Below are positions 1 through 64,000 of a stretch of DNA of 64,000 bases, one piece after another. The translations under genes were made by a program, and so were the position numbers. This DNA is from a virus. Each line of letters opens with the position of its first letter. Positions within the stretch are counted from its first letter, which is position 1. Where the stretch lies: positions 1 through 64,000 of IMG/VR virus record IMGVR_UViG_3300046170_000450. One strand, written 5' to 3'. A model generated the notes under the pieces. It was not told the origin of the DNA and did not search any database. It saw only the letters and a list, made by a program, of their open reading frames with translations.

Positions 1-663
1 AATAATTTTAACACCTGTATATATATCTGTCATTGAGGCGGAATGGAATCTTAAATCATTTGCATTTGATCTAGAAATAACAACATCTGATGAACCTGTG
101 ATTTTAGAAAATTCTTCAAATCCGCCGAACATACTGCCGCTGACCGCATCAGATTCTTGACCAAAAGTTAAATAATCTATTGGCAGCGCTTTATAGAATA
201 TGTTCTGCTCGATTTTATTATCGATATCGCCAGAATTAATTGTTATGAATATAGATTCATCTCCAGACTGCAATGAGACGGCTTCAGAATCAATTCTATT
301 TGTAAAAGCAATAGTATCTGGCTTAAATGTTGAATCGGATCCAGTATAAACATCAACACCCTTTATGTTTTGAATTGATAAGCCAGTATTGCCATTCAAA
401 TCACCAGAAAAAAAAGTTTTTAAAGTTATAAAACCTTCTAAAACTCTTATATCTTCCATAAGCAATAAACCTTCACCAGTTGGCTCAAAAAGAAGATTTT
501 CGCCATTAAATTCTACTCCTGTAATCGCGAACTTTGGGAATTCGACATTTAAAGTTCCAGACCCGCTAGAGAAGCCAGCTCCGCCATCTGAACTTACAAA
601 GCATTCAAGTTGATATCCAGATGTTGCTGGATGCTGCCCCACTACTACTTGATTAAATCTCAT
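1..663 (-). CDS. Tail-associated protein downstream of J, partial
   Basis: An open frame of 221 codons starts with ATG at 663 and runs off the left window edge without a stop. Its start overlaps the TGA of the J-like gene (ATGA), so the two are translationally coupled. The visible part is rich in Gly, Ser, Thr and Asn, with stretches such as FSGDLNGNTGLSIQN, as is common in phage fibre and baseplate proteins. No catalytic motif or domain is recognised. The position after gpJ suggests a tail-tip accessory or fibre protein; that is inference. Confidence 0.7.
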   Translation of the reverse strand, partial: MRFNQVVVGQHPATSGYQLECFVSSDGGAGFSSGSGTLNVEFPKFAITGVEFNGENLLFEPTGEGLLLMEDIRVLEGFITLKTFFSGDLNGNTGLSIQNIKGVDVYTGSDSTFKPDTIAFTNRIDSEAVSLQSGDESIFITINSGDIDNKIEQNIFYKALPIDYLTFGQESDAVSGSMFGGFEEFSKITGSSDVVISRSNANDLRFHSASMTDIYTGVKII

Positions 664-3600
664 AATGTACCTGTAACTCCTATTTGCATAAAATTAAAAT
701 TAGAACTAGATAATCTATTTATTATTTCTTCGGATCTTTCTATATTACCTACTAAGTTTATTGTTGTATTTTCAGAAGCATCTATTAATGATGGGAAACC
801 TGTTATATTGAATATAAATTCAGTATTTGCATCACCCGTAAAACCAGTGAAAAAACTGTTTGGATCGCTAAAATAATTCCCTACGGTTGCCCCACTTATC
901 AATGAGAAATATTTATTAAGATGTCCACTAGTCAAGGCTTCTCCATTTAATTCTGAATTTCCTAAAACCTTAAAACCTGTTTGAGAATTTAAATTTACAC
1001 CAACAAAAGGAGTAAGTCCAGAAAAAGATGGAGGAGAGCTTGTCCCCAAAGCGTCCACCCCAGTCCAAGAGATAACATTCCAAGGGTAATCAACATTACT
1101 ACCTCCTTCCCAAGCTATTTTGCCAAAACTTACACTTCCAGCATCTTCATCGGTCAATATCCATTTAGTTCCATCTAGTTTAAATCTTAACCCACTTGTA
1201 GTTATATTTTGGAACAAGGGAGAAGATCCAGTATAATCCCCATCGAATGTATTTATATTTCCAGAAACGCCCGTTCCAACGCCAGTAATATTAAATTCGG
1301 TTATAAAAGATTCATCTCTAAGTCCAGTTATGGATGTATTTACATTGAAATTTGTGGCATCATCTAAATATCCTGTTAATCCATTTTCTCTATCAACTAC
1401 TATTTGTAAAAAATGTAAATTGCCATCGTTTAATGTTGTTGCGCCAGTAGCCGCCAAATAGTCCGTTCCATTTAAATTTAAATAATTTTTTCCATCACCA
1501 GATTGGAACCAAGCTAGGCCAGTTCCATTTTTTTGAGATTCTAACAAATATTGTTTGCCATTTAAATTGCTATTAAATTTGAACCAAGCCGCCAATGTGA
1601 AATTGCCAGTATCTATTTGAAGGTTTTCTCCAGTAATGAGTATATGGTTTGTTGCACCTCCAGTTAATTGAGATCTAAGCCCTGGCTCCAAACCTGTTTC
1701 TAACATATGCTGGAAAGCTCTATTTTGATTTCCTGTTCTGTGAACAACAAAGAACTTATCATCAAAGTCTGAATTGTCTCCAGATCTTTGGCACATAACG
1801 GCATATTGATCATGGGCGAATCTTAGTCCTACATTATTTGTTCCATTAGCTGGTTCTAAAATAGCGTCAGATGAAAATTGAAAAGATTGTTCTCCAGTAG
1901 CGCAATAATTCAATGACAATATCGGTAGATCACTAACAGAAGAAACATTAAATATATTTTGATCTAAAGCTATATAAGCGTATAAACCAGTTCCATCAGC
2001 GACAGTCAAATCTGACTGAAAAGATTTGAAGAAAAACCCACTTGTTGAAACCCCCGTTATGCAAGTATCTGAAAAATAAGTTTCTGTCGTTGTGTTGGGT
2101 TCTTGAAGTTGCACAAACACTCTAGGGGCAACATTGAAATCTTCATGGAAACTCACAAACTGATAATCGGAAGTATTATTATTATTGACCTTGCCTATTT
2201 GTATTGTTTTTGAAGCTCCATTAAATTTAAAAAGCCCTGTTTTTGATGCTACATAAGCGTATTTACTGTTTCTTTCCGAAATACCAGTAACAGAAAATCC
2301 CGAAGATGTGGAGTTTATCCTTCCAATGGGTTTGGAAAAATCGCTATAATCCCCATCAACTATTTGATACATAAAAATCGCAGGTGTCTCATCGAAATTT
2401 TCTCCAAAAGCAAAAGTCTGCGTCGCTGATTCAGAGCCAGTCAATTCAAAACTTGAAACTTCAAAGTCTAGACTTGGAGGCATTATATATTTTCCGTCTC
2501 CAGTGTAATTAAATGCAGTATTTAATTCTGAGTTTGATATTGTTACAGAATTTTCATTCGAGAGTATTTTAAAATTATTTTTTATAATATTGCCTGCATT
2601 ATCTTTTAAATTAATCACTTGATCATTTACTGTATCTATTACAGAAGCTCCGCTATTTCCGAATATATCTTCAAATTCGAAACTAACAACAGTATTTATA
2701 TTCGGGTCACGTTCAAAAAAAGAATTTTGAGCAGTTCCAGTTTCATTTATATTGTCATATGATGACTGGTATGCAGTATTTATAAAAATATTTTGATATT
2801 CAACAAAATTATCTTGAGCGGTGAATCCGAAATCAGATACTTGCGTAGTAAAGGATACCGATGTAGCGTCACTACTTCTTGATTTAATCGGGGTTATGTT
2901 TTCCGAAAATACATTTATTTCATAATCTCCAATTTGATCTATTTTTGCCTCCCCACTTAAAGTAAATACTGTTGTTGAACTGGCACTTTTAAAAACTTCA
3001 GAAATTATAACATTTGTATTTGGCTCTTCTAGAAATACAATATATTTTTCAGGAATCCCCGAAGCTGGATCTGTTATTGTTATAGGTAAACTCAGGGACT
3101 GGTCGGCGTTTTGAATTTTTGCCCCAGTTACTACTGAAGCTGGCTTGACTGGCCTAATCACGTCAGTTATTCTTAAATCTGGCTGAAATGTATCATCTTC
3201 AGTATCAAATGCGATATTTTCTTCAACAAATTTAAATTTGCCAGTATGATGAATTGTTGCGGATATATTAAATCCTTTTTCTTTATCTTCTTGTATATTT
3301 AATACCCTATAATAATTTGGAGATCTACCGCTCGCATCGATATTGTAAATAGACCCATGCCTTATATTGACATCTTTTTCTGAGAACCATTGGCTTTGAG
3401 CATTCCCATCTGTAAAATTGTTCAAGCCATTTATATATATAGCTACTCCACTATCTACTACATCATAACTCGATCCAGAACCGCCTGGTTTAATTTGTAA
3501 AGATATTACTTGCGGGTTATGTATCTCCCTATAAAGTTCATTATTACTAGATGGATTTCTGTAAAAATCATCGATTCCAGATTTTCCTACTGGATTATAT

Positions 3601-5819
3601 ATATGTATATTCCCTCCAGTTATATAATCTAATTGATCGCTGCCAATAGCTGGTTCGACAATTATAGCTTTTGGGCCCTGCCCATTAGTTAATGTTGCGA
3701 TGTTGCTAGTTCCATCTGGATCATAGTAAGTCGTCTGTCCACTTGCTCCTAATATTGTACCGAAATTTTTAGTGAAATTTCTCATTTCATCTTCGACCAT
3801 AATTACATCTCCTGGCTCTATTAGAAGACCTTCAAATCCAGCATTAAAAGAAACTGTTTCAGTCGTGTATTGGGATTCAAATAAAATGTATTTAGCTAAT
3901 CTATGAGCTTGAGATCTGGAAGTTACACCAATGCCATCTATTTGCTTAAAATTTAATCCTACATATTTAATAGCTTCAGTATCTTCGACGTATTCTGTTG
4001 CACTTCTGTAATTATTTTTTTTGTCTAAAAAAGAAACTTCTACAGCAGATAATTTAGTTGATTTATCTACATCTGCATAAGAAAACATTCCATCTTTAAC
4101 ATTTAAATTATTAAAAATTAAATGAGGGGGAAACTTATTTTCTTTTGGCGCTGTAGTAGAGGTATTATTAAAGTCTTCGAAAAAATAAGGTCTATCCACT
4201 TTAACAGTCACGCAAGAATTATTAAAATAAGTCATCGCTCTGAAAGACCGAGCTAAATCTTGAAGCGCTTCAAAAGCCCCTAATTGATCTTTTATAATAA
4301 TATTGCAGCTAAATCTTGGTTCTAAACCCCCTAACCCATCATCTAGACCAATGAAATAGCCAGCACCGCCATAATCATTTGTTGTTTTGCTTCCATCATT
4401 CATTGTGACGGCATCACAATACATGCTTATTTCATACAGAGTCCACTTATCAACAATTTCTACATCCCTTAAGTGGGACCCTATTCCATATCTAGTATTG
4501 ATCAAAAGATCATAATAAATCCAAGCAGGATTGTCAGACCATCCAAATTTAAATGTCCCATCCCAGTTTCCATTGTAAATTTGGTTACCTCTTGTCGACC
4601 CGTCACTAGAAAATCTTCTATCAGATCCATCCACATTAATTGGGTTATAATTAGAAGGTATCAAGATTTTTTTACCTTTAAGTCTGAAAGTCCTAGTCGG
4701 AACTTGCGGAAAGTATTTAGAATCTATAGAATTGGCAACGTAGCAAGAATTTGGGTAGACATAAGTCTGATCATTTATTTCCGTTATAGTGGCGACCCCA
4801 ATCTCTCTTTTAATTAAATTGGAATAAGTTTCGTATTCTGATTTTCTCACTCTTACAAAATTATATATATCAGTATCAGACAAAGCTGGTAAAGTTATAT
4901 TTTCCAAACTAATCGAATATGGGGCAGTTATGATTCCACTTATTGATATTACCCCGTTACCACTACCGAGAGTCACCCCCTTGCCGCTTCTGGTTGTGAA
5001 TGATGCTGTTTGGGTTGTTTCTACACCATTTTTATTAACCTTTCCTACGACCACCTGGACACTTACGGTTAATGGCAAAGGTGTTCCCATCTTACTTTTT
5101 CCTGCATCATTTTCAGATGCAGCAGCATAACTTTTTGTATCGCTAAGACCGTCTATTTGTAAACCAATTGTTAATTTATTTACATTTTTGTCATAATTGA
5201 TGTGGTTGAACGGCTTTTCTAAAACTTCTCTTACTCCCAAGTTTTGCCAGTTCACAAAGTCTCTAGCTTCCGTACCTTCGAATCTAACATCTCTACTACC
5301 ATTGCCCGTTCTTGCTCCATTGTCTTTATCTTCATATATTGGATTCTCGAATTCGTCGTACCCTATAATATCTCCAAATCTAGTCATATCATACGGTCCT
5401 TTTATCGGAGTTGATATCTTATGCAACTTACTTGGCGTTTTTACTATAGAACTAGCTTTTTGAAATTCGGAGCCATCTCTAAATTCTACATCATATTTTG
5501 AATGCGTTGGCTGATTTGTTTCTTCCCTTAATGAAATATCGTTAAAGTAAATACCTTTATCGATTCCATTTGTTGAACTACCAATTGTGTTATTGTCTTG
5601 TTTAAACTCTTTTTTGGCGTAATCCCCCTGCAAAAGTAATCCTTTTTTATCTGTGAGGCCAGCTACTGGGCCTTCACAGATCAAATCTAATGCTTCATAA
5701 ATCTGAAAACCAATTTTTGAAAAAGTTCCATCTGGAGGCATAAGATAAGAGGGCTTAGCTCCCTTACTTCTACCAGCGATTGATATTTTTTTTCTAAGTC
5801 TGTTTTTATAAAAACTCAT
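660..5819 (-). CDS. J: Tail tip attachment protein, lambda gpJ-like
   Basis: A 1719-residue protein, longer than lambda gpJ (about 1130). The N-terminal part has the features of the tip attachment family: basic start, LMPPDGTFSKIGFQIYEALD, ISLREETNQPT and YDVEFRDGSEFQ, followed by the central IEPGDVIMVEDE stretch. A fibronectin-III-like segment lies near residues 890-980. Near residues 1380-1500 there is a concanavalin/LamG-like domain (LAAWFKFNSNLNGKQYLLES, then LHFLQIVVDREN), which suggests glycan binding at the tip. It is the last of the adjacent L-K-I-J genes and abuts gpI. In lambda, gpJ binds the host receptor; the same role here is inferred from family and order. Confidence 0.9.
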   Translation of the reverse strand: MSFYKNRLRKKISIAGRSKGAKPSYLMPPDGTFSKIGFQIYEALDLICEGPVAGLTDKKGLLLQGDYAKKEFKQDNNTIGSSTNGIDKGIYFNDISLREETNQPTHSKYDVEFRDGSEFQKASSIVKTPSKLHKISTPIKGPYDMTRFGDIIGYDEFENPIYEDKDNGARTGNGSRDVRFEGTEARDFVNWQNLGVREVLEKPFNHINYDKNVNKLTIGLQIDGLSDTKSYAAASENDAGKSKMGTPLPLTVSVQVVVGKVNKNGVETTQTASFTTRSGKGVTLGSGNGVISISGIITAPYSISLENITLPALSDTDIYNFVRVRKSEYETYSNLIKREIGVATITEINDQTYVYPNSCYVANSIDSKYFPQVPTRTFRLKGKKILIPSNYNPINVDGSDRRFSSDGSTRGNQIYNGNWDGTFKFGWSDNPAWIYYDLLINTRYGIGSHLRDVEIVDKWTLYEISMYCDAVTMNDGSKTTNDYGGAGYFIGLDDGLGGLEPRFSCNIIIKDQLGAFEALQDLARSFRAMTYFNNSCVTVKVDRPYFFEDFNNTSTTAPKENKFPPHLIFNNLNVKDGMFSYADVDKSTKLSAVEVSFLDKKNNYRSATEYVEDTEAIKYVGLNFKQIDGIGVTSRSQAHRLAKYILFESQYTTETVSFNAGFEGLLIEPGDVIMVEDEMRNFTKNFGTILGASGQTTYYDPDGTSNIATLTNGQGPKAIIVEPAIGSDQLDYITGGNIHIYNPVGKSGIDDFYRNPSSNNELYREIHNPQVISLQIKPGGSGSSYDVVDSGVAIYINGLNNFTDGNAQSQWFSEKDVNIRHGSIYNIDASGRSPNYYRVLNIQEDKEKGFNISATIHHTGKFKFVEENIAFDTEDDTFQPDLRITDVIRPVKPASVVTGAKIQNADQSLSLPITITDPASGIPEKYIVFLEEPNTNVIISEVFKSASSTTVFTLSGEAKIDQIGDYEINVFSENITPIKSRSSDATSVSFTTQVSDFGFTAQDNFVEYQNIFINTAYQSSYDNINETGTAQNSFFERDPNINTVVSFEFEDIFGNSGASVIDTVNDQVINLKDNAGNIIKNNFKILSNENSVTISNSELNTAFNYTGDGKYIMPPSLDFEVSSFELTGSESATQTFAFGENFDETPAIFMYQIVDGDYSDFSKPIGRINSTSSGFSVTGISERNSKYAYVASKTGLFKFNGASKTIQIGKVNNNNTSDYQFVSFHEDFNVAPRVFVQLQEPNTTTETYFSDTCITGVSTSGFFFKSFQSDLTVADGTGLYAYIALDQNIFNVSSVSDLPILSLNYCATGEQSFQFSSDAILEPANGTNNVGLRFAHDQYAVMCQRSGDNSDFDDKFFVVHRTGNQNRAFQHMLETGLEPGLRSQLTGGATNHILITGENLQIDTGNFTLAAWFKFNSNLNGKQYLLESQKNGTGLAWFQSGDGKNYLNLNGTDYLAATGATTLNDGNLHFLQIVVDRENGLTGYLDDATNFNVNTSITGLRDESFITEFNITGVGTGVSGNINTFDGDYTGSSPLFQNITTSGLRFKLDGTKWILTDEDAGSVSFGKIAWEGGSNVDYPWNVISWTGVDALGTSSPPSFSGLTPFVGVNLNSQTGFKVLGNSELNGEALTSGHLNKYFSLISGATVGNYFSDPNSFFTGFTGDANTEFIFNITGFPSLIDASENTTINLVGNIERSEEIINRLSSSNFNFMQIGVTGTL

Positions 5820-6421
5820 TATGCTAAATCTTGGGCAACAACGTTTGTTGAGATAATATTTGATCCAATTCTCAACTCTCCATAAACCAAAGGAATGGGA
5901 AATCCTTGCACTACATTGTTTTCCAAATTGCTAAAAATGTAACTAGATTGATCGATTTTGGTTTCGACCTTCTGATCGGCCATTTTTGGCATTTCGACAG
6001 GAAACAATAAAGACATAACGCCTTGTATTAACATACCTATGGCCAAATTTGCTAAAAATCCACCACCAGCTAATGCGGTTCCCAACGCAGCAAAAGCTGC
6101 GCCTACAAAACCAGCTACTGCGGTTACCGCCGCCACAACAGCCGATACCACAAAAGCCCCATTTACAACGGGCACTATATGCACTTCTTCGGGTGCTTTG
6201 GCGGAAGAAAGCTGCTGTATAGTTTCCCATTTTTTATTTGGATTTTTTGGGTCTATAAACGCATAACTTAGACCTTCTTTAAATCTTGAAATTAAAAAAT
6301 TTCTAACCCTGGAGTTATTTGCATTTAAAGCTCTTGTTATATCCAAAAGCTTGTTTACTTTAAATCTGTGCTGTTTGCCGCAGATTGTAGCTAATTCTCC
6401 ATGTATTATAACATTAGTCAT
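5819..6421 (-). CDS. I: Tail assembly protein, lambda gpI-like
   Basis: 200 residues, close to lambda gpI. The N-terminal part (about 1-80) looks like the compact ubiquitin-like half of the family. A long Ala/Gly-rich hydrophobic stretch (about 88-140, including VVSAVVAAVTAVAGFVGAAF) is typical of gpI. The C-terminus ends in a conserved-looking QGFPIPLVYGELRIGSNI segment. It overlaps K upstream by 8 bases and directly abuts J, as in lambda-like tail-tip operons. gpI is needed for tail-tip assembly but is not found in the mature lambda virion. Confidence 0.85.
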   Translation of the reverse strand: MTNVIIHGELATICGKQHRFKVNKLLDITRALNANNSRVRNFLISRFKEGLSYAFIDPKNPNKKWETIQQLSSAKAPEEVHIVPVVNGAFVVSAVVAAVTAVAGFVGAAFAALGTALAGGGFLANLAIGMLIQGVMSLLFPVEMPKMADQKVETKIDQSSYIFSNLENNVVQGFPIPLVYGELRIGSNIISTNVVAQDLA

Positions 6422-6827
6422 CCAAAAACTCCTTTAATCTTATTACACCTTTTTCTAGTCTTTCGAAATGAGGCATGTCAAATAAGCAAAATCTTTCAGT
6501 AGTTAAAGAATATATCAAAAATGGGTAAAGACAATTTTTTGAATTTTCGATATCGTACTCAGAGGGATCTTCTTTAGCACTAACGTGGGTATGGAATATC
6601 GCCAAAAGCTCGCCGCTTAATTTCCTTTCTAAAAAATCTGCGGGGTTTATTATAAAAATATCATTATCCTTTGAATGATTCTTTGCTGGCTTTAAAAAAA
6701 GCTCTCCATCTCCATAACACACAAAACCGCAAACTTCCTTACTCGTGTCTGTATTCGCGTATTCTACAAGATCGTTTATAAATTTATCCTTTTGGTGGGT
6801 ATGCATGAGTTCCTGGGTATCCTCCAA
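6414..6827 (-). CDS. K: Tail assembly protein K-like, JAMM/MPN metallopeptidase domain
   Basis: 137 residues carrying a complete JAMM zinc-peptidase signature: Glu31, His79-Thr-His81, then seven residues to Ser89, then Asp92. Lambda gpK joins an MPN domain to an NlpC/P60 domain; here only the MPN part is present, so the cell-wall hydrolase half is absent or encoded elsewhere. The start lies 44 bases inside the end of the L gene, and the end overlaps gpI. The enzyme class is well supported by motif and gene order; its natural substrate is unknown. Confidence 0.85.
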   Translation of the reverse strand: MEDTQELMHTHQKDKFINDLVEYANTDTSKEVCGFVCYGDGELFLKPAKNHSKDNDIFIINPADFLERKLSGELLAIFHTHVSAKEDPSEYDIENSKNCLYPFLIYSLTTERFCLFDMPHFERLEKGVIRLKEFLDD

Positions 6828-7755
6828 ACCTTAATTGGCCTGGAAATCTTAATTTACAATCAGAGACTTTTTTTGAGCATTCATCTTTTTGCCAATTTTT
6901 TGATATCGGTGGAAAATTTTCATTCCCCGATACGCCATTAGCGACACAAACATAATATGTTTTTAACCTTTCTGCTGGAGCAGACAAATCGGTTTCATCT
7001 TCTTTTCTTATGACAAAATTTTCAATTTGGACGAAAACGCAATCACCCTTGTTATAAGTATTGCTATTTTTCCATAATCCCTTAATTGTTGATGGAGATA
7101 CAGCAGCTCCGCTAGCATCCGTGAATGGTTGAGAATTTGAGGTGGTTTTTGGCTTCCCCGCGTACCTGCATCCATGTCCTCTGTATATCCACGTACAGTA
7201 TCTAGAATAAACATTTCTATTGGGAATATATACATTATCTAATTCAAAAACGGTAGATAATTCAAATTCAACCAATTCTTTTGTTTCCGTAGTTCTTCTG
7301 TTTATGTAAAAAGTCTGATCAGGTAGGAACATTTCGCCAGAAGCTTCGCTCGCTTGTGTAGAAATGTCAAAATATGGGTTTTTACTTCCTTCAAAATTTA
7401 TATCATCTAAAAACCTTGCAAAAGTTCGTTTTCTAACCACTTTCGCACCGATTAAGTTATTATGGACTTTTAAATATTTAGATATAACATATTGTATATT
7501 GGATACCTTGAGCCTTGGTCTAGGCAAGCTATTATCTCCTTTAACTTCGAAACCTTCAGTTTCCATTGGATATGATATAAATTCCTGCCCTTGCCAAACA
7601 ATCCTATCTGAAATTGATTTTTGATATGGGGTTAGAGCTAAGACGCTATTTTGATCTTCTGGCCAGTCATAATATATTAAATAAAATTCTAAAATTTGAC
7701 TGGGTTCTAGAGACATAGCCTCTGAAGCCACTTTTTGGTTTATTCCTTCTGCCAT
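6784..7755 (-). CDS. L: Minor tail protein L-like
   Basis: 323 residues, first gene of the tail-tip unit. The N-terminal part (ILEFYLIYYDWPEDQN, IVWQGQEFISYPMETEGFE) matches the gpL layout. Cysteines in SRYCTWIYRGHGCRYAG and in the C-terminal DECSKKVSDCKLRFPGQLRF region correspond to the cysteine set that coordinates an iron-sulfur cluster in lambda gpL. The ending FGGYPGTHAYP is also typical. Its ATG lies 8 bases after a candidate late promoter. In lambda, gpL works with gpH, K, I and J to build the tail tip. Confidence 0.85.
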   Translation of the reverse strand: MAEGINQKVASEAMSLEPSQILEFYLIYYDWPEDQNSVLALTPYQKSISDRIVWQGQEFISYPMETEGFEVKGDNSLPRPRLKVSNIQYVISKYLKVHNNLIGAKVVRKRTFARFLDDINFEGSKNPYFDISTQASEASGEMFLPDQTFYINRRTTETKELVEFELSTVFELDNVYIPNRNVYSRYCTWIYRGHGCRYAGKPKTTSNSQPFTDASGAAVSPSTIKGLWKNSNTYNKGDCVFVQIENFVIRKEDETDLSAPAERLKTYYVCVANGVSGNENFPPISKNWQKDECSKKVSDCKLRFPGQLRFGGYPGTHAYPPKG

Positions 7756-7763
7756 ATTTAAGT

Positions 7764-7771
7764 TTACACTT
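7764..7771 (-). promoter_or_regulatory. Candidate late promoter before L
   Basis: Motif AAGTGTAA preceded by an AT-rich TAATAATTA stretch; eight bases separate it from the ATG at 7755. One of eleven similar sites that precede only structural, lysis or associated genes. Confidence 0.6.
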
Positions 7772-7795
7772 TAATTATTAAATTTATAATATATT

Positions 7796-8392
7796 ATGAT
7801 CCCCAGAATTAAAGATTTATTTTATAAATACCAAAAAAATATTTATTCGATTTTATCAAATGTGAATAGTCTAGAATACCGCTTCATAACAGAATCTTTG
7901 AATAATATAACCGAAGGGGATATTTGTGAGAATGAGCATCTATCCTGCTATTCTTTTATTATCAGTGTTAAAAATAAGGTAATCAACACTTCTCGATTTA
8001 TTGTAGGTACAAAAACGAATCCAGATTTATTTCGAAAAAATGCATTAAAGATGTTAAATTCTTTAAATATACGCCCTAAAGCGCCCAATGGATTTAAATG
8101 GTACGGCGTTGGTTGGGATATAGAAAACGATCAAATAAAGATATATTTCTTAAAAAAAGATTTTTCTCAAATTTTTTGTAAAGAATTTCGCAGGAGTTCG
8201 GGCGCAAAAATAAGGGAAAAAATTTATCAAGTTGGCAAATATGTCACAACAATGAGAAAGGATGAGAAAATCATAGAACAGATAAACATAAATTCTTTAG
8301 AGCATGAAATTGTAGCCAAAATGAACAGTTTGGGGTTTGATTTAGACACATATAGTGAATACGACAATAAAAAAACATTTTATTTTGATTAA
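7796..8392 (+). CDS. Hypothetical protein, 198 aa
   Basis: A plus-strand ORF divergent from the tail-tip unit. No recognised domain. The sequence is mixed alpha/beta, rich in Lys, Asn and Ile (SFIISVKNKVINTSRFIVGT; KWYGVGWDIENDQIKIYF), with no membrane segment or signal peptide. Sense coding fits the AT-rich codon use of the neighbours. The intergenic region to L (7756-7795) holds the L late promoter and little space for a promoter of its own. Function unknown. Confidence 0.6.
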   Translation: MIPRIKDLFYKYQKNIYSILSNVNSLEYRFITESLNNITEGDICENEHLSCYSFIISVKNKVINTSRFIVGTKTNPDLFRKNALKMLNSLNIRPKAPNGFKWYGVGWDIENDQIKIYFLKKDFSQIFCKEFRRSSGAKIREKIYQVGKYVTTMRKDEKIIEQININSLEHEIVAKMNSLGFDLDTYSEYDNKKTFYFD

Positions 8393-8492
8393 TATGAGCC
8401 AGTATCATTTCACAGAAGAAATAAATCATAAGGAATGTTAATTTTGTACATATTTCTGAAAATGCAAGTAAATCAACAACTGGCAAAATGTT

Positions 8493-8500
8493 TAGTGTAA
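8493..8500 (+). promoter_or_regulatory. Candidate late promoter before first LRR protein
   Basis: TAGTGTAA, eight bases before the ATG at 8509, the same spacing as at L and at the tail-tube-like genes. Confidence 0.55.
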
Positions 8501-8508
8501 TAAATACT

Positions 8509-9444
8509 ATGGCAGACAAAAAAATATCTCAACTCGTTGAACTCACTTCAGCTAACGCAGCAACTGACTTCTTGCCAGTTGTTGATACTAGCGTTGGCGA
8601 AACTAAGAAAATAGCCTTGGCTAATTTGCCGATGAGCGATGCTGCTCTTGCGCAATCTTACCCTTTCACAACGGACATTCAATCTGGCACAGAGCAGACA
8701 CGGAATCTTACGACTATTGATGACACATCTGGGTATGACAACAACAACATCACTTCTATTTACATTGGAAGTAATGTGACTTCGATTGGAAATTATTCGT
8801 TTTACTACGCCCAAAACCTGACTAGCGTCAGTATTCCAGACAGCGTCACATCGATTGGAAATAGTACGTTTTATAGCTGTTCAAACCTGACTAGCGTCAG
8901 TATTCCAGACAGCGTCACATCGATTGGAAGTTATGCGTTTTACTTCTGTCCCTCAACTAGCCTTAATATTCCAGACAGTGTCACATCGATTGGTAATGCT
9001 GCCTTCAGCTCCTCTGGCATAACTAGCGCCAGTATTCCAGACAGCGTCACATCGATTGAAAATTATGTGTTTTACTATGCTTCAAACCTTACCAGTATAA
9101 CTATTCCTGATAGCGTGACTTCGATTGGGGATAGTGCGTTTAACTCCTGCTCAAGTCTTACCAGTATAACTATTCCTAATAGCGTGACTTCGATTGGGAA
9201 TTATGCTTTCACGTACTGCACAAGTCTTACCAGCGCAACTATTGGTAATGGTGTGACTACGATTGGGAGTTATGCGTTCGACTCAGCTTCTAGCCTAGCT
9301 ACAGTTAACTGCCTAGCTACAACTGCTCCAACTTTAGGTTCTGATGTATTTAACAGTATTTCAGCCACAGACATTCACGTTCCAGTAGGAGCAACAGGAT
9401 ACGGAGCTACATATGGAGGTTTGACAGTCCGCGCAGACTTGTAA
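8509..9444 (+). CDS. BspA-type leucine-rich-repeat fibre-like protein, copy 1
   Basis: 311 residues from the ATG at 8509. An in-frame ATG 21 bases upstream exists, but the paralogue at 9453 begins with the same MADKKISQL, which supports 8509. Residues 1-45 (KKISQLVELTSANAATDFLP) look like the short N-terminal module common in phage fibre proteins. Residues about 85-280 are a run of roughly 23-residue LRR_5/BspA repeats with the pattern SVTSIGNYAFYYCxxLTSVSIPD. The C-terminus IHVPVGATGYGATYGGLTV is shared with copy 2. BspA repeats commonly mediate adhesion, so a receptor-binding or decoration role is inferred. Confidence 0.8.
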   Translation: MADKKISQLVELTSANAATDFLPVVDTSVGETKKIALANLPMSDAALAQSYPFTTDIQSGTEQTRNLTTIDDTSGYDNNNITSIYIGSNVTSIGNYSFYYAQNLTSVSIPDSVTSIGNSTFYSCSNLTSVSIPDSVTSIGSYAFYFCPSTSLNIPDSVTSIGNAAFSSSGITSASIPDSVTSIENYVFYYASNLTSITIPDSVTSIGDSAFNSCSSLTSITIPNSVTSIGNYAFTYCTSLTSATIGNGVTTIGSYAFDSASSLATVNCLATTAPTLGSDVFNSISATDIHVPVGATGYGATYGGLTVRADL

Positions 9445-9452
9445 TAAATACT

Positions 9453-10391
9453 ATGGCAGACAAAAAAATATCACAACTTACAGAACTTACTTCAGCTAAC
9501 GCAACAACTGACATTTTGCCAGTTGTTGATACTAGTGCTGGAGAAACTAAGAAAATCTCATTAGATAATTTGCCAATGAGTGATGCTGCTATAGAGCAGT
9601 CTTACCCATACACAACGGACTTTATATCTGGCACAAAGCGGACACGTGACCTTACGACTATTGATAACACATCTGGGTATCAATATAACAGAAGTCTAAC
9701 CTCCGTATATGTTGGAAGCAATGTGACTTCAATTGATGATGCAGCATTTGAAAACACCAGCATGACCAGCATCACAATACCCGACACTGTTACCAGCATT
9801 GGGGATGATGGACTTATTGACTGCGATAACCTAACGGAGATTACCATTCCCAACAGCGTCACAAGCATCGGGAGTAGCGCATTCCGCTATTGCTCAAGTC
9901 TTACCAGTGTTTCTCTTCCCTATGGAATTACTTCACTTAGTGATAGTATTTTCAAGAGTTGCTCAAGTCTTACCAGCATAACTATTCCAGATAGTGTGAC
10001 CTCGATTGGGAATGGTGCATTTCAGCTCACAGGCCTAAACAGCATTACGATTCCAGATAGCGTTACTTCGATTAACACTCGTGTTTTCAGTGATTGCCCA
10101 AGTCTTACCAGTGTAACTATTGGTGATGGTGTAACATCGATTGGGAATTATTCTTTTGCATCCTGTTCCAGTCTTACCAGTATAACTGTTCCAGATGGTG
10201 TTACTTCGATTGGTAGTGGTAGTTTTTATTACTGCACAAGTCTAGCTACAGTCAACTGTCTGGCTACCACCGCTCCAACTTTAGGTTTTGGTGTATTTAG
10301 CGGTATTTTAGCTACTGAAATTCACGTTCCAGTGGGGGCAACAGGCTACGAAGCTACATATGGAGGTTTGACAGTCGTCTTCGATTTATAG
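9453..10391 (+). CDS. BspA-type leucine-rich-repeat fibre-like protein, copy 2
   Basis: 312 residues, tandem paralogue of the preceding gene with the same N-terminal module, about nine LRR_5 repeats and the same C-terminal motif. The nine-base junction (TAATAAATACT then ATG) copies the sequence in front of copy 1 but lacks a good AAGTGTAA, so it is probably read from the upstream promoter. The two copies are similar at the ends and diverged in the repeats, as expected if the repeat face is under selection for binding specificity (inference). Confidence 0.8.
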   Translation: MADKKISQLTELTSANATTDILPVVDTSAGETKKISLDNLPMSDAAIEQSYPYTTDFISGTKRTRDLTTIDNTSGYQYNRSLTSVYVGSNVTSIDDAAFENTSMTSITIPDTVTSIGDDGLIDCDNLTEITIPNSVTSIGSSAFRYCSSLTSVSLPYGITSLSDSIFKSCSSLTSITIPDSVTSIGNGAFQLTGLNSITIPDSVTSINTRVFSDCPSLTSVTIGDGVTSIGNYSFASCSSLTSITVPDGVTSIGSGSFYYCTSLATVNCLATTAPTLGFGVFSGILATEIHVPVGATGYEATYGGLTVVFDL

Positions 10392-10419
10392 TTGACTTTT
10401 AAAGACCTAGATATATCAT
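10392..10419 (+). promoter_or_regulatory. Sigma70-type promoter, leaderless start at 10426
   Basis: TTGACT, 16-base spacer, TATCAT, then six bases to ATG. The expected transcription start coincides with the A of the ATG. Confidence 0.65.
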
Positions 10420-10425
10420 ATAAAT

Positions 10426-11227
10426 ATGAGTAAACAACTACACTTCGTATCTGGTCTTCCAAGAGCTTGCTCAACGCTGCTCTGTAATCTACTTGCACAG
10501 AACCCAAAGGTTCACGCTACGCCCTACTAGTGCCTTGCACGAAATAGGCTATATCGCTCGACAGGTCTTTCAGACCGAAGAGGCTAAAGCAGTGGATAAA
10601 AAAAATGTCCTTGAGCCTATGTATCTGGACTACGTCAGGGCTGGCTGTGAGAATGCTTTCAACAGCATCACCGACAGACCCGTAGTGGTAGACAAGTGTC
10701 GCTCTTGGATTGGTCACTTAGACCAGCTCTTCAAGGTGTGGGAAGATGCTAAGGTTCTTGTTCCTGTTCGTGACATTAGAGGTGTTTTGTCTAGTATGGA
10801 GAAGAAGCGTAGACAGCATCCAGAAGTGTTCAACGGTATTGAGCAACAGAATCCGCAGAACTGGACGACTATTGATAAACGTGTAAATGGCTGGCTACAA
10901 AGCCCTCCTATTGGAATCGCTATCGAACGCTTGCACGAAGCCAAGGAACGCTTTGGTGATAGGCTTATGTTTGTTCACGCCGATGACTTAACAGAGAACC
11001 CTCAAGACACAATGAACAAAGTCTGGGAGTATCTGGGCGAAGAACCATTCATCCACAATACTTCTAACGTCGAGCAATACACTCAGGAGTATGATGTTGG
11101 CTTCCCCTACGGAGACCACGTCATCCGTCAAGAAATTAAACCTTTAGTAAAAGACTGGCACGAGACATTAGGTCGCCAGCTATCAGAACAACTCAATCAA
11201 AAATTTAACTGGATTAACGAACTATGA
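10426..11227 (+). CDS. Sulfotransferase family protein with +1 frameshift
   Basis: The first frame starts at 10426 and gives MSKQLHFVSGLPRACSTLLC, a textbook 5'-phosphosulfate loop of PAPS-dependent sulfotransferases (GLPRACSTLL), but it stops at TAG 10528-10530. Moving +1 at CCC-T (10522-10525) joins it to a frame that stays open to 11227 and carries the second PAPS-binding region (VPVRDIRGVLSSM, about residue 105 of the joined protein) and a helical C-terminus. The joined protein is about 266 residues, a normal family length. So the gene is either frameshifted in the sequence, decoded by +1 frameshifting, or recently inactivated. It sits between fibre-like genes and a DUF4376-like gene, so modification of a surface glycan or fibre is possible. 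Confidence 0.75.
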
Positions 11228-11793
11228 AAAACGCCCTAATTAATATTGAATCAAAACGAATCATCAGAGTAAAAGACGATGATTTTTTAAATGTACCCGA
11301 ATTTGCAGAAGTAGTATCTATTTCTAATGCTAAAGCCAGCATCTTTGAATCTTCGACCGAACCAATGTTCTTAATTAGCAACGAGGTTGTTAGCTTAGAT
11401 GAAAAGATGGCTACAGAAAGACAAGAGAGAAAAGAAGAGCGGTTTGCAGAAAATTCAGACCTGTTTAGATCTCGCAAAATTCAAGAAATCAAAAAAGGTA
11501 GAGATGCAGAATATAATGCAATTCTTGTGACCAGCGATGGTCTACAATTCAAATCAGATTTAGAAACTATTATTGACGTAAAGACTTTGATCGAAATCCT
11601 ACCAGATGGTGGCTCCTTTGTTGGTTATAAGTCGGCAGACGGCTCTTACAATGTGATTACTAAAGAACAATTTCAGACAGCAATCACAGAAGGTATAGAA
11701 AGAAAGTCTGCCGCATTCGCTAAAGAGGCGCAACTTGTCGAGGCTGTAACTGCCGCCACAACACTGGCAGAATTAGAAGCAATTGTTTGGTAA
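11224..11793 (+). CDS. DUF4376-like tail/fibre-associated protein
   Basis: 189 residues; the ATG overlaps the sulfotransferase stop by four bases. The middle and C-terminal part (AEYNAILVTSDGLQFKSDLE, then TKEQFQTAITEGIERKSAAF and a closing AATTLAELEAIVW) resembles the DUF4376 module found at the ends of phage tail-fibre or fibre-assembly proteins. A charged helical region (about 60-100) precedes it. The location after the LRR proteins fits a fibre accessory role; family assignment is from pattern memory only. Confidence 0.55.
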   Translation: MKNALINIESKRIIRVKDDDFLNVPEFAEVVSISNAKASIFESSTEPMFLISNEVVSLDEKMATERQERKEERFAENSDLFRSRKIQEIKKGRDAEYNAILVTSDGLQFKSDLETIIDVKTLIEILPDGGSFVGYKSADGSYNVITKEQFQTAITEGIERKSAAFAKEAQLVEAVTAATTLAELEAIVW

Positions 11794-12038
11794 TGAGAAT
11801 AACCATAAAGGCTGACCCCTCAAAATCTAGGGGAAAATCTTATTATTGGAATCTAGCCGAGGCTATGTCACAAGGACTAGCCTCGGTTTTTGGGTTAAAC
11901 GCCAACCTAACCTTCTCTGCTTATTGCGGATACTGGAAACAAGAAAATCTCCCGATAAGGGGAAAATTTTATAAATTTATTAATTTTTTGTTTCAAGATA
12001 AATATCATTGCCAGAACGCTTGGAAGAATTTAACTTGA
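11793..12038 (+). CDS. Doubtful small ORF containing a terminator
   Basis: 81 codons from an ATG that overlaps the previous stop (TAATG). The ORF is crossed by a very strong intrinsic terminator at 11857-11891, so most transcripts arriving from upstream would end inside it. The sequence shows no recognised domain. Coupling to the upstream gene argues for a real start; the terminator argues against a full product. Confidence 0.25.
   Translation: MRITIKADPSKSRGKSYYWNLAEAMSQGLASVFGLNANLTFSAYCGYWKQENLPIRGKFYKFINFLFQDKYHCQNAWKNLT
11857..11891 (+). terminator. Intrinsic terminator of the fibre unit
   Basis: Perfect nine-base stem CCGAGGCTA / TAGCCTCGG with a twelve-base loop, followed by TTTTT. 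Ends transcription of the 8.5-11.8 kb unit. Confidence 0.85.
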
Positions 12039-12063
12039 CAAAAGTACTTTTTTGTGATATCAT
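12035..12063 (+). promoter_or_regulatory. Sigma70-type promoter, leaderless start at 12071
   Basis: TTGACA, 17-base spacer, TATCAT, seven bases, ATG. Confidence 0.7.
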
Positions 12064-12070
12064 TTGTAAA

Positions 12071-12247
12071 ATGAGCAAATGGACGGAACAACAAAGAGGC
12101 GCCTTCTGGAAAAAAGAAGGCAAAAATGGCAAATATTTGGCTGGATATGTAGTCATAGACGGGAAGAAACACCCCGTAACGGTTTTTCCAAACAAGTTCA
12201 AAGAAAAAGAAGCTCAGCCAGAGTTTATTATTTACGAAACTTTTTAA
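12071..12247 (+). CDS. Small DUF736-like protein, 58 aa
   Basis: The start at 12071 is chosen because it sits seven bases after a clear -10 box; the longer frame upstream would begin before the promoter. The motif GAFWKKEGKNGKYLAGYV followed by KHPVTVFPNKFK and a closing FIIYETF resembles the small DUF736 family of phages and plasmids, whose function is unknown. First gene of an early unit. Confidence 0.65.
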   Translation: MSKWTEQQRGAFWKKEGKNGKYLAGYVVIDGKKHPVTVFPNKFKEKEAQPEFIIYETF

Positions 12248-12255
12248 CTTTTTGC

Positions 12256-12283
12256 TTGACTTTGTTATTTTTTATGGCATTAT
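12256..12283 (+). promoter_or_regulatory. Sigma70-type promoter, leaderless start at 12291
   Basis: TTGACT, 16-base spacer, CATTAT, seven bases, ATG. Confidence 0.65.
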
Positions 12284-12290
12284 ACGTCAT

Positions 12291-12482
12291 ATGGCTAAAA
12301 AAACAAAACCAGGCGCTGATTTAAGAGCGCCGAATCCCGCAAAAAGAAAACTAATGGGTCGCTCAAGCGGTCATCTAGTTCATAACGATCATGTCGGTCA
12401 TCTGGTTACTCCAAAGATTGACAAGGCTATCAAAAATAATCTAGAGAAGCGTTCGACGAAATCAAATGCTTCAGCACTATGA
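12291..12482 (+). CDS. Small basic protein, 63 aa
   Basis: Begins MAKKTKPGADLRAPNPAKRK and is strongly basic, with a His-rich middle (HLVHNDHVGHLV). No domain recognised. The start is fixed by the promoter seven bases upstream. It overlaps the next gene by four bases (ATGA-type coupling). A nucleic-acid-binding role would fit its charge but is not shown. Confidence 0.6.
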   Translation: MAKKTKPGADLRAPNPAKRKLMGRSSGHLVHNDHVGHLVTPKIDKAIKNNLEKRSTKSNASAL

Positions 12483-13006
12483 AAAAACAAATAGAACTAA
12501 TTCAACTTTGGGGTATTAGAGGTTGGTTAATATACTACGCTCCAAAGCCCATAAGCTATATCGGAAATTTATGGAATTGGATGTTTCCAATGTATCGTGA
12601 AACCTTTTTAGACAAAATGAGCATTTTCTTAAAGCCTCGCCAGCGATGGATTAAGAAGCATATCGAATATAATAGTTGGTGCGATAAGGTTGAACTTATT
12701 CCGAAGTTTCTCTTTGGTTGTGTTATTCATTATGTCGATGAAGAAAAGTGTTTCAAGCGCATTGATTTTGATGCTACTCCAGAACATAAAAAGTTTGCAG
12801 ACGAACTGAGGAAGTGTTATGAGTATGCAAAGAATGGTCGCGACGATCTCGGAAAACAGATTGAAGATGCTTATGATAACCTTCCAGAAGGTGGAACTTA
12901 TGAAGAAAAATATGGTGAAGTGAATCGCTTAGAAACGGAGATTAGAAAGTTAGATAAACGTTATATGGCTTGGATTGTATCGAATAAAGACTATATGTGG
13001 GTATAA
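12479..13006 (+). CDS. Conserved-looking phage protein, 175 aa
   Basis: Unrecognised. It has a Trp/Tyr-rich N-terminal half (LIYYAPKPISYIGNLWNWMF) with weak hydrophobic segments, a KVELIPKFLFGCVIHYVDEE core, and a helical acidic C-terminal half (about 95-165). Translationally coupled to the 63-aa gene upstream. Function unknown. Confidence 0.6.
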   Translation: MKKQIELIQLWGIRGWLIYYAPKPISYIGNLWNWMFPMYRETFLDKMSIFLKPRQRWIKKHIEYNSWCDKVELIPKFLFGCVIHYVDEEKCFKRIDFDATPEHKKFADELRKCYEYAKNGRDDLGKQIEDAYDNLPEGGTYEEKYGEVNRLETEIRKLDKRYMAWIVSNKDYMWV

Positions 13007-13008
13007 TC

Positions 13009-13173
13009 ATGAATGCGATAGACACAATTGATATGTATATAGCTAAGTGCAAAGAAAGCTTATCCTACCATAAACACTTAAACAATGCAATGGCATGCCA
13101 GAAATGGGGTAATCGTTTAAAAATCCTAGAATCAGCAAAACTCGTTATTAAAAATATTGACAAAGGAATATGA
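13009..13173 (+). CDS. Small helical protein, 54 aa
   Basis: ATG two bases after the previous stop; ends in ATGA shared with the next start. The sequence (MNAIDTIDMYIAKCKESLSY...) looks like two amphipathic helices. Function unknown; the gene is supported by tight packing on both sides. Confidence 0.5.
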   Translation: MNAIDTIDMYIAKCKESLSYHKHLNNAMACQKWGNRLKILESAKLVIKNIDKGI

Positions 13174-13352
13174 GAACAATAGCAGCATTAACACTCTTTT
13201 GGATAGGCGATTTAATCGCTAAGATCTTTTTACGACATGAATTGACAGCACAGATTATGTATAAGCCATATCGTAGAATCATGATCCTATCTAGCGAAAT
13301 TGATAATAAACAGAAGGTTTGGAAAAAGGTTGACAACAACGAGGAACTTTAA
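13170..13352 (+). CDS. Small membrane-anchored protein, 60 aa
   Basis: Overlaps the upstream stop by four bases. Residues 3-19 (TIAALTLFWIGDLIAKI) are hydrophobic, a possible N-terminal membrane anchor. The last codons (KKVDNNEEL) overlap the TTGACA of the next promoter, so coding and promoter information are shared there. Confidence 0.5.
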   Translation: MRTIAALTLFWIGDLIAKIFLRHELTAQIMYKPYRRIMILSSEIDNKQKVWKKVDNNEEL

Positions 13353-13358
13353 TATAAT
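13330..13358 (+). promoter_or_regulatory. Consensus sigma70 promoter, leaderless start at 13365
   Basis: Perfect TTGACA, 17-base spacer and perfect TATAAT, then six bases to ATG. The strongest-looking promoter in the window; the -35 box lies inside the end of the upstream gene. Confidence 0.8.
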
Positions 13359-13364
13359 AATATT

Positions 13365-13637
13365 ATGAATAAAGAAGTAGTAACAAAAGTAAGTATTAAG
13401 TCGTCTAATCTCAACTGGAATCCAATCTTCAATAGCATCCAAGTTGGCCCCGATGACGAGGCCGCTGGTTCTTTCCTGACCATACGCGGAAATGATGAGC
13501 AAAACGACAGTGCTAAAATCTCCCTCGACTGGGAGGAGTGGGACGAACTCGTAAAAGTTGTTTCTAAGTATCGTAAAGATTGGGAATGGGATGCTGATGG
13601 GAATCCTGTAGTAAAGGTGTATACCACATCACAGTAA
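13365..13637 (+). CDS. Hypothetical early protein, 90 aa
   Basis: Acidic protein with beta-rich N-terminal half (VSIKSSNLNWNPIFNSIQVG) and a DWEEWDELVKVVSKYRKDWE helix. Directly behind a perfect consensus promoter, so probably highly expressed early in infection (inference). Function unknown. Confidence 0.6.
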   Translation: MNKEVVTKVSIKSSNLNWNPIFNSIQVGPDDEAAGSFLTIRGNDEQNDSAKISLDWEEWDELVKVVSKYRKDWEWDADGNPVVKVYTTSQ

Positions 13638-13644
13638 GAGGAAT

Positions 13645-14169
13645 ATGAAAATAACAATAGAGCAGTACAAAGAAAAATTCAGCTACGAAACTGAATGCGA
13701 TTCAATAGATATGAGTGAACTGGCTGATAAGCTATATACTCTATGCATCACCGCTGGATATTACCCCGATTCTGTAGGAGAATGCTTCTACACAAAAGGT
13801 CAAGAAATGACAGCACATCTTTATCCAGATGATAACGCCGATCATGATGATGATAATTCTATGATTGATTGGATGAAATACGATCCAGAAGTAGATGAAT
13901 CGATTGTAGTTAAAAGTCGATATGGGACTGAACGAAAATTTACTATCTTAGGTATGAATTGTGTTGAATATTCTTTTGAAGATGATGGTCATGTTGGATA
14001 TTCTCGAAATGATGATGGTAGTCTATATTCAGTTGACCCAAGTGGTGGACCGTATATCGGTATCGGCACAAATCTCGGTGATGTGCATAAGGAATTAGAA
14101 TGCTTAACTGTTACAAAAATTAAAGCGGATGAGAATAAAGCAGGGACTTACTATCTCACAGTAAAATAA
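13645..14169 (+). CDS. Hypothetical protein, 174 aa, paralogue of 14746 gene
   Basis: Preceded by AGAGGAAT, a good ribosome site. Residues 1-55 (MKITIEQYKEKFSYETECDS, then LADKLYTLCITAGYYPDSVG) are clearly related to the 74-aa protein at 14746-14970. The rest is an acidic linker and a C-terminal domain ending in GTYYLTVK. Family unknown; the shared N-terminal module suggests gene duplication within the operon. Confidence 0.6.
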   Translation: MKITIEQYKEKFSYETECDSIDMSELADKLYTLCITAGYYPDSVGECFYTKGQEMTAHLYPDDNADHDDDNSMIDWMKYDPEVDESIVVKSRYGTERKFTILGMNCVEYSFEDDGHVGYSRNDDGSLYSVDPSGGPYIGIGTNLGDVHKELECLTVTKIKADENKAGTYYLTVK

Positions 14170-14171
14170 AT

Positions 14172-14471
14172 ATGGAAAACAAACCAGATAATTGGGTAGT
14201 AGTAAAAGTCGGAAAGACTCTCTATAAAGTCCTTGCGGGCTGGAGTGGTGGATATCTCGATGGCGATAGTTGGAAACTCAATAGTGGTATCTCTGAAGTG
14301 AAAGAAGATGGAGACTATTGGCTATTCATTGGTCAAAGCGGTAGCGTCTATAAATGCCATAAAGAAGGTTATGGTACAAAAATGAATAATCACGGAATCC
14401 TTAAACAGTTACTTGAAATAGATGGTACTAAATTAATGGATGAAGAAACAGATTGGATGAAATTAGTATAA
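14172..14471 (+). CDS. Hypothetical protein, 99 aa
   Basis: Compact beta-rich protein (NWVVVKVGKTLYKVLAGWSG, DYWLFIGQSGSVYKCHKEGY) with alternating hydrophobic positions. Two bases after the previous stop. No family recognised. Confidence 0.55.
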   Translation: MENKPDNWVVVKVGKTLYKVLAGWSGGYLDGDSWKLNSGISEVKEDGDYWLFIGQSGSVYKCHKEGYGTKMNNHGILKQLLEIDGTKLMDEETDWMKLV

Positions 14472-14475
14472 AATT

Positions 14476-14742
14476 ATGAGAAAAACAAATGGTATTAAAG
14501 TAAATGCAGAATTAGATGATAAAGCCTTCGCTGTTGGAGATTTTATTCAGCAGTTAGGTGAAGTACAAGACCAGAAGTTCGAAGCTCTTTGGAAGGAATG
14601 TAAAGAAAAAGAATGGATTAAAGGCATGGACGAAGCGAATGCAAAAGATTGGCTCTTTGATTATATCTTTAATGGCTGGGAAAAGGATAGTCTTGGTTTT
14701 TACAAAAGCTTTAGCGAATACTGCGGAGCAGATTGGGAATAA
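14476..14742 (+). CDS. Hypothetical protein, 88 aa
   Basis: Helical and Trp-rich (EALWKECKEKEWIKGMDEAN, then DWLFDYIFNGW). Part of the same tightly packed operon. Function unknown. Confidence 0.55.
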   Translation: MRKTNGIKVNAELDDKAFAVGDFIQQLGEVQDQKFEALWKECKEKEWIKGMDEANAKDWLFDYIFNGWEKDSLGFYKSFSEYCGADWE

Positions 14743-14745
14743 ATT

Positions 14746-14970
14746 ATGAAAATTACAATAGAACATTACGAAGAAAAATTTACATATGAAGGACGCGATG
14801 ATCTCTGTATTTCAGAATTGATTGAACGTTTATACGGTCTATGTATCGCTGTTGGCTATCACCCCGAAAGTGTTGGTGGTGCAATGTATGATAAGGGTCA
14901 AGACGTATGCCAAGTAGAACCCGAAAATAATATTTATGAATATGAAGAAGTCTCTAAACGAACAAAATAA
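14746..14970 (+). CDS. Hypothetical protein, 74 aa, short paralogue of 13645 gene
   Basis: MKITIEHYEEKFTYEGRDDL followed by LYGLCIAVGYHPESVGGAMY repeats the N-terminal module of the 174-aa protein 1.1 kb upstream. The C-terminal domain of the longer paralogue is missing. Function unknown. Confidence 0.55.
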   Translation: MKITIEHYEEKFTYEGRDDLCISELIERLYGLCIAVGYHPESVGGAMYDKGQDVCQVEPENNIYEYEEVSKRTK

Positions 14971-15064
14971 GAACAAATCTCTTATGCTTTATGAAAAAAT
15001 TATTATCGGAGTGTTTTCTCTATGCTCGGTTGTGTGGTTATTTCTTTGGTTAAGTTTTTTGTAA
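14942..15064 (+). CDS. Small membrane protein, 40 aa
   Basis: The ATG at 14942 lies inside the end of the previous gene, in another frame. Ten to sixteen mostly polar residues are followed by one clear transmembrane helix (KIIIGVFSLCSVVWLFLWLS). A shorter version from 14984 is possible. Supported by a strong membrane segment in a packed operon, otherwise unrecognised. Confidence 0.45.
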   Translation: MKKSLNEQNKNKSLMLYEKIIIGVFSLCSVVWLFLWLSFL

Positions 15065-15071
15065 AAAACCC

Positions 15072-15100
15072 TTGACAATTTTAAAAATTTCAAATAAGAT
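15072..15100 (+). promoter_or_regulatory. Sigma70-type promoter with leader
   Basis: TTGACA, 17-base spacer, TAAGAT. Unlike most early promoters here it has a leader, and the downstream start uses an AGGAAC ribosome site. Confidence 0.65.
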
Positions 15101-15163
15101 TGTCTCCATAATAAATTAATAATTATGTGCAAAGGAACTTTCTCATACTCTAACAGGAACAGA

Positions 15164-15493
15164 ATGAATAAAAATATGAAATACGAAGAACTACAAAAAA
15201 AAGTAATTGAGTGGGCAAAGGATCGAAATATCCTTGAAAACTCAAACGCAATCAAGCAAATAAGCAAAACCCAAGAAGAGTTGGATGAAACGCTTGATGC
15301 CCTAAAGCGACTTGAGCAGGGTGAAGAATCTATACTTGAAGTTGCAGACGGAATCGGAGATATGTTGGTAACAATTATTTTGCTTGCAAAGATTGTTGGG
15401 TTAGATTCGGTCGATTGTTTGGCTGATGCTTATGATGAAATCAAAGATCGTAAGGGCAAAATGGTCAATGGTCTATTTGTAAAGGAGAAATAA
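15164..15493 (+). CDS. MazG-like nucleotide pyrophosphohydrolase
   Basis: 109 residues from the ATG at 15164, which has AGGAAC seven bases upstream; an ATG at 15125 in the same frame is an alternative. The all-helical MazG signature is visible: KTQEELDETLDAL (the EExxE metal site) and VADGIGDMLVTIILLAKIVG (the second ExxD-type metal site), ending YDEIKDRKGKMVNG. Such enzymes hydrolyse (d)NTPs or alarmone-like nucleotides; phage versions are thought to adjust the nucleotide pool or host stress signalling. Confidence 0.85.
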   Translation: MNKNMKYEELQKKVIEWAKDRNILENSNAIKQISKTQEELDETLDALKRLEQGEESILEVADGIGDMLVTIILLAKIVGLDSVDCLADAYDEIKDRKGKMVNGLFVKEK

Positions 15494-15494
15494 T

Positions 15495-15779
15495 ATGATT
15501 ACAGTATTAGAAGACGCAAAAATTACTTATCAACGCATTTGTTGGTGTGTTCCAGTAGAATACAATGGCGACAAATACATGATTGTTGCTGATGAAGACG
15601 ACAATCAAGGCGATCACGCCATCCATGAATATGATGAAGATAGCAGGTACAATATCGGCGACCAATATAATGGCGATGACTATGATGATCTTTTTGAAAA
15701 CATCATTGAAGTTATGATGGATTGTGGAGAATTGTCTAGCGGTCTTGAAAAAGGAACTATGGTAGAATTGGAGGATTAA
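15495..15779 (+). CDS. Hypothetical acidic protein, 94 aa
   Basis: Preceded by AAGGAGAAATAAT, a strong ribosome site that overlaps the MazG stop. Extremely acidic in the middle (ADEDDNQGDHAIHEYDEDS). No domain recognised. A DNA-mimic role is conceivable from charge alone but not shown. Confidence 0.6.
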   Translation: MITVLEDAKITYQRICWCVPVEYNGDKYMIVADEDDNQGDHAIHEYDEDSRYNIGDQYNGDDYDDLFENIIEVMMDCGELSSGLEKGTMVELED

Positions 15780-15781
15780 AT

Positions 15782-16318
15782 ATGAAATATGAACTTACAG
15801 CACAAGGTTATGGCGGAGAATTTGCAATGGGCAAAGTATGTCCAGAACTTGTAGAACAATTACAGGACGAAGATGTATTCCCCGATGATATTGTTGAAGC
15901 TTGGCATGAAACAGACGACTTGGAGCATATTACATCTTGTTTTGAAAATACTGATTTTGTCGTAACGGACGAAGAAGATGAAACTGTATATGAAGGGGAG
16001 TTGGAATGCTCACATTCTCGTGAAGCTTACACCCTTGAATGTGGGTTTAAAGAATACACGCCAGTTATGCAATGTATATCCTCAGAAAAGGGCTTGTTTT
16101 TTACTGCTACGTTCGAGACAGACGATTTCGATGTCCAAAAACTACAAACAAAATATGTTGAAACTGATTTCGGATGCTTTGTGGAGAAAGTGACTTATGA
16201 CGGAAAAGAATTAGAACTTGATTTTGATGATTATTCTGTCCAGAATAAAGGTTTTGACGCTAAAGTTGGATGGGTTAATCCAAAGTGGCATGAAAAAAAA
16301 TATTGTGAAGACGAGTAA
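15782..16318 (+). CDS. Hypothetical acidic protein, 178 aa
   Basis: Ribosome site TTGGAGGATT overlaps the previous stop. Acidic N-terminal half, with a Cys-containing centre (ECSHSREAYTLECGFKEYTP) and an FETDDFDVQKLQTKY segment. No family recognised. Ends in TAAATG immediately before speD. Confidence 0.6.
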   Translation: MKYELTAQGYGGEFAMGKVCPELVEQLQDEDVFPDDIVEAWHETDDLEHITSCFENTDFVVTDEEDETVYEGELECSHSREAYTLECGFKEYTPVMQCISSEKGLFFTATFETDDFDVQKLQTKYVETDFGCFVEKVTYDGKELELDFDDYSVQNKGFDAKVGWVNPKWHEKKYCEDE

Positions 16319-16675
16319 ATGAATCTAGCTAAACACATTATTCTTGATCTGTATGATTGTGATTTTGATTTGATAAATTCTGTTGAGTATGTCGAATCAG
16401 CACTGACAAAAGCTGTGGAAATATCTGAATGTAAAATATTAAATAAATATTTTCATAAATTTTCTCCGCAAGGAGTCACGGGAATTATTTGTGTTTGTGA
16501 ATCTCATTTCTCTATTCACACATGGCCTGAACATAATTACGTAGCGATTGATATTTTTTGTTGCAAAGAAAATACGAAAAAATCAATAGAATATCTATGC
16601 GAAAAGTTTAAATCCAAAAACAAATCAATAAAAACTGTCAATAGAGGCGAAATTCATGAAGATAACATCGGCTAA
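16319..16675 (+). CDS. speD: S-adenosylmethionine decarboxylase, bacterial SpeD type
   Basis: 118 residues, the size of the short class-1B enzymes. The cleavage and active-site segment CESHFSIHTWPEHNYVAIDI is intact: Ser62 would become the pyruvoyl group after cleavage at Glu61-Ser62, with His67 and Cys82 as the other catalytic residues, matching the Ser63/His68/Cys83 spacing known for the Thermotoga enzyme. It decarboxylates AdoMet to supply aminopropyl groups. The end overlaps speE by 20 bases, so the pair is a coupled polyamine module. Confidence 0.95.
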   Translation: MNLAKHIILDLYDCDFDLINSVEYVESALTKAVEISECKILNKYFHKFSPQGVTGIICVCESHFSIHTWPEHNYVAIDIFCCKENTKKSIEYLCEKFKSKNKSIKTVNRGEIHEDNIG

Positions 16676-17435
16676 ACTAAAAGAAAGATTATTTTTTAAA
16701 AATTCTGATTTTCAAAAAATAGAAGTCTATGAAACAAATTTCGGCAAATCTTTATTTCTTGATGATATAGAGCAATTTTCCGAATTTGATGAAATCGAAT
16801 ATCACGATACAATGACTAAAATTCCGCTTTCTATTCACGGCAAACCAAATAATGTATTAATTATTGGAGGAGGAGACGGGGGAATAGCAAGAGAATGTTT
16901 AAAATATGATACTATTAAATCTATCGACCAATGCGAAATAGACAAAGAAGTGGTGTCTGTGTGCAGAGAATATTTCCCGCAAATGGCTTCATCTTTTGAT
17001 AACCCTAGAGTAAATTTGACGTTTGATGATGCTAAAGAATTTGTTAAATCAATAGATAAAAAATATGACATAATTTTAGTTGATTCGACAGATCCAATAA
17101 ATCAATCCAAGCCTCTTTTTAAAAAAGACTTCTATGAAGATTTAAAAAATATTTTAAAAAATAATGGGTTATTATCTTGCCAAGTTCAAACGCCTGCCGT
17201 AAGCCATAGAATATCTAATGAAGTTTATAACTCACTTTATGAAGTTTTTGATTATTTAAATTTTTTCTTTTGTACCTATATTAGGGACGGTCATAAAGAT
17301 AATACGCTTTTTTCATTATCTGCAAATAAAGAAGTTGAGATACCTGAAAAATTTATTGAATATTTTGACTTAAGTTCAAAAGAATACCAAAAAACTAGAG
17401 CTTTTTTAAATAAAATAAACTGGATAAAAAAATGA
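16656..17435 (+). CDS. speE: Spermidine synthase
   Basis: 259 residues. The decarboxylated-AdoMet site GGGDGG is at 71-76, the YHDTM motif at 49-53, CEID near 93-96, and the catalytic region VDSTDP at 142-147. All key residues of the aminopropyltransferase family are present. It transfers the aminopropyl group made by SpeD to putrescine. It is coupled to speD upstream and overlaps the nuclease-like gene downstream by four bases. Polyamines neutralise packaged DNA, so a role in genome packaging or in restoring host pools is inferred. Confidence 0.95.
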   Translation: MKITSAKLKERLFFKNSDFQKIEVYETNFGKSLFLDDIEQFSEFDEIEYHDTMTKIPLSIHGKPNNVLIIGGGDGGIARECLKYDTIKSIDQCEIDKEVVSVCREYFPQMASSFDNPRVNLTFDDAKEFVKSIDKKYDIILVDSTDPINQSKPLFKKDFYEDLKNILKNNGLLSCQVQTPAVSHRISNEVYNSLYEVFDYLNFFFCTYIRDGHKDNTLFSLSANKEVEIPEKFIEYFDLSSKEYQKTRAFLNKINWIKK

Positions 17436-17920
17436 GTAAATGGAAAAACAGCAGTAGTTGGAATCGTGGGCAACGAATTGAAAAAGAGTTCGCTCCGCTT
17501 CTGCGTCAACGCGATCCGAATTATCGGAAGGCAAATAGAGAAGAACAATTTCGCCACATCGACTACTTTAGTAGTTTTGGCACTATTGATGTAAAAGCTA
17601 AAAAGAAGATCAGTCGCTCAGACTCACAGGAACAAGATGAACTTCTTTGGGTTGAGTTCTTAAATGTACAAGGTCGAGAAGGTTGGCTTCGCGGTCAAAC
17701 GGATGTTATCGCTTTTGAGCGTAATGATGACTTTGTTTTAATCAAACGCAATTATCTTTTAGGTATGTGTCAAGTCAAATGCGACTTGAGCAAGAAAGTA
17801 ACAAATAGTAAAGATGCGTTATATAAGGGCTATCAGAGAGAAGGTCGTAAAGATTTAATATCTATTATTAAGATGAGCGATGTCTTAGAGTTGCCCCATC
17901 AACGATGGAAAAAAATATAA
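17432..17920 (+). CDS. PD-(D/E)XK nuclease-like protein
   Basis: 162 residues. The pattern RGQRIEKEF, then HIDYFSSFGTIDVKAKKK (Asp53-x-Lys55) is the arrangement of a PD-(D/E)XK core: an N-terminal helix with Glu, a turn Asp44, and the D-x-K strand. The C-terminal half (WVEFLNVQGREGWLRGQTDV) resembles small phage resolvase or recycling nucleases. Overlaps speE by four bases. DNA-end processing or degradation are both possible. Confidence 0.6.
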   Translation: MSKWKNSSSWNRGQRIEKEFAPLLRQRDPNYRKANREEQFRHIDYFSSFGTIDVKAKKKISRSDSQEQDELLWVEFLNVQGREGWLRGQTDVIAFERNDDFVLIKRNYLLGMCQVKCDLSKKVTNSKDALYKGYQREGRKDLISIIKMSDVLELPHQRWKKI

Positions 17921-17926
17921 GTGTAA
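17919..17926 (+). promoter_or_regulatory. Candidate late promoter
   Basis: AAGTGTAA, eight bases before the ATG at 17935. Marks the change from early-type to late-type genes. Confidence 0.6.
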
Positions 17927-17934
17927 ATTGAACT

Positions 17935-18183
17935 ATGGAAGGGCAAATAGAAGTATTAGGAGCGAACCAAGCTTTAAGCAAATTTCAAGAATTTAAGGGA
18001 GAAGGCTCTCTTATCTCTGTGGATAAGGAACATCATTGCTTAATGTTGGGAGAAGAAAAGTTATTTTATCAAATATATAGAACAATTCATGCCGAAGACC
18101 ACATCGAATATGAGGGTTGGTGCAGTGATAAAGAGTCTAATGTAGGGCGAATAGGTATAAAATATACCCCAAAAAACGCTTGA
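17935..18183 (+). CDS. Hypothetical protein, 82 aa
   Basis: Starts MEGQIEVLGANQALSKFQEF; small mixed alpha/beta protein with no membrane segment. First gene of the late-promoter-driven lysis region, so probably late-expressed. Function unknown. Confidence 0.55.
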   Translation: MEGQIEVLGANQALSKFQEFKGEGSLISVDKEHHCLMLGEEKLFYQIYRTIHAEDHIEYEGWCSDKESNVGRIGIKYTPKNA

Positions 18184-18213
18184 TAATATAATTTTTTGCA
18201 AATAAGTATATTA

Positions 18214-18221
18214 TAGTGTAA
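18214..18221 (+). promoter_or_regulatory. Candidate late promoter before holin-like gene
   Basis: TAGTGTAA preceded by ATATTA. Fourteen bases before the ATG at 18236; another ATG at 18228 lies six bases after it but opens a non-conserved-looking frame. Confidence 0.5.
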
Positions 18222-18235
18222 ATATCTATGAGATT

Positions 18236-18721
18236 ATGTTTGGACTTATCACGATGTTATTATCGACACTTGGGGCGACTGGCATGGGCAGTATGCTTAA
18301 AATTGTTGGTGGAATCTTTCAAAGTATTTCAGAAGCTAAAGCTGCAAAAGAACGCAGAGAGCTTATTAGAGATATGCAGACCCGTCAAATGGATGACGAT
18401 TTCCAAAAGATGTTGGTCGGTGAAGCAGATAAGGATACTGGTATGTTCACTAGGGCTACTCGTCGTCTTATTGCTTTTATGGGGATGCTCAACTTCGCAA
18501 TCATCTCGATCCTTTGCACCCTCTTCCCAAACACCACACTTATCACATTCACCCCACCAGAAAGTAAGGAAAACTTCAGTCTCCTCTGGGGTCTTGTCAA
18601 ATTCCCAAGCGGAAGTGAAGTCACCTCAACGATCACTACTGGACACATCTCTCTTGTCGCAATCACCACTTTGGGGGCAATCATCGGGTTCTACTTCACT
18701 CCTGGGGGTAGAAAAGGATAA
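18236..18721 (+). CDS. Holin-like membrane protein, 161 aa
   Basis: Three hydrophobic segments: about 3-28 (ending in a Gly-rich KIVGGIFQS), 77-97 (RLIAFMGMLNFAIISILCTL) and 133-155 (HISLVAITTLGAIIGFYF), separated by a charged helical region (EAKAAKERRELIRDMQTRQM). This layout resembles three-helix phage/GTA holins. It is followed by more small membrane proteins and preceded by a late promoter, as expected for a lysis cassette. Assignment rests on topology and context. Confidence 0.55.
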   Translation: MFGLITMLLSTLGATGMGSMLKIVGGIFQSISEAKAAKERRELIRDMQTRQMDDDFQKMLVGEADKDTGMFTRATRRLIAFMGMLNFAIISILCTLFPNTTLITFTPPESKENFSLLWGLVKFPSGSEVTSTITTGHISLVAITTLGAIIGFYFTPGGRKG

Positions 18722-18782
18722 ATAACGTGTAAATATATTAGCAAAATCGCTCGCTAATTTTAAAAAACGCAAATAAGACATC

Positions 18783-19067
18783 ATGGTAGGAGATATATTA
18801 AATTTTATAGAGCAGGTAGGTATTCCAATTACAGCCGCTTTAACTGTTGGTTGGTTTCTTTTTATCATATTAAAATTTCTTTTAGCTCAAGTCACTGACA
18901 GAATTAGCGGTATAGCAAAATCTTTACTTTCCATAGAAAACCAAATAGATATAATGAACAATGACATCGTTAAGATTGATGCTCAGTTTTCTTGTGCTTT
19001 TGGTTGTCAGCCAAATATAAATAGAATCGCCGCGAGTGAAGGAAAAGAAGATTGCAGAGACGATTAG
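18783..19067 (+). CDS. Single-span membrane protein with coiled coil, 94 aa
   Basis: One transmembrane helix (about 14-34, ITAALTVGWFLFIILKFLLA) followed by a heptad-like helix (ISGIAKSLLSIENQIDIMNN) and a Cys-containing tail. Same architecture as the next gene. Candidate lysis accessory or membrane scaffold; no family recognised. No Shine-Dalgarno; instead a GCAAATAAGACATCATG leader shared with neighbours. Confidence 0.55.
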   Translation: MVGDILNFIEQVGIPITAALTVGWFLFIILKFLLAQVTDRISGIAKSLLSIENQIDIMNNDIVKIDAQFSCAFGCQPNINRIAASEGKEDCRDD

Positions 19068-19111
19068 TTGAAAAACGGCTTTTCGATTTATAATAATGCA
19101 AATAAGACATT

Positions 19112-19387
19112 ATGAGTGGACATGAATTTCAACATTGGGCTGATGTAGTCGGTAAATTTGGATTTTCGTTAATTGCGATTATCGGACTAGGATTTTTTGT
19201 ATGGCATATTTGGAAATGGGTCACAACAAAAGTAAACCCTGCATTGGGTCAAGTAGGGGCTTCATTAGGCAAACTCAAGAAGCAAGTTCAAACACTCGAT
19301 AAAGATATGATTAGACTTAACACGAAGTTAAAAATTCTAATCGAAGAACGCCATATCTCCGACAAGCATAAGACGGAAGAAAAATAA
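19112..19387 (+). CDS. Single-span membrane protein with coiled coil, 91 aa
   Basis: Transmembrane helix about 15-35 (GFSLIAIIGLGFFVWHIWKW), then a coiled-coil-like helix (LGKLKKQVQTLDKDMIRLNT) and a charged tail. Organisation parallels the previous gene, suggesting an old duplication or a pair of interacting membrane proteins. Preceded by the same GCAAATAAGACAT leader. Confidence 0.55.
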   Translation: MSGHEFQHWADVVGKFGFSLIAIIGLGFFVWHIWKWVTTKVNPALGQVGASLGKLKKQVQTLDKDMIRLNTKLKILIEERHISDKHKTEEK

Positions 19388-19424
19388 ATCGCTCACAAAT
19401 TTTAAAAAACGCAAATAAATATAT

Positions 19425-19757
19425 ATGAAAGAAGCAATCATTAACGAACCAAGTCTGTCACAAGTCTTGCTAACAAGCCCAACGACATATATTGTCTTGT
19501 TGGTTATCGTTCTGACTATCGTCGGTCTAAAAACGCAAAAGTCGTCAACGAACTGTTGCAAGGCAAATAAGACATCATCACCTAGTAAGCCAAAGCGAGC
19601 TAGAGGTAAGAAGGGTAAGTATCTAGCGGATGACCCAACTACTCCCAACAAAAACGAAGCGTGGGAGGGTGGCAAAGCCCCTAAGAAAAAAGCCAAGAAA
19701 AAGACAGCGACGAAAAAAGCAGTCAAGAAACGCACTCCTAAAAAGGGTGGAAAGTAA
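19425..19757 (+). CDS. Membrane protein with Lys-rich tail, 110 aa
   Basis: A transmembrane helix at about 21-37 (TYIVLLVIVLTIVGLKT) is followed by a very basic C-terminal half of Lys-Ala-Pro repeats (KKKAKKKTATKKAVKKRTPK), like histone-H1-type tails. The basic tail could bind nucleic acid or phospholipid at the membrane; this is inference. Follows the other lysis-region membrane genes. Confidence 0.5.
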   Translation: MKEAIINEPSLSQVLLTSPTTYIVLLVIVLTIVGLKTQKSSTNCCKANKTSSPSKPKRARGKKGKYLADDPTTPNKNEAWEGGKAPKKKAKKKTATKKAVKKRTPKKGGK

Positions 19758-19779
19758 AATTTTTAAAATTTAAAAAAAC

Positions 19780-19899
19780 ATGGAAACAATTATCGTTTTT
19801 CTCGTCGGCTTTGTAGTTGGCATCCTTGTCGGAAGAAAGCATACGGAAGCAGTTGAGACTGTTGTTAGTCTTGGCAAGAGACTTATCGGAAAAAAGTAA
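19780..19899 (+). CDS. Tiny membrane protein, 39 aa
   Basis: Starts METIIVFLVGFVVGILVGRK: one glycine-zipper-like transmembrane helix followed by a short amphipathic basic helix (VVSLGKRLIGKK). Last gene before the terminator at 19943. Small size and context suit a lysis or membrane-modifying peptide; no family recognised. Confidence 0.5.
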   Translation: METIIVFLVGFVVGILVGRKHTEAVETVVSLGKRLIGKK

Positions 19900-19942
19900 A
19901 TTTTTTTTCTTACATAAGTGGTTCTTTTTCAAGGACTTATAG

Positions 19943-19972
19943 AGTGGTCACGATTTGTGACCACTTTTTTTT
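19943..19972 (+). terminator. Intrinsic terminator of the lysis region
   Basis: Nine-base perfect stem AGTGGTCAC / GTGACCACT with a five-base loop, then a run of seven T. Confidence 0.9.
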
Positions 19973-19983
19973 GCGCTATGTGC

Positions 19984-20011
19984 TTGACATATTGGGAATC
20001 TGTGCCATACT
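19984..20011 (+). promoter_or_regulatory. Sigma70-type promoter, leaderless start at 20019
   Basis: TTGACA, 16-base spacer, CATACT, seven bases, ATG of the rIIA-like gene. Confidence 0.7.
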
Positions 20012-20018
20012 GTGTGGC

Positions 20019-22139
20019 ATGATTATCGAAACCAAAAACAAAAACATACAGTCCCAAGGCATTGCCAAGCAAGAGTCTTGTTCCATCGACCAAGAAGATA
20101 TGCGTTACATCGCATCACTCTTACGCAACAATTATAGTAACCCGTTGCTCGCAACCATCCGTGAAATCGTTGCAAACGCATTGGACGTAACTAAAAGTAA
20201 GAAGGTAGAGATTCAACTACCTACTAAGATTGAGCCAAACTTTATCGTGCGAGATTATGGGTGCGGTTTGAGCGAGGAAGATATGCTTGGGCTTTACACC
20301 AAGTATGGCAAGTCAACCAAGCGTGACTCCAACAATTCGATTGGTGGTTTCGGTATTGGGCGATTCGCACCTCTATCATACACCGATTCATTTATCGTTC
20401 GCTCTGTTCATAAAGGACACAAGCACTCGTATATTATTCGTGTAGACGAACACGATGATACAATCGTATCTCAGATTGAAAGCACAAGTTCAAGCGAGTC
20501 TGATGGTATCTATGTGCAAGTCGGCATCAAAACAGAGGACATATCAGAATTTTTTAAAATTTTTAAAAAGACTCTTTGGTATCGCAAAAATGCAATCAAG
20601 CTACTCAATGAAAGTTGGGGCGATCAATCAATGGGCAAGCCCCAAGAGTCTAACGAGATTTTTGATTTGTATTCAGAGAATCGTTATTGGGAAGATAAAT
20701 CCCACTATGGAAATCAACCTTATGTTCTTATGGGCGGCATTCCATACAAGGTAAACCCAAGCGATGAATGGTATATGTTCAAGCAAGGCGTTGTTTACAA
20801 GGCAGAGATCGGTGAGTTCAAACTGCACCACAGTCGTGAGTCTTTGGAATACAATCCACAAGTGAAGGAAGCACTCAAGAAAGCATCAGAAAAGATGTTT
20901 GATAAGCTCAACTCAACATTGAGCAGTCAAATGGATGTCGCTAAAAACTTCTATGAAGCGAGTGACATTATGCACAAAGCTCTTGAGACATACAAACAGA
21001 GGTTTGGAAAAAAGCTATCTGTATCTTCTAGCAAGTTTCAAGGTGTTAGTGGAGAGTTGTTCCTTAACAATCAAGTCGATAAGCGAGTAGACATCACAAC
21101 TAGAGAGAATGGCAACTTGGGCTTCTCTAGCTTTTCAAGATACCACTATCACGGCTATGAGCCAAATTCAGATCGCATCTACATCATAGATGATGCACCA
21201 AGCCCTCGCTCACCTAAAGCACGATGCTTATTTCTGCATGATTTTGAAGCAGAGAAAGGGCTAAAAGCGAAAGGGACTGCCAAGATTGTTTTAATCACTC
21301 CAAAAGATTCTGAGCTTAAAAATTGCATACAACGAGTAAGGGACTGCGACCATCCACAAGTGAAGTTGCTATCTGAGTGTGAGCGAGTAATATCTGCTCG
21401 TCAGAAAACCAAGAGTTCCGTCAAGTCTCTATCGGCTATGGATATTCTAAAGTTTGGATTGGCGGGCAAAAGATACGGACAGTCTGAGTGGGCAAACAAT
21501 GACGAGTGGTGGGGCATTGATACCGAAGCCGATTTGGATGACGATAACAAAACATATTATTATGTTCGTTACTACGCCAACAAGGTTCAGTTCAAACCCA
21601 ACGATGATCACCAAGAGCAAGAGCTACGACCATTTGCGTTCAAAGATACTTGGCTAAAACAGATTGCTGATTTCGTAGAGAAAGAAACTATTTGGGGCGT
21701 TCGTTCAAACCAACTCAGTAAAATCAAAGCCAAGAAGAATTGGATTTGCTTAGATGATGTCTACGAAGATTTGGTTTTCGAGGATGAAAAGGTAGTAAAG
21801 TATGTTCAGTATTATAACGAAACTTCTTTGTTTAGTGATTACTGCCCCTACACTATGACTGCACTGGATAAGCTCCCAAAAAACACAATGAATGAAAATT
21901 TAAAAAATTTATTAAATTCTTATACAAATTGGGTTGGGAACAGAAGCATTGTGAACACCGCCAAGTTCAATCATCAATATGTTGTTGATCGACTCAAGCC
22001 TCGCGACCTAAGTGCCAAGTCATCAGCTAGGAAGCAAGCATTTGATAAAGCGTTTCCTATGGCGAAGTATGCTCTCCAAAAAAGTCATAATCGCGACAGT
22101 TCAGAAAGCATTTCCGATGTGTTATCGTATATCGGTTAG
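20019..22139 (+). CDS. rIIA: rIIA-like GHKL ATPase
   Basis: 706 residues from the promoter-defined ATG at 20019; an upstream in-frame extension would start inside the terminator. The N-terminal GHKL ATP-binding fold is clear: N-box TIREIVANALD (about 47-57), G1 box DYGCGLS (79-85) and G2 box GGFGIGRFA (109-117). The remainder is charged and diverged, as in T4 rIIA. Together with the rIIB homologue at 23070 it forms the rII pair, which in T4 acts at the membrane in exclusion of superinfection and prophage interference; the mechanism is still unclear. Confidence 0.85.
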   Translation: MIIETKNKNIQSQGIAKQESCSIDQEDMRYIASLLRNNYSNPLLATIREIVANALDVTKSKKVEIQLPTKIEPNFIVRDYGCGLSEEDMLGLYTKYGKSTKRDSNNSIGGFGIGRFAPLSYTDSFIVRSVHKGHKHSYIIRVDEHDDTIVSQIESTSSSESDGIYVQVGIKTEDISEFFKIFKKTLWYRKNAIKLLNESWGDQSMGKPQESNEIFDLYSENRYWEDKSHYGNQPYVLMGGIPYKVNPSDEWYMFKQGVVYKAEIGEFKLHHSRESLEYNPQVKEALKKASEKMFDKLNSTLSSQMDVAKNFYEASDIMHKALETYKQRFGKKLSVSSSKFQGVSGELFLNNQVDKRVDITTRENGNLGFSSFSRYHYHGYEPNSDRIYIIDDAPSPRSPKARCLFLHDFEAEKGLKAKGTAKIVLITPKDSELKNCIQRVRDCDHPQVKLLSECERVISARQKTKSSVKSLSAMDILKFGLAGKRYGQSEWANNDEWWGIDTEADLDDDNKTYYYVRYYANKVQFKPNDDHQEQELRPFAFKDTWLKQIADFVEKETIWGVRSNQLSKIKAKKNWICLDDVYEDLVFEDEKVVKYVQYYNETSLFSDYCPYTMTALDKLPKNTMNENLKNLLNSYTNWVGNRSIVNTAKFNHQYVVDRLKPRDLSAKSSARKQAFDKAFPMAKYALQKSHNRDSSESISDVLSYIG

Positions 22140-22159
22140 TAGTAAGGTAATCAAAAAGT

Positions 22160-22191
22160 GTTGGCTAGGGGAGTGGTTGCCCCTAGTCAAC
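22160..22191 (+). other. Strong hairpin without U-tract after rIIA
   Basis: Twelve-base arms GTTGGCTAGGGG / CCCCTAGTCAAC with a G/T wobble around an eight-base loop. No T-run follows, so it is not a standard intrinsic terminator; it could protect or process the 3' end. Confidence 0.5.
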
Positions 22192-22209
22192 CAAACCTTA
22201 AAAAAAGAT

Positions 22210-22237
22210 TTGACATTCAACCAAACTCAACTATACT
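22210..22237 (+). promoter_or_regulatory. Sigma70-type promoter, leaderless start at 22244
   Basis: TTGACA, 16-base spacer, TATACT, six bases, ATG. Confidence 0.75.
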
Positions 22238-22243
22238 GAAAGC

Positions 22244-22990
22244 ATGATTACCGAAACCCAACTAGACTTCCTACCTCACGTTGCAAAGCAAGAGGCACAA
22301 CAATTATCCTTCTTAGACGAGAGCAATCGTGTTCACGTTCGGAAGTTCGACAAGCGAGACGTAGAGCGTTTCTTTGAGTCAATTACTGAAGATGAAATCA
22401 TCGACACCTCACTTGTGTGGGAGAAACTAAAATGCACTAACGACATGGAGGTTTTTCAAAGATGGCTTTTTGCTTTCTGCTCAGTCCACACTTCTTACGA
22501 ATCGAATATGCGAGGCTACCTTGCTATCAAAGACTTTACCGAATGGTTTAATCGTGACGATGTGCTGAAGCAAAAGCTAATCGAAAGTGGAGTTGGTATG
22601 TATAACAACCGCACCAAATTTATCAGCCAGTTCGCCACAAAATTTTGGCAGAACCCAAATTTATTTAAATTTAAAAAAGATCAAAAGTGGTCAGAGTTCC
22701 GTAATGGTCTTGTAAAAGAAATTTTAGGATTAGGTATGGCAAAGGTATCGTTCGCTCTAGAGATGATATACACCTTTGAAGCGCAAGTGATGTGTGCAGA
22801 CACACATTTGTTCCAAGCCTATGGCTACAAACAAGAGCTACACTCAAACAAGTATGACGAGATTGAGAAGCATTGGATAGAATTTTCTGCGATGTATAAC
22901 GTATCACCTGCAATCAGCAGAGCAATTTACTGGAATAGGAAAAAGAATGAGTCTAACTGTTGGTATTGGGCTAAGGTATTGGAGAATTAG
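22244..22990 (+). CDS. HhH-GPD DNA glycosylase-like protein
   Basis: 248 residues, mostly helical. EILGLGMAKVSFALEMIY looks like a helix-hairpin-helix with the Lys found in glycosylase/lyases, followed after 14 residues by CADTHLFQAYG, where the Asp sits as in HhH-GPD enzymes. This suggests base-excision activity on damaged or modified DNA. It lies between rIIA and rIIB with its own promoter. Assignment is by motif only; other HhH proteins are possible. Confidence 0.5.
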   Translation: MITETQLDFLPHVAKQEAQQLSFLDESNRVHVRKFDKRDVERFFESITEDEIIDTSLVWEKLKCTNDMEVFQRWLFAFCSVHTSYESNMRGYLAIKDFTEWFNRDDVLKQKLIESGVGMYNNRTKFISQFATKFWQNPNLFKFKKDQKWSEFRNGLVKEILGLGMAKVSFALEMIYTFEAQVMCADTHLFQAYGYKQELHSNKYDEIEKHWIEFSAMYNVSPAISRAIYWNRKKNESNCWYWAKVLEN

Positions 22991-22992
22991 GC

Positions 22993-23020
22993 TTGACAAC
23001 TATCGTGTAAATTATATTAT
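22993..23020 (+). promoter_or_regulatory. Sigma70-type promoter with leader, before rIIB
   Basis: TTGACA, 16-base spacer, TATTAT. Leader of about 45 bases ending in the ribosome site AAAGGAAAAAT before ATG 23070. Confidence 0.7.
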
Positions 23021-23069
23021 ATATATCATAAATTTTAACTAAAACAAAAACCCAAACAAAAGGAAAAAT

Positions 23070-23936
23070 ATGGAAAAATATCCATTCATCGTTTCAGAAG
23101 ATACAGCTACCCTTCTCCATGAAGGCAAGCCTTATACTCTGAATAATTCTCACTCTAATTTTAAGCCCTTCAAGAAGGCTTTGATTGCAGGTGATTTTGA
23201 AACGGCAATCAATTATCTAGACATCAAAAAGCAGATCAAAGAGTTTGCCGATGGAGAGTTAAAGGTTGAAAACGGCTCAGTATATTACTACGGCACTCAG
23301 CTTCACGGCAAGGTCGTAGACAAGCTAATTGAGCTACTCGAAAGCGGTATGAAGATAGGCAGTCCATTCATTAAGTTCGTAAAGAATTTGTTGGACAATC
23401 CTAGCAACAGTTCGGTCGAGGAGTTGTATGACTTCCTATCTTACAAATCACTTCCTATTGATGATGATGGCTATGTGCTAGGCTACAAGGGAGTTGCCCA
23501 TGATGGTTGGTCAATTAGTGGCAATACTCAAACTATCGTCTTGCAAGGCGAAGTGAATGAGCGTGGTCAAATTATGAATCGCGTTGGTGATACAATCGAA
23601 GTTCAGCGTAGAAGCGTTGATGATAACCGCCAAAACAATTGCTCTCATGGCTTGCATATCGGCTCGTTCGATTACGCTAAGTCTTGGGCGGGTGGTGGTC
23701 AACTTCTGTTGGTTCGTTTCAACCCTGCTGATGCAGTCAGCGTTCCACAAGATTGTTCCTGTCAGAAACTACGAGTCTGTAAGTATGAAATCATTGAGGA
23801 AATCGAAGTCGAAAATGATTCCGAGATTACCGAACCATATTATGGCGTTTATACTGACGGCAATGTAGATGACATTGATAACGATTATGATGAAGATTAT
23901 GATGATGAGGAGGAATACGAAAATGAACAGTATTAG
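23070..23936 (+). CDS. rIIB: rIIB-like protein
   Basis: 288 residues. The family core is visible: LPIDDDGYVLGYKGV, then NRVGDTIEVQRRSVDDNRQN, NCSHGLHIGSFDYA and LVRFNPADAVSVPQDCSCQK, the same order as in T4 rIIB. The C-terminus is a highly acidic tail (DNDYDEDYDDEEEYE). Read from its own promoter with a leader and ribosome site. Partner of the rIIA-like protein. Confidence 0.85.
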   Translation: MEKYPFIVSEDTATLLHEGKPYTLNNSHSNFKPFKKALIAGDFETAINYLDIKKQIKEFADGELKVENGSVYYYGTQLHGKVVDKLIELLESGMKIGSPFIKFVKNLLDNPSNSSVEELYDFLSYKSLPIDDDGYVLGYKGVAHDGWSISGNTQTIVLQGEVNERGQIMNRVGDTIEVQRRSVDDNRQNNCSHGLHIGSFDYAKSWAGGGQLLLVRFNPADAVSVPQDCSCQKLRVCKYEIIEEIEVENDSEITEPYYGVYTDGNVDDIDNDYDEDYDDEEEYENEQY

Positions 23937-23987
23937 TGGTATTTATATATTTCTTAATCTTTTTAATTTGGCTATTAGGCTTTCCAA

Positions 23988-24173
23988 ATGAGTAAACCAA
24001 ACCAAATCATCATAGAAGTAGATGGTCAAAAAGCCACCTACACCCTACAAGGAGACGAAGCTGAAAAGCTAGAAACGACCTTGGGAGCGTTTGAGGATGT
24101 GTTAGCAACACATTTTAAAATTGACCCAATGGTAAACTCCTTAGACATCGTAGATGCAGTAGCACTCGATTAA
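23988..24173 (+). CDS. Hypothetical protein, 61 aa
   Basis: Small protein starting MSKPNQIIIEVDGQKATYTL; beta strands followed by a helix (AEKLETTLGAFEDVLATHF). Follows rIIB. No family recognised. Confidence 0.5.
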   Translation: MSKPNQIIIEVDGQKATYTLQGDEAEKLETTLGAFEDVLATHFKIDPMVNSLDIVDAVALD

Positions 24174-24185
24174 GAGTTAAAAGCG

Positions 24186-24220
24186 TGGGGGCAGGTAGCG
24201 AAAACATCTACCTGTCCCCA
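24186..24220 (+). other. Strong hairpin without U-tract
   Basis: Arms GGGGGCAGGTAG / CTACCTGTCCCC closing a nine-base loop, followed by A-run rather than T-run. Stable 3'-end structure downstream of the rIIB unit. Confidence 0.5.
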
Positions 24221-24263
24221 AAAAAACAACTGATATAAAATTATAAAAAATTTAAAAAAACTT

Positions 24264-24488
24264 ATGCAAAACGCAAACTATGTAGTCGTAGAAAAGGGTG
24301 ATAAAAGCATCGTAAACTTTTATTCCACAAAACTGCCCCAATCTTTGGCTTGGGCTAAAGAATGTTCCAGACAAATGAAATCAATGAGTGGCAAAGAATA
24401 TGAAGTCCTAGTCAAGATAGAAGGTCAACAAGAGCTAATGCAATTAAAAGATTATGAACATACCTTGGGTGGAAAAAGAGATAGCTGA
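24264..24488 (+). CDS. Hypothetical protein, 74 aa
   Basis: MQNANYVVVEKGDKSIVNFY start, helical Trp/Lys middle. First of a chain of overlapping tiny genes to 26275. Upstream is an AT block (AAATTTAAAAAAACTT) instead of a ribosome site. Function unknown. Confidence 0.5.
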   Translation: MQNANYVVVEKGDKSIVNFYSTKLPQSLAWAKECSRQMKSMSGKEYEVLVKIEGQQELMQLKDYEHTLGGKRDS

Positions 24489-24624
24489 GATTAAAAATTG
24501 GCTAGAATTAAACGAAGGTCAATCCTTCCTGCCTACAATGGATATGGATGACCTTTTGCACAAAAAAGAAGTGGCACACAAAAAAGAGGTGCTTGAAATC
24601 TTAACAAGAATTAAACATCATTAA
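24454..24624 (+). CDS. Small acidic helical protein, 56 aa
   Basis: ATG lies 35 bases inside the end of the preceding gene in another frame. Sequence MNIPWVEKEIAEIKNWLELN continues as charged helix with an HKKEVAHKKEVLEIL heptad-like part. Supported by overlap-style packing; function unknown. Confidence 0.45.
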   Translation: MNIPWVEKEIAEIKNWLELNEGQSFLPTMDMDDLLHKKEVAHKKEVLEILTRIKHH

Positions 24625-24627
24625 AAA

Positions 24628-24831
24628 ATGTATATCGTAGTTCACACAATGAAGCCAGATGGCAAAGATGAATGTTCGTCATTTGAGTCCGACTGGTCAA
24701 CCCATGAAACCCTTGAGGAAGCTCAAAAAGAATATCAATTCTTGTTAGATTGTCCTCAAATTTACACCGCCTCAATTTGTGGCGTTATCGAATCAACTGA
24801 TTATTCACCTGCCGAAAACAACAAGATATAA
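24628..24831 (+). CDS. Hypothetical protein, 67 aa
   Basis: MYIVVHTMKPDGKDECSSFE start, then an EEAQKEYQFLLDCPQIYTAS helix-strand. Three bases after the previous stop. No family recognised. Confidence 0.5.
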   Translation: MYIVVHTMKPDGKDECSSFESDWSTHETLEEAQKEYQFLLDCPQIYTASICGVIESTDYSPAENNKI

Positions 24832-24838
24832 AACAATT

Positions 24839-25102
24839 ATGAAAATACAAACCACAGAAGATATGCAAGATATGCTCGCGGAAGATGCAATGCAATTAGA
24901 CGGATTAGATGATGCTATTATTGGTGTCAGCACTCAAGGCTATATTGTTTATAGCTATTGGAAGATCGTTCAGAAGTTTATATCCGATGATGGCATGACT
25001 GATGAAGAAGCTTTGGAATATACCGATTATAATGTTGTTGGGCTAGACGGAAACGGTAATTGGGTAATTATGTATGATAGGGAGGAATGTATCGTTTTTT
25101 AG
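24839..25102 (+). CDS. Hypothetical protein, 87 aa
   Basis: Start chosen at 24839 (MKIQTTEDMQDMLAEDAMQL), just after the previous gene. Acidic, ends with beta strands (NGNWVIMYDREECIVF). Function unknown. Confidence 0.5.
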   Translation: MKIQTTEDMQDMLAEDAMQLDGLDDAIIGVSTQGYIVYSYWKIVQKFISDDGMTDEEALEYTDYNVVGLDGNGNWVIMYDREECIVF

Positions 25103-25119
25103 TATTGCTTTCATTTGTA

Positions 25120-25148
25120 TTGACAGATCGAATCAATGCGTATATCAT
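25120..25148 (+). promoter_or_regulatory. Sigma70-type promoter with leader
   Basis: TTGACA, 17-base spacer, TATCAT; 38 bases to the ATG at 25187. Confidence 0.6.
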
Positions 25149-25186
25149 AATCTTTTCTTATTAAACATATAACCAGTCCTAATCTA

Positions 25187-25732
25187 ATGAATATATTTGC
25201 TTTATCAACAGATCACGAAGTATCGGCTAAATGGCATAACGACAAACATTGTGTTAAGATGGTCACAGAGGTGATGCAATGTCTATCCTGTGCTGTGATT
25301 CGGCACAAGACTCCAACTCATCTTTTACCCCTGTCTAAGAAAGGCACACCAGTAAAGGGTGGGTATCATCATCATCCTAGCTCAATTTGGGCAGGTAACA
25401 CCAAAGGAAATTTTGAATGGTTATGTCATCATGGAGTAGCTCTCGCCAAAGAATACACAAGTCGCTATGGCAAGACCCACTTCTGCGAAGCCACTATTAC
25501 CAAACTATTTTCTTTGATTGATTATATACCAGACGGAAAGCAAGAAGATTTCGCCATCGCTATCTCAGAAGATTCAGAGTGTCGCAAGGTCGAAGGTTTT
25601 AGTGATCTTCATCCTTGCCTTCAGTATCGGCTCTATTACAAGCTAGACAAAGCCCACTTAGCAAACTGGAAACAGAACAAGCCTAATTGGTATGACAGGT
25701 CAGTAGAAAAAATCATCGCCTCTGCAATTTAA
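25187..25732 (+). CDS. Conserved phage protein, pyrimidine-dimer glycosylase-like
   Basis: 181 residues starting MNIFALSTDHEVSAKWHNDK, then HCVKMVTEVMQCLSCAV, a pattern common to a broad phage family related to T4 endonuclease V. The HHHPSSIWAGNTKGNFEWLC segment (about 60-80) and the repeated His/Trp residues are typical. DNA-repair activity on UV damage is plausible but catalytic residues cannot be assigned with certainty from sequence alone. Confidence 0.5.
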   Translation: MNIFALSTDHEVSAKWHNDKHCVKMVTEVMQCLSCAVIRHKTPTHLLPLSKKGTPVKGGYHHHPSSIWAGNTKGNFEWLCHHGVALAKEYTSRYGKTHFCEATITKLFSLIDYIPDGKQEDFAIAISEDSECRKVEGFSDLHPCLQYRLYYKLDKAHLANWKQNKPNWYDRSVEKIIASAI

Positions 25733-25748
25733 AAAAATTTAAAAAAAT

Positions 25749-25898
25749 ATGAAACTACAAAAATTAACACTATCAGAGCAAGTCCTAGTAAGGATTTTGG
25801 GGCAATTATATTCGATTGATTCGACTTCAGCCGAAAAGTTTAAAGATGAAGTAGGCGAAGAAGTTTGGTCTTTCGTGGAGAAGCAAGAAGGAGAGTAA
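25749..25898 (+). CDS. Small acidic protein, 49 aa
   Basis: MKLQKLTLSEQVLVRILGQL start, charged helical C-terminus. Preceded by an AATTTAAAAAAAT block rather than a ribosome site. Function unknown. Confidence 0.45.
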   Translation: MKLQKLTLSEQVLVRILGQLYSIDSTSAEKFKDEVGEEVWSFVEKQEGE

Positions 25899-25935
25899 TA
25901 TATTGGAGACGTATAGAAAACACGCTATTATACTA

Positions 25936-26082
25936 ATGCAGAAAGCTATCAAAAAAGGAATTTTGGATACAAAAAATGCCGAAGATTTGCTGGAGTTGTT
26001 CGACGAAGAATCAGCAGAACACAGTCCTTGTTATGCTTATGACATACTTGAGCAAGATTTATCAAACAAAAGTCATGAGTAA
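25936..26082 (+). CDS. Small helical protein, 48 aa
   Basis: Begins MQKAIKKGILDTKNAEDLLE; a TTG 33 bases upstream could extend it by 11 residues. Ends ATGAGTAA shared with the next start. Function unknown. Confidence 0.45.
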   Translation: MQKAIKKGILDTKNAEDLLELFDEESAEHSPCYAYDILEQDLSNKSHE

Positions 26083-26275
26083 CTACGTTGAATTGCCAAG
26101 CATAAATTGTATTTATTTCAAAGAAAGTGAAACTATATATATGCTAGAAGGTCGCAAGCCAATTTTCACAAGCGGAACCAAACTAGAAAATATCGACGAT
26201 CTTTGGGTAAAGCAATTAAGCAAAGAAGATAAAAAACTAATTGAGAAAGATTTAAAAAAATTTAAAAAAATTTAA
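26075..26275 (+). CDS. Hypothetical protein, 66 aa
   Basis: MSNYVELPSINCIYFKESET start, overlapping the preceding stop by eight bases. The C-terminus EKDLKKFKKI is encoded by the AT block that recurs between genes here. Function unknown. Confidence 0.5.
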   Translation: MSNYVELPSINCIYFKESETIYMLEGRKPIFTSGTKLENIDDLWVKQLSKEDKKLIEKDLKKFKKI

Positions 26276-26304
26276 CTATGAATGGAGGACATTTTGATTT
26301 ATAC

Positions 26305-26333
26305 TTGACTTGAGGTATAAATGGGTATAAACT
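26305..26333 (+). promoter_or_regulatory. Sigma70-type promoter, leaderless start at 26341
   Basis: TTGACT, 17-base spacer, TAAACT, seven bases, ATG. Confidence 0.65.
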
Positions 26334-26340
26334 TATATAA

Positions 26341-26832
26341 ATGAAAGCAATAGAAGCCAACTTATTAGATTTCCCAAATGGGATCAATATGATTTTTCAC
26401 CAAGCTAATACGGAAAATGTTATGGGCGCAGGTATCGCAAAACAAATTCGTGAGCGTTATCCAGAAGCATATAAGGTAGATAGAGATTATTTCGTGCCAA
26501 AAGGCAAGGACAGATTGGGGCATTATACCCAAGCACTTGTAAATGGCGACGATACAGACTATAAAATGGTGGCGAATCTTTATGGTCAAATGTTAAATGA
26601 GGATAGTATTTTTGGCATTAGGACTAATTATTTTGCTCTAAGGGATGCTTTGAGAGATTGTTTGGGCAATTATAATGCTTTTTTTTCACATTATGATAAG
26701 CCAATTTGCGGTTTTCCTTATGGCATGGGATGTGGATTAGGAGGTGGAGATTGGAAAATCGTAGAGAGTATTATTAAAGAAGCCTTAAAAGAATTTCACC
26801 TAAAAGGATTTATTATAAAGTATCAGCCATGA
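26341..26832 (+). CDS. Macro-domain protein
   Basis: 163 residues. FHQANTENVMGAGIAKQIRE (about 19-38) is the ADP-ribose-binding N-terminal motif of macro domains, and GFPYGMGCGLGGGDWKIVES (about 124-143) is the second binding loop, close to the Appr-1''-phosphatase/TARG-like group. Such domains bind or remove ADP-ribose. In a phage it could undo ADP-ribosylation defences or recycle ligation by-products; both are inference. First gene behind its own leaderless promoter. Confidence 0.85.
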   Translation: MKAIEANLLDFPNGINMIFHQANTENVMGAGIAKQIRERYPEAYKVDRDYFVPKGKDRLGHYTQALVNGDDTDYKMVANLYGQMLNEDSIFGIRTNYFALRDALRDCLGNYNAFFSHYDKPICGFPYGMGCGLGGGDWKIVESIIKEALKEFHLKGFIIKYQP

Positions 26833-27011
26833 GTAAATTTTTAGATGAATCCTGTATTGACCCAGAAGCGACTCTATCCATTCCAGAGAGTGATGAGTCT
26901 AATCCATTCCTACAAGCCCTTATGAGTGGTATATTGAGCCAAGTAGGACGTTGTGACTACTCTGATATAGACAATCACCCAGAATTAGATAGATTAAACA
27001 AAGATTTATAA
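26829..27011 (+). CDS. Hypothetical protein, 60 aa
   Basis: Overlaps the macro-domain gene by four bases (ATGA). Acidic, MSKFLDESCIDPEATLSIPE start. Coupled translation suggests joint function; nothing recognised. Confidence 0.5.
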   Translation: MSKFLDESCIDPEATLSIPESDESNPFLQALMSGILSQVGRCDYSDIDNHPELDRLNKDL

Positions 27012-27040
27012 TCGCCATTTGAAATTATAAAAGAAGTATT

Positions 27041-27268
27041 ATGAAATTATTTTTAAAAGTTTTTAAAAGTTTATTTAAAATTGTGCTTTCCCTCACCATC
27101 GCTATCGTGAGTTTCATAGTAGATATACTCCTTTCACTAGAGTGGAAACTAGAGAGACTAAACTCCAAATTATACCCTCCTCCCTCTGTAAGTAACGAAG
27201 AATACATGAAGAAGTTAGTAAAAGAATACAATGAAAGAATAAGTAGAAAAGAAGTAGTTGTAGATTAA
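27041..27268 (+). CDS. Small membrane protein, 75 aa
   Basis: N-terminal amphipathic/hydrophobic helix (about 10-33, IVLSLTIAIVSFIVDILLSL) followed by a charged tail. Its first codons are the repeated block TTTTTAAAAG. Function unknown. Confidence 0.5.
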   Translation: MKLFLKVFKSLFKIVLSLTIAIVSFIVDILLSLEWKLERLNSKLYPPPSVSNEEYMKKLVKEYNERISRKEVVVD

Positions 27269-27334
27269 AATTATATGGATAGGGAATTGTCCCTCTTAGC
27301 TCTCTAAAATAAAACAAAATCTTATTTGATTAAC

Positions 27335-27562
27335 ATGAAAACAAAAACGCATTATTATCTAGGTATTACATTATCATATATAGTAGGTCTATTACTTACT
27401 GTGCCATTCTTGGTTATATTTGGGTTTATACGGCTCGTAGCCTGCGTTGCGGGCTTGGCGTATGATACGTTTATGTTCACACCAAGAGTTGTAAACAATT
27501 TTATATACAGGTATTATCAGCAACAACTGGAATCTGAAAACCATTCAACAAATCTAAACTAA
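27335..27562 (+). CDS. Small membrane protein, 75 aa
   Basis: Start at 27335 (MKTKTHYYLGITLSYIVGLL). Two adjacent hydrophobic stretches (about 9-48) and a polar Tyr/Gln tail. Function unknown. Confidence 0.5.
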   Translation: MKTKTHYYLGITLSYIVGLLLTVPFLVIFGFIRLVACVAGLAYDTFMFTPRVVNNFIYRYYQQQLESENHSTNLN

Positions 27563-27976
27563 TCTGGTGGGAATAGATAAAATCTCAAATAAGCTCTGCC
27601 GACGAGTAAACACAAAAAATTTCTACGTTGATTAGTATCAGTAGAATCTGTTGCCGAATTATAACTCGACCAAATATAGTTTGCTGACTAAGCTGTGTGA
27701 AAAACAGAATCGAATTTAAATATTTTTAAATATTCACTTTATACCTTCCCCGATATTTCTTATACAAGAATTACTGCTGGACTCCCGTGAGGGATAAGAC
27801 TGACTACGGCGGTGTAGGTGATGAATTAAAATTTATTTAAATTTCCTTATGCTTTACTGTCGAAAAAAGAACAAAAAAATTGGGAAGATTATTGTGCGCC
27901 CCTTTTGCACCTATATATCATATTACACTAAAGACATAAAAATTCCACTGGGAATCGAAAAAATCGCAAATATTGC
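27563..27976. other. 414-bp region without a gene
   Basis: No convincing ORF on either strand. It contains a GC-richer island near 27778-27825 (with TGGACTCCCGTGAGGGA and GACTACGGCGG) inside AT-rich DNA and short phrases such as CAAATAAGCTC that recur at 30428. It could encode a structured RNA; no known family was recognised. Confidence 0.5.
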
Positions 27977-28005
27977 TTGACAATTATACCAACTTGAAAT
28001 ATACT
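27977..28005 (+). promoter_or_regulatory. Sigma70-type promoter, leaderless start at 28012
   Basis: TTGACA, 17-base spacer, TATACT, six bases, ATG. Confidence 0.75.
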
Positions 28006-28011
28006 ACCGCT

Positions 28012-28197
28012 ATGAAAATTAAGAAAAAAGAACTAATTCAATACATTAAAGGCTGTGCAGAACAATCAGAGAAACAAGCCTATAATTGGAGTGACGATGG
28101 TTATTTTGACGAAGCTTACAAAGCTCAAGTGATTGCTAACTTCTTGAGGGAAGAGCTTGTGCAAGGTATCGAAAATGATTTCGTCAAGGAGAAGTAA
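28012..28197 (+). CDS. Small helical protein, 61 aa
   Basis: MKIKKKELIQYIKGCAEQSE start, all helix. Start set by the promoter six bases upstream. Ends TAATGA, coupled to the next gene. Function unknown. Confidence 0.55.
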   Translation: MKIKKKELIQYIKGCAEQSEKQAYNWSDDGYFDEAYKAQVIANFLREELVQGIENDFVKEK

Positions 28198-28409
28198 TGA
28201 AACTCAGAATCTTTAGAAACATAAACGGAAGCCATAAGGATAAATTCCCCGATGGCAAAGAGTATCTACTAGATGTAGAGAATGACAACAAGCCCGCCGA
28301 ATTTGAAAGCATGGAAGATATTTTTAAATTATTTAAAGATGAAGGGTATGACATTTCAACTGAACAAGACCTAATCAATAATGGTATCAATGTAGAAGAA
28401 GTTAAATAA
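28197..28409 (+). CDS. Hypothetical protein, 70 aa
   Basis: MKLRIFRNINGSHKDKFPDG start; the central DIFKLFKDEGYD is encoded by the AT block TTTTTAAATTATTTAAA that also occurs between genes. Overlaps neighbours by one base on each side. Function unknown. Confidence 0.5.
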   Translation: MKLRIFRNINGSHKDKFPDGKEYLLDVENDNKPAEFESMEDIFKLFKDEGYDISTEQDLINNGINVEEVK

Positions 28410-28552
28410 TGCTCGCCAAAAAATTATCTAACCAAATATGCTTCACTCTTGTTTTTGCTTCTTTTGTATGCTTTTGCTTCCAATTAGTATCACACGGAAT
28501 TTATCTTGCGATACTGGCGAACACGCTAAAACACCATTGGTTTAAATTTTAA
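28409..28552 (+). CDS. Small membrane protein, 47 aa
   Basis: Starts inside the previous stop (TAATG). One Cys/Phe-rich transmembrane segment (CFTLVFASFVCFCFQLVS), short tail. Function unknown. Confidence 0.45.
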   Translation: MLAKKLSNQICFTLVFASFVCFCFQLVSHGIYLAILANTLKHHWFKF

Positions 28553-28558
28553 AAAAAA

Positions 28559-28624
28559 ATGGAAATATTTTTAATTATAATAATCCTTACCAGCCTTTTA
28601 ATAAACTGTTTTACTGAGGTTTAG
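28559..28624 (+). CDS. Membrane micropeptide, 21 aa
   Basis: Encodes one hydrophobic helix (MEIFLIIIILTSLLINCFTE). Supported only by its membrane-like composition and by the tight gap after the previous gene. Confidence 0.3.
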   Translation: MEIFLIIIILTSLLINCFTEV

Positions 28625-28637
28625 TCGCCAAATATAT

Positions 28638-28877
28638 ATGAAGCCAAATATCGAACTCCACAAACCAAACAAAAAATCTTATACGATTGTCATCTGGGGT
28701 GTATTCCTCATAATCCTAATCGCACAAATCTTTTGGTTAGGCAAAGAGGTGGGGGAACTCAAGACTACCATAGAAAAGCAAGAAAAATTTAACGAGGTTC
28801 AGTCTGATGTTATAAGCACAATCCTAGACCATCTATTAAACGAAATCAAAAAAGACGAAGGTTCTAAATTTATTTAA
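28638..28877 (+). CDS. Single-span membrane protein, 79 aa
   Basis: Transmembrane helix about 17-35 (IVIWGVFLIILIAQIFWLG) followed by a coiled-coil-like helix (VGELKTTIEKQEKFNEVQSD). Similar in plan to the lysis-region membrane proteins. Function unknown. Confidence 0.5.
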   Translation: MKPNIELHKPNKKSYTIVIWGVFLIILIAQIFWLGKEVGELKTTIEKQEKFNEVQSDVISTILDHLLNEIKKDEGSKFI

Positions 28878-28894
28878 ATTATTTTAAATTTTGT

Positions 28895-28922
28895 TTGACA
28901 TTGTGAAGTATTAGTGCATACT
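28895..28922 (+). promoter_or_regulatory. Sigma70-type promoter, leaderless start at 28930
   Basis: TTGACA, 16-base spacer, CATACT, seven bases, ATG. Confidence 0.7.
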
Positions 28923-28929
28923 GGTTTAC

Positions 28930-29187
28930 ATGATTAAGAAAACATTAAACAAAGATGGCACACCTCGTAAGACAGGTAGTGGTCGCAAGAAGGGTGCAAA
29001 GTCCTTTGTCAACATCACCTTAGCCGAACTAGAAAAGTTTTGTGGTTCAGCGACAGGTATTCCAGTTAGTCGTGTATGGCTAGAACAAATGGGTGCGTGT
29101 ATCCAAGGCACTGCTCCTACTCCTGTATCAACTATTGCACCAGAGCCAGAAGCCGAACAAAAAATCTCATTCACTCTACATCAGTAA
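28930..29187 (+). CDS. Small basic-headed protein, 85 aa
   Basis: Basic Gly/Lys/Arg-rich N-terminus (GTPRKTGSGRKKGAKS), similar to AT-hook or cap-like tails, then a helix (LAELEKFCGSATGIPVSRVW) and a Pro-rich linker. DNA binding is possible but not shown. Confidence 0.5.
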   Translation: MIKKTLNKDGTPRKTGSGRKKGAKSFVNITLAELEKFCGSATGIPVSRVWLEQMGACIQGTAPTPVSTIAPEPEAEQKISFTLHQ

Positions 29188-29188
29188 C

Positions 29189-29401
29189 ATGACAAAAGAA
29201 AAAGCATATATTATAGCCTCATCACATTTTTTGTGCAATGAGTTTCCCAAAGGATTACTAGATAAAGATGAATCTGAAGTAATGGATTTTATCCGAGACA
29301 ACAAGTGGGAGCCATTTGAATCGTGGGAACCGCATGGAATTTGGGGTTTGATTGAAGACCTAGCTGAAGATTTTTTAAAAAACTCTGCACAAAAGGATTG
29401 A
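29189..29401 (+). CDS. Hypothetical protein, 70 aa
   Basis: Start at 29189 (MTKEKAYIIASSHFLCNEFP) directly after the previous stop. Trp-rich acidic C-terminal half. The TTGACA of the RuvB promoter spans its stop. Function unknown. Confidence 0.5.
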   Translation: MTKEKAYIIASSHFLCNEFPKGLLDKDESEVMDFIRDNKWEPFESWEPHGIWGLIEDLAEDFLKNSAQKD

Positions 29402-29425
29402 CACAACCACAAAAATCCACATACT
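29398..29425 (+). promoter_or_regulatory. Sigma70-type promoter before ruvB-like gene
   Basis: TTGACA, 16-base spacer, CATACT, nine bases to ATG 29435: leaderless or with a two- to three-base leader. Confidence 0.65.
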
Positions 29426-29434
29426 GAAAGTCCT

Positions 29435-30367
29435 ATGATTACTAAAACTATGTTCAAAAACCTAATCGGTCAAGACGAGGTAAAGCGTCAGCTTTCCTTT
29501 TACGCTAAAGCACAAAATTCTACTGGAGTCGCACCATTTCTTATGTTGAGTGGGGCAAAGGGCTTGGGTAAGACAGAATTCGCCAAGGAGTATGCTTCCA
29601 ACCTCAAGAACAAGGATGGCAGTCAACGCCCATTCCTTGAGATCAACTGCTCCACTATTAAGAATGCTAATGCTTTCTTTGAGCAAATCTTCTTGCCTAT
29701 CGTGATGCATAACGAGATTACCATCCTATTGGACGAGGCACACATGCTTCCCAAGGATTTGGTTAATGCCTTCCTTACTGTATTCAACACAGAGAAGAGC
29801 AACTTCAAAGAGTATCATCATGGTGAACAGATTTTTGCTTTTGATTTTGCCCAACAGAATTTTATCTTCGCTACTACTGAGATGGATAAGTTGTTTGCTC
29901 CCTTCAAGGATCGCCTCACTATTGTGGACTTCAAGCCCTACACAGTTGACGAGCTATCTGAAATTATTGATTTGGTTTGTGGAGAGATCGAGTTTGAAGA
30001 TGGGCTTCTGCAAGACATCGCTGAGACTACAAGGGGCAACGCTCGTTCAGCAGTCAAGCGTTCCAAAGAGATCATGCTCTACTGCGAGTCTGTGAATGAC
30101 AAGGATTATTCCAAGAAGGATTGGGAGAAGATGTCTCACACCTTGGGCATCAAGCCTCTTGGGTTGTCCAACATTGAGATTGAGATTCTCAGCATCCTCA
30201 AGGATCGTGGCAACTGCTCGCTTCAGATGCTATCAGCCGTCACAGGCATGTCTCGCACAGCCATCCAGAAAGAAGCAGAACTCTATCTGCTCAAGCGAGG
30301 TCTGATGAAGATCGATGGTCAACGTGAGATAAGTGGAAAGGGTATGAATATACTACAAAAAATTTAG
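29435..30367 (+). CDS. ruvB: RuvB-like Holliday junction branch-migration ATPase
   Basis: 310 residues with the RuvB domain order. Walker A GAKGLGKT at 40-47, Walker B ILLDEAH near 97-103, a sensor region FIFATTEMDKLFAPFKDR, and the C-terminal winged helix (GLSNIEIEILSILKDRGNC, then GMSRTAIQKEAELYLLKRGL). In bacteria RuvB drives branch migration with RuvA; no RuvA or RuvC is visible in this window. It probably serves phage recombination or replication. Ends just before a terminator. Confidence 0.9.
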   Translation: MITKTMFKNLIGQDEVKRQLSFYAKAQNSTGVAPFLMLSGAKGLGKTEFAKEYASNLKNKDGSQRPFLEINCSTIKNANAFFEQIFLPIVMHNEITILLDEAHMLPKDLVNAFLTVFNTEKSNFKEYHHGEQIFAFDFAQQNFIFATTEMDKLFAPFKDRLTIVDFKPYTVDELSEIIDLVCGEIEFEDGLLQDIAETTRGNARSAVKRSKEIMLYCESVNDKDYSKKDWEKMSHTLGIKPLGLSNIEIEILSILKDRGNCSLQMLSAVTGMSRTAIQKEAELYLLKRGLMKIDGQREISGKGMNILQKI

Positions 30368-30390
30368 TATTAGTTATCATAAATGAGAAT

Positions 30391-30424
30391 TCGGTAGGGT
30401 GTGAAAGCCCTGCCGATTTTTTTT
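30391..30424 (+). terminator. Intrinsic terminator closing the plus-strand early region
   Basis: Stem TCGGTAGGG / CCCTGCCGA with an eight-base loop followed by eight T. Separates plus-strand genes from the convergent minus-strand block. Confidence 0.85.
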
Positions 30425-30540
30425 GCGCCCAAATAAGCTCGACAATCTATACCACATCAAATATAGCTGACAATTCGTATCAAGTCAAATAAAGAGTAAT
30501 ATATATACTATACAAAAAAAAGAATAAGCTGCCAAAATTA

Positions 30541-30619
30541 CATAAGTTGTTGAATATCAAGGGTTTGCGGGATCGCGGGGGCCCCAGCCCCGCAAGTCAT
30601 TGACTTACAGGGACTTATG
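30541..30619 (-). repeat. Composite inverted repeat, copy 1
   Basis: Left palindromic arm (TAAGTTGTTGA ... TCAAGGGTTTG), GC-rich core GCGGGGGCCCCAGCCCCGC, right arm (CAAGTCATTGA ... GGACTTATG). Lies just 3' of the minus-strand gene ending at 30623. Confidence 0.8.
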
Positions 30620-30622
30620 GGA

Positions 30623-30841
30623 TCAGTAGTCTGGTTCGTCAGGCAGGTGATCAAAGTAGTTGCAGGGGTCACGAAACCCAACATCTGCATCAGGGTAGGC
30701 AGCTTGAGCCTCCTCAATGGTGTCGAAGTTATCGACGAAGCGTTTGCAGGTTTGACCCGCAAGCACTGAAGACTCAGGGTATTCCCCGAACTCATAGACG
30801 GAGAAGCCCCCGCCTTTCCCATTTTCTATTGTTTTATCCAT
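30623..30841 (-). CDS. Hypothetical protein, 72 aa
   Basis: MDKTIENGKGGGFSVYEFGE start; acidic, with a C-terminal DPCNYFDHLPDEPDY. Start fixed by a promoter seven bases upstream. Terminal gene of the minus-strand block, followed by repeat copy 1. Function unknown. Confidence 0.55.
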   Translation of the reverse strand: MDKTIENGKGGGFSVYEFGEYPESSVLAGQTCKRFVDNFDTIEEAQAAYPDADVGFRDPCNYFDHLPDEPDY

Positions 30842-30848
30842 AACTAAC

Positions 30849-30876
30849 AGTATGGTTATTTTTTTGTGGTTGTCAA
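30849..30876 (-). promoter_or_regulatory. Sigma70-type promoter, leaderless start at 30841
   Basis: TTGACA, 16-base spacer, CATACT, seven bases, ATG. Sequence nearly identical to the promoters at 38583, 39630 and 40564. Confidence 0.75.
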
Positions 30877-30902
30877 TAGATTTTTTAAAATTTATTTAAA
30901 TT

Positions 30903-30981
30903 TGTAAGTCGTTCTATATCAAGGAGTTGCGCGTCGGGGTGGGCCCCAGCCCCGCAAGTGCCTGATAGTCAAGCACTTACG
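30903..30981 (-). repeat. Composite inverted repeat, copy 2
   Basis: Arms GTAAGTCGTT ... AGGAGTTGCG and CGCAAGTGCCTGA ... AGCACTTACG around the core CGGGGTGGGCCCCAGCCCC. The stop codon of the gene at 30985 lies four bases away. Confidence 0.8.
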
Positions 30982-30984
30982 AAT

Positions 30985-31161
30985 TTAATCGTCGTGGATT
31001 AAATGCGGGCGCGATTTATACCAAGCCCTGATCATTGCAGAAGTCCAATTCTTGGGCTCGCTTTCAAGCCAAGAGCGCGGCTTCTTTTCGTAAAGCTCAA
31101 TCTCTTTAGCCACACGAATTTTTTTCTCTTGTTCCGTTTCTTTTTTAAAGGGTAGTTTCAT
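30985..31161 (-). CDS. Small basic protein, 58 aa
   Basis: MKLPFKKETEQEKKIRVAKE start, then a Trp-containing helix (TSAMIRAWYKSRPHLIHDD). Ends immediately before repeat copy 2. No promoter box was found at the usual spacing; an isolated TTGACA lies 50 bases upstream. Function unknown. Confidence 0.5.
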   Translation of the reverse strand: MKLPFKKETEQEKKIRVAKEIELYEKKPRSWLESEPKNWTSAMIRAWYKSRPHLIHDD

Positions 31162-31260
31162 TTTAGTCTAATGGTTTTTTGTGTTTGGTTTTTCGGTTGT
31201 ATTTCGATCTGTCAAAAAAAGGGCGGGAGGGCAAAAGCCCTTGCCCCTTGCGAACACTTT

Positions 31261-31470
31261 TCAAGATGTTCCGAAGATTAAGTTTTGGAGGAATTGATTT
31301 TGCCATTTGCGGGAGTCCTGTTCGGGTGTCCTATTTTCAAGGGTCGTATTAAAGCGCGAGAACTCGTCTTGCAAGTCGGCTTCGGTTGTGGGCAATTGCC
31401 CAATTTGGTCGGTTGGATTTTTTTGTTCACAGATTTTTTTGATTAGGTTATATCGTTCAGTATGATTCAT
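31261..31470 (-). CDS. Hypothetical protein, 69 aa
   Basis: MNHTERYNLIKKICEQKNPT start, helical, Gln-rich. Lies between the GP88-like gene and the 58-aa gene. Function unknown. Confidence 0.5.
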   Translation of the reverse strand: MNHTERYNLIKKICEQKNPTDQIGQLPTTEADLQDEFSRFNTTLENRTPEQDSRKWQNQFLQNLIFGTS

Positions 31471-31523
31471 GATTGAGGGTTATTATTAGTAGAATTAAGA
31501 GGGTTAGAACTATTATCATTTTG

Positions 31524-32231
31524 TTAGCCTATAACAAAACCTGTTTCGTCCTTCTTGGCAAGTCCTTTTTGCACAAGTCCTACAATTTTATTTTTACCAT
31601 CCAAGAAACGCAAGTCAGTTTCATCGCCGTTAACAACTTTAACAGACTTCCAAGACTTTGGAAACTCATTGCGAAAGACTGCCGCGACATTTCCGCCAAG
31701 CTTGAGAACCAAGTCAACCAAGTTGTCATTGCATTCACTGCGCGAAAAAGTAAGATGGTAGTTGCTTGGCATTTTACCTTTGAGATATTTTTGCATACGA
31801 GGAAAAGACTTGGTATAATCGTAGAATTGAACATCTGGATACATTTCCATAAGCGAAAGCTTTTTTCCGTCCGATTCAACCTTTATGCTTTCCCAAGGCA
31901 AGTCACTTGTAAGATTAAGACGGAAGCAAGGCTTCATATCTTTTTTTGCGGAAAGCTTAACAGCGTTGCCAATCTCTTTAGCAAGTTGCCAAGTAAAAGC
32001 ATTTTTATCGGCAAAGAATTTTTGTGTTTTTGCAATGCGAGATTTTTGAACATTCGACATCGCGCCACGTCCAGCGGTGTTAAGACAAGCGGCGGCGCAT
32101 CCAGCAGAAGCGTGAGCGCAAACATTTTTGCCAGCTAAGTTAAAAGGCGCAAGGTGCAGACCAAAAGTAGTCCAGCCAAGTTTTTCGCCTTTGATTGTTT
32201 TCGAGTTTCCTGAGTTTAGTAGTTTAGTCAT
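31524..32231 (-). CDS. GP88-family phage protein
   Basis: 235 residues. The N-terminal half carries the hallmark FGLHLAPFNLAGKNVCAHAS, then AGCAAACLNTAGRGAM and KSRIAKTQKFFADKNAFTWQ, followed by CFRLNLTSDLPWE, as in the mycobacteriophage gp88-like family. Three cysteines in CAHASAGCAAACL suggest metal or iron-sulfur binding. The biochemical function of the family is not established. Leaderless start seven bases after its promoter. Confidence 0.75.
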   Translation of the reverse strand: MTKLLNSGNSKTIKGEKLGWTTFGLHLAPFNLAGKNVCAHASAGCAAACLNTAGRGAMSNVQKSRIAKTQKFFADKNAFTWQLAKEIGNAVKLSAKKDMKPCFRLNLTSDLPWESIKVESDGKKLSLMEMYPDVQFYDYTKSFPRMQKYLKGKMPSNYHLTFSRSECNDNLVDLVLKLGGNVAAVFRNEFPKSWKSVKVVNGDETDLRFLDGKNKIVGLVQKGLAKKDETGFVIG

Positions 32232-32238
32232 AAAAGGT

Positions 32239-32267
32239 ATTATCTTATTTTTTATTAGTTAAGTCAA
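32239..32267 (-). promoter_or_regulatory. Sigma70-type promoter, leaderless start at 32231
   Basis: TTGACT, 17-base spacer, GATAAT, seven bases, ATG. Confidence 0.65.
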
Positions 32268-32347
32268 GGGATTTTCTAACAAAATTTAAAAAAACTTTTT
32301 TAAAAAAAGACTTGACAGCCGAGCGAAGAGCTAGGTAAAAAAAGTTT

Positions 32348-32426
32348 CGTAAGTCGTTGAATACCAAGGACTTACGCGTCGCGGGGGGCCGCGGCCCCGC
32401 AAGTCGTTGATTATCAAGCACTTATG
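32348..32426 (-). repeat. Composite inverted repeat, copy 3
   Basis: Arms CGTAAGTCGTTGA ... CAAGGACTTACG and CGCAAGTCGTTGA ... TCAAGCACTTATG around a GGGGGGCCGCGGCCCC core. On the min strand it is followed directly by AAACTTTTTTT, so this copy could also terminate transcription. Confidence 0.8.
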
Positions 32427-32435
32427 AATGTCAAG

Positions 32436-32470
32436 TAAAAAAGAAAAAGCCCCGCCCTTTCGGGCGAGGC
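32436..32470 (-). terminator. Intrinsic terminator after DUF932-like gene
   Basis: Stem GCCTCGCCC / GGGCGGGGC with a GAAA-type loop, then TTTTTCTTTTTT on the minus strand. Confidence 0.85.
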
Positions 32471-32482
32471 GGTGAGGCTAGG

Positions 32483-33268
32483 CTAGGAAGCGTTTAAAAC
32501 CAGCTCGCTTTGCGGAGCTTTCGCCCCTGCGTAGGTGTCGAGGACACTATACAGCGAGTTGGAGCGATTCGCCACGTTGAGCGAGTTGCCGCGCCACACG
32601 TTCGTGAAGGCGTTTTGAAGCGACCAAAGGTCACGCCCCTCGAAATTCTCATGCTCTGGCTTGTGCCATTGTCCGAAGATGTCGGCAATTTGAGTTTTGC
32701 CACACGCACCAGCTTGGAAGCCGCGCAAGATAAGATCATGCGCCGTGCGGTCATCAATCTCGCAAGACTTGTAAGAGTCAATGCGATTGTCGGAAGTAGT
32801 CCAAGAATCCATCAACTGCCCAATCGCACGAGAAATGATTTGCGGTAAGTCGCGCATGATGTGAGTAGTATGACGGCGACCAAGCACAATCTCATTAGAG
32901 AAGATCAGATTAGAGCAAACGAAAGGTGCGTCACCTGCCGAGATGCCTGCACGGAACGCTTTGTCGTGCGAGTTGCGGAGGCACATGACTGTGCCAACGT
33001 CATCCCCATGCTTGCGACCTACGCCGCTAACTTGGAAAAGACCAAAGTAGCGTTGCCCGTAGCGGTGCAAAGCATGATGCTCTTGCACAATGTCAAGCGA
33101 AGGGTTGTTGTCGATAGCCGAGCGAAACTCAGAAACCAAAGCATCGTGAGCAACTGGAGTCCAGCGATCAGAAGCCTCTGGAGTTTTCACAGCTTTGACT
33201 TCATCAAAGTCGCATTGCTTTGATTCGCAAACATTAAGGTTGAGGAAGTTTTCGTTGATAGTAACCAT
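32483..33268 (-). CDS. DUF932-like protein
   Basis: 261 residues with RWTPVAHDALVSEFRSAI near the N-terminus, ALHRYGQRYFGLFQVSG, and a FVCSNLIFSNEIVLGRRHTT segment, which resembles the DUF932 family of phage and plasmid proteins (unknown function). GC-richer and better codon-adapted than neighbours. Own promoter with a leader upstream and a strong terminator downstream, so it forms a single-gene unit that is probably highly expressed. Confidence 0.6.
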   Translation of the reverse strand: MVTINENFLNLNVCESKQCDFDEVKAVKTPEASDRWTPVAHDALVSEFRSAIDNNPSLDIVQEHHALHRYGQRYFGLFQVSGVGRKHGDDVGTVMCLRNSHDKAFRAGISAGDAPFVCSNLIFSNEIVLGRRHTTHIMRDLPQIISRAIGQLMDSWTTSDNRIDSYKSCEIDDRTAHDLILRGFQAGACGKTQIADIFGQWHKPEHENFEGRDLWSLQNAFTNVWRGNSLNVANRSNSLYSVLDTYAGAKAPQSELVLNAS

Positions 33269-33308
33269 AGTATTAGTATTTAGTATTATTATTTAATTGT
33301 GAGATTAC

Positions 33309-33337
33309 ATCTTATAAGAAAAGTGGTGTGGTGTCAA
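33309..33337 (-). promoter_or_regulatory. Sigma70-type promoter with leader
   Basis: TTGACA, 17-base spacer, TAAGAT; about 40 bases before ATG 33268. Confidence 0.65.
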
Positions 33338-33415
33338 GCGTTTATCGAAATAAAAATGAAATATTTTTTGTTTTTAAACTGGCATGGATCTTGAGCCTAG
33401 GAGCAGTCAAGGTTC

Positions 33416-33495
33416 CGTAAGTCGTTGTTTATCAAGGACTTGCGGGCGCGGGGGGGCCGCAGTCCACGCAAGCCGTTGAATATCAACAACTTATG
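33416..33495 (-). repeat. Composite inverted repeat, copy 4
   Basis: Arms CGTAAGTCGTTG ... CAAGGACTTGCG and CGCAAGCCGTTGA ... TCAACAACTTATG around a GCGGGGGGGCCGC core. It overlaps the last codons and stop of the gene at 33483. Confidence 0.8.
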
Positions 33496-33854
33496 AGACT
33501 AGCCTTTATCATTGTAGGTGTCACTTCCACAGAGCCGACTTTGACGGGATAGCGATTAGGGTTAGCCACATAGAAAAATCTGTGCGATTGGTAAGGGTTA
33601 TATTTTACCAACTCAACGGGAGTTTTCTTTGGCTGCTCAACTCTTTCGCCAATGATGAAAGCATGAACGTTTTTTCTTTTCTGTTCCAAGACTCTTCTAC
33701 GTCCTGCTTGCGAGACTTCAAAAGAAGCATTGTTCAAAAAGATTTGCTGAACGTGATCTGTAACACGCCAACCTTTTCCCTCGACCCATGATTGAACCGA
33801 AAGGCATTTTTTGTTGAGGTTGCGATAGACTCTGACTTTGTTTTTGTTTACCAT
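33483..33854 (-). CDS. Conserved phage hypothetical protein, 123 aa
   Basis: Basic protein with VRVYRNLNKKCLSVQSWVEG, FEVSQAGRRRVLEQKRKNVH and AFIIGERVE, a set often seen in large phages of many hosts; function unknown. The C-terminal residues LISC and the TGA stop are encoded by repeat copy 4, so the repeat forms the end of the gene. Confidence 0.6.
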   Translation of the reverse strand: MVNKNKVRVYRNLNKKCLSVQSWVEGKGWRVTDHVQQIFLNNASFEVSQAGRRRVLEQKRKNVHAFIIGERVEQPKKTPVELVKYNPYQSHRFFYVANPNRYPVKVGSVEVTPTMIKASLISC

Positions 33855-34027
33855 GCTGTGCTTTGTATTTCTTTTCTGTGTTCTTCGTAGGTTTCGATGT
33901 ACTCCTGCAAGTCGCCAAGTGTTTCAAACCTAGCTAGTTTTTCTTCGTCTTCCATGCACTCTACCACAATGTCTCCACCTTCTTCGTAGTGTTCGTAACA
34001 GTATTCATTTATTTGTTCGATTGTCAT
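33848..34027 (-). CDS. Small acidic protein, 59 aa
   Basis: MTIEQINEYCYEHYEEGGDI start, helical and acidic. Overlaps the downstream gene by seven bases and follows the 113-aa gene by one base, so it belongs to the same operon. Function unknown. Confidence 0.5.
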   Translation of the reverse strand: MTIEQINEYCYEHYEEGGDIVVECMEDEEKLARFETLGDLQEYIETYEEHRKEIQSTAW

Positions 34028-34028
34028 A

Positions 34029-34370
34029 TTATAGTTCCTCCCATCCGACTGATTTACACATTAAGGTTGTTGGGTGTCCGTTAGAATCACGGATCTTAAC
34101 GACATCGCCAACGCTTGTCGAGTGAAAAGTTTCCTTGTCCGAGCAGTTTTCCCACAGAGCCAAAAGAATTTTTTCGTGCGCTTTGGTTATAAGCTCAATC
34201 GGTGCGTTGGTTACGTGAAACAAAAGCTCAGCAAGCTTTGACGGAATGTGTGGATAATCGATGTGTTCTGCATTCAGTCGAACAGAGAAAACGCATTTTC
34301 GAGCGACTTCCCATTTCTGAACAAAAGGTTCATCTTCAGAGCGGTGTAGTGATAAGGTTATTGTTTTCAT
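34029..34370 (-). CDS. Conserved phage hypothetical protein, 113 aa
   Basis: MKTITLSLHRSEDEPFVQKW start, with FSVRLNAEHIDYPHIPSKLA and LFHVTNAPIELITKAHEKIL. This type of short protein is seen in several large phages without known function. Leaderless start six bases after its promoter. Confidence 0.55.
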   Translation of the reverse strand: MKTITLSLHRSEDEPFVQKWEVARKCVFSVRLNAEHIDYPHIPSKLAELLFHVTNAPIELITKAHEKILLALWENCSDKETFHSTSVGDVVKIRDSNGHPTTLMCKSVGWEEL

Positions 34371-34376
34371 ATTAGT

Positions 34377-34405
34377 ATAATGTATTATTTTTTGTGATTA
34401 GTCAA
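34377..34405 (-). promoter_or_regulatory. Sigma70-type promoter, leaderless start at 34370
   Basis: TTGACT, 17-base spacer, CATTAT, six bases, ATG. The block from the spacer end to the ATG is identical to that at 34706. Confidence 0.7.
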
Positions 34406-34408
34406 GCA

Positions 34409-34699
34409 TTACTTTGCATAAGACGCATCGTAACCATTTTCTTCTAAGATTTGAATAATTGACGGAGATAGAGCAAAAACTCCATCATAGTCAACCAACT
34501 CTTTGCCCTCAAACCAAAGACCTCCTTCGGCATACCATTCTCCTCCTCCTGTTTTTTCATCGTACATTTCAAACGAGCCATAGTTTTTGTTTGGCTGTAC
34601 ATGCACGGATATATTCATCTGCACTCCATTTTCTTCACGGATTGTTCCGAATGAGTTTTCGAGGGCGAGGTCTTCAGTAGTTGTTTTTGTGATGTTCAT
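34409..34699 (-). CDS. Hypothetical protein, 96 aa
   Basis: MNITKTTTEDLALENSFGTI start; a beta-rich centre (GSFEMYDEKTGGGEWYAEGG) and a short C-terminal helix. Leaderless start after a promoter. Function unknown. Confidence 0.55.
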   Translation of the reverse strand: MNITKTTTEDLALENSFGTIREENGVQMNISVHVQPNKNYGSFEMYDEKTGGGEWYAEGGLWFEGKELVDYDGVFALSPSIIQILEENGYDASYAK

Positions 34700-34705
34700 A
34701 TTAGT

Positions 34706-34734
34706 ATAATGTATTATTTGATTCGGCGAGTCAA
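34706..34734 (-). promoter_or_regulatory. Sigma70-type promoter, leaderless start at 34699
   Basis: TTGACT, 17-base spacer, CATTAT, six bases, ATG. Confidence 0.7.
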
Positions 34735-34770
34735 CCCCTTTTTTAAAATTTATTTAAATTTATTTAAATT

Positions 34771-34850
34771 CGTAAGTTGTTGATTATCAAGCACTTGCGG
34801 GTCTGCACTGGCCCCCGCCGCGCAAGTCGTTGACCACCAAGGACTTACAG
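34771..34850 (-). repeat. Composite inverted repeat, copy 5
   Basis: Arms CGTAAGTTGTTGA ... TCAAGCACTTGCG and CGCAAGTCGTTGA ... CAAGGACTTACAG; the core (CTGGCCCCCGCCG) is less symmetric than in other copies. Lies downstream of tRNA-Ser. Confidence 0.8.
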
Positions 34851-34870
34851 AACTCTTAATCCATATAGCG

Positions 34871-34910
34871 AAAAGCCGCCTTACCCCAAACACACAAAGG
34901 GTAAGACGGC
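34871..34910 (-). terminator. Terminator after tRNA-Ser
   Basis: Minus-strand stem GCCGTCTTACCC / GGGTAAGGCGGC, then TTTT. A similar hairpin flanks the other side of the tRNA. Confidence 0.6.
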
Positions 34911-34960
34911 ACACACACGTTGCACACACTACAACAAAAGAATTCAAGCTGGCTTTAAAA

Positions 34961-35051
34961 TGGCAGAGAAGATGGGATTCGAACCCATGGAACCTTTTTG
35001 AGGTTCACCTCTTTAGCAAAGAAGCGCTTTCGACCGCTCAGCCACTTCTCT
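34961..35051 (-). tRNA. tRNA-Ser(GCT)
   Basis: Seven-base acceptor AGAGAAG / CTTCTCT, discriminator G, encoded CCA, long variable arm, anticodon loop TTTGCTAA with GCT. Reads AGC/AGU. Isolated from the main tRNA array by 7.4 kb and flanked by two related hairpins. Confidence 0.95.
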
Positions 35052-35055
35052 AGAA

Positions 35056-35104
35056 ATTTAAGCCGCCTCGCCCTAACCGCAAGATAGTCACAAGACGAGA
35101 CGGC
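35056..35104 (-). terminator. Hairpin/terminator between 35132 gene and tRNA-Ser
   Basis: Minus-strand stem GCCGTCTCG / CGAGGCGGC with a long loop, followed by a short T-rich run. Preceded by the same GTGTGTGTGCCGTCT phrase as the hairpin at 34871. Confidence 0.45.
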
Positions 35105-35131
35105 ACACACACATGTTACAACAACAAAAGG

Positions 35132-35383
35132 TTAGACAAGTTTAATTTTTTCGATTCTGTGCTTATAGAAAGAACGGATGCCGCTATGCTTCGCGCCAGT
35201 GGCGTAAGAGTAGGTATTGAACATATCGCCCAAGTCTTCAATGAAGTTCATGTCAATGACATAAGAGCCGACAGTTTCATCAGACTTTTTCTTGTAGGTG
35301 ATTTGAGCCATATTATTCTTAGCGAAAGCGCGACGAACAGCAAGGCGGGTTTTTTGGATTGGATTTAGTTTTAGGTTTTTCAT
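35132..35383 (-). CDS. Small WYL-like protein, 83 aa
   Basis: QITYKKKSDETVGSYVIDMN and the C-terminal SFYKHRIEKIKLV have the look of a stand-alone WYL-type beta barrel, a ligand-sensing fold; this is a weak match. The start has a good ribosome site (ACGGAGAAAAG) and a promoter with a leader. Basic N-terminus (LAVRRAFAKNNM). Confidence 0.5.
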   Translation of the reverse strand: MKNLKLNPIQKTRLAVRRAFAKNNMAQITYKKKSDETVGSYVIDMNFIEDLGDMFNTYSYATGAKHSGIRSFYKHRIEKIKLV

Positions 35384-35425
35384 GTTTTCTTTTCTCCGTT
35401 TTGGATTTTCGATTGTTAAGATTAT

Positions 35426-35453
35426 ATCTTAGCAGATTTTTATGTTATGTCAA
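35426..35453 (-). promoter_or_regulatory. Sigma70-type promoter with leader
   Basis: TTGACA, 16-base spacer, TAAGAT; leader with Shine-Dalgarno before ATG 35383. Confidence 0.6.
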
Positions 35454-35747
35454 TACTTTTTTAGGAAGTTTTGCGATTTTTTCTAACAAGTCATTAGCAG
35501 AGTCTACATTAAGGAAGCCTGCGACATCGTCTGTAATTTCTGGGTGTTTGGCAATGCATCCATTCTCATCCAGCAATGCAAGCTCTAAGCCGTAAGAAGA
35601 ATCGTGTAGGACTACAGAAGCTCCATAGCCATTAGGAAACTCAAAAATCTTTTGCCAACCAAAAAGTTCTTTACGTTCGGTTAATGTCATAGTGTGATGA
35701 GAGGTGGATGAGACTTTGAATATTTGTTGTATGGTGTCTTTGTTCAT
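35445..35747 (-). CDS. Hypothetical protein, 100 aa
   Basis: Start at 35747 (MNKDTIQQIFKVSSTSHHTM), seven bases after a promoter; the longer frame begins upstream of that promoter. GASVVLHDSSYGLELALLDE centre. The end overlaps the promoter of the next gene. Function unknown. Confidence 0.55.
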   Translation of the reverse strand: MNKDTIQQIFKVSSTSHHTMTLTERKELFGWQKIFEFPNGYGASVVLHDSSYGLELALLDENGCIAKHPEITDDVAGFLNVDSANDLLEKIAKLPKKVLT

Positions 35748-35754
35748 AAGGCGT

Positions 35755-35783
35755 ATAATATTATTATTTGTTTTGGTTGTCAA
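35755..35783 (-). promoter_or_regulatory. Sigma70-type promoter, leaderless start at 35747
   Basis: TTGACA, 17-base spacer, TATTAT, seven bases, ATG. Confidence 0.75.
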
Positions 35784-35889
35784 GGTTTTGTTTGAAGTTT
35801 CTTCTCCACCTCGCAAGACCAAGCATTCCTATGCGCTTGAAGGTCTCCCAATTTGGCTTGGGGTCTGACAGTTCTAGCCATATTTTCAT
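35764..35889 (-). CDS. Small basic protein, 41 aa
   Basis: From ATG 35889: MKIWLELSDPKPNWETFKRI, ending LARWRRNFKQNLDNQNK; the -35 box of the next promoter (encoding DNQ) lies in its last codons. A possible promoter (TTGCTA, 16 bases, TATACT) sits about 35 bases upstream. Function unknown. Confidence 0.45.
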   Translation of the reverse strand: MKIWLELSDPKPNWETFKRIGMLGLARWRRNFKQNLDNQNK

Positions 35890-36041
35890 TCTTCGTTTGG
35901 GATCTATATTCACACCTAATAGTATACCAAACCGAATCGAAATAGCAAGCAAATAAATAGCAAATCGAACACTTTTTTACGGCAAATAGTGTAAAGTATT
36001 GATAGTCAAGGACTTCGGGAACAAAAAAAACTTACAGGTTC

Positions 36042-36120
36042 TGTAAGTTGCTGACTATCAAAGACTTGCGGGTCGGGGCGGGCCCTGGCCTCGCAAGTCG
36101 TTGAGAAACAAGGACTTACA
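36042..36120 (-). repeat. Composite inverted repeat, copy 6
   Basis: Arms TGTAAGTTGCTGA ... TCAAAGACTTGCG and CGCAAGTCGTTGA ... CAAGGACTTACA around GGGGCGGGCCCTGGCC. Supplies the TAA stop of the gene at 36116. A degenerate half copy lies at 35997-36020. Confidence 0.8.
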
Positions 36121-36310
36121 CAGTCCCAACGTGCTCCCCGTCGCGCTCGATCGCCCAGCCCTCGTAGAGGTCGATATGCCTCACGTCACCACGCCCAACA
36201 GTAGGGCAGTAGATCATGGCGAGTTGCCCGCAAGAATAGGTGAACATCACCTGCACAGTGCGAGCGTGGTTGCGAGTCGGGCGGAGGAGATCGTCTTTTT
36301 TGATTATCAT
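36116..36310 (-). CDS. Hypothetical protein, 64 aa
   Basis: MIIKKDDLLRPTRNHARTVQ start and VRHIDLYEGWAIERDGEHVG end. GC-richer than most neighbours. Its stop is inside repeat copy 6. Leaderless start. Function unknown. Confidence 0.55.
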   Translation of the reverse strand: MIIKKDDLLRPTRNHARTVQVMFTYSCGQLAMIYCPTVGRGDVRHIDLYEGWAIERDGEHVGTV

Positions 36311-36316
36311 GACTAC

Positions 36317-36344
36317 AGTCTAACAAAAAAAATCGTTCTGTCAA
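36317..36344 (-). promoter_or_regulatory. Sigma70-type promoter, leaderless start at 36310
   Basis: TTGACA, 16-base spacer, TAGACT, six bases, ATG. Confidence 0.65.
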
Positions 36345-36381
36345 CTGTTTTTTTAAAAAAAATTAAAAAAAATTTAGATTA

Positions 36382-36460
36382 CATAAGTTATTGATCACCA
36401 AGTACTTGCGCCGCTCACGCCGCCCCCGCCCCGCAAGTCGTTGACTATCAAGGACTTATG
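36382..36460 (-). repeat. Composite inverted repeat, copy 7
   Basis: Arms CATAAGTTATTGA ... CAAGTACTTGCG and CGCAAGTCGTTGA ... TCAAGGACTTATG around a GC-rich core. Encodes the last residues (ISP) and TGA of the gene at 36448. Confidence 0.8.
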
Positions 36461-36654
36461 AGTTCCTCTTCTCTCTCTTCGCGGACTAGGTCAAAGACCT
36501 CGGCTAGGGTCTTCACCTCACCCGTTTCGCCGTTGGTGAGGGTTTCCTTGTTGCCACAAGGCTCGCAGAATTCGAGCCAGTCGCTACCGAGAACGAGGGT
36601 GTTGGTACCGCCCATAGGGCGGCGAGTGTCGCAGAAACAGCAATGATCAGCCAT
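36448..36654 (-). CDS. Small zinc-ribbon-like protein, 68 aa
   Basis: CCFCDTRRP and CEPCGNKE form two CxxC knuckles 24 residues apart, as in small zinc ribbons; the rest is acidic. Twenty bases after the previous stop, so probably co-transcribed with it. Function unknown. Confidence 0.6.
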   Translation of the reverse strand: MADHCCFCDTRRPMGGTNTLVLGSDWLEFCEPCGNKETLTNGETGEVKTLAEVFDLVREEREEELISP

Positions 36655-36674
36655 AATTTTTTGTGTGGTTAGGG

Positions 36675-36869
36675 TTAGCGGAAGTCAGCGTTGTGCATGA
36701 GTTCCTGTTGGAAAAGTCGCTCTTGGCGTTGAGCCTCGCCACGCTCGCGCTCGGATTGCTCGCGAAGCATTGCAGTTTCAAACTCGGCGAACTCAGCCTC
36801 GGACAAGTCAGCCCAAGGGTCGAAGGAAGCAGGAGTGGCGGAAGGAGTGGATGTATTTTTGATTGTCAT
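36675..36869 (-). CDS. Small acidic helical protein, 64 aa
   Basis: MTIKNTSTPSATPASFDPWA start, then a long charged helix (FAEFETAMLREQSERERGEA). Leaderless start. Possible coiled coil. Function unknown. Confidence 0.55.
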   Translation of the reverse strand: MTIKNTSTPSATPASFDPWADLSEAEFAEFETAMLREQSERERGEAQRQERLFQQELMHNADFR

Positions 36870-36876
36870 AATTAAA

Positions 36877-36904
36877 AGAATAAGAAAAAAGGTTAGGCTG
36901 TCAA
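36877..36904 (-). promoter_or_regulatory. Sigma70-type promoter, leaderless start at 36869
   Basis: TTGACA, 16-base spacer, TATTCT, seven bases, ATG. Confidence 0.7.
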
Positions 36905-36923
36905 GGCTTTTGCGAAAAAAAGA

Positions 36924-37163
36924 TTAGAAATCTGACATTCTTTCTTCGCGTTCCATCGCGTCCCAAGCCTCGTCGTCGAGTTGCTTTTGAGAAGGGACAG
37001 GAAGCGGAGCGACCTCGTCGAGGCGAGAGACGGGAACCCACTGTTCGCCGCCATCTTCATCCAAGACCCAAGCGAGACCCATCTTGACGTCACCGACAAA
37101 GACAGGGATGGAAAGATCGAGGAGGGCTTCTGTGCCAGATTTGATTTGTGTTGTAGTTATCAT
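36924..37163 (-). CDS. Hypothetical protein, 79 aa
   Basis: Beta-rich N-terminal half (LLDLSIPVFVGDVKMGLAWV) and acidic helical C-terminus. Leaderless start after a promoter. Function unknown. Confidence 0.55.
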   Translation of the reverse strand: MITTTQIKSGTEALLDLSIPVFVGDVKMGLAWVLDEDGGEQWVPVSRLDEVAPLPVPSQKQLDDEAWDAMEREERMSDF

Positions 37164-37169
37164 ACGAGT

Positions 37170-37198
37170 ATTGTATCAGAGAAAATCGGAAAAGTCAA
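37170..37198 (-). promoter_or_regulatory. Sigma70-type promoter, leaderless start at 37163
   Basis: TTGACT, 17-base spacer, TACAAT, six bases, ATG. Confidence 0.7.
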
Positions 37199-37288
37199 CC
37201 CCTAAACGCATCTTTTTTTGCTTTTTTTTAACTTTTTTTTCGTGCGGCAGATTGGCACGGCAATTGACACGAGCGCAGTTCGGGGTTT

Positions 37289-37368
37289 CGTAAGTCGTTG
37301 TATATCAAGCACTTGCGCGGCGGGGCGGGCCCCCGACCCGTAAGTCGTTGACTATCAGTAACTTACAG
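37289..37368 (-). repeat. Composite inverted repeat, copy 8
   Basis: Arms CGTAAGTCGTTG ... TCAAGCACTTGCG and CGTAAGTCGTTGA ... TCAGTAACTTACAG around GCGGGGCGGGCCCCCGACC. Overlaps the end of the lysozyme-like gene. Confidence 0.8.
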
Positions 37369-37791
37369 ATGCTTTGAGACCTTTGTCCAATAAATTTCTA
37401 GATTTTTTTGCTTTTGGTCGCTCTTTGGATTTGCAACACGCTTCCAAGCTGATCCGCCCCCGTTCCATATAAAAGCAAGATGTTTTGCGTTTAACTTTTC
37501 ACCATTGCGTTTGATATACTTTTCATAGTGACGAAAGATTCCGATTGCGATATTGTGAGAAGTCAAGCGGTTTGACATTTGCTGATGTTTTACATTCGTG
37601 CCGTAGATACGATTATAGTCGTCCAACATGATTGGTCTGATCTGAAGAGAGCCTAACGCTTTTTCGCTTTCGTTATAAGCAGAAGGATTGCAATTGCTTT
37701 CCACTTTTTCTAAAGCAATAATTAAATCAGTTAATGTTGCACCTTGCGCGATTGATGCGCAGATGGCGAATATTAGTATTAGTTTTTTCAT
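37363..37791 (-). CDS. Secreted lysozyme-like (SLT) protein
   Basis: 142 residues. An N-terminal signal peptide (MKKLILIFAICASIAQG) is followed by a goose-lysozyme/SLT-type domain: ALEKVESNCNPSAYNESEKA with probable catalytic Glu31, then LGSLQIRPIMLDDYNRIYGT, and AIGIFRHYEKY. The C-terminus has FIWNGGGSAWK. It would cut peptidoglycan in the periplasm. It is far from the holin-like gene and lies among early genes, so it might act in lysis or in preparing the cell wall; which one is not clear. Confidence 0.75.
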   Translation of the reverse strand: MKKLILIFAICASIAQGATLTDLIIALEKVESNCNPSAYNESEKALGSLQIRPIMLDDYNRIYGTNVKHQQMSNRLTSHNIAIGIFRHYEKYIKRNGEKLNAKHLAFIWNGGGSAWKRVANPKSDQKQKNLEIYWTKVSKHL

Positions 37792-37836
37792 AGTGTTTTT
37801 TTAAAAAACTTTCGATTTCGTTTTGAGGATGTAGGC

Positions 37837-38046
37837 TCATACAAGAAAAGTAACGTTTATCGGTTTTCCTTCTGGGTGCATTTCAGATATCCCCCTATAG
37901 TGTAAGGGAATGTCTTCTACATAGGTCGATGCCCCGTGGTATTTTGTGCGCACGTAGCACTTAGCGTTTTGCGGCATTTCTTTTAGCTTCGCGATCACCT
38001 CCGCAACTGTAGGTGCGTCCCCGTATTTCCTGTATTTAGTTTCCAT
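37837..38046 (-). CDS. Hypothetical protein, 69 aa
   Basis: METKYRKYGDAPTVAEVIAK start; a short helix followed by strands (AKCYVRTKYHGASTYVEDIP). The start lies 11 bases inside the previous gene. Function unknown. Confidence 0.5.
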   Translation of the reverse strand: METKYRKYGDAPTVAEVIAKLKEMPQNAKCYVRTKYHGASTYVEDIPLHYRGISEMHPEGKPINVTFLV

Positions 38047-38332
38047 TATTTAAAACATCGCCTTTGATACTGCCTTTGACACTTCCCCAGATATTGCCCC
38101 TAACATCTCTGTAGATATTGCCGCCGACATAGCCTCCAATAGAGCCTTTTACATTGCCTCTGATACTGCCTTCAATAGTACCCCTAACATCGCTCCATAT
38201 ATTACCTTCTACAAAGCCATAAACATAGCCGTGGATATCGCCTTCGACATTCAAAACCCTAAGGTTTCCCTCGGAGTCGCGTTTGAACGAAACGAGTTTT
38301 TTGATTTCTTCTAGTGTTGGTTCTTTTTTCAT
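38036..38332 (-). CDS. Gly-rich beta-helix repeat protein, 98 aa
   Basis: After a charged head (about 1-28), residues 29-93 are short repeats of the form G-x-(I/V)-x-G-x-V, e.g. GTIEGSIRGNVKGSIGGYVG. Such spacing predicts a small left-handed beta helix like bactofilin-type or polymer-forming repeats. Overlaps both neighbours (ATGA upstream). Its leader is identical over about 40 bases to that of the lysozyme-like gene. Function unknown. Confidence 0.55.
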   Translation of the reverse strand: MKKEPTLEEIKKLVSFKRDSEGNLRVLNVEGDIHGYVYGFVEGNIWSDVRGTIEGSIRGNVKGSIGGYVGGNIYRDVRGNIWGSVKGSIKGDVLNNGN

Positions 38333-38565
38333 AGTGTTTTTTTAAAAAACTTTCGATTTCGTTTTGAGACACAGAGAACCCCGTCAGAGTATCCAATGTC
38401 CGTGGCGTATCCAGATTTTATAAATTTGCGCTCTAATTCTTGGAGCCGTAAGTGATAGTGGCACTCTTCGTAGTCTGTTGGCACATATATGCGAACGACC
38501 ATTTCTAGTGGTTCGTCTGGCGTCATTCCCCACCCGATATGTTTTCTTTGAAATGTTAGCTTCAT
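38329..38565 (-). CDS. Hypothetical protein, 78 aa
   Basis: MKLTFQRKHIGWGMTPDEPL start; VVRIYVPTDYEECHYHLRLQ centre. First gene of a three- to four-gene operon; the promoter lies 17 bases upstream. Function unknown. Confidence 0.5.
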   Translation of the reverse strand: MKLTFQRKHIGWGMTPDEPLEMVVRIYVPTDYEECHYHLRLQELERKFIKSGYATDIGYSDGVLCVSKRNRKFFKKTL

Positions 38566-38582
38566 AGTTTATATTGGTTTGT

Positions 38583-38610
38583 AGTATGGTTATTTTTGTT
38601 CGATTGTCAA
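38583..38610 (-). promoter_or_regulatory. Sigma70-type promoter with short leader
   Basis: TTGACA, 16-base spacer, CATACT; 17 bases to ATG 38565. The -35 box lies within the end of the gene at 38590. Confidence 0.7.
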
Positions 38611-38769
38611 GCGATTTTGGAAAGTTTTTTCCATTAATTTTTGCTCGGTGCGACCATAGATTGCGCCCCAATTCTTGGCAGGGATCGCAGGGTAGAGTTT
38701 GCGTTGAGTGTTGTAGCTCGCTTGCGTGAGGTGGTCGATTACCGAATCAATTTCTTTATTTGTTATCAT
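38590..38769 (-). CDS. Small helical protein, 59 aa, paralogue of 40571 gene
   Basis: MITNKEIDSVIDHLTQASYN, then TQRKLYPAIPAKNWGAIYGR. It is about two-thirds identical to the protein at 40571-40750. The C-terminal NRLTIEQK and the TAA stop are encoded by the -35 box and spacer of the next promoter. Leaderless start six bases after its own promoter. Function unknown. Confidence 0.65.
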   Translation of the reverse strand: MITNKEIDSVIDHLTQASYNTQRKLYPAIPAKNWGAIYGRTEQKLMEKTFQNRLTIEQK

Positions 38770-38775
38770 GCTTAC

Positions 38776-38803
38776 AGTATGGGGATAAAAACGAGAAAGT
38801 CAA
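38776..38803 (-). promoter_or_regulatory. Sigma70-type promoter, leaderless start at 38769
   Basis: TTGACT, 16-base spacer, CATACT, six bases, ATG. Confidence 0.7.
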
Positions 38804-38838
38804 CCCTTTTTTTAATTTTTTTAACTTTTTTTCAGTTG

Positions 38839-38917
38839 CGTAAGTCATTCACTATCAAGCACTTGCGTGGCGCGGGCGGCCCTGGCCCCGCAAGTCGTTG
38901 ATATTCAAGGACTTACA
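38839..38917 (-). repeat. Composite inverted repeat, copy 9
   Basis: Arms CGTAAGTCATTCA ... TCAAGCACTTGCG and CGCAAGTCGTTGA ... TCAAGGACTTACA around GCGGGCGGCCCTGGCC. Supplies the stop of the gene at 38913. Confidence 0.8.
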
Positions 38918-39050
38918 TGATTGCGTTTATCGCAACCCCTGAGACGGTGTCAAACATTTTTTGAAACCAGCCAATTTTGTTTGCGATGAAGTAAGTGCAA
39001 GCCGCGATTGTCAAGCAAATTGCAGTTGTTTTGTCAATTATTATTTTCAT
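38913..39050 (-). CDS. Small membrane protein, 45 aa
   Basis: One transmembrane segment near the N-terminus (TAICLTIAACTYFIANKIGW) and a short tail. The TAA stop lies in repeat copy 9. Second gene of a run of tiny membrane genes. Function unknown. Confidence 0.45.
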   Translation of the reverse strand: MKIIIDKTTAICLTIAACTYFIANKIGWFQKMFDTVSGVAINAIM

Positions 39051-39051
39051 T

Positions 39052-39201
39052 TTATTTTATTGCGTTGTCGATTTCCTCAAAGCGATGCCAAGAGCTTTCT
39101 TTGATTTGTTGAGCTTTGTCGTCGAGCTTAAGCCCGACGAACATTGCTAACCCAAGAATTAATCCAAAAAGAACAAGAGCTAAAATTTCCCAAATTTTCA
39201 T
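39052..39201 (-). CDS. Small membrane protein, 49 aa
   Basis: Start at 39201 (MKIWEILALVLFGLILGLAM): transmembrane helix then an amphipathic charged tail. Closely packed with the two neighbouring membrane genes. Function unknown. Confidence 0.5.
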   Translation of the reverse strand: MKIWEILALVLFGLILGLAMFVGLKLDDKAQQIKESSWHRFEEIDNAIK

Positions 39202-39206
39202 TTTTT

Positions 39207-39359
39207 TTATTCTCCGATTGGGTAGCCTTGCTCTATCCAAGCTTGGCGTTGTAAGTCTTCTCTTTCAGTCTCTCGGTCGAGCGACATGATTAGAAAAGCA
39301 GTAAGGACTCCACACATTACAAGTAGGCAGAGGGCGAGGGTTTTTGTTTCGTTGTCCAT
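39207..39359 (-). CDS. Small membrane protein, 50 aa
   Basis: MDNETKTLALCLLVMCGVLT start, one transmembrane helix (about 7-25), then a charged tail (DRETEREDLQRQAWIEQGYP). Part of the same run. Function unknown. Confidence 0.5.
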   Translation of the reverse strand: MDNETKTLALCLLVMCGVLTAFLIMSLDRETEREDLQRQAWIEQGYPIGE

Positions 39360-39364
39360 TAGTA

Positions 39365-39622
39365 TTATTTTGATTGGTGGTATTCAGCCATATATTGAAC
39401 GCTTCTTTCAAGCTTGTCAAGTATATCTTGAGGGTTAATTCCTTCAGCGATCTTGAGGTTGTTAAGAATCTCTACGTCGCTAGCACGACCGCCGAGTTCA
39501 CGACCGAAGCCATAGCGACCATCTGTAAAAGAACAGCGACCATAAGTGATATCAGTCAAAACCATAGGCTTGTTGTCAACGATGTAAGCCTTACCGAGTG
39601 TGAGTGTGTTTAGTGTTTCCAT
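39365..39622 (-). CDS. Hypothetical protein, 85 aa
   Basis: METLNTLTLGKAYIVDNKPM start; beta-rich N-terminal half and a C-terminal helix (DILDKLERSVQYMAEYHQ). Leads the operon of three small membrane genes; leaderless start. Function unknown. Confidence 0.55.
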   Translation of the reverse strand: METLNTLTLGKAYIVDNKPMVLTDITYGRCSFTDGRYGFGRELGGRASDVEILNNLKIAEGINPQDILDKLERSVQYMAEYHQSK

Positions 39623-39629
39623 GATTAAC

Positions 39630-39657
39630 AGTATGTTTATTTTTGTGTGATTGTCAA
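39630..39657 (-). promoter_or_regulatory. Sigma70-type promoter, leaderless start at 39622
   Basis: TTGACA, 16-base spacer, CATACT, seven bases, ATG. The sequence just upstream matches the 3' end of the gene at 38590, so this promoter was probably copied with that end. Confidence 0.75.
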
Positions 39658-39685
39658 GCGATTTTGGAAAGTTTTTTGAGAATTA

Positions 39686-39829
39686 TTAAAGATCCAAAAG
39701 AAGCGTTTCCCAAGTATCAAGCTCGGCGGCGTGGAACTCTGCCTTGTCAAGATCATTCTTTTCAAGTGCTTTTTCGTAACGAGCCTTGTGCAGGGCAATT
39801 TTCTTTTGTATGGATTCTTTTTTAAGCAT
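39686..39829 (-). CDS. Small charged helical protein, 47 aa
   Basis: MLKKESIQKKIALHKARYEK and a following EKNDLDKAEFHAAELDTWET form one long amphipathic helix, a possible coiled coil. Leaderless start. Function unknown. Confidence 0.5.
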   Translation of the reverse strand: MLKKESIQKKIALHKARYEKALEKNDLDKAEFHAAELDTWETLLLDL

Positions 39830-39835
39830 GATTAC

Positions 39836-39863
39836 AGTATGGTTAAAAGTAGTGGAAAGTCAA
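39836..39863 (-). promoter_or_regulatory. Sigma70-type promoter, leaderless start at 39829
   Basis: TTGACT, 16-base spacer, CATACT, six bases, ATG. Confidence 0.7.
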
Positions 39864-39928
39864 GCGGTTTTTTTAAAAAAAGTAAAAAAAAGTTTTTTTA
39901 AATTGGCACGGAGTTTGAACAGCGGTTT

Positions 39929-40008
39929 CGTAAGTGCTTGATTACCAAGGACTTGCGCGGCGCGGGGGGCCGCAGGCTCGCAAGTCGCTGATATTCAACG
40001 ACTTACGA
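39929..40008 (-). repeat. Composite inverted repeat, copy 10
   Basis: Arms CGTAAGTGCTTGA ... CAAGGACTTGCG and CGCAAGTCGCTGA ... TCAACGACTTACG around GCGGGGGGCCGC. Lies seven bases 3' of the gene ending at 40015. Confidence 0.8.
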
Positions 40009-40014
40009 AGTTGG

Positions 40015-40197
40015 CTAAGGGTTCTGGTCGACGACTTCGTCGCCGCACCAGATCATCCAATCTTGACAAGGGCGGGCGAACTCGTAAGCCGCATCAAGAC
40101 CTCGGCGAGACTTCGGAAAGTCGCGAACTTGTTCAAGCATTTCGCCTGAGTTAGAAAAATCTGCGGTAGTGACTGTGTATTTTTTATTGTTTATCAT
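40015..40197 (-). CDS. Hypothetical protein, 60 aa
   Basis: MINNKKYTVTTADFSNSGEM start; short strand, helix, then Trp-rich end (DWMIWCGDEVVDQNP). Leaderless start. Function unknown. Confidence 0.5.
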   Translation of the reverse strand: MINNKKYTVTTADFSNSGEMLEQVRDFPKSRRGLDAAYEFARPCQDWMIWCGDEVVDQNP

Positions 40198-40204
40198 GTA
40201 TACT

Positions 40205-40232
40205 ACAATAGGGATTCAAGCGGTGATGTCAA
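40205..40232 (-). promoter_or_regulatory. Sigma70-type promoter, leaderless start at 40197
   Basis: TTGACA, 16-base spacer, TATTGT, seven bases, ATG. Confidence 0.65.
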
Positions 40233-40260
40233 GCTTATCGTAAACTTTTTTTAATTTTTT

Positions 40261-40419
40261 TTAACGATTCTTTAGGCGAACCATCACATCTTTATTTTCT
40301 TCAAGGGTCTGAGCGAAAAGAGCGTCGCAAAACACTCGCCATTCTTCTTCAGTGATGATGCCATCGTTGAGAGCGAACCACATCTTTTGATATTCTGCGC
40401 GTGTAATTTTATCTTTCAT
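40261..40419 (-). CDS. Small helical protein, 52 aa
   Basis: Start at 40419 (MKDKITRAEYQKMWFALNDG), two bases after the stop of the upstream gene. EEEWRVFCDALFAQTLEENK helix. Function unknown. Confidence 0.5.
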   Translation of the reverse strand: MKDKITRAEYQKMWFALNDGIITEEEWRVFCDALFAQTLEENKDVMVRLKNR

Positions 40420-40421
40420 AA

Positions 40422-40556
40422 TTATTTGCATTCGGATTTTTCGAGACGGACTAAGCCGCGAACTTCTAAGCAAGAAGCGATGAAGTCAGCCCAGTCATAA
40501 TCCATTTCATCGAGGGCTGCCCAGTATTGGCGAGAGAAGTGCAGTTGTTCATTCAT
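40422..40556 (-). CDS. Small protein, 44 aa
   Basis: MNEQLHFSRQYWAALDEMDY start, Trp-rich helix. First gene behind a leaderless promoter; operon with the 52-aa gene. Function unknown. Confidence 0.5.
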   Translation of the reverse strand: MNEQLHFSRQYWAALDEMDYDWADFIASCLEVRGLVRLEKSECK

Positions 40557-40563
40557 GTTTTAT

Positions 40564-40591
40564 AGTATGGTTATTTTTGTGCGATTGTCAA
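40564..40591 (-). promoter_or_regulatory. Sigma70-type promoter, leaderless start at 40556
   Basis: TTGACA, 16-base spacer, CATACT, seven bases, ATG. -35 box inside the end of the 40571 gene. Confidence 0.75.
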
Positions 40592-40750
40592 CTGTTTTTG
40601 AAAATTATTTTCAAGTTTTTTAGCCACGCCCTCGCCGTAGACTTTGCCCCAGCGACCAGCTTTGATCTCTGGGTAGAGTTTGCGTTGCGTGTTGTAGCTC
40701 ACTTGCGTGAGGTGGTCAATGACGTTGTCGATTTCTTTATTGCTTATCAT
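40571..40750 (-). CDS. Small helical protein, 59 aa, paralogue of 38590 gene
   Basis: MISNKEIDNVIDHLTQVSYN, then TQRKLYPEIKAGRWGKVYGE, same length as the paralogue at 38590. The C-terminal KQLTIAQK and TAA stop again overlap the next promoter's -35 and spacer. Leaderless start. Function unknown. Confidence 0.65.
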   Translation of the reverse strand: MISNKEIDNVIDHLTQVSYNTQRKLYPEIKAGRWGKVYGEGVAKKLENNFQKQLTIAQK

Positions 40751-40757
40751 GTCTTAC

Positions 40758-40785
40758 AGTATGGCTAAAAGTTGGGGCTTGTCAA
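40758..40785 (-). promoter_or_regulatory. Sigma70-type promoter, leaderless start at 40750
   Basis: TTGACA, 16-base spacer, CATACT, seven bases, ATG. Confidence 0.75.
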
Positions 40786-40813
40786 GCTTATCGCAAAGTT
40801 TTTTTAATTTTTT

Positions 40814-41044
40814 TTAGTAGCGACCTATGCGAGCTAGAGATTTTTCTTCGCGAAGAAAGCTCTCTTCTTTTTCTTCTTCGCTCTCGATCAACTCGTCTTG
40901 TTCCAAGTCGCCGTATTTGACGAAGAACTCGCGACCGTCATCATCGGAAACAAGCACTTGTGGATAAAAGCCGTATGCGTCAATGACGAAGACAGTTGAG
41001 TTGTCAGTTGTGAGGAGAGCGGATTTGTTTTCTATTATGTTCAT
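40814..41044 (-). CDS. Hypothetical protein, 76 aa
   Basis: MNIIENKSALLTTDNSTVFV start; beta-rich (VIDAYGFYPQVLVSDDDGRE) with an acidic helical tail. Leaderless start. First gene of the minus-strand early block next to the HNH gene. Function unknown. Confidence 0.5.
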   Translation of the reverse strand: MNIIENKSALLTTDNSTVFVIDAYGFYPQVLVSDDDGREFFVKYGDLEQDELIESEEEKEESFLREEKSLARIGRY

Positions 41045-41051
41045 GCTTTAT

Positions 41052-41080
41052 AGAATGTAAAATTTCGCACACGATGTCAA
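41052..41080 (-). promoter_or_regulatory. Sigma70-type promoter, leaderless start at 41044
   Basis: TTGACA, 17-base spacer, CATTCT, seven bases, ATG. Confidence 0.65.
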
Positions 41081-41248
41081 GCCCTCAGATAAAAAAAACA
41101 ATTTTTTTTTTGCGATTACCCTACCCTATTGTTAAACAAATGCGTCCAGAGAAACACAGAACAAGCGGGGGGGAGGGTTTTCTAAAAGTCTCAACACATT
41201 TTCACCATAGCAAATTACTTAAGTGCGAAAAAAACCCAGACCCTATTT

Positions 41249-42376
41249 CTAAAAAGGCATTTTATTTGATTTATAAACGTTATCTCTAAACCAAAGAGGT
41301 TGCAAGTTAGTATAGTAGTTAGTGCCACCCTTCGAAACAGGAATAATGTGGTCTATTGTCCAATACTGCCATTTATCATCACACGTAGATTTTCCATAGT
41401 TATCCCAAGTCATACCTTCTTGAAATTGAGATTCAAGATGGCGTTTGAGTTCTTTATTTGTTAAACCTATTTCTTTTTTATAATTATCTTCTGGAGTCTT
41501 TATGAAACTTCTAAGTCTCTTTCTAACGTTTTGGTGTATTTTGTATTCTGGTTTTTGGTTTAGTTGTCGTCTTTTTTCTTTGCCTTGTGGCGAATCCCTC
41601 CATTTCTTTGATGATTTTAGTCTACGCTTTCTATCAGCGGGGGCTTCATTTTTAAGCTTATTTTTGTTATAAGTGCTTGTACATTCTTGGCATCTATAAG
41701 AATAGTAAGTAATGCCACTCTTAGTGTATGTTTCAAATTCCGAAAGGGGGAAAATACCACCACAGGTTTTACATATTCCTTTTTGATTTTTTTCATCAGT
41801 ATATATTAATACATGATTTTTTCCATCTGGTATGGCCCAACCCTCTTTTTCTAATTCTTTTAGTTTTGATTCTGGGATTTTTATTTTTGAAGAACTATGT
41901 CGAGTATACTTACCTTTAGATAGTTTTTCGGCTAAAAAGTTTAACTCTTTTTTGGCGGTAAAGCAAAAATAACCATTACCTTCATAACTTAAAGGGACTT
42001 TTATTTTTTTTAATCCCAACTTAGTGAAAAACAATAATTGCCAAACTTTTTTATCTTCGATACCCTCTTGCCCAAAAAGTCCCAAGCCTCTTAAGTATGA
42101 AGCTAATTCTTTAGTGTTGTAAAAATCATTTCTATCTGCGTTTAAAACAGTTTTAAAATAATTTTTTTGAAAGATTGATGAGTATTTTTCTTTATTCAGA
42201 ATCTCATAATCTAAAAATTGTCCCACCTTATTTCTCTTGATGAGTATATCATCAACATCTAAGATATCAGCGCAAATTTCTTCGACGACAATTTTCTCAA
42301 TTAATTTGGAACCTATTTTGATTTCAACAGAGTGAAAATCATCGCATTCAACTAAACTACATTTACAATAACCCAT
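41249..42376 (-). CDS. HNH endonuclease, homing-type
   Basis: 375 residues. The C-terminal HNH core is complete: WTIDHIIPVSKGGTNYYTNL with DH and the later Asn, then LQPLWFRDNVYKSNK. Before it is a zinc-finger pair (CKTCGGIFPLSEF and CQECTSTYNKNK, about residues 209-250) and a basic helical linker. The N-terminal half is a probable DNA-recognition region. Free-standing HNH genes beside tRNA clusters are common mobile genes in phages. Probably read together with tRNA-Arg upstream. Confidence 0.85.
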   Translation of the reverse strand: MGYCKCSLVECDDFHSVEIKIGSKLIEKIVVEEICADILDVDDILIKRNKVGQFLDYEILNKEKYSSIFQKNYFKTVLNADRNDFYNTKELASYLRGLGLFGQEGIEDKKVWQLLFFTKLGLKKIKVPLSYEGNGYFCFTAKKELNFLAEKLSKGKYTRHSSSKIKIPESKLKELEKEGWAIPDGKNHVLIYTDEKNQKGICKTCGGIFPLSEFETYTKSGITYYSYRCQECTSTYNKNKLKNEAPADRKRRLKSSKKWRDSPQGKEKRRQLNQKPEYKIHQNVRKRLRSFIKTPEDNYKKEIGLTNKELKRHLESQFQEGMTWDNYGKSTCDDKWQYWTIDHIIPVSKGGTNYYTNLQPLWFRDNVYKSNKMPF

Positions 42377-42412
42377 AATATATTTTTATTCATTTCAGTT
42401 TATTTTTAAAAT

Positions 42413-42486
42413 TGGTACTCCGACCAGGATTCGAACCTGGAACGCAAGATTAGAAGTCATGTGTTATATCCCTTTAACTATCGGAG
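42413..42486 (-). tRNA. tRNA-Arg(TCT)
   Basis: Acceptor CTCCGAT / GTCGGAG, anticodon loop CTTCTAA with TCT, T-loop GGTTCGAATCC, encoded CCA. One mismatch in the anticodon stem. Its 5' nine bases are also the last codons of the upstream gene. Confidence 0.9.
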
Positions 42487-43002
42487 CGTTTGTTTTTTGT
42501 GCCAGTTCAAAAAAGTGTCAATATCCGCTAATTGATTATATTCGATTTCATATCTACTTTGATCATAAGTGAAATTATTGGTTTTGGTCCCAGCTTTCTT
42601 TAAGTCAGCTATTTTGAAAAACTTTTTTTTGGATATAATGCCGCATATCCAAACAACGCTAAAATCATTCTTGACTCTACTGAAAATATAGTAATCGGTG
42701 TCTCTATTTTTTTGCTCTTCATATAGGGTGGCACTATAATTAGACATTGGTTTGCTATTGCATCCTTGAGCTTTGGAATCTATTGTGTCTGAGTTTTTTA
42801 AAACAAAATCAACAGAATAACCTTCGGCATAAACTATATCTGCATAAGTATTGCTAATTGCTGCTTCAGCTAGATAACCAGTTATTCTTTGTCTTTGTTT
42901 GTTTGATCTGTGAGTGCCTGTATGTCCGAACATTTCATAGAATTTTTTATTTCTTTGATTTGCTTCATCAAGCATGAATTTTGTGACTTCAACTTCTACC
43001 AT
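42478..43002 (-). CDS. PD-(D/E)XK-like nuclease candidate
   Basis: 174 residues from ATG 43002, eight bases after a promoter; the longer frame would start upstream of it. GYLAEAAIS (Glu46), YSVDFVLKN (Asp65) and TIDSKAQG (Asp75-x-Lys77) fit a restriction-endonuclease-like core, followed by strand-rich YYIFSRVKNDFSVVWICGI. The final codons (CTC CGA TAG) form the start of tRNA-Arg. Role unknown; could be a homing or host-DNA nuclease. Confidence 0.5.
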   Translation of the reverse strand: MVEVEVTKFMLDEANQRNKKFYEMFGHTGTHRSNKQRQRITGYLAEAAISNTYADIVYAEGYSVDFVLKNSDTIDSKAQGCNSKPMSNYSATLYEEQKNRDTDYYIFSRVKNDFSVVWICGIISKKKFFKIADLKKAGTKTNNFTYDQSRYEIEYNQLADIDTFLNWHKKQTLR

Positions 43003-43010
43003 GAGTGTGT

Positions 43011-43038
43011 ATACTATTAGCCCCAAAATAAAAGTCAA
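43011..43038 (-). promoter_or_regulatory. Sigma70-type promoter before 43002 gene
   Basis: TTGACT, 16-base spacer, TAGTAT, eight bases, ATG. Lies directly downstream of tRNA-Ile. Confidence 0.55.
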
Positions 43039-43046
43039 GCTAAAAA

Positions 43047-43121
43047 TGGTGGGCCCTGAGAATTACGATATCTCGACCTAACGATTATGAGTCGTTTGCT
43101 CTTCCTCTGAGCTAAAGGCCC
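43047..43121 (-). tRNA. tRNA-Ile2(CAT)
   Basis: Acceptor GGGCCTT / AGGGCCC, discriminator A, encoded CCA, loop CTCATAA. The body (CGACTCATAATCG, GGTCG) matches bacterial tRNA-Ile(CAT), read as AUA after lysidine modification, rather than tRNA-Met. The T-loop (ATCGTAA) departs from the usual TTCRANT. Confidence 0.8.
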
Positions 43122-43124
43122 TAA

Positions 43125-43645
43125 AAGTGTGAGGGAGTCGACCGCTACGCAATCCTTATCCTCATTATCAACCCCCGCCGTCGCAGAGGAATTACAAACT
43201 CAATCTAAAACACCAATATAAGATTTGATCAGATTCTTATACTTTTTCGCCAAAGTGTGCATCAATGATATAGGAGTCTTTCGACTCTCACGGCACATAT
43301 GTCCGAATTTCGTCATTAAGAGGCATGGCAGGTCTACTTTAATAATAGTTAACCCAATAGATGACGTAGAGAAGTTACCTTGTATGACAAATGATCGATC
43401 TAACAGCATGCCGCTCAATCAACGCTTATTCCACAAGCCTCATATCTTAGCACGTTTTACACTACATTTTCGATTGCCCCCGATTGGAACGGTGGATCAT
43501 TACCCAATACTTCTTCAAAAGCATTGGAACTATTAAAAAAAACGCCCCAATGGTGATCAACCCATTGCTCCCTGTTGTATTCCGCAGAATTGTTTCAGGT
43601 GAGTAACCATCACTGCTCGTATGCAGGATAGGATATAGGACAAGA
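43125..43645. other. 521-bp insert in the tRNA array, unassigned
   Basis: More GC-rich than nearby genes and without a recognised tRNA. It contains a hairpin GAGTC TTTC GACTC at 43274-43287 and the terminator at 43534. A minus-strand frame 43200-43409 from ATG could encode about 69 residues (MLLDRSFVIQGNFSTSS ... TLAKKYKNLIKSYIGVLD), which looks weakly protein-like. I see no tmRNA tag or known ncRNA. Confidence 0.4.
43534..43567 (-). terminator. Probable terminator inside tRNA array
   Basis: Minus-strand stem CAATGG / CCATTG with an eight-base loop, then GGGCG and eight T. It would end the transcript that carries tRNA-Met to tRNA-Gln. Confidence 0.6.
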
Positions 43646-43722
43646 TGGCAGGTTCGGCAGGATTTGAACCTGCGAATGACTGGATCAAAACCAGTTGTGT
43701 TAGGCCGCTTCACCACGAACCA
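43646..43722 (-). tRNA. tRNA-Gln(TTG)
   Basis: Anticodon stem ACTGG / CCAGT around TTTTGAT, T-arm GCAGGTTCAAATCCTGC, encoded CCA; first acceptor pair is U-U, weak as usual for tRNA-Gln. Confidence 0.9.
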
Positions 43723-43728
43723 ATAAAA

Positions 43729-43803
43729 TGGTACACCCTCTGGGACTTGAACCCAGAACCAATTGATTAAAAGTCAACTGCTCTACCATTGAGCTAAAGG
43801 TGT
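43729..43803 (-). tRNA. tRNA-Lys(TTT)
   Basis: Acceptor ACACCTT / AGGGTGT, anticodon loop CTTTTAA, T-arm TGGGTTCAAGTCCCA, encoded CCA. Confidence 0.95.
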
Positions 43804-43810
43804 TTAAAGG

Positions 43811-43893
43811 TGGTGCATCTGGAGCGAATCGAACGCTCATCTTCTGGGCCAGCGAATGGAAGCCAGACATAATAGCCGTTATACGACAAATGC
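43811..43893 (-). tRNA. tRNA-Gly(TCC) with 8-base insertion in the anticodon arm
   Basis: Acceptor GCATTTG / CAGATGC, discriminator A, encoded CCA, T-arm GAGCGTTCGATTCGCTC. The anticodon stem TCTGG / CCAGA pairs only if TCGCTGGC, directly 3' of the normal loop CTTCCAT, is treated as an insertion. The gene is 83 bases instead of about 75. Either a defective tRNA or one with an unusual loop. Confidence 0.7.
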
Positions 43894-43901
43894 AAAAAAA
43901 G

Positions 43902-43979
43902 CTGTTCAGGCTGGATTCGAACCAGCATTGCCGAAGCACGGATTAACAGTCCGCTGTATTACCTATCTACCACTGAACA
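43902..43979 (-). tRNA. tRNA-Asn(GTT)
   Basis: Acceptor TGTTCAG / CTGAACA, discriminator G, anticodon loop CTGTTAA, T-arm GCTGGTTCGAATCCAGC. CCA is not encoded. The variable loop is longer (about 11 bases) than usual for tRNA-Asn. Confidence 0.85.
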
Positions 43980-43987
43980 ATAAAAAA

Positions 43988-44073
43988 TGGTACAAGCGAC
44001 AGGATTCGAACCTGTAAAACCAATGGTGCCAGATTTACAGTCTGGTGCAGCTAACCGTATCTGCCTCACTTGC
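43988..44073 (-). tRNA. tRNA-Tyr(GTA)
   Basis: Acceptor GCAAGTG / CGCTTGT with one GU pair, anticodon loop CTGTAAA, long variable arm, T-arm ACAGGTTCGAATCCTGT, encoded CCA. Confidence 0.93.
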
Positions 44074-44080
44074 TTAAAAA

Positions 44081-44168
44081 TGGCAGAGAGAGTGGGATTT
44101 GAACCCACGGATGCTTTCACATCAACAGTTTTCAAGACTGCCGCCTTAAGCCGCTCAGCCATCTCTCT
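44081..44168 (-). tRNA. tRNA-Ser(TGA)
   Basis: Acceptor AGAGAGA / TCTCTCT, long variable arm, anticodon loop CTTGAAA, T-arm GTGGGTTCAAATCCCAC, encoded CCA. Confidence 0.95.
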
Positions 44169-44173
44169 AAAAA

Positions 44174-44249
44174 TGGAGGTCACACTCGGATTTGAACCGA
44201 GAAAGGCTGATTACAAATCAGCTGTTTTGCCAATTAAAACTATGCGACC
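44174..44249 (-). tRNA. tRNA-Thr(TGT)
   Basis: Acceptor GGTCGCA / TGTGACC, discriminator T, anticodon loop TTTGTAA, T-arm CTCGGTTCAAATCCGAG, encoded CCA. Confidence 0.93.
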
Positions 44250-44254
44250 TAAGT

Positions 44255-44326
44255 ACCCCTACACGGATTCGAACCGTGGTTGACGCGATGAAAACGCGGT
44301 GTCCTAACCAGACTAGACGATAGGGG
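44255..44326 (-). tRNA. tRNA-Glu(TTC)
   Basis: Acceptor CCCCTAT / GTAGGGG, anticodon loop TTTTCAT, T-arm CACGGTTCGAATCCGTG. CCA is not encoded. Confidence 0.92.
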
Positions 44327-44332
44327 CTTAAA

Positions 44333-44404
44333 TGGTTGCAGGGGCAGGAATTGAACCTGCTCACGAAGCTTATGAGACTCCGTTGGCTACCTAACCTCCC
44401 TACA
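44333..44404 (-). tRNA. tRNA-Met(CAT)
   Basis: Acceptor TGTAGGG / CCCTGCA, anticodon loop CTCATAA, T-arm GCAGGTTCAATTCCTGC, encoded CCA. Elongator-type Met is preferred because a second CAT tRNA in the array looks like Ile2. Confidence 0.88.
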
Positions 44405-44447
44405 TAAAAATTTCAAAAAAATAAACTATCAAAGATCAATAACAAAC

Positions 44448-44475
44448 ACTATGTATATAAAAAATAAAATGTCAA
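44448..44475 (-). promoter_or_regulatory. Promoter of the tRNA array
   Basis: TTGACA, 16-base spacer, CATAGT, 44 bases before tRNA-Met. Same early-promoter type as the small genes. Confidence 0.65.
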
Positions 44476-44483
44476 CCCCAAAA

Positions 44484-44516
44484 ACAAAAAACCCCAACTT
44501 TTTTACAAGTCGGGGC
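44484..44516 (-). terminator. Terminator of the minus-strand virion-protein unit
   Basis: Stem CCCCGACTT / AAGTTGGGG with a six-base loop, then TTTTTTG on the minus strand. Confidence 0.8.
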
Positions 44517-44543
44517 TAAGTTGATTCGGAGAGTTATAAAAAA

Positions 44544-44609
44544 CTACACAACGAAAGCCCCAATACTTGATTGTGGTCCATTATTCGTTTCTGTTGTCTT
44601 TATAAGCAT
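44544..44609 (-). CDS. Possible micro-ORF, 21 aa
   Basis: ATG 12 bases after an AAGTGTAA motif, giving MLIKTTETNNGPQSSIGAFV plus one residue. It sits between that motif and the terminator at 44484. It could be a real peptide or just part of a small RNA. Confidence 0.25.
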   Translation of the reverse strand: MLIKTTETNNGPQSSIGAFVV

Positions 44610-44621
44610 CTGCGTGTTATA

Positions 44622-44629
44622 TTACACTT
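44622..44629 (-). promoter_or_regulatory. Candidate late promoter of a short unit
   Basis: AAGTGTAA preceded by GCTTTT, located after the stop of the protease-like gene. The predicted transcript to the terminator at 44484 is about 120 bases. Confidence 0.45.
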
Positions 44630-44661
44630 AAAAGCAAAAAATTAAATTAAAATTGGTTTTA

Positions 44662-45909
44662 TTAATAAACTGTGTAAGACGAAAGGTCGCCTTCTGTTAC
44701 AGTGTAGCCCGTGGAAATTCCAGCGAGTGCGTCTACCTCCGCAATTGTTGAGTTAAGGGCGGAAGTTAAGTCTCCGTAGAAGGGTCCAGCTTTTGGCGTC
44801 GTGAATGTTGATACTAGTAGCAACTTGGTGTCATTCACGGCAAAAAGAGGAGACCCAGAATCTCCAGCAATTATGGTTTTGTTGAAAGCTAGTCTGTCTG
44901 TTTTTACTGGAACTGAAAAAAGAGCTCGATTATATGATCCAGACGAGTCATAAACATAATTAAAATCAAGTAGCACCACTTTGTTTTCTTGGTTTAGGGC
45001 AATGATTGGTAAGGAGTTTGCTGCAGCGGAATTATTTCCTGAGGGTAAATAGGTTGCGTAATTGCTGGGAAAGATTTCACAGGGGGTGATGTCGTTGGGG
45101 AGATCTTCGTTTAACAGAGCAATGTATACATCGGTTGGGTTTGCACCGTTGTCAACGCGCTTTCCTTGGATAACAGTTCTATTGAAAACAGTTCCGTCAG
45201 TTCCAACAAATCTTACGGTTGTCCCATTTCCGTACCTATAATGATTAGCCAAGACGACGTGTCTTGGAGTGACAAGGGTTCCAGCCTTCTTCGTTCCGCC
45301 AGATGAGTTCCAAGGCGACTCGCAGGTTAAGGCGTCAAGGTGAGACGCATTTAAGATTAACGAACTGTTTCTGGTGTAGTTTTGTGAGGCATGGTTCTCA
45401 GTTGAAAATAGACTCTGCTGAAGGCTTGTTGATGCGCCCGATAGAGAGGTGTCTATGGTAGTTGTCAAAGCTTCTCTAGCTGTGCCTGAAACGCCGCCCT
45501 CAATAACTTCAGTGGTAATGCCACCCGATACATCTAAGTTAACTATCAACGCCCTAGTTACAGTGTCTGTTCCCTTAGCTGCTACAATAGTTATCGTTGT
45601 TGAGGCTGACTCTTCAACCAAAGAGGATATGACTCCAAATGAATCAACTTCAATTTCAGCAGCGTTACTGCTTGAGTATGAAAAAGAAACATCTGCGGCG
45701 CCAAGGGAAGTGCTGTAATTGAGTAGGGGATACAAGTATGCAATCTCTACCGAGGATGAAGACGTGGAGCTGGTGATAGTTTTGTCATCTTCTGTAATTG
45801 AAGACTGGGACTGAGAGCCTAAAGCGGAGGCCTCTTTAACCACGTTAATGTCAAACCAGAACTTTAATGGCTTTCCTTCGTTTTCTATAGCCGTGCCTAA
45901 GTTTGTCAT
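44662..45909 (-). CDS. Ig-like (Big2) plus trypsin-like protease virion protein, copy B
   Basis: 415 residues. Residues about 55-130 resemble a Big_2 bacterial Ig-like domain (VSFSYSSSNAAEIEVDSFGV). The C-terminal half has a trypsin-fold catalytic triad: His223 in LVTPRHVVLANHYR, Asp260 in TDVYIALL, Ser351 in AGDSGSPLFAV. The tail TGYTVTEGDLSSYTVY is nearly identical to that of the paralogue at 47054. Overlaps the upstream beta-helix gene by four bases. No signal peptide, so it probably acts on the virion or at the cell surface; substrate unknown. Confidence 0.75.
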   Translation of the reverse strand: MTNLGTAIENEGKPLKFWFDINVVKEASALGSQSQSSITEDDKTITSSTSSSSVEIAYLYPLLNYSTSLGAADVSFSYSSSNAAEIEVDSFGVISSLVEESASTTITIVAAKGTDTVTRALIVNLDVSGGITTEVIEGGVSGTAREALTTTIDTSLSGASTSLQQSLFSTENHASQNYTRNSSLILNASHLDALTCESPWNSSGGTKKAGTLVTPRHVVLANHYRYGNGTTVRFVGTDGTVFNRTVIQGKRVDNGANPTDVYIALLNEDLPNDITPCEIFPSNYATYLPSGNNSAAANSLPIIALNQENKVVLLDFNYVYDSSGSYNRALFSVPVKTDRLAFNKTIIAGDSGSPLFAVNDTKLLLVSTFTTPKAGPFYGDLTSALNSTIAEVDALAGISTGYTVTEGDLSSYTVY

Positions 45910-46988
45910 CCTTGATTATTTTCAGTTAGAGCCCCGTCTAAACATAATCTAGTTTTTCCTGCGCCTGAAACCGTTTCAAAGGTTGTTGAGGTTCTACAAG
46001 AGATCAGAGTTCCTGTTAGAGTGCCGCTTTTTCCGAAAGAGTCGTCACCGCCTACGCAGTTTGTATACGTGCCACTAGCAGGAGAGTAACCACCAAACGA
46101 CCAATCGCCCCCTATGCATCGAGTAAATGTTCCGCTGGATAAGCCCTGTGCTGTATACCAACCGCCAAAGGAGGATGCCCCGCCCTCGCAATTAATAAAA
46201 GTTCCGCTGGCTGTTCCAGACCCACCAAACGAATTTTCAAAGGGAGCCTCGCAGTTTATAAAAGTTCCGCTGGCTGTTCCAGACCCACCAAAGGAATTAG
46301 TAGTTGCGCGGCAATCAATGAAAGTTCCGCTGGCTATTCCACCATTACCGCCAAAAGAATTTGCTCCACCAAAGCACGAACGGAATACCTGTAAAGGCTT
46401 GTCACCCACAATAGTATTGGATGCCATTTGTAAACCATAGACAAGAATATTATTTGCCGAGAAGGATATGCCAGCTCCATCAATGTAAGTATTTAGCTTA
46501 GAAGCATCCCCAGAAAAATTAGTAGACATTAAATCAACAAATTCGGTATCAATGTCAAGTGTGGACGCTAACGTGTATCTTCCTGAGCCAATTATCAACG
46601 TTGCTCTATTGTTGTTCGCTAAAGCGCTTCCGTTGGGAGTTAGGGCACACGCTTTATTATAGGCTGCAGCCAAAGCTAATCCATTTTCAGCCGCCGTTCC
46701 AGTAGCTTTAACATACACGGCAGAATTGCTATCGAGGTCTGACCCCAGCGCTTCGTAAGCGGACGCGCTAGTAAAGCGAACTTGTAATTTTCGATCCGTA
46801 TCTACCATGACCTGTCCGACGACGGCGCTAGTAACGGCATCAATCTCCGCTGTCGTTCCCGCTGGTGGAACGATGGCGCCAAACTCTACGGTGTCTGCGC
46901 TTCCAAGTCCAATTGAAGATCTTAGCTGTGTTTTCTGTTCGTCGGTAGGCGGTGTTCCTACTGGGCTGTTCCCTAAATCAATGCTCAT
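45906..46988 (-). CDS. Beta-helix virion protein with shared anchor domain, copy B
   Basis: 360 residues. Residues 1-32 (MSIDLGNSPVGTPPTDEQKT) are almost identical to those of the protein at 48389 and probably anchor the protein to the virion. The middle (LIIGSGRYTLASTLDIDTEF) starts a right-handed beta helix whose C-terminal half is a string of repeats like NSFGGSGTASGTFINC. Fibre or appendage role inferred. Good ribosome site (AAGGAAC) and a late promoter 38 bases upstream. Confidence 0.7.
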   Translation of the reverse strand: MSIDLGNSPVGTPPTDEQKTQLRSSIGLGSADTVEFGAIVPPAGTTAEIDAVTSAVVGQVMVDTDRKLQVRFTSASAYEALGSDLDSNSAVYVKATGTAAENGLALAAAYNKACALTPNGSALANNNRATLIIGSGRYTLASTLDIDTEFVDLMSTNFSGDASKLNTYIDGAGISFSANNILVYGLQMASNTIVGDKPLQVFRSCFGGANSFGGNGGIASGTFIDCRATTNSFGGSGTASGTFINCEAPFENSFGGSGTASGTFINCEGGASSFGGWYTAQGLSSGTFTRCIGGDWSFGGYSPASGTYTNCVGGDDSFGKSGTLTGTLISCRTSTTFETVSGAGKTRLCLDGALTENNQG

Positions 46989-47026
46989 AATTTTGTTCCT
47001 TGTCTGTTGAAGATTTACAATAAAAG

Positions 47027-47034
47027 TTACACTT
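47027..47034 (-). promoter_or_regulatory. Candidate late promoter of cassette copy B
   Basis: AAGTGTAA preceded by TTATT, 38 bases before ATG 46988. Confidence 0.55.
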
Positions 47035-47053
47035 AATAATTAAAATTTGTTTA

Positions 47054-48385
47054 TCAATAAGTGGGGTAAGCCGAAAGATCACACTCAGTGACGGTGTAAC
47101 CTGTAGAGATTCCAGCGAGTGTATCTACATCAGTTATTAGCTGGTTTATGTCTGATATTAAATTAGAAAGATAAGCGCCCGCGCTTGGTGTAGTATTCAA
47201 GCCTATGAGCACCAATTTAGAACCTAAAACAAAACAGTTTGGAGCACCACTGTCTCCCACAACAATATTTTCGTTTAATGTGTATAGTTTGTCAGTGTTT
47301 GAAACTAATCTTGTAGAAACCCTGTCTGATGTGGTTGAGAATCCTAAAGAGGAGGGAATATAGCTTAAACCGTTCACCATACTTGAAGGGGGCGTAGAAC
47401 TAAACCAGTGTTTTTCTAAATTGCTACCAAAGTAAATGCCTTTTGATAAAATGCTTTGCAATCTAGTTAAACCCTTTTGTTCTTGATCGAAAACAGCAAT
47501 AGCTGTGCTCATCCAGTCATATTGACCTGTATAATCTCCAGCATTGCTGGGAATTACTTCCATGCTTTCAATGTTAGAGGGCAAGTCTGAATCGAGTAGA
47601 CATATTTGAACATCGTAGCAGTAGTTACCAGACTGACCAGCGTATAGGGGGTGGGTTTTAACCTTTTGTATTGTTCTGGTAACGGCTGTTGTTGAGCCGC
47701 TAACATTAGCTACGAAGTCAATAGTATCCCCTACATACAAAGGATAATGAGCTGTGCATATTATATGACGCTTTGTTATTGCTGTTCCCGCTCTCCTGTT
47801 TCCGCCTCTACTGTTGTTAGGACTAACAGCCGAAAGACCACTTAATCCAATCCCCCAGAAATCTTCATTTCGAGTAAAAGTATTTGTCGAAGTGTTGACG
47901 CTGGAAAATCTAGGCTTTGCTGTGGATGGGTCACTATTAGAAACCAAAGTTTCTAAACGATTGTTCATGGCTTCTCCTGCTGTTCCTGCTTTATTTGATA
48001 TATAATCGATGGATGCTCCAGCAGAAATACTTACCGAAACCTTTGTGCTATTGGAAATAGAATAACTATCAGAAGTCCTTGAAACAGTAACGGTAATTGT
48101 TACTTCCCCGTCAGATACAACCGTTAAAACCCCAGATGCATCTACCGTCGCAATGCCTTCATCGCTCGAAGAAAACGTAGCGGTATAATCATCTTCTTCA
48201 ATTGGATGCACAACTTCCCAGTTTATTGTGTGCGAATCGGCAAGTGTTGCCCCTGTAACTCGTTCAATAGCATGCGAATCTTCTGTAATGTTAACGGTAG
48301 AGCCAGTTACCTGCTCGTTTGAAAATGAAACCCCATTTATAGACGCCCAAAAACTAAAAGGTTGTTTTATAGTCAGCCTACTCAT
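47054..48385 (-). CDS. Ig-like (Big2) plus trypsin-like protease virion protein, copy A
   Basis: 443 residues. Big_2-like segment about 55-125 (TATFSSSDEGIATVDASGVL). Protease triad: His213 in KRHIICTAHYPL, Asp258 in YDVQICLL, Ser379 in VVGDSGAPNCF. C-terminal TGYTVTECDLSAYPTY matches the other copy. Both copies keep all three catalytic residues, so protease activity is probably maintained. Follows the 48389 gene by three bases. Confidence 0.75.
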   Translation of the reverse strand: MSRLTIKQPFSFWASINGVSFSNEQVTGSTVNITEDSHAIERVTGATLADSHTINWEVVHPIEEDDYTATFSSSDEGIATVDASGVLTVVSDGEVTITVTVSRTSDSYSISNSTKVSVSISAGASIDYISNKAGTAGEAMNNRLETLVSNSDPSTAKPRFSSVNTSTNTFTRNEDFWGIGLSGLSAVSPNNSRGGNRRAGTAITKRHIICTAHYPLYVGDTIDFVANVSGSTTAVTRTIQKVKTHPLYAGQSGNYCYDVQICLLDSDLPSNIESMEVIPSNAGDYTGQYDWMSTAIAVFDQEQKGLTRLQSILSKGIYFGSNLEKHWFSSTPPSSMVNGLSYIPSSLGFSTTSDRVSTRLVSNTDKLYTLNENIVVGDSGAPNCFVLGSKLVLIGLNTTPSAGAYLSNLISDINQLITDVDTLAGISTGYTVTECDLSAYPTY

Positions 48386-48388
48386 ACA

Positions 48389-49387
48389 TTAGACGAGTTT
48401 TGTAACTGTAGTTTCGGCGATACTTATCAATAGAGGGTCTGCAGAAGAAACTATCTGGCTAGCCGACATATTGAACGTGCCGCTTGAAGAAGGTTTAACA
48501 ATCAATGTGATTGAGTATGAGCCAAGAAGCGGACTAGTGACAGCTACCTGACCACTACTCACGAGCGAAATACTGTCATTCTCGCTTAACTTACCCTTTA
48601 GGAATAAAACTTGATTTTTATTTTTTAGGTCGTCGCATTTAAATTGAATAGTGGATGCATTGTATAGACCAGTGTAACCTACGTTAAACTTTAAGTTTCC
48701 TTCAGCAAGGTCACCAACAAACACATCTAGTTCAATTTTATATTCAGAGCCTCCCAATAGGGGAATACTAACTAACTCATTAGGAGATGTGCTAGACGTT
48801 ACTATATGTTTAAACTGAAACGAGTAAGATGCTGAACCCTGTTTTATCAAATGAGTTCTGTTCGGGACAACTACAGAGCTAGTAACCAAACCCGCGTTTA
48901 CATCATTAGCATCATACCAACCCGCAGGACCCTGTTCGCCACTGTGATATAAATAAGTAGTGGATGATGAATCGTTAAACTCTTCATTTTGAAAAATAGT
49001 CAACGTAGCTGTGGGAGAAAAGACATCCGCAGATGCAGCGACTAGTCCAGATTCAAATAATTTACTGTCAGGTAGACTAACCCCTGAACTAGTGGTTAAA
49101 GAATCCTCGCTCACGCTGCTAATTGAACTAATAACGTCGTATGATGAAGACCCTGTAAATCTCACAAACTGACCTCGATCAGAATCGAAATACGTATCTC
49201 CCTCGGTGGCGTCTGTTACGGCGTCAAGCTCGGACGTTGTTAAGTTTGGAAAATTAAATTGTGAAGTAGTTACCTCACCAAACTCTACGATGTCAGCGCT
49301 TCCTAAGCCCATAGAAGACCTTAGTTGTGTTTTCTGTTCATCGGTAGGTGGAGTTCCTACTGGGTTGTTTCCTAAATCAATACTCAT
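48389..49387 (-). CDS. Virion protein with shared anchor domain, copy A
   Basis: 332 residues. N-terminal anchor MSIDLGNNPVGTPPTDEQKT is shared with copy B. The centre and C-terminus are beta-rich and unlike the beta helix of copy B (a carbohydrate-binding-like SYSFQFKHIVTSS, GGSEYKIELDVFVGDLAEGN). So the two cassettes share the same anchor and protease but differ in the middle module. Probably a fibre or surface appendage. Confidence 0.65.
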   Translation of the reverse strand: MSIDLGNNPVGTPPTDEQKTQLRSSMGLGSADIVEFGEVTTSQFNFPNLTTSELDAVTDATEGDTYFDSDRGQFVRFTGSSSYDVISSISSVSEDSLTTSSGVSLPDSKLFESGLVAASADVFSPTATLTIFQNEEFNDSSSTTYLYHSGEQGPAGWYDANDVNAGLVTSSVVVPNRTHLIKQGSASYSFQFKHIVTSSTSPNELVSIPLLGGSEYKIELDVFVGDLAEGNLKFNVGYTGLYNASTIQFKCDDLKNKNQVLFLKGKLSENDSISLVSSGQVAVTSPLLGSYSITLIVKPSSSGTFNMSASQIVSSADPLLISIAETTVTKLV

Positions 49388-49394
49388 AATGTTA

Positions 49395-49790
49395 TTAGTT
49401 ATAAATCAAAGATTGGTTGTTAAATGTAAGGATCTCCCCGTTGAATATAAGTTCATCGCCTGATTCTAGGATCAATTTAAATCCATCTTCGTCCAAAATG
49501 AAGTTGCCATTTTCAAGCTGTAGACAATCTGTAAAAAAATCAGCAACGTCTTGAGGTCTAAATCCCGCATCTATAGGATGAGCTATTTTATCAGCGAGGC
49601 CAAATTTATTTAATTTTCTGTTTAACTCTTGTATAACATGAGTAAACATATGAAAGTTTTGAGATTCACTTATTGGATACGAAACCAAAAGAGAATCTAT
49701 CCGACTTGTAAAAGAGTTTACAGTATCGTCGTCCCAATTAAATGTTTGGTGTATTTCTTTTTCTAGAAGATGGATATTTTCTGCGCTCAT
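49395..49790 (-). CDS. Hypothetical protein, 131 aa
   Basis: Helical N-terminal part (NIHLLEKEIHQTFNWDDDTV) and a C-terminal beta stretch (LILESGDELIFNGEILTFNN) like phage fibre repeats. First gene of the anchor/protease unit. The start follows the sequence TAATACACTATAG, discussed and rejected as a T7-type promoter. Function unknown. Confidence 0.55.
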   Translation of the reverse strand: MSAENIHLLEKEIHQTFNWDDDTVNSFTSRIDSLLVSYPISESQNFHMFTHVIQELNRKLNKFGLADKIAHPIDAGFRPQDVADFFTDCLQLENGNFILDEDGFKLILESGDELIFNGEILTFNNQSLIYN

Positions 49791-49810
49791 ATACTATAGT
49801 GTATTACACA

Positions 49811-49851
49811 CAAAAAACCCCATAATCTTGATAACCAAGAAAATGGGGTTT
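49811..49851 (-). terminator. Terminator upstream of 49790 gene
   Basis: Minus-strand stem AAACCCCAT / ATGGGGTTT with an inner CTTGGTTATCAAG hairpin, then TTTTTTG. It ends a short unit beginning at the AAGTGTAA at 49915. Confidence 0.75.
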
Positions 49852-49908
49852 AAAATTCTATGCGACCGAATAGCAAAACACACCACGCGATTAAGCAGAT
49901 GGAGGTGA
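49830..49908 (-). ncRNA. Candidate small RNA between late promoter and terminator
   Basis: Predicted transcript of about 85-95 bases from near 49907 to the T-run at 49812, with no convincing ORF. It carries ATTCACCTCCAT, complementary to a Shine-Dalgarno sequence, near the 5' end. Purely inferred from the promoter-terminator arrangement. Confidence 0.35.
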
Positions 49909-49914
49909 ATAGTG

Positions 49915-49922
49915 TTACACTT
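49915..49922 (-). promoter_or_regulatory. Candidate late promoter, minus strand
   Basis: AAGTGTAA preceded by GTTTTT; back to back with the plus-strand copy at 49960. Confidence 0.5.
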
Positions 49923-49959
49923 AAAAACAAAGAAAAAAGAAAAAAAAAATAAAAATAAA

Positions 49960-49967
49960 AAGTGTAA
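49960..49967 (+). promoter_or_regulatory. Candidate late promoter before 49976 gene
   Basis: AAGTGTAA, eight bases before ATG, after an A-rich stretch. Confidence 0.6.
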
Positions 49968-49975
49968 ATGAGTTT

Positions 49976-50764
49976 ATGTTTGTAGGTTCGGAAGATACAA
50001 AGGTGATTATACAAGGTTACGCCATAACTGGCGTAACGGATATATCATTCACTTCCAATATTGAAGAAGATGCGGTCGTGTTACTTGCTGAAAGGGGTAT
50101 AACTAGAAAGATTAATAAAGGGCATACAATACAATGCAAAATTTCAAAACCTTATTTAGGCAGAGATAGATTTCAAGAATTTACAGGAATTACCGATCTT
50201 TCTGGCCAATTTGTATATGGCGCGAATGCCGTGGAATTTAATGAGGCGACTATTTCTTCATATTCTATATCTGTAGATACCAACAGTTCTCCGAAAATAT
50301 CAATAGATATGAAAATATTTGGAGATTTCAAACCAACAACAAACATCGCCTCCACGCAGAGCGATTATTCTTTCGAAGAATTGGGCCCAGATTCCGTTTC
50401 AATAAATGTTGAGGGGAGAAATTCAGTTTTAACAGATTTTTCGTATAGTGTGAATTTTGATGTTAAACCCACATATGAAATAGATTCTATAAAATCTTCC
50501 AGCGCCAAAATTTTATCTCCAATAAAATATAGCACATCCGCCAAAATGTTAATGGACGAACAAGAATTTCAAGATGTTACTGGATTAATTCAATCAGAGA
50601 CATTTAACAGAAATATAACATTTGATATACGGGATACAGGGAACTCTGTTTTAAATACTTATAATATCCCAAACGCAAGTATAAGATCCCAGGAAGTTGG
50701 TGTTGCGGCTGGAGATTTGGTTCAGTTTTCAATACAATATCAGGGGCTACAACTAAATGCTTAA
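49976..50764 (+). CDS. Tail-tube-like structural protein 1, 262 aa
   Basis: Beta-rich protein with repeated FxGxxDLSGQFVYGAN and KIFGDFKPTTN motifs. It is clearly paralogous to the first 260 residues of the next protein (same order: SGQF-YGxNA, IFGDxKPTTN, NFDVKPT, QEFQDVTGLIQ). Tail-tube or tail-terminator proteins of siphoviruses have this size and all-beta character, but I cannot assign the family firmly. The start is eight bases after a late promoter; the end overlaps the next gene by eight bases. Confidence 0.6.
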   Translation: MFVGSEDTKVIIQGYAITGVTDISFTSNIEEDAVVLLAERGITRKINKGHTIQCKISKPYLGRDRFQEFTGITDLSGQFVYGANAVEFNEATISSYSISVDTNSSPKISIDMKIFGDFKPTTNIASTQSDYSFEELGPDSVSINVEGRNSVLTDFSYSVNFDVKPTYEIDSIKSSSAKILSPIKYSTSAKMLMDEQEFQDVTGLIQSETFNRNITFDIRDTGNSVLNTYNIPNASIRSQEVGVAAGDLVQFSIQYQGLQLNA

Positions 50765-52067
50765 TGGATCAGAAGAGAGCCATATAATACTGCAAGATGT
50801 ATTGCTAACTGGCATAGGCAACATATCTTTCCAATCAACCAATCAGGAAGGATTTACAAAGCTACTCGCAAACAGGGGAATAAACAGAAAAATTTACAAG
50901 CCGCCGACAACGACTTGTAGTTTTTCTAAACCTTATAATGGTAAGGATTATTTGCAATCATTAACTGGAGCTACTAATTTATCTGGGCAATTTATATACG
51001 GAAACAATGCAATAGATTTTACTGATGCAGTTATTTCTAGTTATGGTTTAGATTTAGATTCCAATGGTTTTGGCGAAATAAGCGTGACACTTCAAATTTT
51101 TGGAGACATGAAACCAACTACCAATTTAAAACTTTTAACAGCCTCCAATGATTTCGAAGCGTTAGATATGACCCCTGCGATTTTTTCTCTTAATCTAGAT
51201 GATAAAAATTCTGCTATAAAATCCTTGAATTACGAAGCTGTATTTGATGTAAAACCTACAAGCAATATCGGCAGCATAAATTATTCAAATGTCAATATAT
51301 TTTCTCCAGTAGTTCATAAAATAAATGCTAATATCGAAATGCTGGAGCAAGAAATAGAAGATGTCACGGGGTTAATTCAAGAAGACAAATTTAATAAAAA
51401 AATAGATATAATCTTTTCGCCAAAAGAAAACGAATCAAGCATCAACAGGATTTTTGAAATACAATCCATAATAAAGGATATAGAGTCTAGCGGCATCGCT
51501 TTAGATGACTTAGATTTTTCTATCGGTACTTGCGCACTAAATTCTTTTCAATTTGAAAAAAGCGCACTAACAAATCAAACATTGGACTCTAGAGCTGGAG
51601 AAGTTGTTCAACTATCTAATGAGTACAGCGCCTATTCAACAATTGAAAAAGTAACTGGCTCTCTACCAACTCCATCGGAATTCAATACCTGTGCGGAACA
51701 TTTATCCCAATTAGAAGAAAATCTTAATACTGCTTTATTTAGATTAAATGGTACTCTTTATGCAAATGAAGTTGATTATGAAGATAGAGAAGCAGGCCAA
51801 ACTGATTTCAATTTATGGCTCCGTGAAATATCAACAAGAGAACCAAAAACTGGAGAAGATTTTGAGCTTAAGGTTTTGGGCGCATATCCCACAAACATAA
51901 AAGCTCATATTGACATATACTATGAAAGCCAAATTGATTTCGAAAATCAAAATACTGGACAAACGGATCAACAACTATTAGGTTTTATTGATATTTATTA
52001 TGGAAACCAGGTAGATTTCGAAAACATAAGCACTGGAGAAACAGATCAAGATTTAAATCAATTTTAA
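50757..52067 (+). CDS. Structural paralogue with C-terminal repeats, 436 aa
   Basis: Residues 1-265 repeat the fold of the preceding protein. An extra C-terminal part (about 290-436) has three imperfect repeats built on ANEVDYEDREAGQTD, ESQIDFENQNTGQTD and GNQVDFENISTGETD. These repeats resemble decorations on tube or fibre proteins. Coupled to the upstream gene. Function inferred only from position and duplication. Confidence 0.6.
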   Translation: MLNGSEESHIILQDVLLTGIGNISFQSTNQEGFTKLLANRGINRKIYKPPTTTCSFSKPYNGKDYLQSLTGATNLSGQFIYGNNAIDFTDAVISSYGLDLDSNGFGEISVTLQIFGDMKPTTNLKLLTASNDFEALDMTPAIFSLNLDDKNSAIKSLNYEAVFDVKPTSNIGSINYSNVNIFSPVVHKINANIEMLEQEIEDVTGLIQEDKFNKKIDIIFSPKENESSINRIFEIQSIIKDIESSGIALDDLDFSIGTCALNSFQFEKSALTNQTLDSRAGEVVQLSNEYSAYSTIEKVTGSLPTPSEFNTCAEHLSQLEENLNTALFRLNGTLYANEVDYEDREAGQTDFNLWLREISTREPKTGEDFELKVLGAYPTNIKAHIDIYYESQIDFENQNTGQTDQQLLGFIDIYYGNQVDFENISTGETDQDLNQF

Positions 52068-52069
52068 AA

Positions 52070-52077
52070 AAGTGTAA
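52070..52077 (+). promoter_or_regulatory. Candidate late promoter before 52086 gene
   Basis: AAGTGTAA, eight bases before ATG, immediately after the previous stop. Confidence 0.6.
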
Positions 52078-52085
52078 TAAACATT

Positions 52086-52967
52086 ATGGCTGGTGGATTT
52101 ATATACGAAAAAACAATAGATAGTTCCTTTCAAGATGGAACGGACAAAAGCTTACTTATTGAACCTAATTACGCTTACCAAGTTCCATTGACATTTGGTA
52201 GCGATTGGGAAGAAATAAAAATAGGTATGTTTGTTAGTTTCGTGCAAACAGGAGCGGGAAACGAAAATAAAGGTATTATAGGTTCTACCACGATTGACGC
52301 TGGCGGGACAACAAATGATACTTTTACTTATTTAGGATTGATTAAAGAGCAAGATCAAAACTCTTTGCCATTATCTACAAATAATAGCGGCTTTATTGGC
52401 ACTCAATCTAGATATATGTATGTTATCAATAACAGCTCCTATGCCTACAATAAAATGACGCACCCTGATTATGGCGCCCCTACCCAAGGTGATAATAAAT
52501 TCTTTTCAAGTTACCAAGGCCAAGAGTTAGAGGCGCGAGAAATAACCGAGAGTCAAGGAAATTTTAATATAGTAGGAACAACAGGAACTTCTTCCCTCAA
52601 CGCATATCCACATAAAGAAGATTATTTTTGCTCCTATTGGGGTCTTAGCTATAAGGTTTTAAATAAAGGACAGAGCGACCAGCTAATCGGTTTTACAGCT
52701 TCACAGTATGATATATCTACCACACCTTCAGCAAGAAATGGCATGAATTTTAACAAAATAGAAGATCCAAGTATAGAAAATTTAAAAAATATAATAAACG
52801 GTATAGGAGAATACGAATATCCCAATTTACATGGTAATACGTCGACAGGGTTTGTTTGGAACAAAGATGCAAGCGCTTTAGCTTTACCAGATTCTTTATT
52901 TTTTTACAACGCATTCCAATCTACAAGACCAAGAATCCATGCTTGGGCGGTGAAAAAGATATCTTAA
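52086..52967 (+). CDS. Putative virion protein, 293 aa
   Basis: MAGGFIYEKTIDSSFQDGTD start; Gly, Asn, Ser and Tyr-rich, beta-type sequence without charged helices, typical of phage structural proteins. No family recognised. Own late promoter. Confidence 0.55.
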   Translation: MAGGFIYEKTIDSSFQDGTDKSLLIEPNYAYQVPLTFGSDWEEIKIGMFVSFVQTGAGNENKGIIGSTTIDAGGTTNDTFTYLGLIKEQDQNSLPLSTNNSGFIGTQSRYMYVINNSSYAYNKMTHPDYGAPTQGDNKFFSSYQGQELEAREITESQGNFNIVGTTGTSSLNAYPHKEDYFCSYWGLSYKVLNKGQSDQLIGFTASQYDISTTPSARNGMNFNKIEDPSIENLKNIINGIGEYEYPNLHGNTSTGFVWNKDASALALPDSLFFYNAFQSTRPRIHAWAVKKIS

Positions 52968-52974
52968 AGTGTAA
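52967..52974 (+). promoter_or_regulatory. Candidate late promoter before phoH
   Basis: AAGTGTAA, ten bases before ATG 52985, spanning the previous stop. Confidence 0.55.
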
Positions 52975-52984
52975 TAAGATTTGA

Positions 52985-53677
52985 ATGTCTAACAAACTTG
53001 AATTCAAACAATTGAATCATAAAATAAGATTCAAAGAGCGTAAATTTAAATTTACTGAAAATCAAATTGATTTTTTAAAAACAGCGCTTCATGCAGATTC
53101 GCAATTATTGTTTTTATCTGGCCCTGCTGGCACCGCAAAGACCTATATGGCTGTATATTCGGCTTTGCAGGCCATGATAGACTCTAACCTTGAAAAAGGT
53201 ATTCTATACATCAGGAGCATAGCTGAGAGCGCACAGAGAAGCATGGGTGCGCTGCCAGGGTCTTTAGAAGAAAAGTTTGCAGTTTTTGCAGGCCCATTTT
53301 ACGATAAGCTGGATGAAATGCTTAATACTTCTGACATTAAGATTTTAAGAGAAAAAAATATGTTTGATTGCATACCTGTTAATTATGTGAGGGGCGCGAA
53401 CTGGGACGATACAATTGTAATCATTGATGAGGCTCAGAACTTTTCTTATAGTGAATTAGTGACTGTTTTAACGAGAATAGGAGAAGGTTCAAAAATAATT
53501 ATATGCGGAGACATTATGCAAAGCGATATTAGTAATAGCGGATTTGCTGAAATTTTCAACACGTTTGATAATGAAGACTCTGTAGAAAATGGAGTTATAT
53601 GCAAACGATTTAGCACAGAAGACATTAAGAGAAGTAGGATCGTAAAATTTATCGTATCAAAACTTGAGAATAATTAA
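52985..53677 (+). CDS. phoH: PhoH-like ATPase
   Basis: 230 residues with Walker A GPAGTAKT at 46-53, an arginine-containing ILYIRSIAE segment, RGANWDD and Walker B IVIIDEAQN near 149-157, then GDIMQSD. This is the standard PhoH order. PhoH proteins are common in marine phages; their role (RNA metabolism or phosphate-related) is unresolved. It starts the block leading to the head genes. Confidence 0.9.
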   Translation: MSNKLEFKQLNHKIRFKERKFKFTENQIDFLKTALHADSQLLFLSGPAGTAKTYMAVYSALQAMIDSNLEKGILYIRSIAESAQRSMGALPGSLEEKFAVFAGPFYDKLDEMLNTSDIKILREKNMFDCIPVNYVRGANWDDTIVIIDEAQNFSYSELVTVLTRIGEGSKIIICGDIMQSDISNSGFAEIFNTFDNEDSVENGVICKRFSTEDIKRSRIVKFIVSKLENN

Positions 53678-53696
53678 AATAAATTTATAATAGTTT

Positions 53697-54011
53697 ATGG
53701 CTATTAAATTTTGTACAGATTGCGGCAAGAAGATTGAATATAAATTCAGTCCGCCCAAGTTTTGTTCTGATTGTGGAAGCTCGCTTGATTCGTCTTGCGC
53801 AAGCGAAGATTCACCAATCAGTAGAAAAGCGAAAAAAATTGAATCTCTAGGTGAAGATGAGACAGATGCAGAATATGTACCTCGTATCACAAGGCTTGAA
53901 TACGAAATCGACAATTTTGGGGCGGACGTTCAGCAAACAATGGGTTCTCTAGCTGGTAAACGCCCTTTGGTTAGAAACAAAAGAACCGTTAGAAACATTA
54001 ATGATTTATAA
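53697..54011 (+). CDS. Zinc-ribbon protein, 104 aa
   Basis: Two CxxC knuckles (FCTDCGKK and FCSDCGSS, 16 residues apart) form an N-terminal zinc ribbon, followed by a charged linker and a basic end (KRPLVRNKRTVRNINDL). The stop overlaps the start of the sigma-like gene, so it may act with it, for example as a transcription cofactor (inference). Confidence 0.6.
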   Translation: MAIKFCTDCGKKIEYKFSPPKFCSDCGSSLDSSCASEDSPISRKAKKIESLGEDETDAEYVPRITRLEYEIDNFGADVQQTMGSLAGKRPLVRNKRTVRNINDL

Positions 54012-54682
54012 TGTACAGTTTCGAAGACAAGCTGAAAGAAATAGAAGTAGCTTTAGAACGCAAGAGATCAAAATGGGATTTAGACGCTTTAGCTTATATT
54101 GATTACGACGACATTAAACAAACTATTATGTGCCACATACATAAAAAGTGGCATTTATGGAATCAATCAAAACCAATCGAACCTTGGTTAAGTAGAGTTG
54201 TATCTAATCAATTTAAAAACTTACTACGCAATCATTACGGCAATTATGCCAGACCGTGTTTAAGGTGCAAGTATAATCTTGGAGGCGATGGTTGTAGCAA
54301 AACAAAAAGCGGAATACAAGATAATCGTTGTACGGAATATAAAGATTGGGAGCGGAAGAAAAAAGCCGCCTATGATATCAAGCTCGCCGTTACAATAGAG
54401 CACCACACCCATGAAGTACATGAAAGGAAAGATGAGTTTCTTGATTTAGAGTTGGCGACGTTCAAGCTTTCGAGCGAAATCAAAGAAGAACTTACGCCAA
54501 GGCAATTTACAGCTTTTCAAATGCTCTTCATTCAAAACAAACCCGAAGAAGAGGTCGCAAAATTTTTGGGATTCAAAACAACAGAAAAAAGGAGATCAGC
54601 GGGGTACAAGCAAATCAAGAATTTGAAAAAAATTTTTCAAGACAAAGCCAAACAAATTATCAAAAATAAGGATATTATATGA
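54011..54682 (+). CDS. Sigma-factor-like protein, candidate late sigma
   Basis: 223 residues. IEPWLSRVVSNQFKNLLRNH (about 57-76) resembles sigma70 region 2.2-2.4. A Cys-rich insertion follows (CLRCKYNLGGDGC ... NRC, likely metal-binding). A C-terminal LTPRQFTAFQMLFI ... EEEVAKFLGF ... YKQIKNLKKIF looks like a region-4 helix-turn-helix. The layout is that of small phage late sigma factors such as T4 gp55, with an added zinc module. It is the natural candidate to read the AAGTGTAA promoters. Confidence 0.6.
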   Translation: MYSFEDKLKEIEVALERKRSKWDLDALAYIDYDDIKQTIMCHIHKKWHLWNQSKPIEPWLSRVVSNQFKNLLRNHYGNYARPCLRCKYNLGGDGCSKTKSGIQDNRCTEYKDWERKKKAAYDIKLAVTIEHHTHEVHERKDEFLDLELATFKLSSEIKEELTPRQFTAFQMLFIQNKPEEEVAKFLGFKTTEKRRSAGYKQIKNLKKIFQDKAKQIIKNKDII

Positions 54683-55725
54683 TTGAATTAACAGACCATC
54701 AAAAAGAATTTATCCTAAATATGTTCGAAGACGATCCGAATATCATCAACATTACGAAAAAGGTATTTGATAATGACGAGCTTGATGGGAGATCAAAAGA
54801 AGGGCGCAGTGTCAGTAAATTTTTGGCTAAAAATGGTCTAAAGGCTAAAACGACAAAACGAGAAAAGATAAAAGAAATACCGCTTTCTCAAGAGCAGTTA
54901 GAAAAAATCGAAGAACTAAAGCAAGACAAATTAAATACTTCAGAAATAGCTGATATTATATTTCAGACTAAAGTAACCAGATTGTCTAAAGAATGGCGCT
55001 CTGTAAATGAAATAATAAATCAAAGCAAGGAAGAAGAAAAAGATAAGGGGGAGGATTCTGCTGGAAATTATATTGCTCCTCAAGCAGTTTCTAGAATAAT
55101 TAAAAAAATTAACGACTCAACTGGATACGGTTTAGAGGAGGGTAAAATGTCTAGAAACCAGCATACTTGCTGCGATAAGTTAAGGGTAAATTTATCGAAT
55201 TCGCGATTTGTGGCTATTGTAAATAACTATATAAACGCAAGAGATAAAGAATTATTTGAGCAAGAATTTATTCGACTGACTTGGGACAAGCCAGACCTTA
55301 CCCCAGACGAACTAAACCTTTACATGAACGTATGCAAAGAAATTATTAATTTAGAACTTATTACCTCTCACCTGCAAAAACTAAACGATATGTTTGAGTC
55401 TGCGGACGATCAAGATGAGATGAGTATTAGATTAGCAGAGATTATCAAAGCCAAAAGTTCAGAGTATCACCAGTGTGAAACTCGTATTGAAAATCTTACA
55501 AAAAAACTTCAGGGGGATCGTGGGGCTCGTTTAGCTAGCAAGCAAAAAGATACAGCTTCATTTCTTTCTATAGTTCAGCTTTTTCAGGAAGAAGAAGAGC
55601 GACAAAATATGGTTAGAATAGCTGAAATGCAAAAGGAAGTAATTAAAGAAGAGGCTCAACGTCTCGAAGGTATGGCCGCATGGAAGGCTCGTGTTCTAGG
55701 GATCGGTATTGAAGATGTCTTATAA
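54679..55725 (+). CDS. Terminase-adjacent protein, possible small subunit
   Basis: 348 residues, helical and charged. The N-terminal half has several short helix-turn-helix-like stretches (EEDDPNIINITKKVF-type and LNTSEIADIIFQTKVTRLSK) as expected for DNA-binding small terminase proteins. A Cys/His pair (NQHTCCDKLR) lies mid-sequence and the last third is a coiled-coil-like region. Overlaps the sigma-like gene and the nuclease gene. Packaging role is inferred from position. Confidence 0.45.
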   Translation: MIELTDHQKEFILNMFEDDPNIINITKKVFDNDELDGRSKEGRSVSKFLAKNGLKAKTTKREKIKEIPLSQEQLEKIEELKQDKLNTSEIADIIFQTKVTRLSKEWRSVNEIINQSKEEEKDKGEDSAGNYIAPQAVSRIIKKINDSTGYGLEEGKMSRNQHTCCDKLRVNLSNSRFVAIVNNYINARDKELFEQEFIRLTWDKPDLTPDELNLYMNVCKEIINLELITSHLQKLNDMFESADDQDEMSIRLAEIIKAKSSEYHQCETRIENLTKKLQGDRGARLASKQKDTASFLSIVQLFQEEEERQNMVRIAEMQKEVIKEEAQRLEGMAAWKARVLGIGIEDVL

Positions 55726-56632
55726 ATGTAAAGAATGTGAAGCTGAGTTTAACTCAGAAAAAAGCCTTCATGCGCATCTTAAGGCACACAAGATGTATGT
55801 AGCTGACTATTATATTAAACATTACCCAAGGTTTAATAAGTTAAATGGCAACCCGCTACCCTTTAAGAAAAAAGACGAATACTTTGAAAATGATTTTATC
55901 AATAGATCACAACTTGTAAAGTGGTGCGAGTCTGCGCCAGATGAAGAAGTCAAGAGCTATATTATTGAGTTAGGTAAAAAAAGAATTGAAAGAAAAAAGT
56001 ATGAGAATGCACCCTTTCATTTAGAGCTTCTCAAACGACAGTTGCCAGATATAGATCTTTATAAAAAACACTTCGGTACATATACCAATGCTTGTGAGGC
56101 TATGGGATCGAAGCCCATATTCTACAAGGGAATGCCAAAGGAATTTATGAATAATGTGGAAGTTGAAGTTCTGATCGACACTAGGGAGCAGCAACCGTTA
56201 GAGTTCAATAAATCTACAATTTTAAAGTTAGACTTTGGAGATTACACTTTGGGTGGAGATGATTTTACTAATACATTTGTAGATAGAAAAAGCGCTGGCG
56301 ATTTTTTATCAACCTTTGGAGGGCAAGTAGATAGGTTTAGAAGAGAGATGAAAAGATGTGTTGAGCTAGATAGCTATATGTATATTGTTGTGGAGAAGCC
56401 CTTAGCAGCAATAGAGAAGGAGGCTATGTTCACAAAAGGGAGAAGAGTTTCTAAACTAGGATGGGTTTTCTCTAACTTAATTTCTGTCCAACACGAGTTC
56501 GCGGGTCATTGCCAATTTGTATTTACAGACAGTAGGAGCCATAGTGAAGAAATTATACCTAAACTTTTAAGTCTGGGCAAAAAGCTTTGGGACGTAGACG
56601 TGCAATATTTTTTAGACAAGGAGGAAAGATGA
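55715..56632 (+). CDS. C2H2 zinc finger plus ERCC4-type nuclease
   Basis: 305 residues from ATG 55715. A classical C2H2 finger (Cys5, Cys8, His21, His25) is at the N-terminus. A helical linker follows. The C-terminal half is an ERCC4/XPF nuclease: VLIDTREQQPLEF, then LDFGDYTLGG and VDRKSAGDF with the GDx(n)DRKxxxD signature. Such nucleases cut branched or flapped DNA. The tight overlap with the terminase gene suggests a role in resolving DNA before packaging, but a homing-type nuclease is also possible. Confidence 0.8.
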   Translation: MSYKCKECEAEFNSEKSLHAHLKAHKMYVADYYIKHYPRFNKLNGNPLPFKKKDEYFENDFINRSQLVKWCESAPDEEVKSYIIELGKKRIERKKYENAPFHLELLKRQLPDIDLYKKHFGTYTNACEAMGSKPIFYKGMPKEFMNNVEVEVLIDTREQQPLEFNKSTILKLDFGDYTLGGDDFTNTFVDRKSAGDFLSTFGGQVDRFRREMKRCVELDSYMYIVVEKPLAAIEKEAMFTKGRRVSKLGWVFSNLISVQHEFAGHCQFVFTDSRSHSEEIIPKLLSLGKKLWDVDVQYFLDKEER

Positions 56633-58479
56633 GTTGGGATATAGGAAATCAAAAGCCTTTAAAGAGGGAGCCAGTTAATAATCAAGTTATGGGTCTTGAG
56701 GGTTATCTTGAGGACACTAAAGCGAAAATTTGGTTGTATAAATTTTTAAAGGAAAATGTAACCTTTACTACTGAATTGCTTACTGGCATCGAGCTATTCC
56801 CATTTCAGCACATGGCGGTTAAAGCAATGATGGAGAACGATTACTTTTTGGGTATCTGGTCTCGTGGTATGTCTAAGTCTTTCTCTACTGGTATTTTCGC
56901 ATTGCTAGACGCAATGATGAACCAAGGTGTACATATTGGAATCATTTCAAAATCGTTTCGTCAATCTAAGATGATCTTTCGTAAAATAGAAGATATATCA
57001 CAAGACCCTAAAGCTGAACTGTTTAGACAGTGTATAGGCAAGGTAAGCAAGTCTAATGATGAATGGTCAATGCAAATTGGTAAGAGCCGCATTACTGCCT
57101 TGCCGCTTGGTGACGGAGAAAAGCTTCGTGGTTTTCGTTTCCAGCGTATTATTATTGATGAGCTTCTACTTATGCCAGAAAAAGTTTTGAACGAAGTTAT
57201 TATGCCGTTCCTAGCTGTTGTGGAAAACCCCACAGAACGTCAAAAAATTAAAGATGCAGAAGACGCAATGATTGAGGCTGGCAAGATGACAGAAGAGGAA
57301 AGAACCGAATGGCCATCTAATAAAATGATTGGTTTGTCGTCAGCATCATACAAGTTTGAATATCTCTACAAAATGTATCAAGCCTATGAGAACATGATCT
57401 TTAATCCTGGAGCAAAAAATCAAGGCAGAAGATGCATTATGCAGTTTAGTTATGATTGCGCCCCAAAAGCCCTATATGATGAAAACTTAATATCTCAAGC
57501 AAGAGGAACAATGAGTCAGTCGCAAATCGACCGAGAGTTTAATGCTCAATTTACCGATGACAGTGCTGGCTATTTTAAGATTAGTAAGATGGCTGAATGC
57601 ACTATTGAGGATGGGGAATCCCCTGCCGTAGAAGTGGCTGGCGATCCAGACGCAGGGTATATAATGGCGTTTGACCCCTCTTGGTCTGAGTCAGAAACTT
57701 CTGATGATTTTGCTATACAAGTTATAAAGCTCATGCCAGAAAAAAAGAAAGGTGTCGTTGTCCACAGTTATGCACTTCCTGGGACAAACCTAAAAAAACA
57801 TATGACTTATTTTAAATATCTTTTAGATAGTTTTAATATTATTATGATTGTAGGAGACTACAATGGAGGCGTGCAGTTTATAAACTCTTGCAACGAAAGC
57901 GATATGTTTAAAAAAGAAAAGTTAGAAATAGGGGTTTTTGATCCAAAACTAGATAATCCACACGATTATGAAAAAGACTTGAGGGACGCTAGAAGGAATT
58001 ACAATAAAAGTAGCAATACCATATGCATATTAAGAAAGCCAGTGTCCAACTGGATTAGAAGCGCAAATGAAATGTTGCAAACAGCTTTTGATAGAAAGAG
58101 GTTATATTTTGCTGCGACCGCTATGGATGATAATTATTCTTTGCAAAAAGCAAAAAAGATTCCGATCAAGGAATTAAAGTTTTCAAAGTATGAAGACGAA
58201 AAGAATGTTGGGGCAAAGATGATTGACTTCATTGAACATCAAAAGGATATGATAGACTTAACGAAAGCTGAATGCGCACTTATACAAGTAACTTCGTCTG
58301 CTGGAGGCACTCAAAGTTTTGATCTTCCCAGCAATTTAAAAAGACAGAAGGGCGTAGATAGACCTAGAAAAGACTCCTATTCCGCTATTGTGCTAGGCAA
58401 TTGGGGTATGAATATTTATTACGATATGATGAATATTCCCGAAGAAGCTAACCATGGATTTACTCCGATGTTTATTTAA
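56629..58479 (+). CDS. terL: Terminase large subunit
   Basis: 616 residues from ATG 56629, which overlaps the previous stop and has a strong ribosome site (AAGGAGGAAAG). ATPase: Walker A-like SRGMSKSF at 78-85, Walker B RIIIDELLLMP, coupling region GLSSASY. Nuclease: AFDPSWSESETSDDFA, then MIVGDYNGG, and a C-terminal Asp-rich part. It drives DNA into the prohead and makes the cuts. Confidence 0.95.
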   Translation: MSWDIGNQKPLKREPVNNQVMGLEGYLEDTKAKIWLYKFLKENVTFTTELLTGIELFPFQHMAVKAMMENDYFLGIWSRGMSKSFSTGIFALLDAMMNQGVHIGIISKSFRQSKMIFRKIEDISQDPKAELFRQCIGKVSKSNDEWSMQIGKSRITALPLGDGEKLRGFRFQRIIIDELLLMPEKVLNEVIMPFLAVVENPTERQKIKDAEDAMIEAGKMTEEERTEWPSNKMIGLSSASYKFEYLYKMYQAYENMIFNPGAKNQGRRCIMQFSYDCAPKALYDENLISQARGTMSQSQIDREFNAQFTDDSAGYFKISKMAECTIEDGESPAVEVAGDPDAGYIMAFDPSWSESETSDDFAIQVIKLMPEKKKGVVVHSYALPGTNLKKHMTYFKYLLDSFNIIMIVGDYNGGVQFINSCNESDMFKKEKLEIGVFDPKLDNPHDYEKDLRDARRNYNKSSNTICILRKPVSNWIRSANEMLQTAFDRKRLYFAATAMDDNYSLQKAKKIPIKELKFSKYEDEKNVGAKMIDFIEHQKDMIDLTKAECALIQVTSSAGGTQSFDLPSNLKRQKGVDRPRKDSYSAIVLGNWGMNIYYDMMNIPEEANHGFTPMFI

Positions 58480-58503
58480 AAAGTTCGAAAAGTGACTTTT
58501 AAA

Positions 58504-58511
58504 AAGTGTAA
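58504..58511 (+). promoter_or_regulatory. Candidate late promoter before head genes
   Basis: AAGTGTAA after CTTTTAAA, 17 bases before ATG 58529. Confidence 0.5.
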
Positions 58512-58528
58512 CTAACTTTATAATAGCT

Positions 58529-58684
58529 ATGCCGATACCGAAACCAGGAAAAAAGGAAGAACAAAAACAATTCATGTCTCGTTGCTTGGGCGACAAGGTG
58601 ATGAAAGAAGAATTTAAAGACATCAATCAGAGAATTGCGGTATGCATAACATCATTTAAAGAAAAGGACAAAAAAGATGGCTAA
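58529..58684 (+). CDS. Small conserved head-module protein, 51 aa
   Basis: MPIPKPGKKEEQKQFMSRCL, then an INQRIAVCITSF end. The pattern P-x-P ... FxxRC ... QRxAVC is a short motif that recurs in head gene clusters of many phages, often next to the portal or head protease; its function is not established. Overlaps the portal gene by eight bases. Confidence 0.65.
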   Translation: MPIPKPGKKEEQKQFMSRCLGDKVMKEEFKDINQRIAVCITSFKEKDKKDG

Positions 58685-60623
58685 AAGAAAATATACGAAA
58701 AAATCTAATTATTGGAACAAATTTCAAAAGGTCTCTAACGAAGCGTCTGCGACCCAACAGGATGTAGAGCCCGCAACAATGGGCGAGGCCTATCACGTTT
58801 CTCACGGGTCGTATAATCGATCTGGTTCTATTAGCAACTTGTCGTCCTCTAGCACATCTACGCGAATTAATAGATCCTCCGTTACGAGTCCACTTAATAA
58901 ATTTAGTCAAATTAGGGGCGGGCTTTTACCTTATGAAATTTCTTCTGACGGAATCAATGTAAGAGAGGCGATTGAGCTTTGCCAAAAAGCTTATGCAAAT
59001 GTTCCGATCTTTAGAAATACTATCGACATGATGTCTGAGTTCGCAAACTCGGAATTGTATCTAGAGGGAGGCAACGCAACATCTAGAAACTTTTTTGAAA
59101 AACTATTAGACAGAATCAAAATTTGGGATTTAAAAGATCAATACTTTAGGGAATACTATAGAAGTGGAAATATTTTCTTGTATCGCATTGATGGTAAATT
59201 TAGCTTAGATGACTACAAAAAGTTTTCGCAAAATGTGTCCGAAGGGCCTTCTCTAAATAAATTTCCTCTTAAATATGTCGTATTGAACCCCTTTGAAATT
59301 GTAGCTAAGCGCAGCACCGTATTTAACACGAAGGATGGAGCTTATGCAAAAATTCTTTCCGAGTTCGACATGGAAAGATTAGCTAACCCCAAAAATGATT
59401 ACGATCAAGCAGTCTTTGATGCGCTAGAACCAGAAGTTCAACAGCAAATCAGGGATGGAGCATACTTTAAAGATGGTTTAAAAATTAACCTAAAGAACGA
59501 TAAAATTTCTTACAGCTTTTATAAAAAGCAAGATTACGAACCATTCGCTATTCCATTTGGCTATCCTGTTCTTGAAGACATTAACGCCAAGATGGAAATG
59601 AAGAAAATGGACCAAGCGATCATGAGAACCGTTGAAAATGTTATTCTAATGATCACGATGGGTGCCGAACCAGACAAGGGGGGCATTAACCCAAACAATG
59701 TAAAAGCGATGCAAAAACTTTTCCAAAATGAATCTGTCGGTAGGGTTTTAGTTTCTGACTATACCACAAAGGCAGACTTTGTTATCCCAGATATCAACAA
59801 GGTTGTTGGGCCAGGAAAATATGAAGTTATTAATAAAGACATTAAGGAAGGGTTGCAAAATATCATTCTTAATGACGACAAATATAATGGCGCTCAAATT
59901 AAAGCTCGTGTATTTTTGGACAGGCTCAAAGAAGCTCGTGAAGCTTTTATTCAAGATTTTCTACAACCAGAAATTAGACGCATAGCTAAAGATTTAGGAT
60001 TCAGATCATACCCGACTGTTAAGTTTAAAGATATAGATTTGCGTGATGAAGTTCAACTTATGAGAGTCGCTACAAGGCTTATGGAGTTGGGCGTTATGAC
60101 TGCAGAACAAGGTATGGATTTATTTCACACTGGAAGGTTTCCCCTTGCTGAAGAGCTGGAAGGAGCGCAAGAAAAGTTCGTGGAGCAAAGAGAAAAAGGT
60201 TACTTTAATCCAGTAGTTGGAGGAGTTCCGATGATTGAACCCGATGAAGAATCCAACGAGCAAAAAAAGAAGCCAGATGGTGGAATGGCTGGAAGGCCAG
60301 AGGGTTCTAAGGATCAATTCTCAAGAGAAAATATTCAAGGCACGATTTATGAAGTGGAAGCGCTAAGCTCTATCGCAAAAGAAAAAATGTTAGAAAAGCT
60401 TGATTCAGAATCATTAAGCGAAGATCAAGAAAAAATGCTGAGCAAGCTATGCGAATCTGTTGTTTGTGCTTCAGAAAAAGAAAATTGGCAGGAAACAATT
60501 ATTTCTTGTGTAAATGATTTTGCGCAGATTGAAAGACTGGGAACCCTGAACGGTGTTTTTGAAATTTCAGACGCTCATAAATTAGAAGTTTATCCATCAG
60601 CAATATTATATCACTCAAAATGA
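58677..60623 (+). CDS. Portal protein
   Basis: 648 residues. A basic, Ser-rich N-terminal extension (about 1-80) is followed by a portal-like core: helical VREAIELCQKAYANVPIFRN, then DLKDQYFREYYRSGNIFLYR, the clip region VLNPFEIVAKRS, and the stem and C-terminal helices LKEAREAFIQDFLQPEIRRI. Position after terminase and before the head protease confirms it. It forms the dodecameric DNA gate. The C-terminal tail is charged. Confidence 0.85.
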   Translation: MAKRKYTKKSNYWNKFQKVSNEASATQQDVEPATMGEAYHVSHGSYNRSGSISNLSSSSTSTRINRSSVTSPLNKFSQIRGGLLPYEISSDGINVREAIELCQKAYANVPIFRNTIDMMSEFANSELYLEGGNATSRNFFEKLLDRIKIWDLKDQYFREYYRSGNIFLYRIDGKFSLDDYKKFSQNVSEGPSLNKFPLKYVVLNPFEIVAKRSTVFNTKDGAYAKILSEFDMERLANPKNDYDQAVFDALEPEVQQQIRDGAYFKDGLKINLKNDKISYSFYKKQDYEPFAIPFGYPVLEDINAKMEMKKMDQAIMRTVENVILMITMGAEPDKGGINPNNVKAMQKLFQNESVGRVLVSDYTTKADFVIPDINKVVGPGKYEVINKDIKEGLQNIILNDDKYNGAQIKARVFLDRLKEAREAFIQDFLQPEIRRIAKDLGFRSYPTVKFKDIDLRDEVQLMRVATRLMELGVMTAEQGMDLFHTGRFPLAEELEGAQEKFVEQREKGYFNPVVGGVPMIEPDEESNEQKKKPDGGMAGRPEGSKDQFSRENIQGTIYEVEALSSIAKEKMLEKLDSESLSEDQEKMLSKLCESVVCASEKENWQETIISCVNDFAQIERLGTLNGVFEISDAHKLEVYPSAILYHSK

Positions 60624-61089
60624 AAGAAATCAAAAATCCCCTAGAAATGAGCGTAGACCGCTCCAACGGCAATATAGAGATATCTATTGCGAAAAAATAC
60701 AGCAAAACTGAAGAAGCTATGTACAAGTCATACATGAATATTTGCTCTATGGATGACAAAGCCTTAGTTGATACTTCTGGTATGGACGAAGAGTCTACGG
60801 CCAAAAGTTGTGGAATGCAATACGATAAAATGAGGGCAATGATGAATGAAGTCGGAGAAGGGGGATTGACTGAAAACCAAAAAAAGCTTCCCTAAACCTT
60901 TGCAAAAAGCCATTTTAGAAAAAATGAAAAAAGAAGGAAAGGCTTTCCGAATCCGATGAAAAGAATTTCAAGCCTCATATGATGTATGATCCAAAAACTG
61001 GCAAAAGCTACGAAGCAAAAACCTACAAAGATCATATGGATATGAAAAAAATGGGCTATACCCACGAGGATCCCAAGAAGAATGCATAA
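60620..61089 (+). CDS. Head-module protein interrupted by two +1 shifts
   Basis: The first frame (60620-60895) ends KKLP then TAA. Moving +1 at CCC-TAA (60890-60895) gives KPLQKAILEKMKKEGKA, and a second +1 near 60945-60949 gives ESDEKNFKPHMMYDPKTGKS to the TAA at 61087, overlapping the protease start. The joined product of about 155 residues reads as a single small head protein with a typical LPKxLQxAIL motif. Sequence insertions or genuine frameshifting are both possible. Confidence 0.6.
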
Positions 61090-61915
61090 GTACACAGCAA
61101 AGTTCGATTTTGAAATTAAAGCCTGCGAAGAAATTTCAGGCATTAATGTAAGTAAGGCTAATATTGAAAATTTAAGAGAGTTGATACCAACCTCTGTAGA
61201 TTTAGAAAAGAATATTGACTTGATGGGCGTGGCATTTAACGCTGCGGTTGTTAACGAGTTTAATAAGAATGGCGATGGGATTGATACAAAAACAGCAATC
61301 GATTCAGTTCAGCAGTTTATTCATAAACCAACAAATATCGAGCATAACAAGAAAAAAGTTGTTGGTCATATTGTAAATGCTGGCTTTAGCGATTACTCTG
61401 ATAGCTCTATCTTGATTAATGTTGATGAAAACGAAAAAGATGCATTTAATATCGCTTTGGGTGCTGTGGTATATAAGACCGTAGACAAAGAATTTTTTGA
61501 AATACTAGAGAAAAGTACCGACCCAAAAAACAAAATGCACAATACGGTTTCTGCGAGTTGGGAAATTGGGTTTAGCGAATATAAAATCGCAGTAGGCAGT
61601 AAGAATCTCAAGGACGCAGAAATTATTTCTGATCCCGATCAAGTAAGGGAAATGAAAGGGATGCTGAGAGCCTTTGGAGGCAAAGGGAAGACCGAAGATG
61701 GTCGTCCAGTCTACCGACTCATCACTGGTCAAGTTTATCCCCTGGGCATAGGATTTACTATGAAGCCAGCTGCAAATGTTAAGGGTGTAATCAGTCAAGA
61801 GCACAAGCTCGATGAACCCAAAAACAAAAACTCTAATCAAGGGACAAGCCTCACAATTAGAAAAAACGTCAAAGAAAATTTCACAAAAATTAAAAAATAC
61901 TGTAAACAATACTAA
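61082..61915 (+). CDS. Head maturation (prohead) protease-like protein
   Basis: 277 residues. FIHKPTNIEHNKKKVVGHIV supplies the candidate catalytic His and MHNTVSASWEIGFSEYKI the candidate Ser, in the order of herpesvirus/HK97-type prohead proteases. The last 40 residues are basic and overlap a second open frame that leads into the scaffold gene. It would cleave scaffold and capsid N-termini during maturation. Confidence 0.7.
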   Translation: MHKYTAKFDFEIKACEEISGINVSKANIENLRELIPTSVDLEKNIDLMGVAFNAAVVNEFNKNGDGIDTKTAIDSVQQFIHKPTNIEHNKKKVVGHIVNAGFSDYSDSSILINVDENEKDAFNIALGAVVYKTVDKEFFEILEKSTDPKNKMHNTVSASWEIGFSEYKIAVGSKNLKDAEIISDPDQVREMKGMLRAFGGKGKTEDGRPVYRLITGQVYPLGIGFTMKPAANVKGVISQEHKLDEPKNKNSNQGTSLTIRKNVKENFTKIKKYCKQY

Positions 61916-61919
61916 AATT

Positions 61920-62624
61920 ATGGAACTAGAAACTCTACTATCAGAATTAAAAGACTCTCTTGCGGAAAAGAAATTTTCTGAAGAAGCTGTCGCTGGCATG
62001 ACTTCGACATTTGCCGAAGCCATTAAACAAAAAGATGATGAGTACAAAGCTTCTCTTGAAGCTGCGGAACAAGAGAAGGCTGAAATCGCTTCTGCGAGAG
62101 AAGAGCTTCAAGCTTCCGTAGAGGCTATCAAGGAGGAACTTAAAGCTGCTCAAGAGCGCATCGAATCTTTCGAGGCGGAAAAGAAGGCTGAAGAAGCAGT
62201 TGCTCGCTTCAATGCTCGTATGGAAGAAATTGATTCCATTTACGATCTTGCAGAAAGTGATAGCTCATTTATTGCAGAAAAGATTAAGGGTCTTGATGAC
62301 ACTGAAGAGTCTTTTGCATCATTTAAGGATGAGCTTACTATTTTCTGGGCATCAAAAAACAAGGAAGCTAAAGCAAAACAAGAAGAAGCTATCGCCGCTC
62401 GCGTCGAAGCTGAAATCGAAAAGCGCCTCAACACAGCAGAAGCATCAGAAGCTACTGAAGCTAAAGAAGAAGCAGTTGCTGAAGAAGTAGACGTTGAAGA
62501 AGCTCTTGAAAATGCAGAAGCTACCGAAGAAGCTCTTCCTAACAATAATGAAGCCCAAGCTTCAAATAAAACTTTTAAGGATAAGTTCGCTGCTGCGTTT
62601 AGCCGTGAAAATATTCTTGGATAA
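61920..62624 (+). CDS. Scaffold-like protein
   Basis: 234 residues from ATG 61920; an in-frame ATG at 61812 would extend it by 36 residues over the protease end. Almost entirely coiled coil, Glu/Ala/Lys-rich (KQKDDEYKASLEAAEQEKAE), as in internal scaffolding proteins. The C-terminus SNKTFKDKFAAAFSRENILG resembles the capsid-binding helix of scaffolds. Placed between protease and capsid as in HK97-type and lambda-type heads. Confidence 0.75.
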   Translation: MELETLLSELKDSLAEKKFSEEAVAGMTSTFAEAIKQKDDEYKASLEAAEQEKAEIASAREELQASVEAIKEELKAAQERIESFEAEKKAEEAVARFNARMEEIDSIYDLAESDSSFIAEKIKGLDDTEESFASFKDELTIFWASKNKEAKAKQEEAIAARVEAEIEKRLNTAEASEATEAKEEAVAEEVDVEEALENAEATEEALPNNNEAQASNKTFKDKFAAAFSRENILG

Positions 62625-62654
62625 ATAAAAAACTAAATTTAACTAAAAAAAATT

Positions 62655-63276
62655 ATGGCACTAAGATTACTTCCATTCAGACAGTATGACGAGCAAGACG
62701 TTGTTAACGTTTTTCGCTCTCCAAAACGCCGATGTTCTTGAGTCCACCACTGGTGACGGCAAGGGTTCTAACGGTGTTTTCGTCAAGGTCACTGACGGTA
62801 ACTTCGACCAAGATGTTATTACTTACGGTTCTAACAGCTATCTTGGCAAGACAGATTACCCTCACGTCGGTGGCGACATGTATCCTACCAACCCTCTTGA
62901 AGTTGCTGCTGCTGCTTCTGGCGAAATCCCTCTTGGATTGACCCTGAATCAAACAGCGAAGACTGATGAGAATGGTGAGAAACTTCTTTATAACGCAACC
63001 AAGAAAGAAGAGCTTCAGGCTGTTCTTCCTGGCCAAAGCGTACCTGTTGCAACTAAAGGTATCTTTACCTTGAGCGCAAACGCAATCGAAGGTGGCGCAG
63101 CTTCTGTGTTCACTGTCGGTGACGGCTTTGAAGTTGCTGGTGATGGCACTTTAGGTCCTGCTACTGCGGGTTCTGCTGAGTCTCTCGGTATGGTTCTTGG
63201 AACTGGCTCACGCTCTTCCCAGGGTGGCCTTACTGACCAGTTCGCTGGTGATTATGTTATCGTCAAACTTGGTTAA
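62655..63276 (+). CDS. Head decoration-like protein with +1 frameshift
   Basis: The ATG at 62655 opens MALRLLPFRQYDEQDVVNVF, but this frame stops soon after. Skipping C62715 (GTT TTT C GCT) continues as ALQNADVLESTTGDGKGSNG to the stop at 63276, giving about 206 residues. The start and the Gly-rich beta sequence resemble head decoration or stabilising proteins found just before the major capsid gene. Frameshift or sequence insertion is needed to read it. Confidence 0.65.
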
Positions 63277-63296
63277 TACGAAAGGAACTTTATAAT

Positions 63297-64000
63297 ATGA
63301 AAATTACTTTGAAAAATACTCCAGAACAAGTCGAGCTTATCAAGGCTATGGCTTCTCGCAACCGTGACGTTGCTTACGAAGCTCAAACTGCCCTTGCTGA
63401 GTTTATCGGACCTGTTCTCGCAGAAGTTATCAACAATGCACCTGCGTTGTCTAACCTCTTTACTACTCTTCAGTACAACGCTGATGACAATCCTTCGATT
63501 CCGTTGGATCTGTATTTCGACGTTTCTGATGAAGACTATGTTCAAGTTTATAGCCAAAGCCGTGCTGGTGGTCTTCCTACTTCGGAAGTTCTTCCAACAT
63601 CTTCGGAGCTCAAGATCGCTACTTATAGCCTTGATTCCGCTGTGAGCTTTGATCGTCGTTATGCTGCTAAGAGCCGCATGGACGTTGTTGCTAAAACAAT
63701 GACTCGTGTTGCACAAGAAATTCTTCTTAAGCAAAACAAGATCTCTGCTAATGTTGTAATGAAAGCTCTTGCTAACGCTGAAACTAACGGCTTCAAGCAC
63801 GTTCAGTCTTCTGCTGCTGCTGACCGTTTCGTTCTTGCTGACCTTAACAGCATGATCACTCGCTCGAAGAGAATTGTTACCTCTTTCGTTGGTGGCACTC
63901 CTGACGCTCGTCAGGGTCGTGGTGTAACCGATATCGTTTGCTCTCCTGAAATCGTGGAAGAGCTTCGTGCTATCGCTTACAATCCAATCAACACCAAAGT
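63297..64000 (+). CDS. Major capsid protein, partial
   Basis: Starts MKITLKNTPEQVELIKAMAS with AAAGGAAC 11 bases upstream and is open to the right edge (234 codons visible). LAEFIGPVLAEVINNAPALS, then VYSQSRAGGLPTSEVLPTSS and the ATYSLDSAVSFDRRYAAKSR segment fit an HK97-fold capsid protein. Codon use is GC-richer and more uniform than in the rest of the window, as expected for the most abundant protein. Confidence 0.8.
   Translation, partial: MKITLKNTPEQVELIKAMASRNRDVAYEAQTALAEFIGPVLAEVINNAPALSNLFTTLQYNADDNPSIPLDLYFDVSDEDYVQVYSQSRAGGLPTSEVLPTSSELKIATYSLDSAVSFDRRYAAKSRMDVVAKTMTRVAQEILLKQNKISANVVMKALANAETNGFKHVQSSAAADRFVLADLNSMITRSKRIVTSFVGGTPDARQGRGVTDIVCSPEIVEELRAIAYNPINTK

Follow-up and report, generated by a model that had tools for sequence, protein, structure and literature searches.

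Promoters placed directly against start codons in an uncultured marine phage suggest two classes of leaderless transcripts

Promoter classes and other features of the window

Positions 1 to 64,000 of the IMG/VR virus record IMGVR_UViG_3300046170_000450, from an uncultured marine virus of bacteria, were analysed and are referred to as the window. It holds a region of small genes, among them rIIA-, glycosylase- and GP88-like ones, together with tail and PhoH-like genes (Table 1). A search with the pattern TTGAC[AT]-N16/17-NANNNT-N6/7-ATG gave 24 matches in the window, all within 10392-41080, and the whole 86,911-base record contained no others. Dinucleotide shuffles (n=100) gave an expectation of 0.45 +/- 0.67 matches with a maximum of 4, and 0/100 reached 24. 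The pattern read backwards had 0 matches in the 86,911-base record. Two extra sites have a longer gap, ATG 43002(-) at N8 and ATG 29435(+) at N9.

A preliminary description of this DNA had listed 24 sigma70-type promoters with an ATG 6 or 7 nt after the -10 box, as well as the N8 and N9 sites. All of these are present, and the shuffled control that it proposed bears out the excess. Its term 'genome-wide' holds for 10-43 kb, where the TTGAC promoter class is found, but not elsewhere, where a different motif is in use. The genes it named were recovered as rIIA (PHROG 612, E=4e-78), glycosylase-like and GP88, while the Macro match falls just under the Pfam cut-off. The first gene of the set, at ATG 10426, is an ORF of 34 codons, apparently the N-terminal part of a sulfotransferase whose frame is broken.

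The different motif, overlooked in that description, is AGTGTAA[AT], which ends ~8 nt short of the start codon in tail, PhoH and other genes. The offset from GTGTAA to ATG peaks at 8-9 in three phages, a pyrimidine occupies -1 in 29/32 cases, and no -35 box is visible for this class. The motif is conserved between proteins of 25-39% identity. The product of 54011..54682 matches TIGR02937 (E=3e-7) and the Pfam sigma-70 regions 2 and 4 (sigma r2 E=7e-4), all under curated cut-offs. A fold search placed ECF sigma factors on top with E-values of at least 0.005, and the structure model had a pTM of 0.36. This putative sigma factor, which the phage family encodes, is by inference the probable reader of the AGTGTAA[AT] class.

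An 85-nt hairpin element occurs in ten copies, and in 8/10 a TTGAC promoter follows 23-87 nt after the end of the copy, so that a repeated stem-loop lies directly before a promoter, as in PeSL cassettes. The fold z-scores range from -1.7 to -7.4, with a strong fold in most copies, and covariation among the ten copies was not above shuffles. Searches with the element gave no meaningful plasmid match, and Rfam matched no family except tRNA. In some orthologues the promoter differs while its geometry is preserved, which is only suggestive of gene shuffling by way of hairpin-promoter cassettes.

Table 1. Features of the window. 'TTGAC' denotes a sigma70-type promoter, predicted to be leaderless, with its ATG; the N8 and N9 sites are near-leaderless.
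Feature	Position	Strand	Product or remark
TTGAC, ATG 10426	10392..10428	+	broken sulfotransferase
TTGAC, ATG 12071	12035..12073	+	58 aa; geometry kept in G009, L093, L094
TTGAC, ATG 12291	12256..12293	+	63 aa
TTGAC, ATG 13365	13330..13367	+	90 aa
TTGAC, ATG 20019	19984..20021	+	rIIA; aligns with T4 RIIA from residue 1
TTGAC, ATG 22244	22210..22246	+	8-oxoguanine glycosylase-like
TTGAC, ATG 26341	26305..26343	+	macro-domain protein, just under Pfam cut-off
TTGAC, ATG 28012	27977..28014	+	61 aa
TTGAC, ATG 28930	28895..28932	+	85 aa
TTGAC (N9), ATG 29435	29398..29437	+	AAA clamp-loader/RuvB-like ATPase
TTGAC, ATG 30841	30839..30876	-	72 aa
TTGAC, ATG 32231	32229..32267	-	GP88; geometry kept in L109, L110, L111
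TTGAC, ATG 34370	34368..34405	-	113 aa; G009, G002, L110: other spacer, same geometry
TTGAC, ATG 34699	34697..34734	-	96 aa
TTGAC, ATG 35747	35745..35783	-	100 aa
TTGAC, ATG 36310	36308..36344	-	64 aa
TTGAC, ATG 36869	36867..36904	-	64 aa
TTGAC, ATG 37163	37161..37198	-	79 aa
TTGAC, ATG 38769	38767..38803	-	59 aa
TTGAC, ATG 39622	39620..39657	-	85 aa
TTGAC, ATG 39829	39827..39863	-	47 aa
TTGAC, ATG 40197	40195..40232	-	60 aa
TTGAC, ATG 40556	40554..40591	-	44 aa
TTGAC, ATG 40750	40748..40785	-	59 aa
TTGAC, ATG 41044	41042..41080	-	76 aa
TTGAC (N8), ATG 43002	43000..43038	-	174 aa
Contrast: TTGACA promoter with leader, ATG 23070	22993..23072	+	rIIB; ~40-nt leader, SD (AAGGA)
Contrast: TTGACA promoter with leader, ATG 35383	35381..35453	-	~35-nt leader, SD (GGAG)
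GTGTAA-N8-ATG	7753..7769	-	minor tail protein; kept in 4 relatives, 33-65% protein identity
GTGTAA-N8-ATG	8495..8511	+	
GTGTAA-N8-ATG	17921..17937	+	kept in 4 relatives, 25-31% protein identity
GTGTAA-N8-ATG	49962..49978	+	many relatives keep motif
GTGTAA-N8-ATG	52072..52088	+	kept in relatives, 37-47% protein identity
GTGTAA-N10-ATG	52969..52987	+	PhoH-like
Putative phage sigma factor	54011..54682	+	sigma-70 regions 2 and 4, ECF-like; candidate GTGTAA reader
85-nt hairpin element, ten copies	30537..40009	-	starts 30537, 30899, 32344, 33412, 34767, 36038, 36378, 37285, 38835, 39925

Geometry, conservation and coding evolution

When offsets of 0-60 nt between the -10 box and ATG were scanned, 24/42 promoters had an offset of 6 or 7, and any other offset occurred at most three times. 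Four relatives have the same peak at 6-7 nt (12/30, 10/23, 8/15 and 7/11 promoters). GTG or TTG starts were not found at offset 6 or 7 in this phage. The spacing between TTGAC[AT] and ATG, measured independently of any -10 box, is exactly 35 nt in 49 cases, against 1-16 at other distances; in a canonical promoter this distance puts +1 on the A of ATG. A chance origin of the sites is ruled out by this distance and the offset histogram together with the shuffles and the reversed pattern.

This phage and the four relatives provide a set of 61 sites. The spacer is 16 or 17, the summed distance is fixed at 35 in 46/61, and the base before ATG is a pyrimidine in 57/61. Furthermore, the next 12 nt are 62% A, compared with 47% in other genes. 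A Shine-Dalgarno (SD) 4-mer was found in 0/63 promoter-class genes versus 29/192 other genes. The promoter-class genes thus combine a start lacking SD with a -10-like box ~10 bp ahead of it, as is required of leaderless (TA-led) genes. Genes within the same operons had been described as carrying SD sites; some do, but fewer than claimed, since the 4-mer lies at -17..-4 in 19/78 other ATG-start genes (controls 3-7/78). SD barely exceeds background in the relatives G009 and G010.

Among 30 diverged orthologues (<60% upstream identity), TTGAC lies 34-38 nt before ATG in 22, and none of the 30 upstreams has it at another position within 60 nt of ATG. The remaining 8/30, a set that includes members of other phage lineages, have no TTGAC at the expected place. 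Upstream in-frame TTG/GTG starts overlapping the promoters were also considered and rejected, because many orthologues keep both the ATG and the TTGAC distance although their upstreams have diverged (14-57% identity). Codon position 3 takes most of the substitutions, also within codons 2-16 (191 vs 99 and 78), and judged by such changes the tiny ORFs are evolving as coding sequence from the promoter ATG. The geometry, the excess over chance, the conservation, the coding evolution and the absence of SD can all be read from the sequence itself.

Predicted leaderless transcription and its alternatives

We consider it very probable that the sites give rise to leaderless transcripts from sigma70-type promoters, with a counterpart in the second class, and every sequence-based test that could have broken this reading favoured it. 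The 26 sites would be sigma70-type promoters (TTGACA/T, with a -10 box that is mostly CATACT or TATACT) read by the host RNA polymerase. Transcription would begin on the A of ATG or 1-3 nt before it, and the mRNAs would therefore be leaderless. These start sites are predicted from the -10 spacing, and the true +1 could be a few bases off. The 5'-terminal AUG would then be bound by 70S ribosomes in an SD-independent manner. The TTGAC class would drive the first or sole cistrons of the small-gene region, presumed to be early from its gene content and promoter type, and the AGTGTAA[AT] class would do likewise for the tail genes and others presumed to be late.

It is unlikely that the RNA instead begins 1-5 nt upstream of ATG, which would give very short leaders and still leave translation SD-independent. 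N7 sites do outnumber N6 sites (41 vs 20 in the 61-site set), and N8-N10 gaps occur in two of the phage's own sites and in a few orthologues; the pyrimidine at -1 and the fixed 35-nt distance, however, point to +1 at the A. Additionally, leader lengths mapped in Lactococcus cremoris are either <5 nt or ~40 nt, and the range between 4 and 14 nt is empty (PMC10986495). Far less probable still is that the promoter ATG belongs incidentally to the first stretch transcribed, and that a codon farther downstream, equipped with a ribosome site of its own, serves as the start of translation. Sequence alone cannot prove a start codon, but homology of the rIIA product to T4 RIIA begins at residue 1, third-position bias is already present in codons 2-16, and only ATG, never GTG or TTG, is used at these offsets in this phage.

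A further proposal, that the phage follows a host with widespread leaderless genes such as Actinobacteria or Deinococcus-Thermus, addresses why rather than what and is compatible with leaderless transcription. We regard it as possible, though somewhat doubtful. A number of bacterial groups commonly have leaderless genes (PMC3160421), and the scant use of SD in G009 and G010 is in line with it. Against it, a TerL search of 84,980 species genomes gave a single contig, in a Patescibacteria bin, which may be mis-binned and is insufficient to name the host. Among named phages TerL has distant relatives only.

In what may be a widespread marine phage group, leaderless initiation might be the default for first cistrons throughout infection, with early sigma70-type and late phage-sigma promoters both maintaining the A of AUG as +1; we hold this to be equally likely to prove right or wrong. 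If true, phage messages would be uncoupled from SD-dependent 30S initiation, which could suit ribosomes altered by infection. Leaderless mRNAs have mostly been studied gene by gene (lambda cI) or in special hosts. Kasugamycin is inhibitory to leadered mRNA but spares leaderless mRNA (PMC5230787). Single genes with a promoter set against the start codon are known; a rare case is one virus in which many gene switches are predicted to be leaderless across two promoter types. A phage family with dozens of ATG-fused promoters in two classes would offer a natural setting in which to ask under what conditions 70S initiation independent of SD is favoured. Precise start-site predictions and corrected gene starts for uncultured marine phages would follow.

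Comparison with known systems

Systematic leaderless use by a phage had been called unusual. A precedent exists in the Thermus phage phiYS40, whose leaderless middle/late transcripts (Sevostyanova 2007) are reviewed in PMC3594737; IF2/IF3 shift during infection in that system. No closer case was found in the full texts searched, mainly from outside the subscription journals. On control genomes the same pattern gave 10 matches in phiYS40 and 1 in T4, and other phages were near background. P23-45, a second Thermus control, had 0 matches, and therefore a phage with possible use of leaderless mRNA may escape the pattern. Like the present phage, phiYS40 has promoter boxes adjoining ATG at many genes (10 versus 24 matches), but it belongs to another phage lineage and to a thermophilic host group rich in leaderless genes. 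Its leaderless genes are reported to be middle/late, whereas the ones predicted here are on presumably early sigma70-type promoters and on a second class with a possible link to a phage sigma factor.

In Deinococcus-Thermus, a -10 region adjoins the ORF, with TANNNT a few bp before ATG, and yields leaderless mRNA (PMC12340547). The likeness to the sites described here is in that box; the difference is that those are cellular genes in which a -35 merely enhances expression, whereas in this phage TTGAC[AT] at a fixed distance is part of the pattern.

The second class resembles the T4 late promoters (PMC2988020) in having an AT-rich single box roughly one turn before the start and no visible -35. 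The box differs from the T4 late TATA box, being AGTGTAA[AT] and adjoining ATG. T4 gp55 is a divergent phage-encoded sigma (PMC2988020), whereas the candidate here has a recognisable region 4.

The T4-type PeSL cassettes (Arbiol 2010, Comeau 2014, both cited in PMC4503421) likewise have a repeated stem-loop and promoter between small genes and different promoters on orthologues. In contrast to those cassettes, the 85-nt hairpin has a conserved sequence of its own, and the promoters that it precedes are predicted to be leaderless.

Geometry of the sigma70-type promoters

A preliminary description had placed the ATG of 24 genes at the predicted start of a sigma70-type promoter, with two further sites at gaps of eight and nine bases. 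The search pattern TTGAC[AT]N16-17NANNNTN6-7ATG matched 24 times in the window against 0.45 expected, and both longer-gap sites were recovered (see table). All 24 matches lie within 10.4-41.1 kb, 9 on the plus and 15 on the minus strand; the whole record adds none, and the reversed pattern has no match in it. The offset of ATG after the -10 box was 6 in 10 cases and 7 in 14, and no other offset had more than 3 cases in this phage. Without requiring a -10 box, TTGAC[AT] preceded ATG by 35 nt in 49 cases over five contigs, compared to 1-16 at other distances in the range 15-69. If the A of ATG is +1, the first T of TTGAC falls on the textbook position, -35. Spacer and discriminator compensate for each other, their sum being 35 in 46 of 61 sites. 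A pyrimidine is found at -1 in 57 of 61 sites, which together with the A of ATG gives a YR dinucleotide, the usual composition of a transcription start site, at the predicted start. This is supporting and not decisive, as T at -1 is also frequent before other genes of this phage.

As regards copying of a repeat, one promoter cassette (TTGACAAYCNNACAAAAATAAYCATACT...ATG) is found repeatedly across genes and phages. We used 30 distinct orthologue upstream regions, each sharing less than 60% identity with the corresponding region of the window. TTGAC was positioned 34-38 nt before ATG in 22 of the 30 and at no other place within 60 nt of ATG. In a GP88 orthologue of 96% protein identity the spacer is unrelated but the geometry is unchanged, and the 113-aa gene at 34370 has another promoter in three related contigs (G009, G002 and L110), again with the geometry retained. 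The orthologue pattern looks like selection on the promoter-to-ATG distance rather than repeat copying.

Features of the phage and their positions
Feature	Position (strand)	Remarks
Promoter, N8 gap	ATG 43002	
Promoter, N9 gap	ATG 29435	
TTGACA promoter, rIIB	22993	SD AAGGA; predicted leader about 35-42 nt
TTGACA promoter	35453	SD GGAG; predicted leader about 35-42 nt
Paralogous 59-aa genes	40571-40750, 38590-38769 (-)	Leaderless-type promoter each; relatives in several contigs
Sulfotransferase gene	10426-11227 (+)	Split over two frames, hence broken in the contig or a sequencing error
AdoMet decarboxylase and spermidine synthase genes	16319-17435 (+)	Adjacent; polyamine pathway
CAAATAA...AT motif	18783, 19112, 19425 (+)	Directly before ATG in three neighbouring genes; at 18783 retained in four relatives (81-84% protein identity)
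85-nt intergenic element	30537-40009 (-)	Ten copies; folds as a long hairpin whose internal loops recur at regular spacing
tRNA within the tRNA cluster	43811-43893 (-)	ARAGORN tRNA of undetermined type, four-base anticodon reading (ccat)
Putative sigma-70-family protein	54011..54682	Adjoins GTGTAA-class genes; weak region 2 and region 4 matches
Very large GTGTAA-class ORFs	71435, 80244 (record)	1867 and 1776 aa

Start codons and Shine-Dalgarno sites

RIIA aligns from residue 1 with T4-like RIIA and from position 1 with PHROG 612. Among orthologues of the leaderless genes, substitutions at codon positions 3/1/2 numbered 1291/581/450, and 191/99/78 in codons 2-16 alone. Sequence comparison thus marks these ATGs as real start codons. 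Only ATG starts occur at offsets 6-7 in this phage, in agreement with the AUG preference of leaderless initiation (PMC9031893).

A Shine-Dalgarno (SD) 4-mer was present in 0 of 63 gene starts of both promoter classes in three contigs and in 29 of 192 other genes, the excess over background coming mainly from this phage. The SD sites previously ascribed to genes within the operons hold only in part: in this phage 19 of 78 other genes have one (controls 3-7), and in G009 and G010 (L098-L105) SD is barely above background even if neither promoter class precedes the gene. Two TTGACA promoters are followed by an SD site, and predicted leaders therefore fall near zero or near 40 nt.

A second motif and a sigma-like protein

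The gene calls revealed a separate motif upstream of many structural genes. GTGTAA followed by ATG at 8-9 nt occurs 12 times in this phage, 13 times in G009 and 7 times in G010, with other offsets at 3 or below. AGTGTAA[AT][AT] is the consensus, and 29 of 32 sites have a pyrimidine at -1. The motif is retained in orthologues of 17935 (25-31% protein identity) and 7755 (33-39%). Phages of the group carry 4-16 such sites, while T4 has 2, phiYS40 0, HTVC008M 6 (2 reversed) and the three times larger phiKZ 11, against 8 with the reversed pattern. Genes under the motif include a minor tail protein and PhoH. The class is leaderless-looking, a putative second type, and its genes would be expressed late. 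CAAATAA...AT is possibly a third start-site motif.

The sigma-like protein is 67-95% identical across 29 relatives, and a modest structure model gave ECF sigma factors as top PDB matches, none with E <0.005. We infer that this protein may read the GTGTAA box. The layout resembles that of T4 late promoters, which likewise have one box roughly a helical turn upstream and lack a -35, although the box sequence differs (PMC2988020).

The phage group and known systems

The window covers bases 1-64,000 of an 86,911-base record from an uncultured tailed phage. It carries a lambda-like J tail protein and a minor tail protein, as well as rIIA, rIIB, PhoH, GP88 and 12 tRNAs. IMG/VR metagenomes are rich in near-identical and related contigs. 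Isolate phages are distant: megablast gave no match, and TerL identity to named phages is below 30%. The relatives suggest a marine origin. The genome contigs gave a single match, 6.2 kb long and binned as Patescibacteria, which was not accepted as proof of the host. The 85-nt hairpin is common to relatives G009, G010, L108 and L109, has no Rfam match and is likely a terminator or mRNA-end element.

The observed pattern is confirmed, and the sequence supports the leaderless reading of the sigma70-type promoters. With the GTGTAA class included, leaderless initiation resembles a general rule of gene expression in this phage and not the habit of one promoter; this class is the most useful addition to the original observation. 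The search pattern was found 13, 17 and 14 times in relatives G019, G022 and G024, 10 times in the positive control phiYS40, and elsewhere 1 (T4), 0 (Slash), 3 (SPO1), 3 (P-SSM2, 7 reversed) and 4 (phiKZ, 7 reversed) times.

Leaderless phage transcription as such is already known from phiYS40, where it is systematic (PMC3594737). Leaderless genes preceded by an adjacent -10 box are common in Actinobacteria (PMC3160421) and Deinococcus-Thermus (PMC12340547). New here are the phage group, the leaderless starts of small, presumably early genes whose -35 boxes are strong, and the GTGTAA class. The split in leader length resembles Lactococcus cremoris, where leaders likewise lie near zero or near 40 nt (PMC10986495), mapped there and predicted here.
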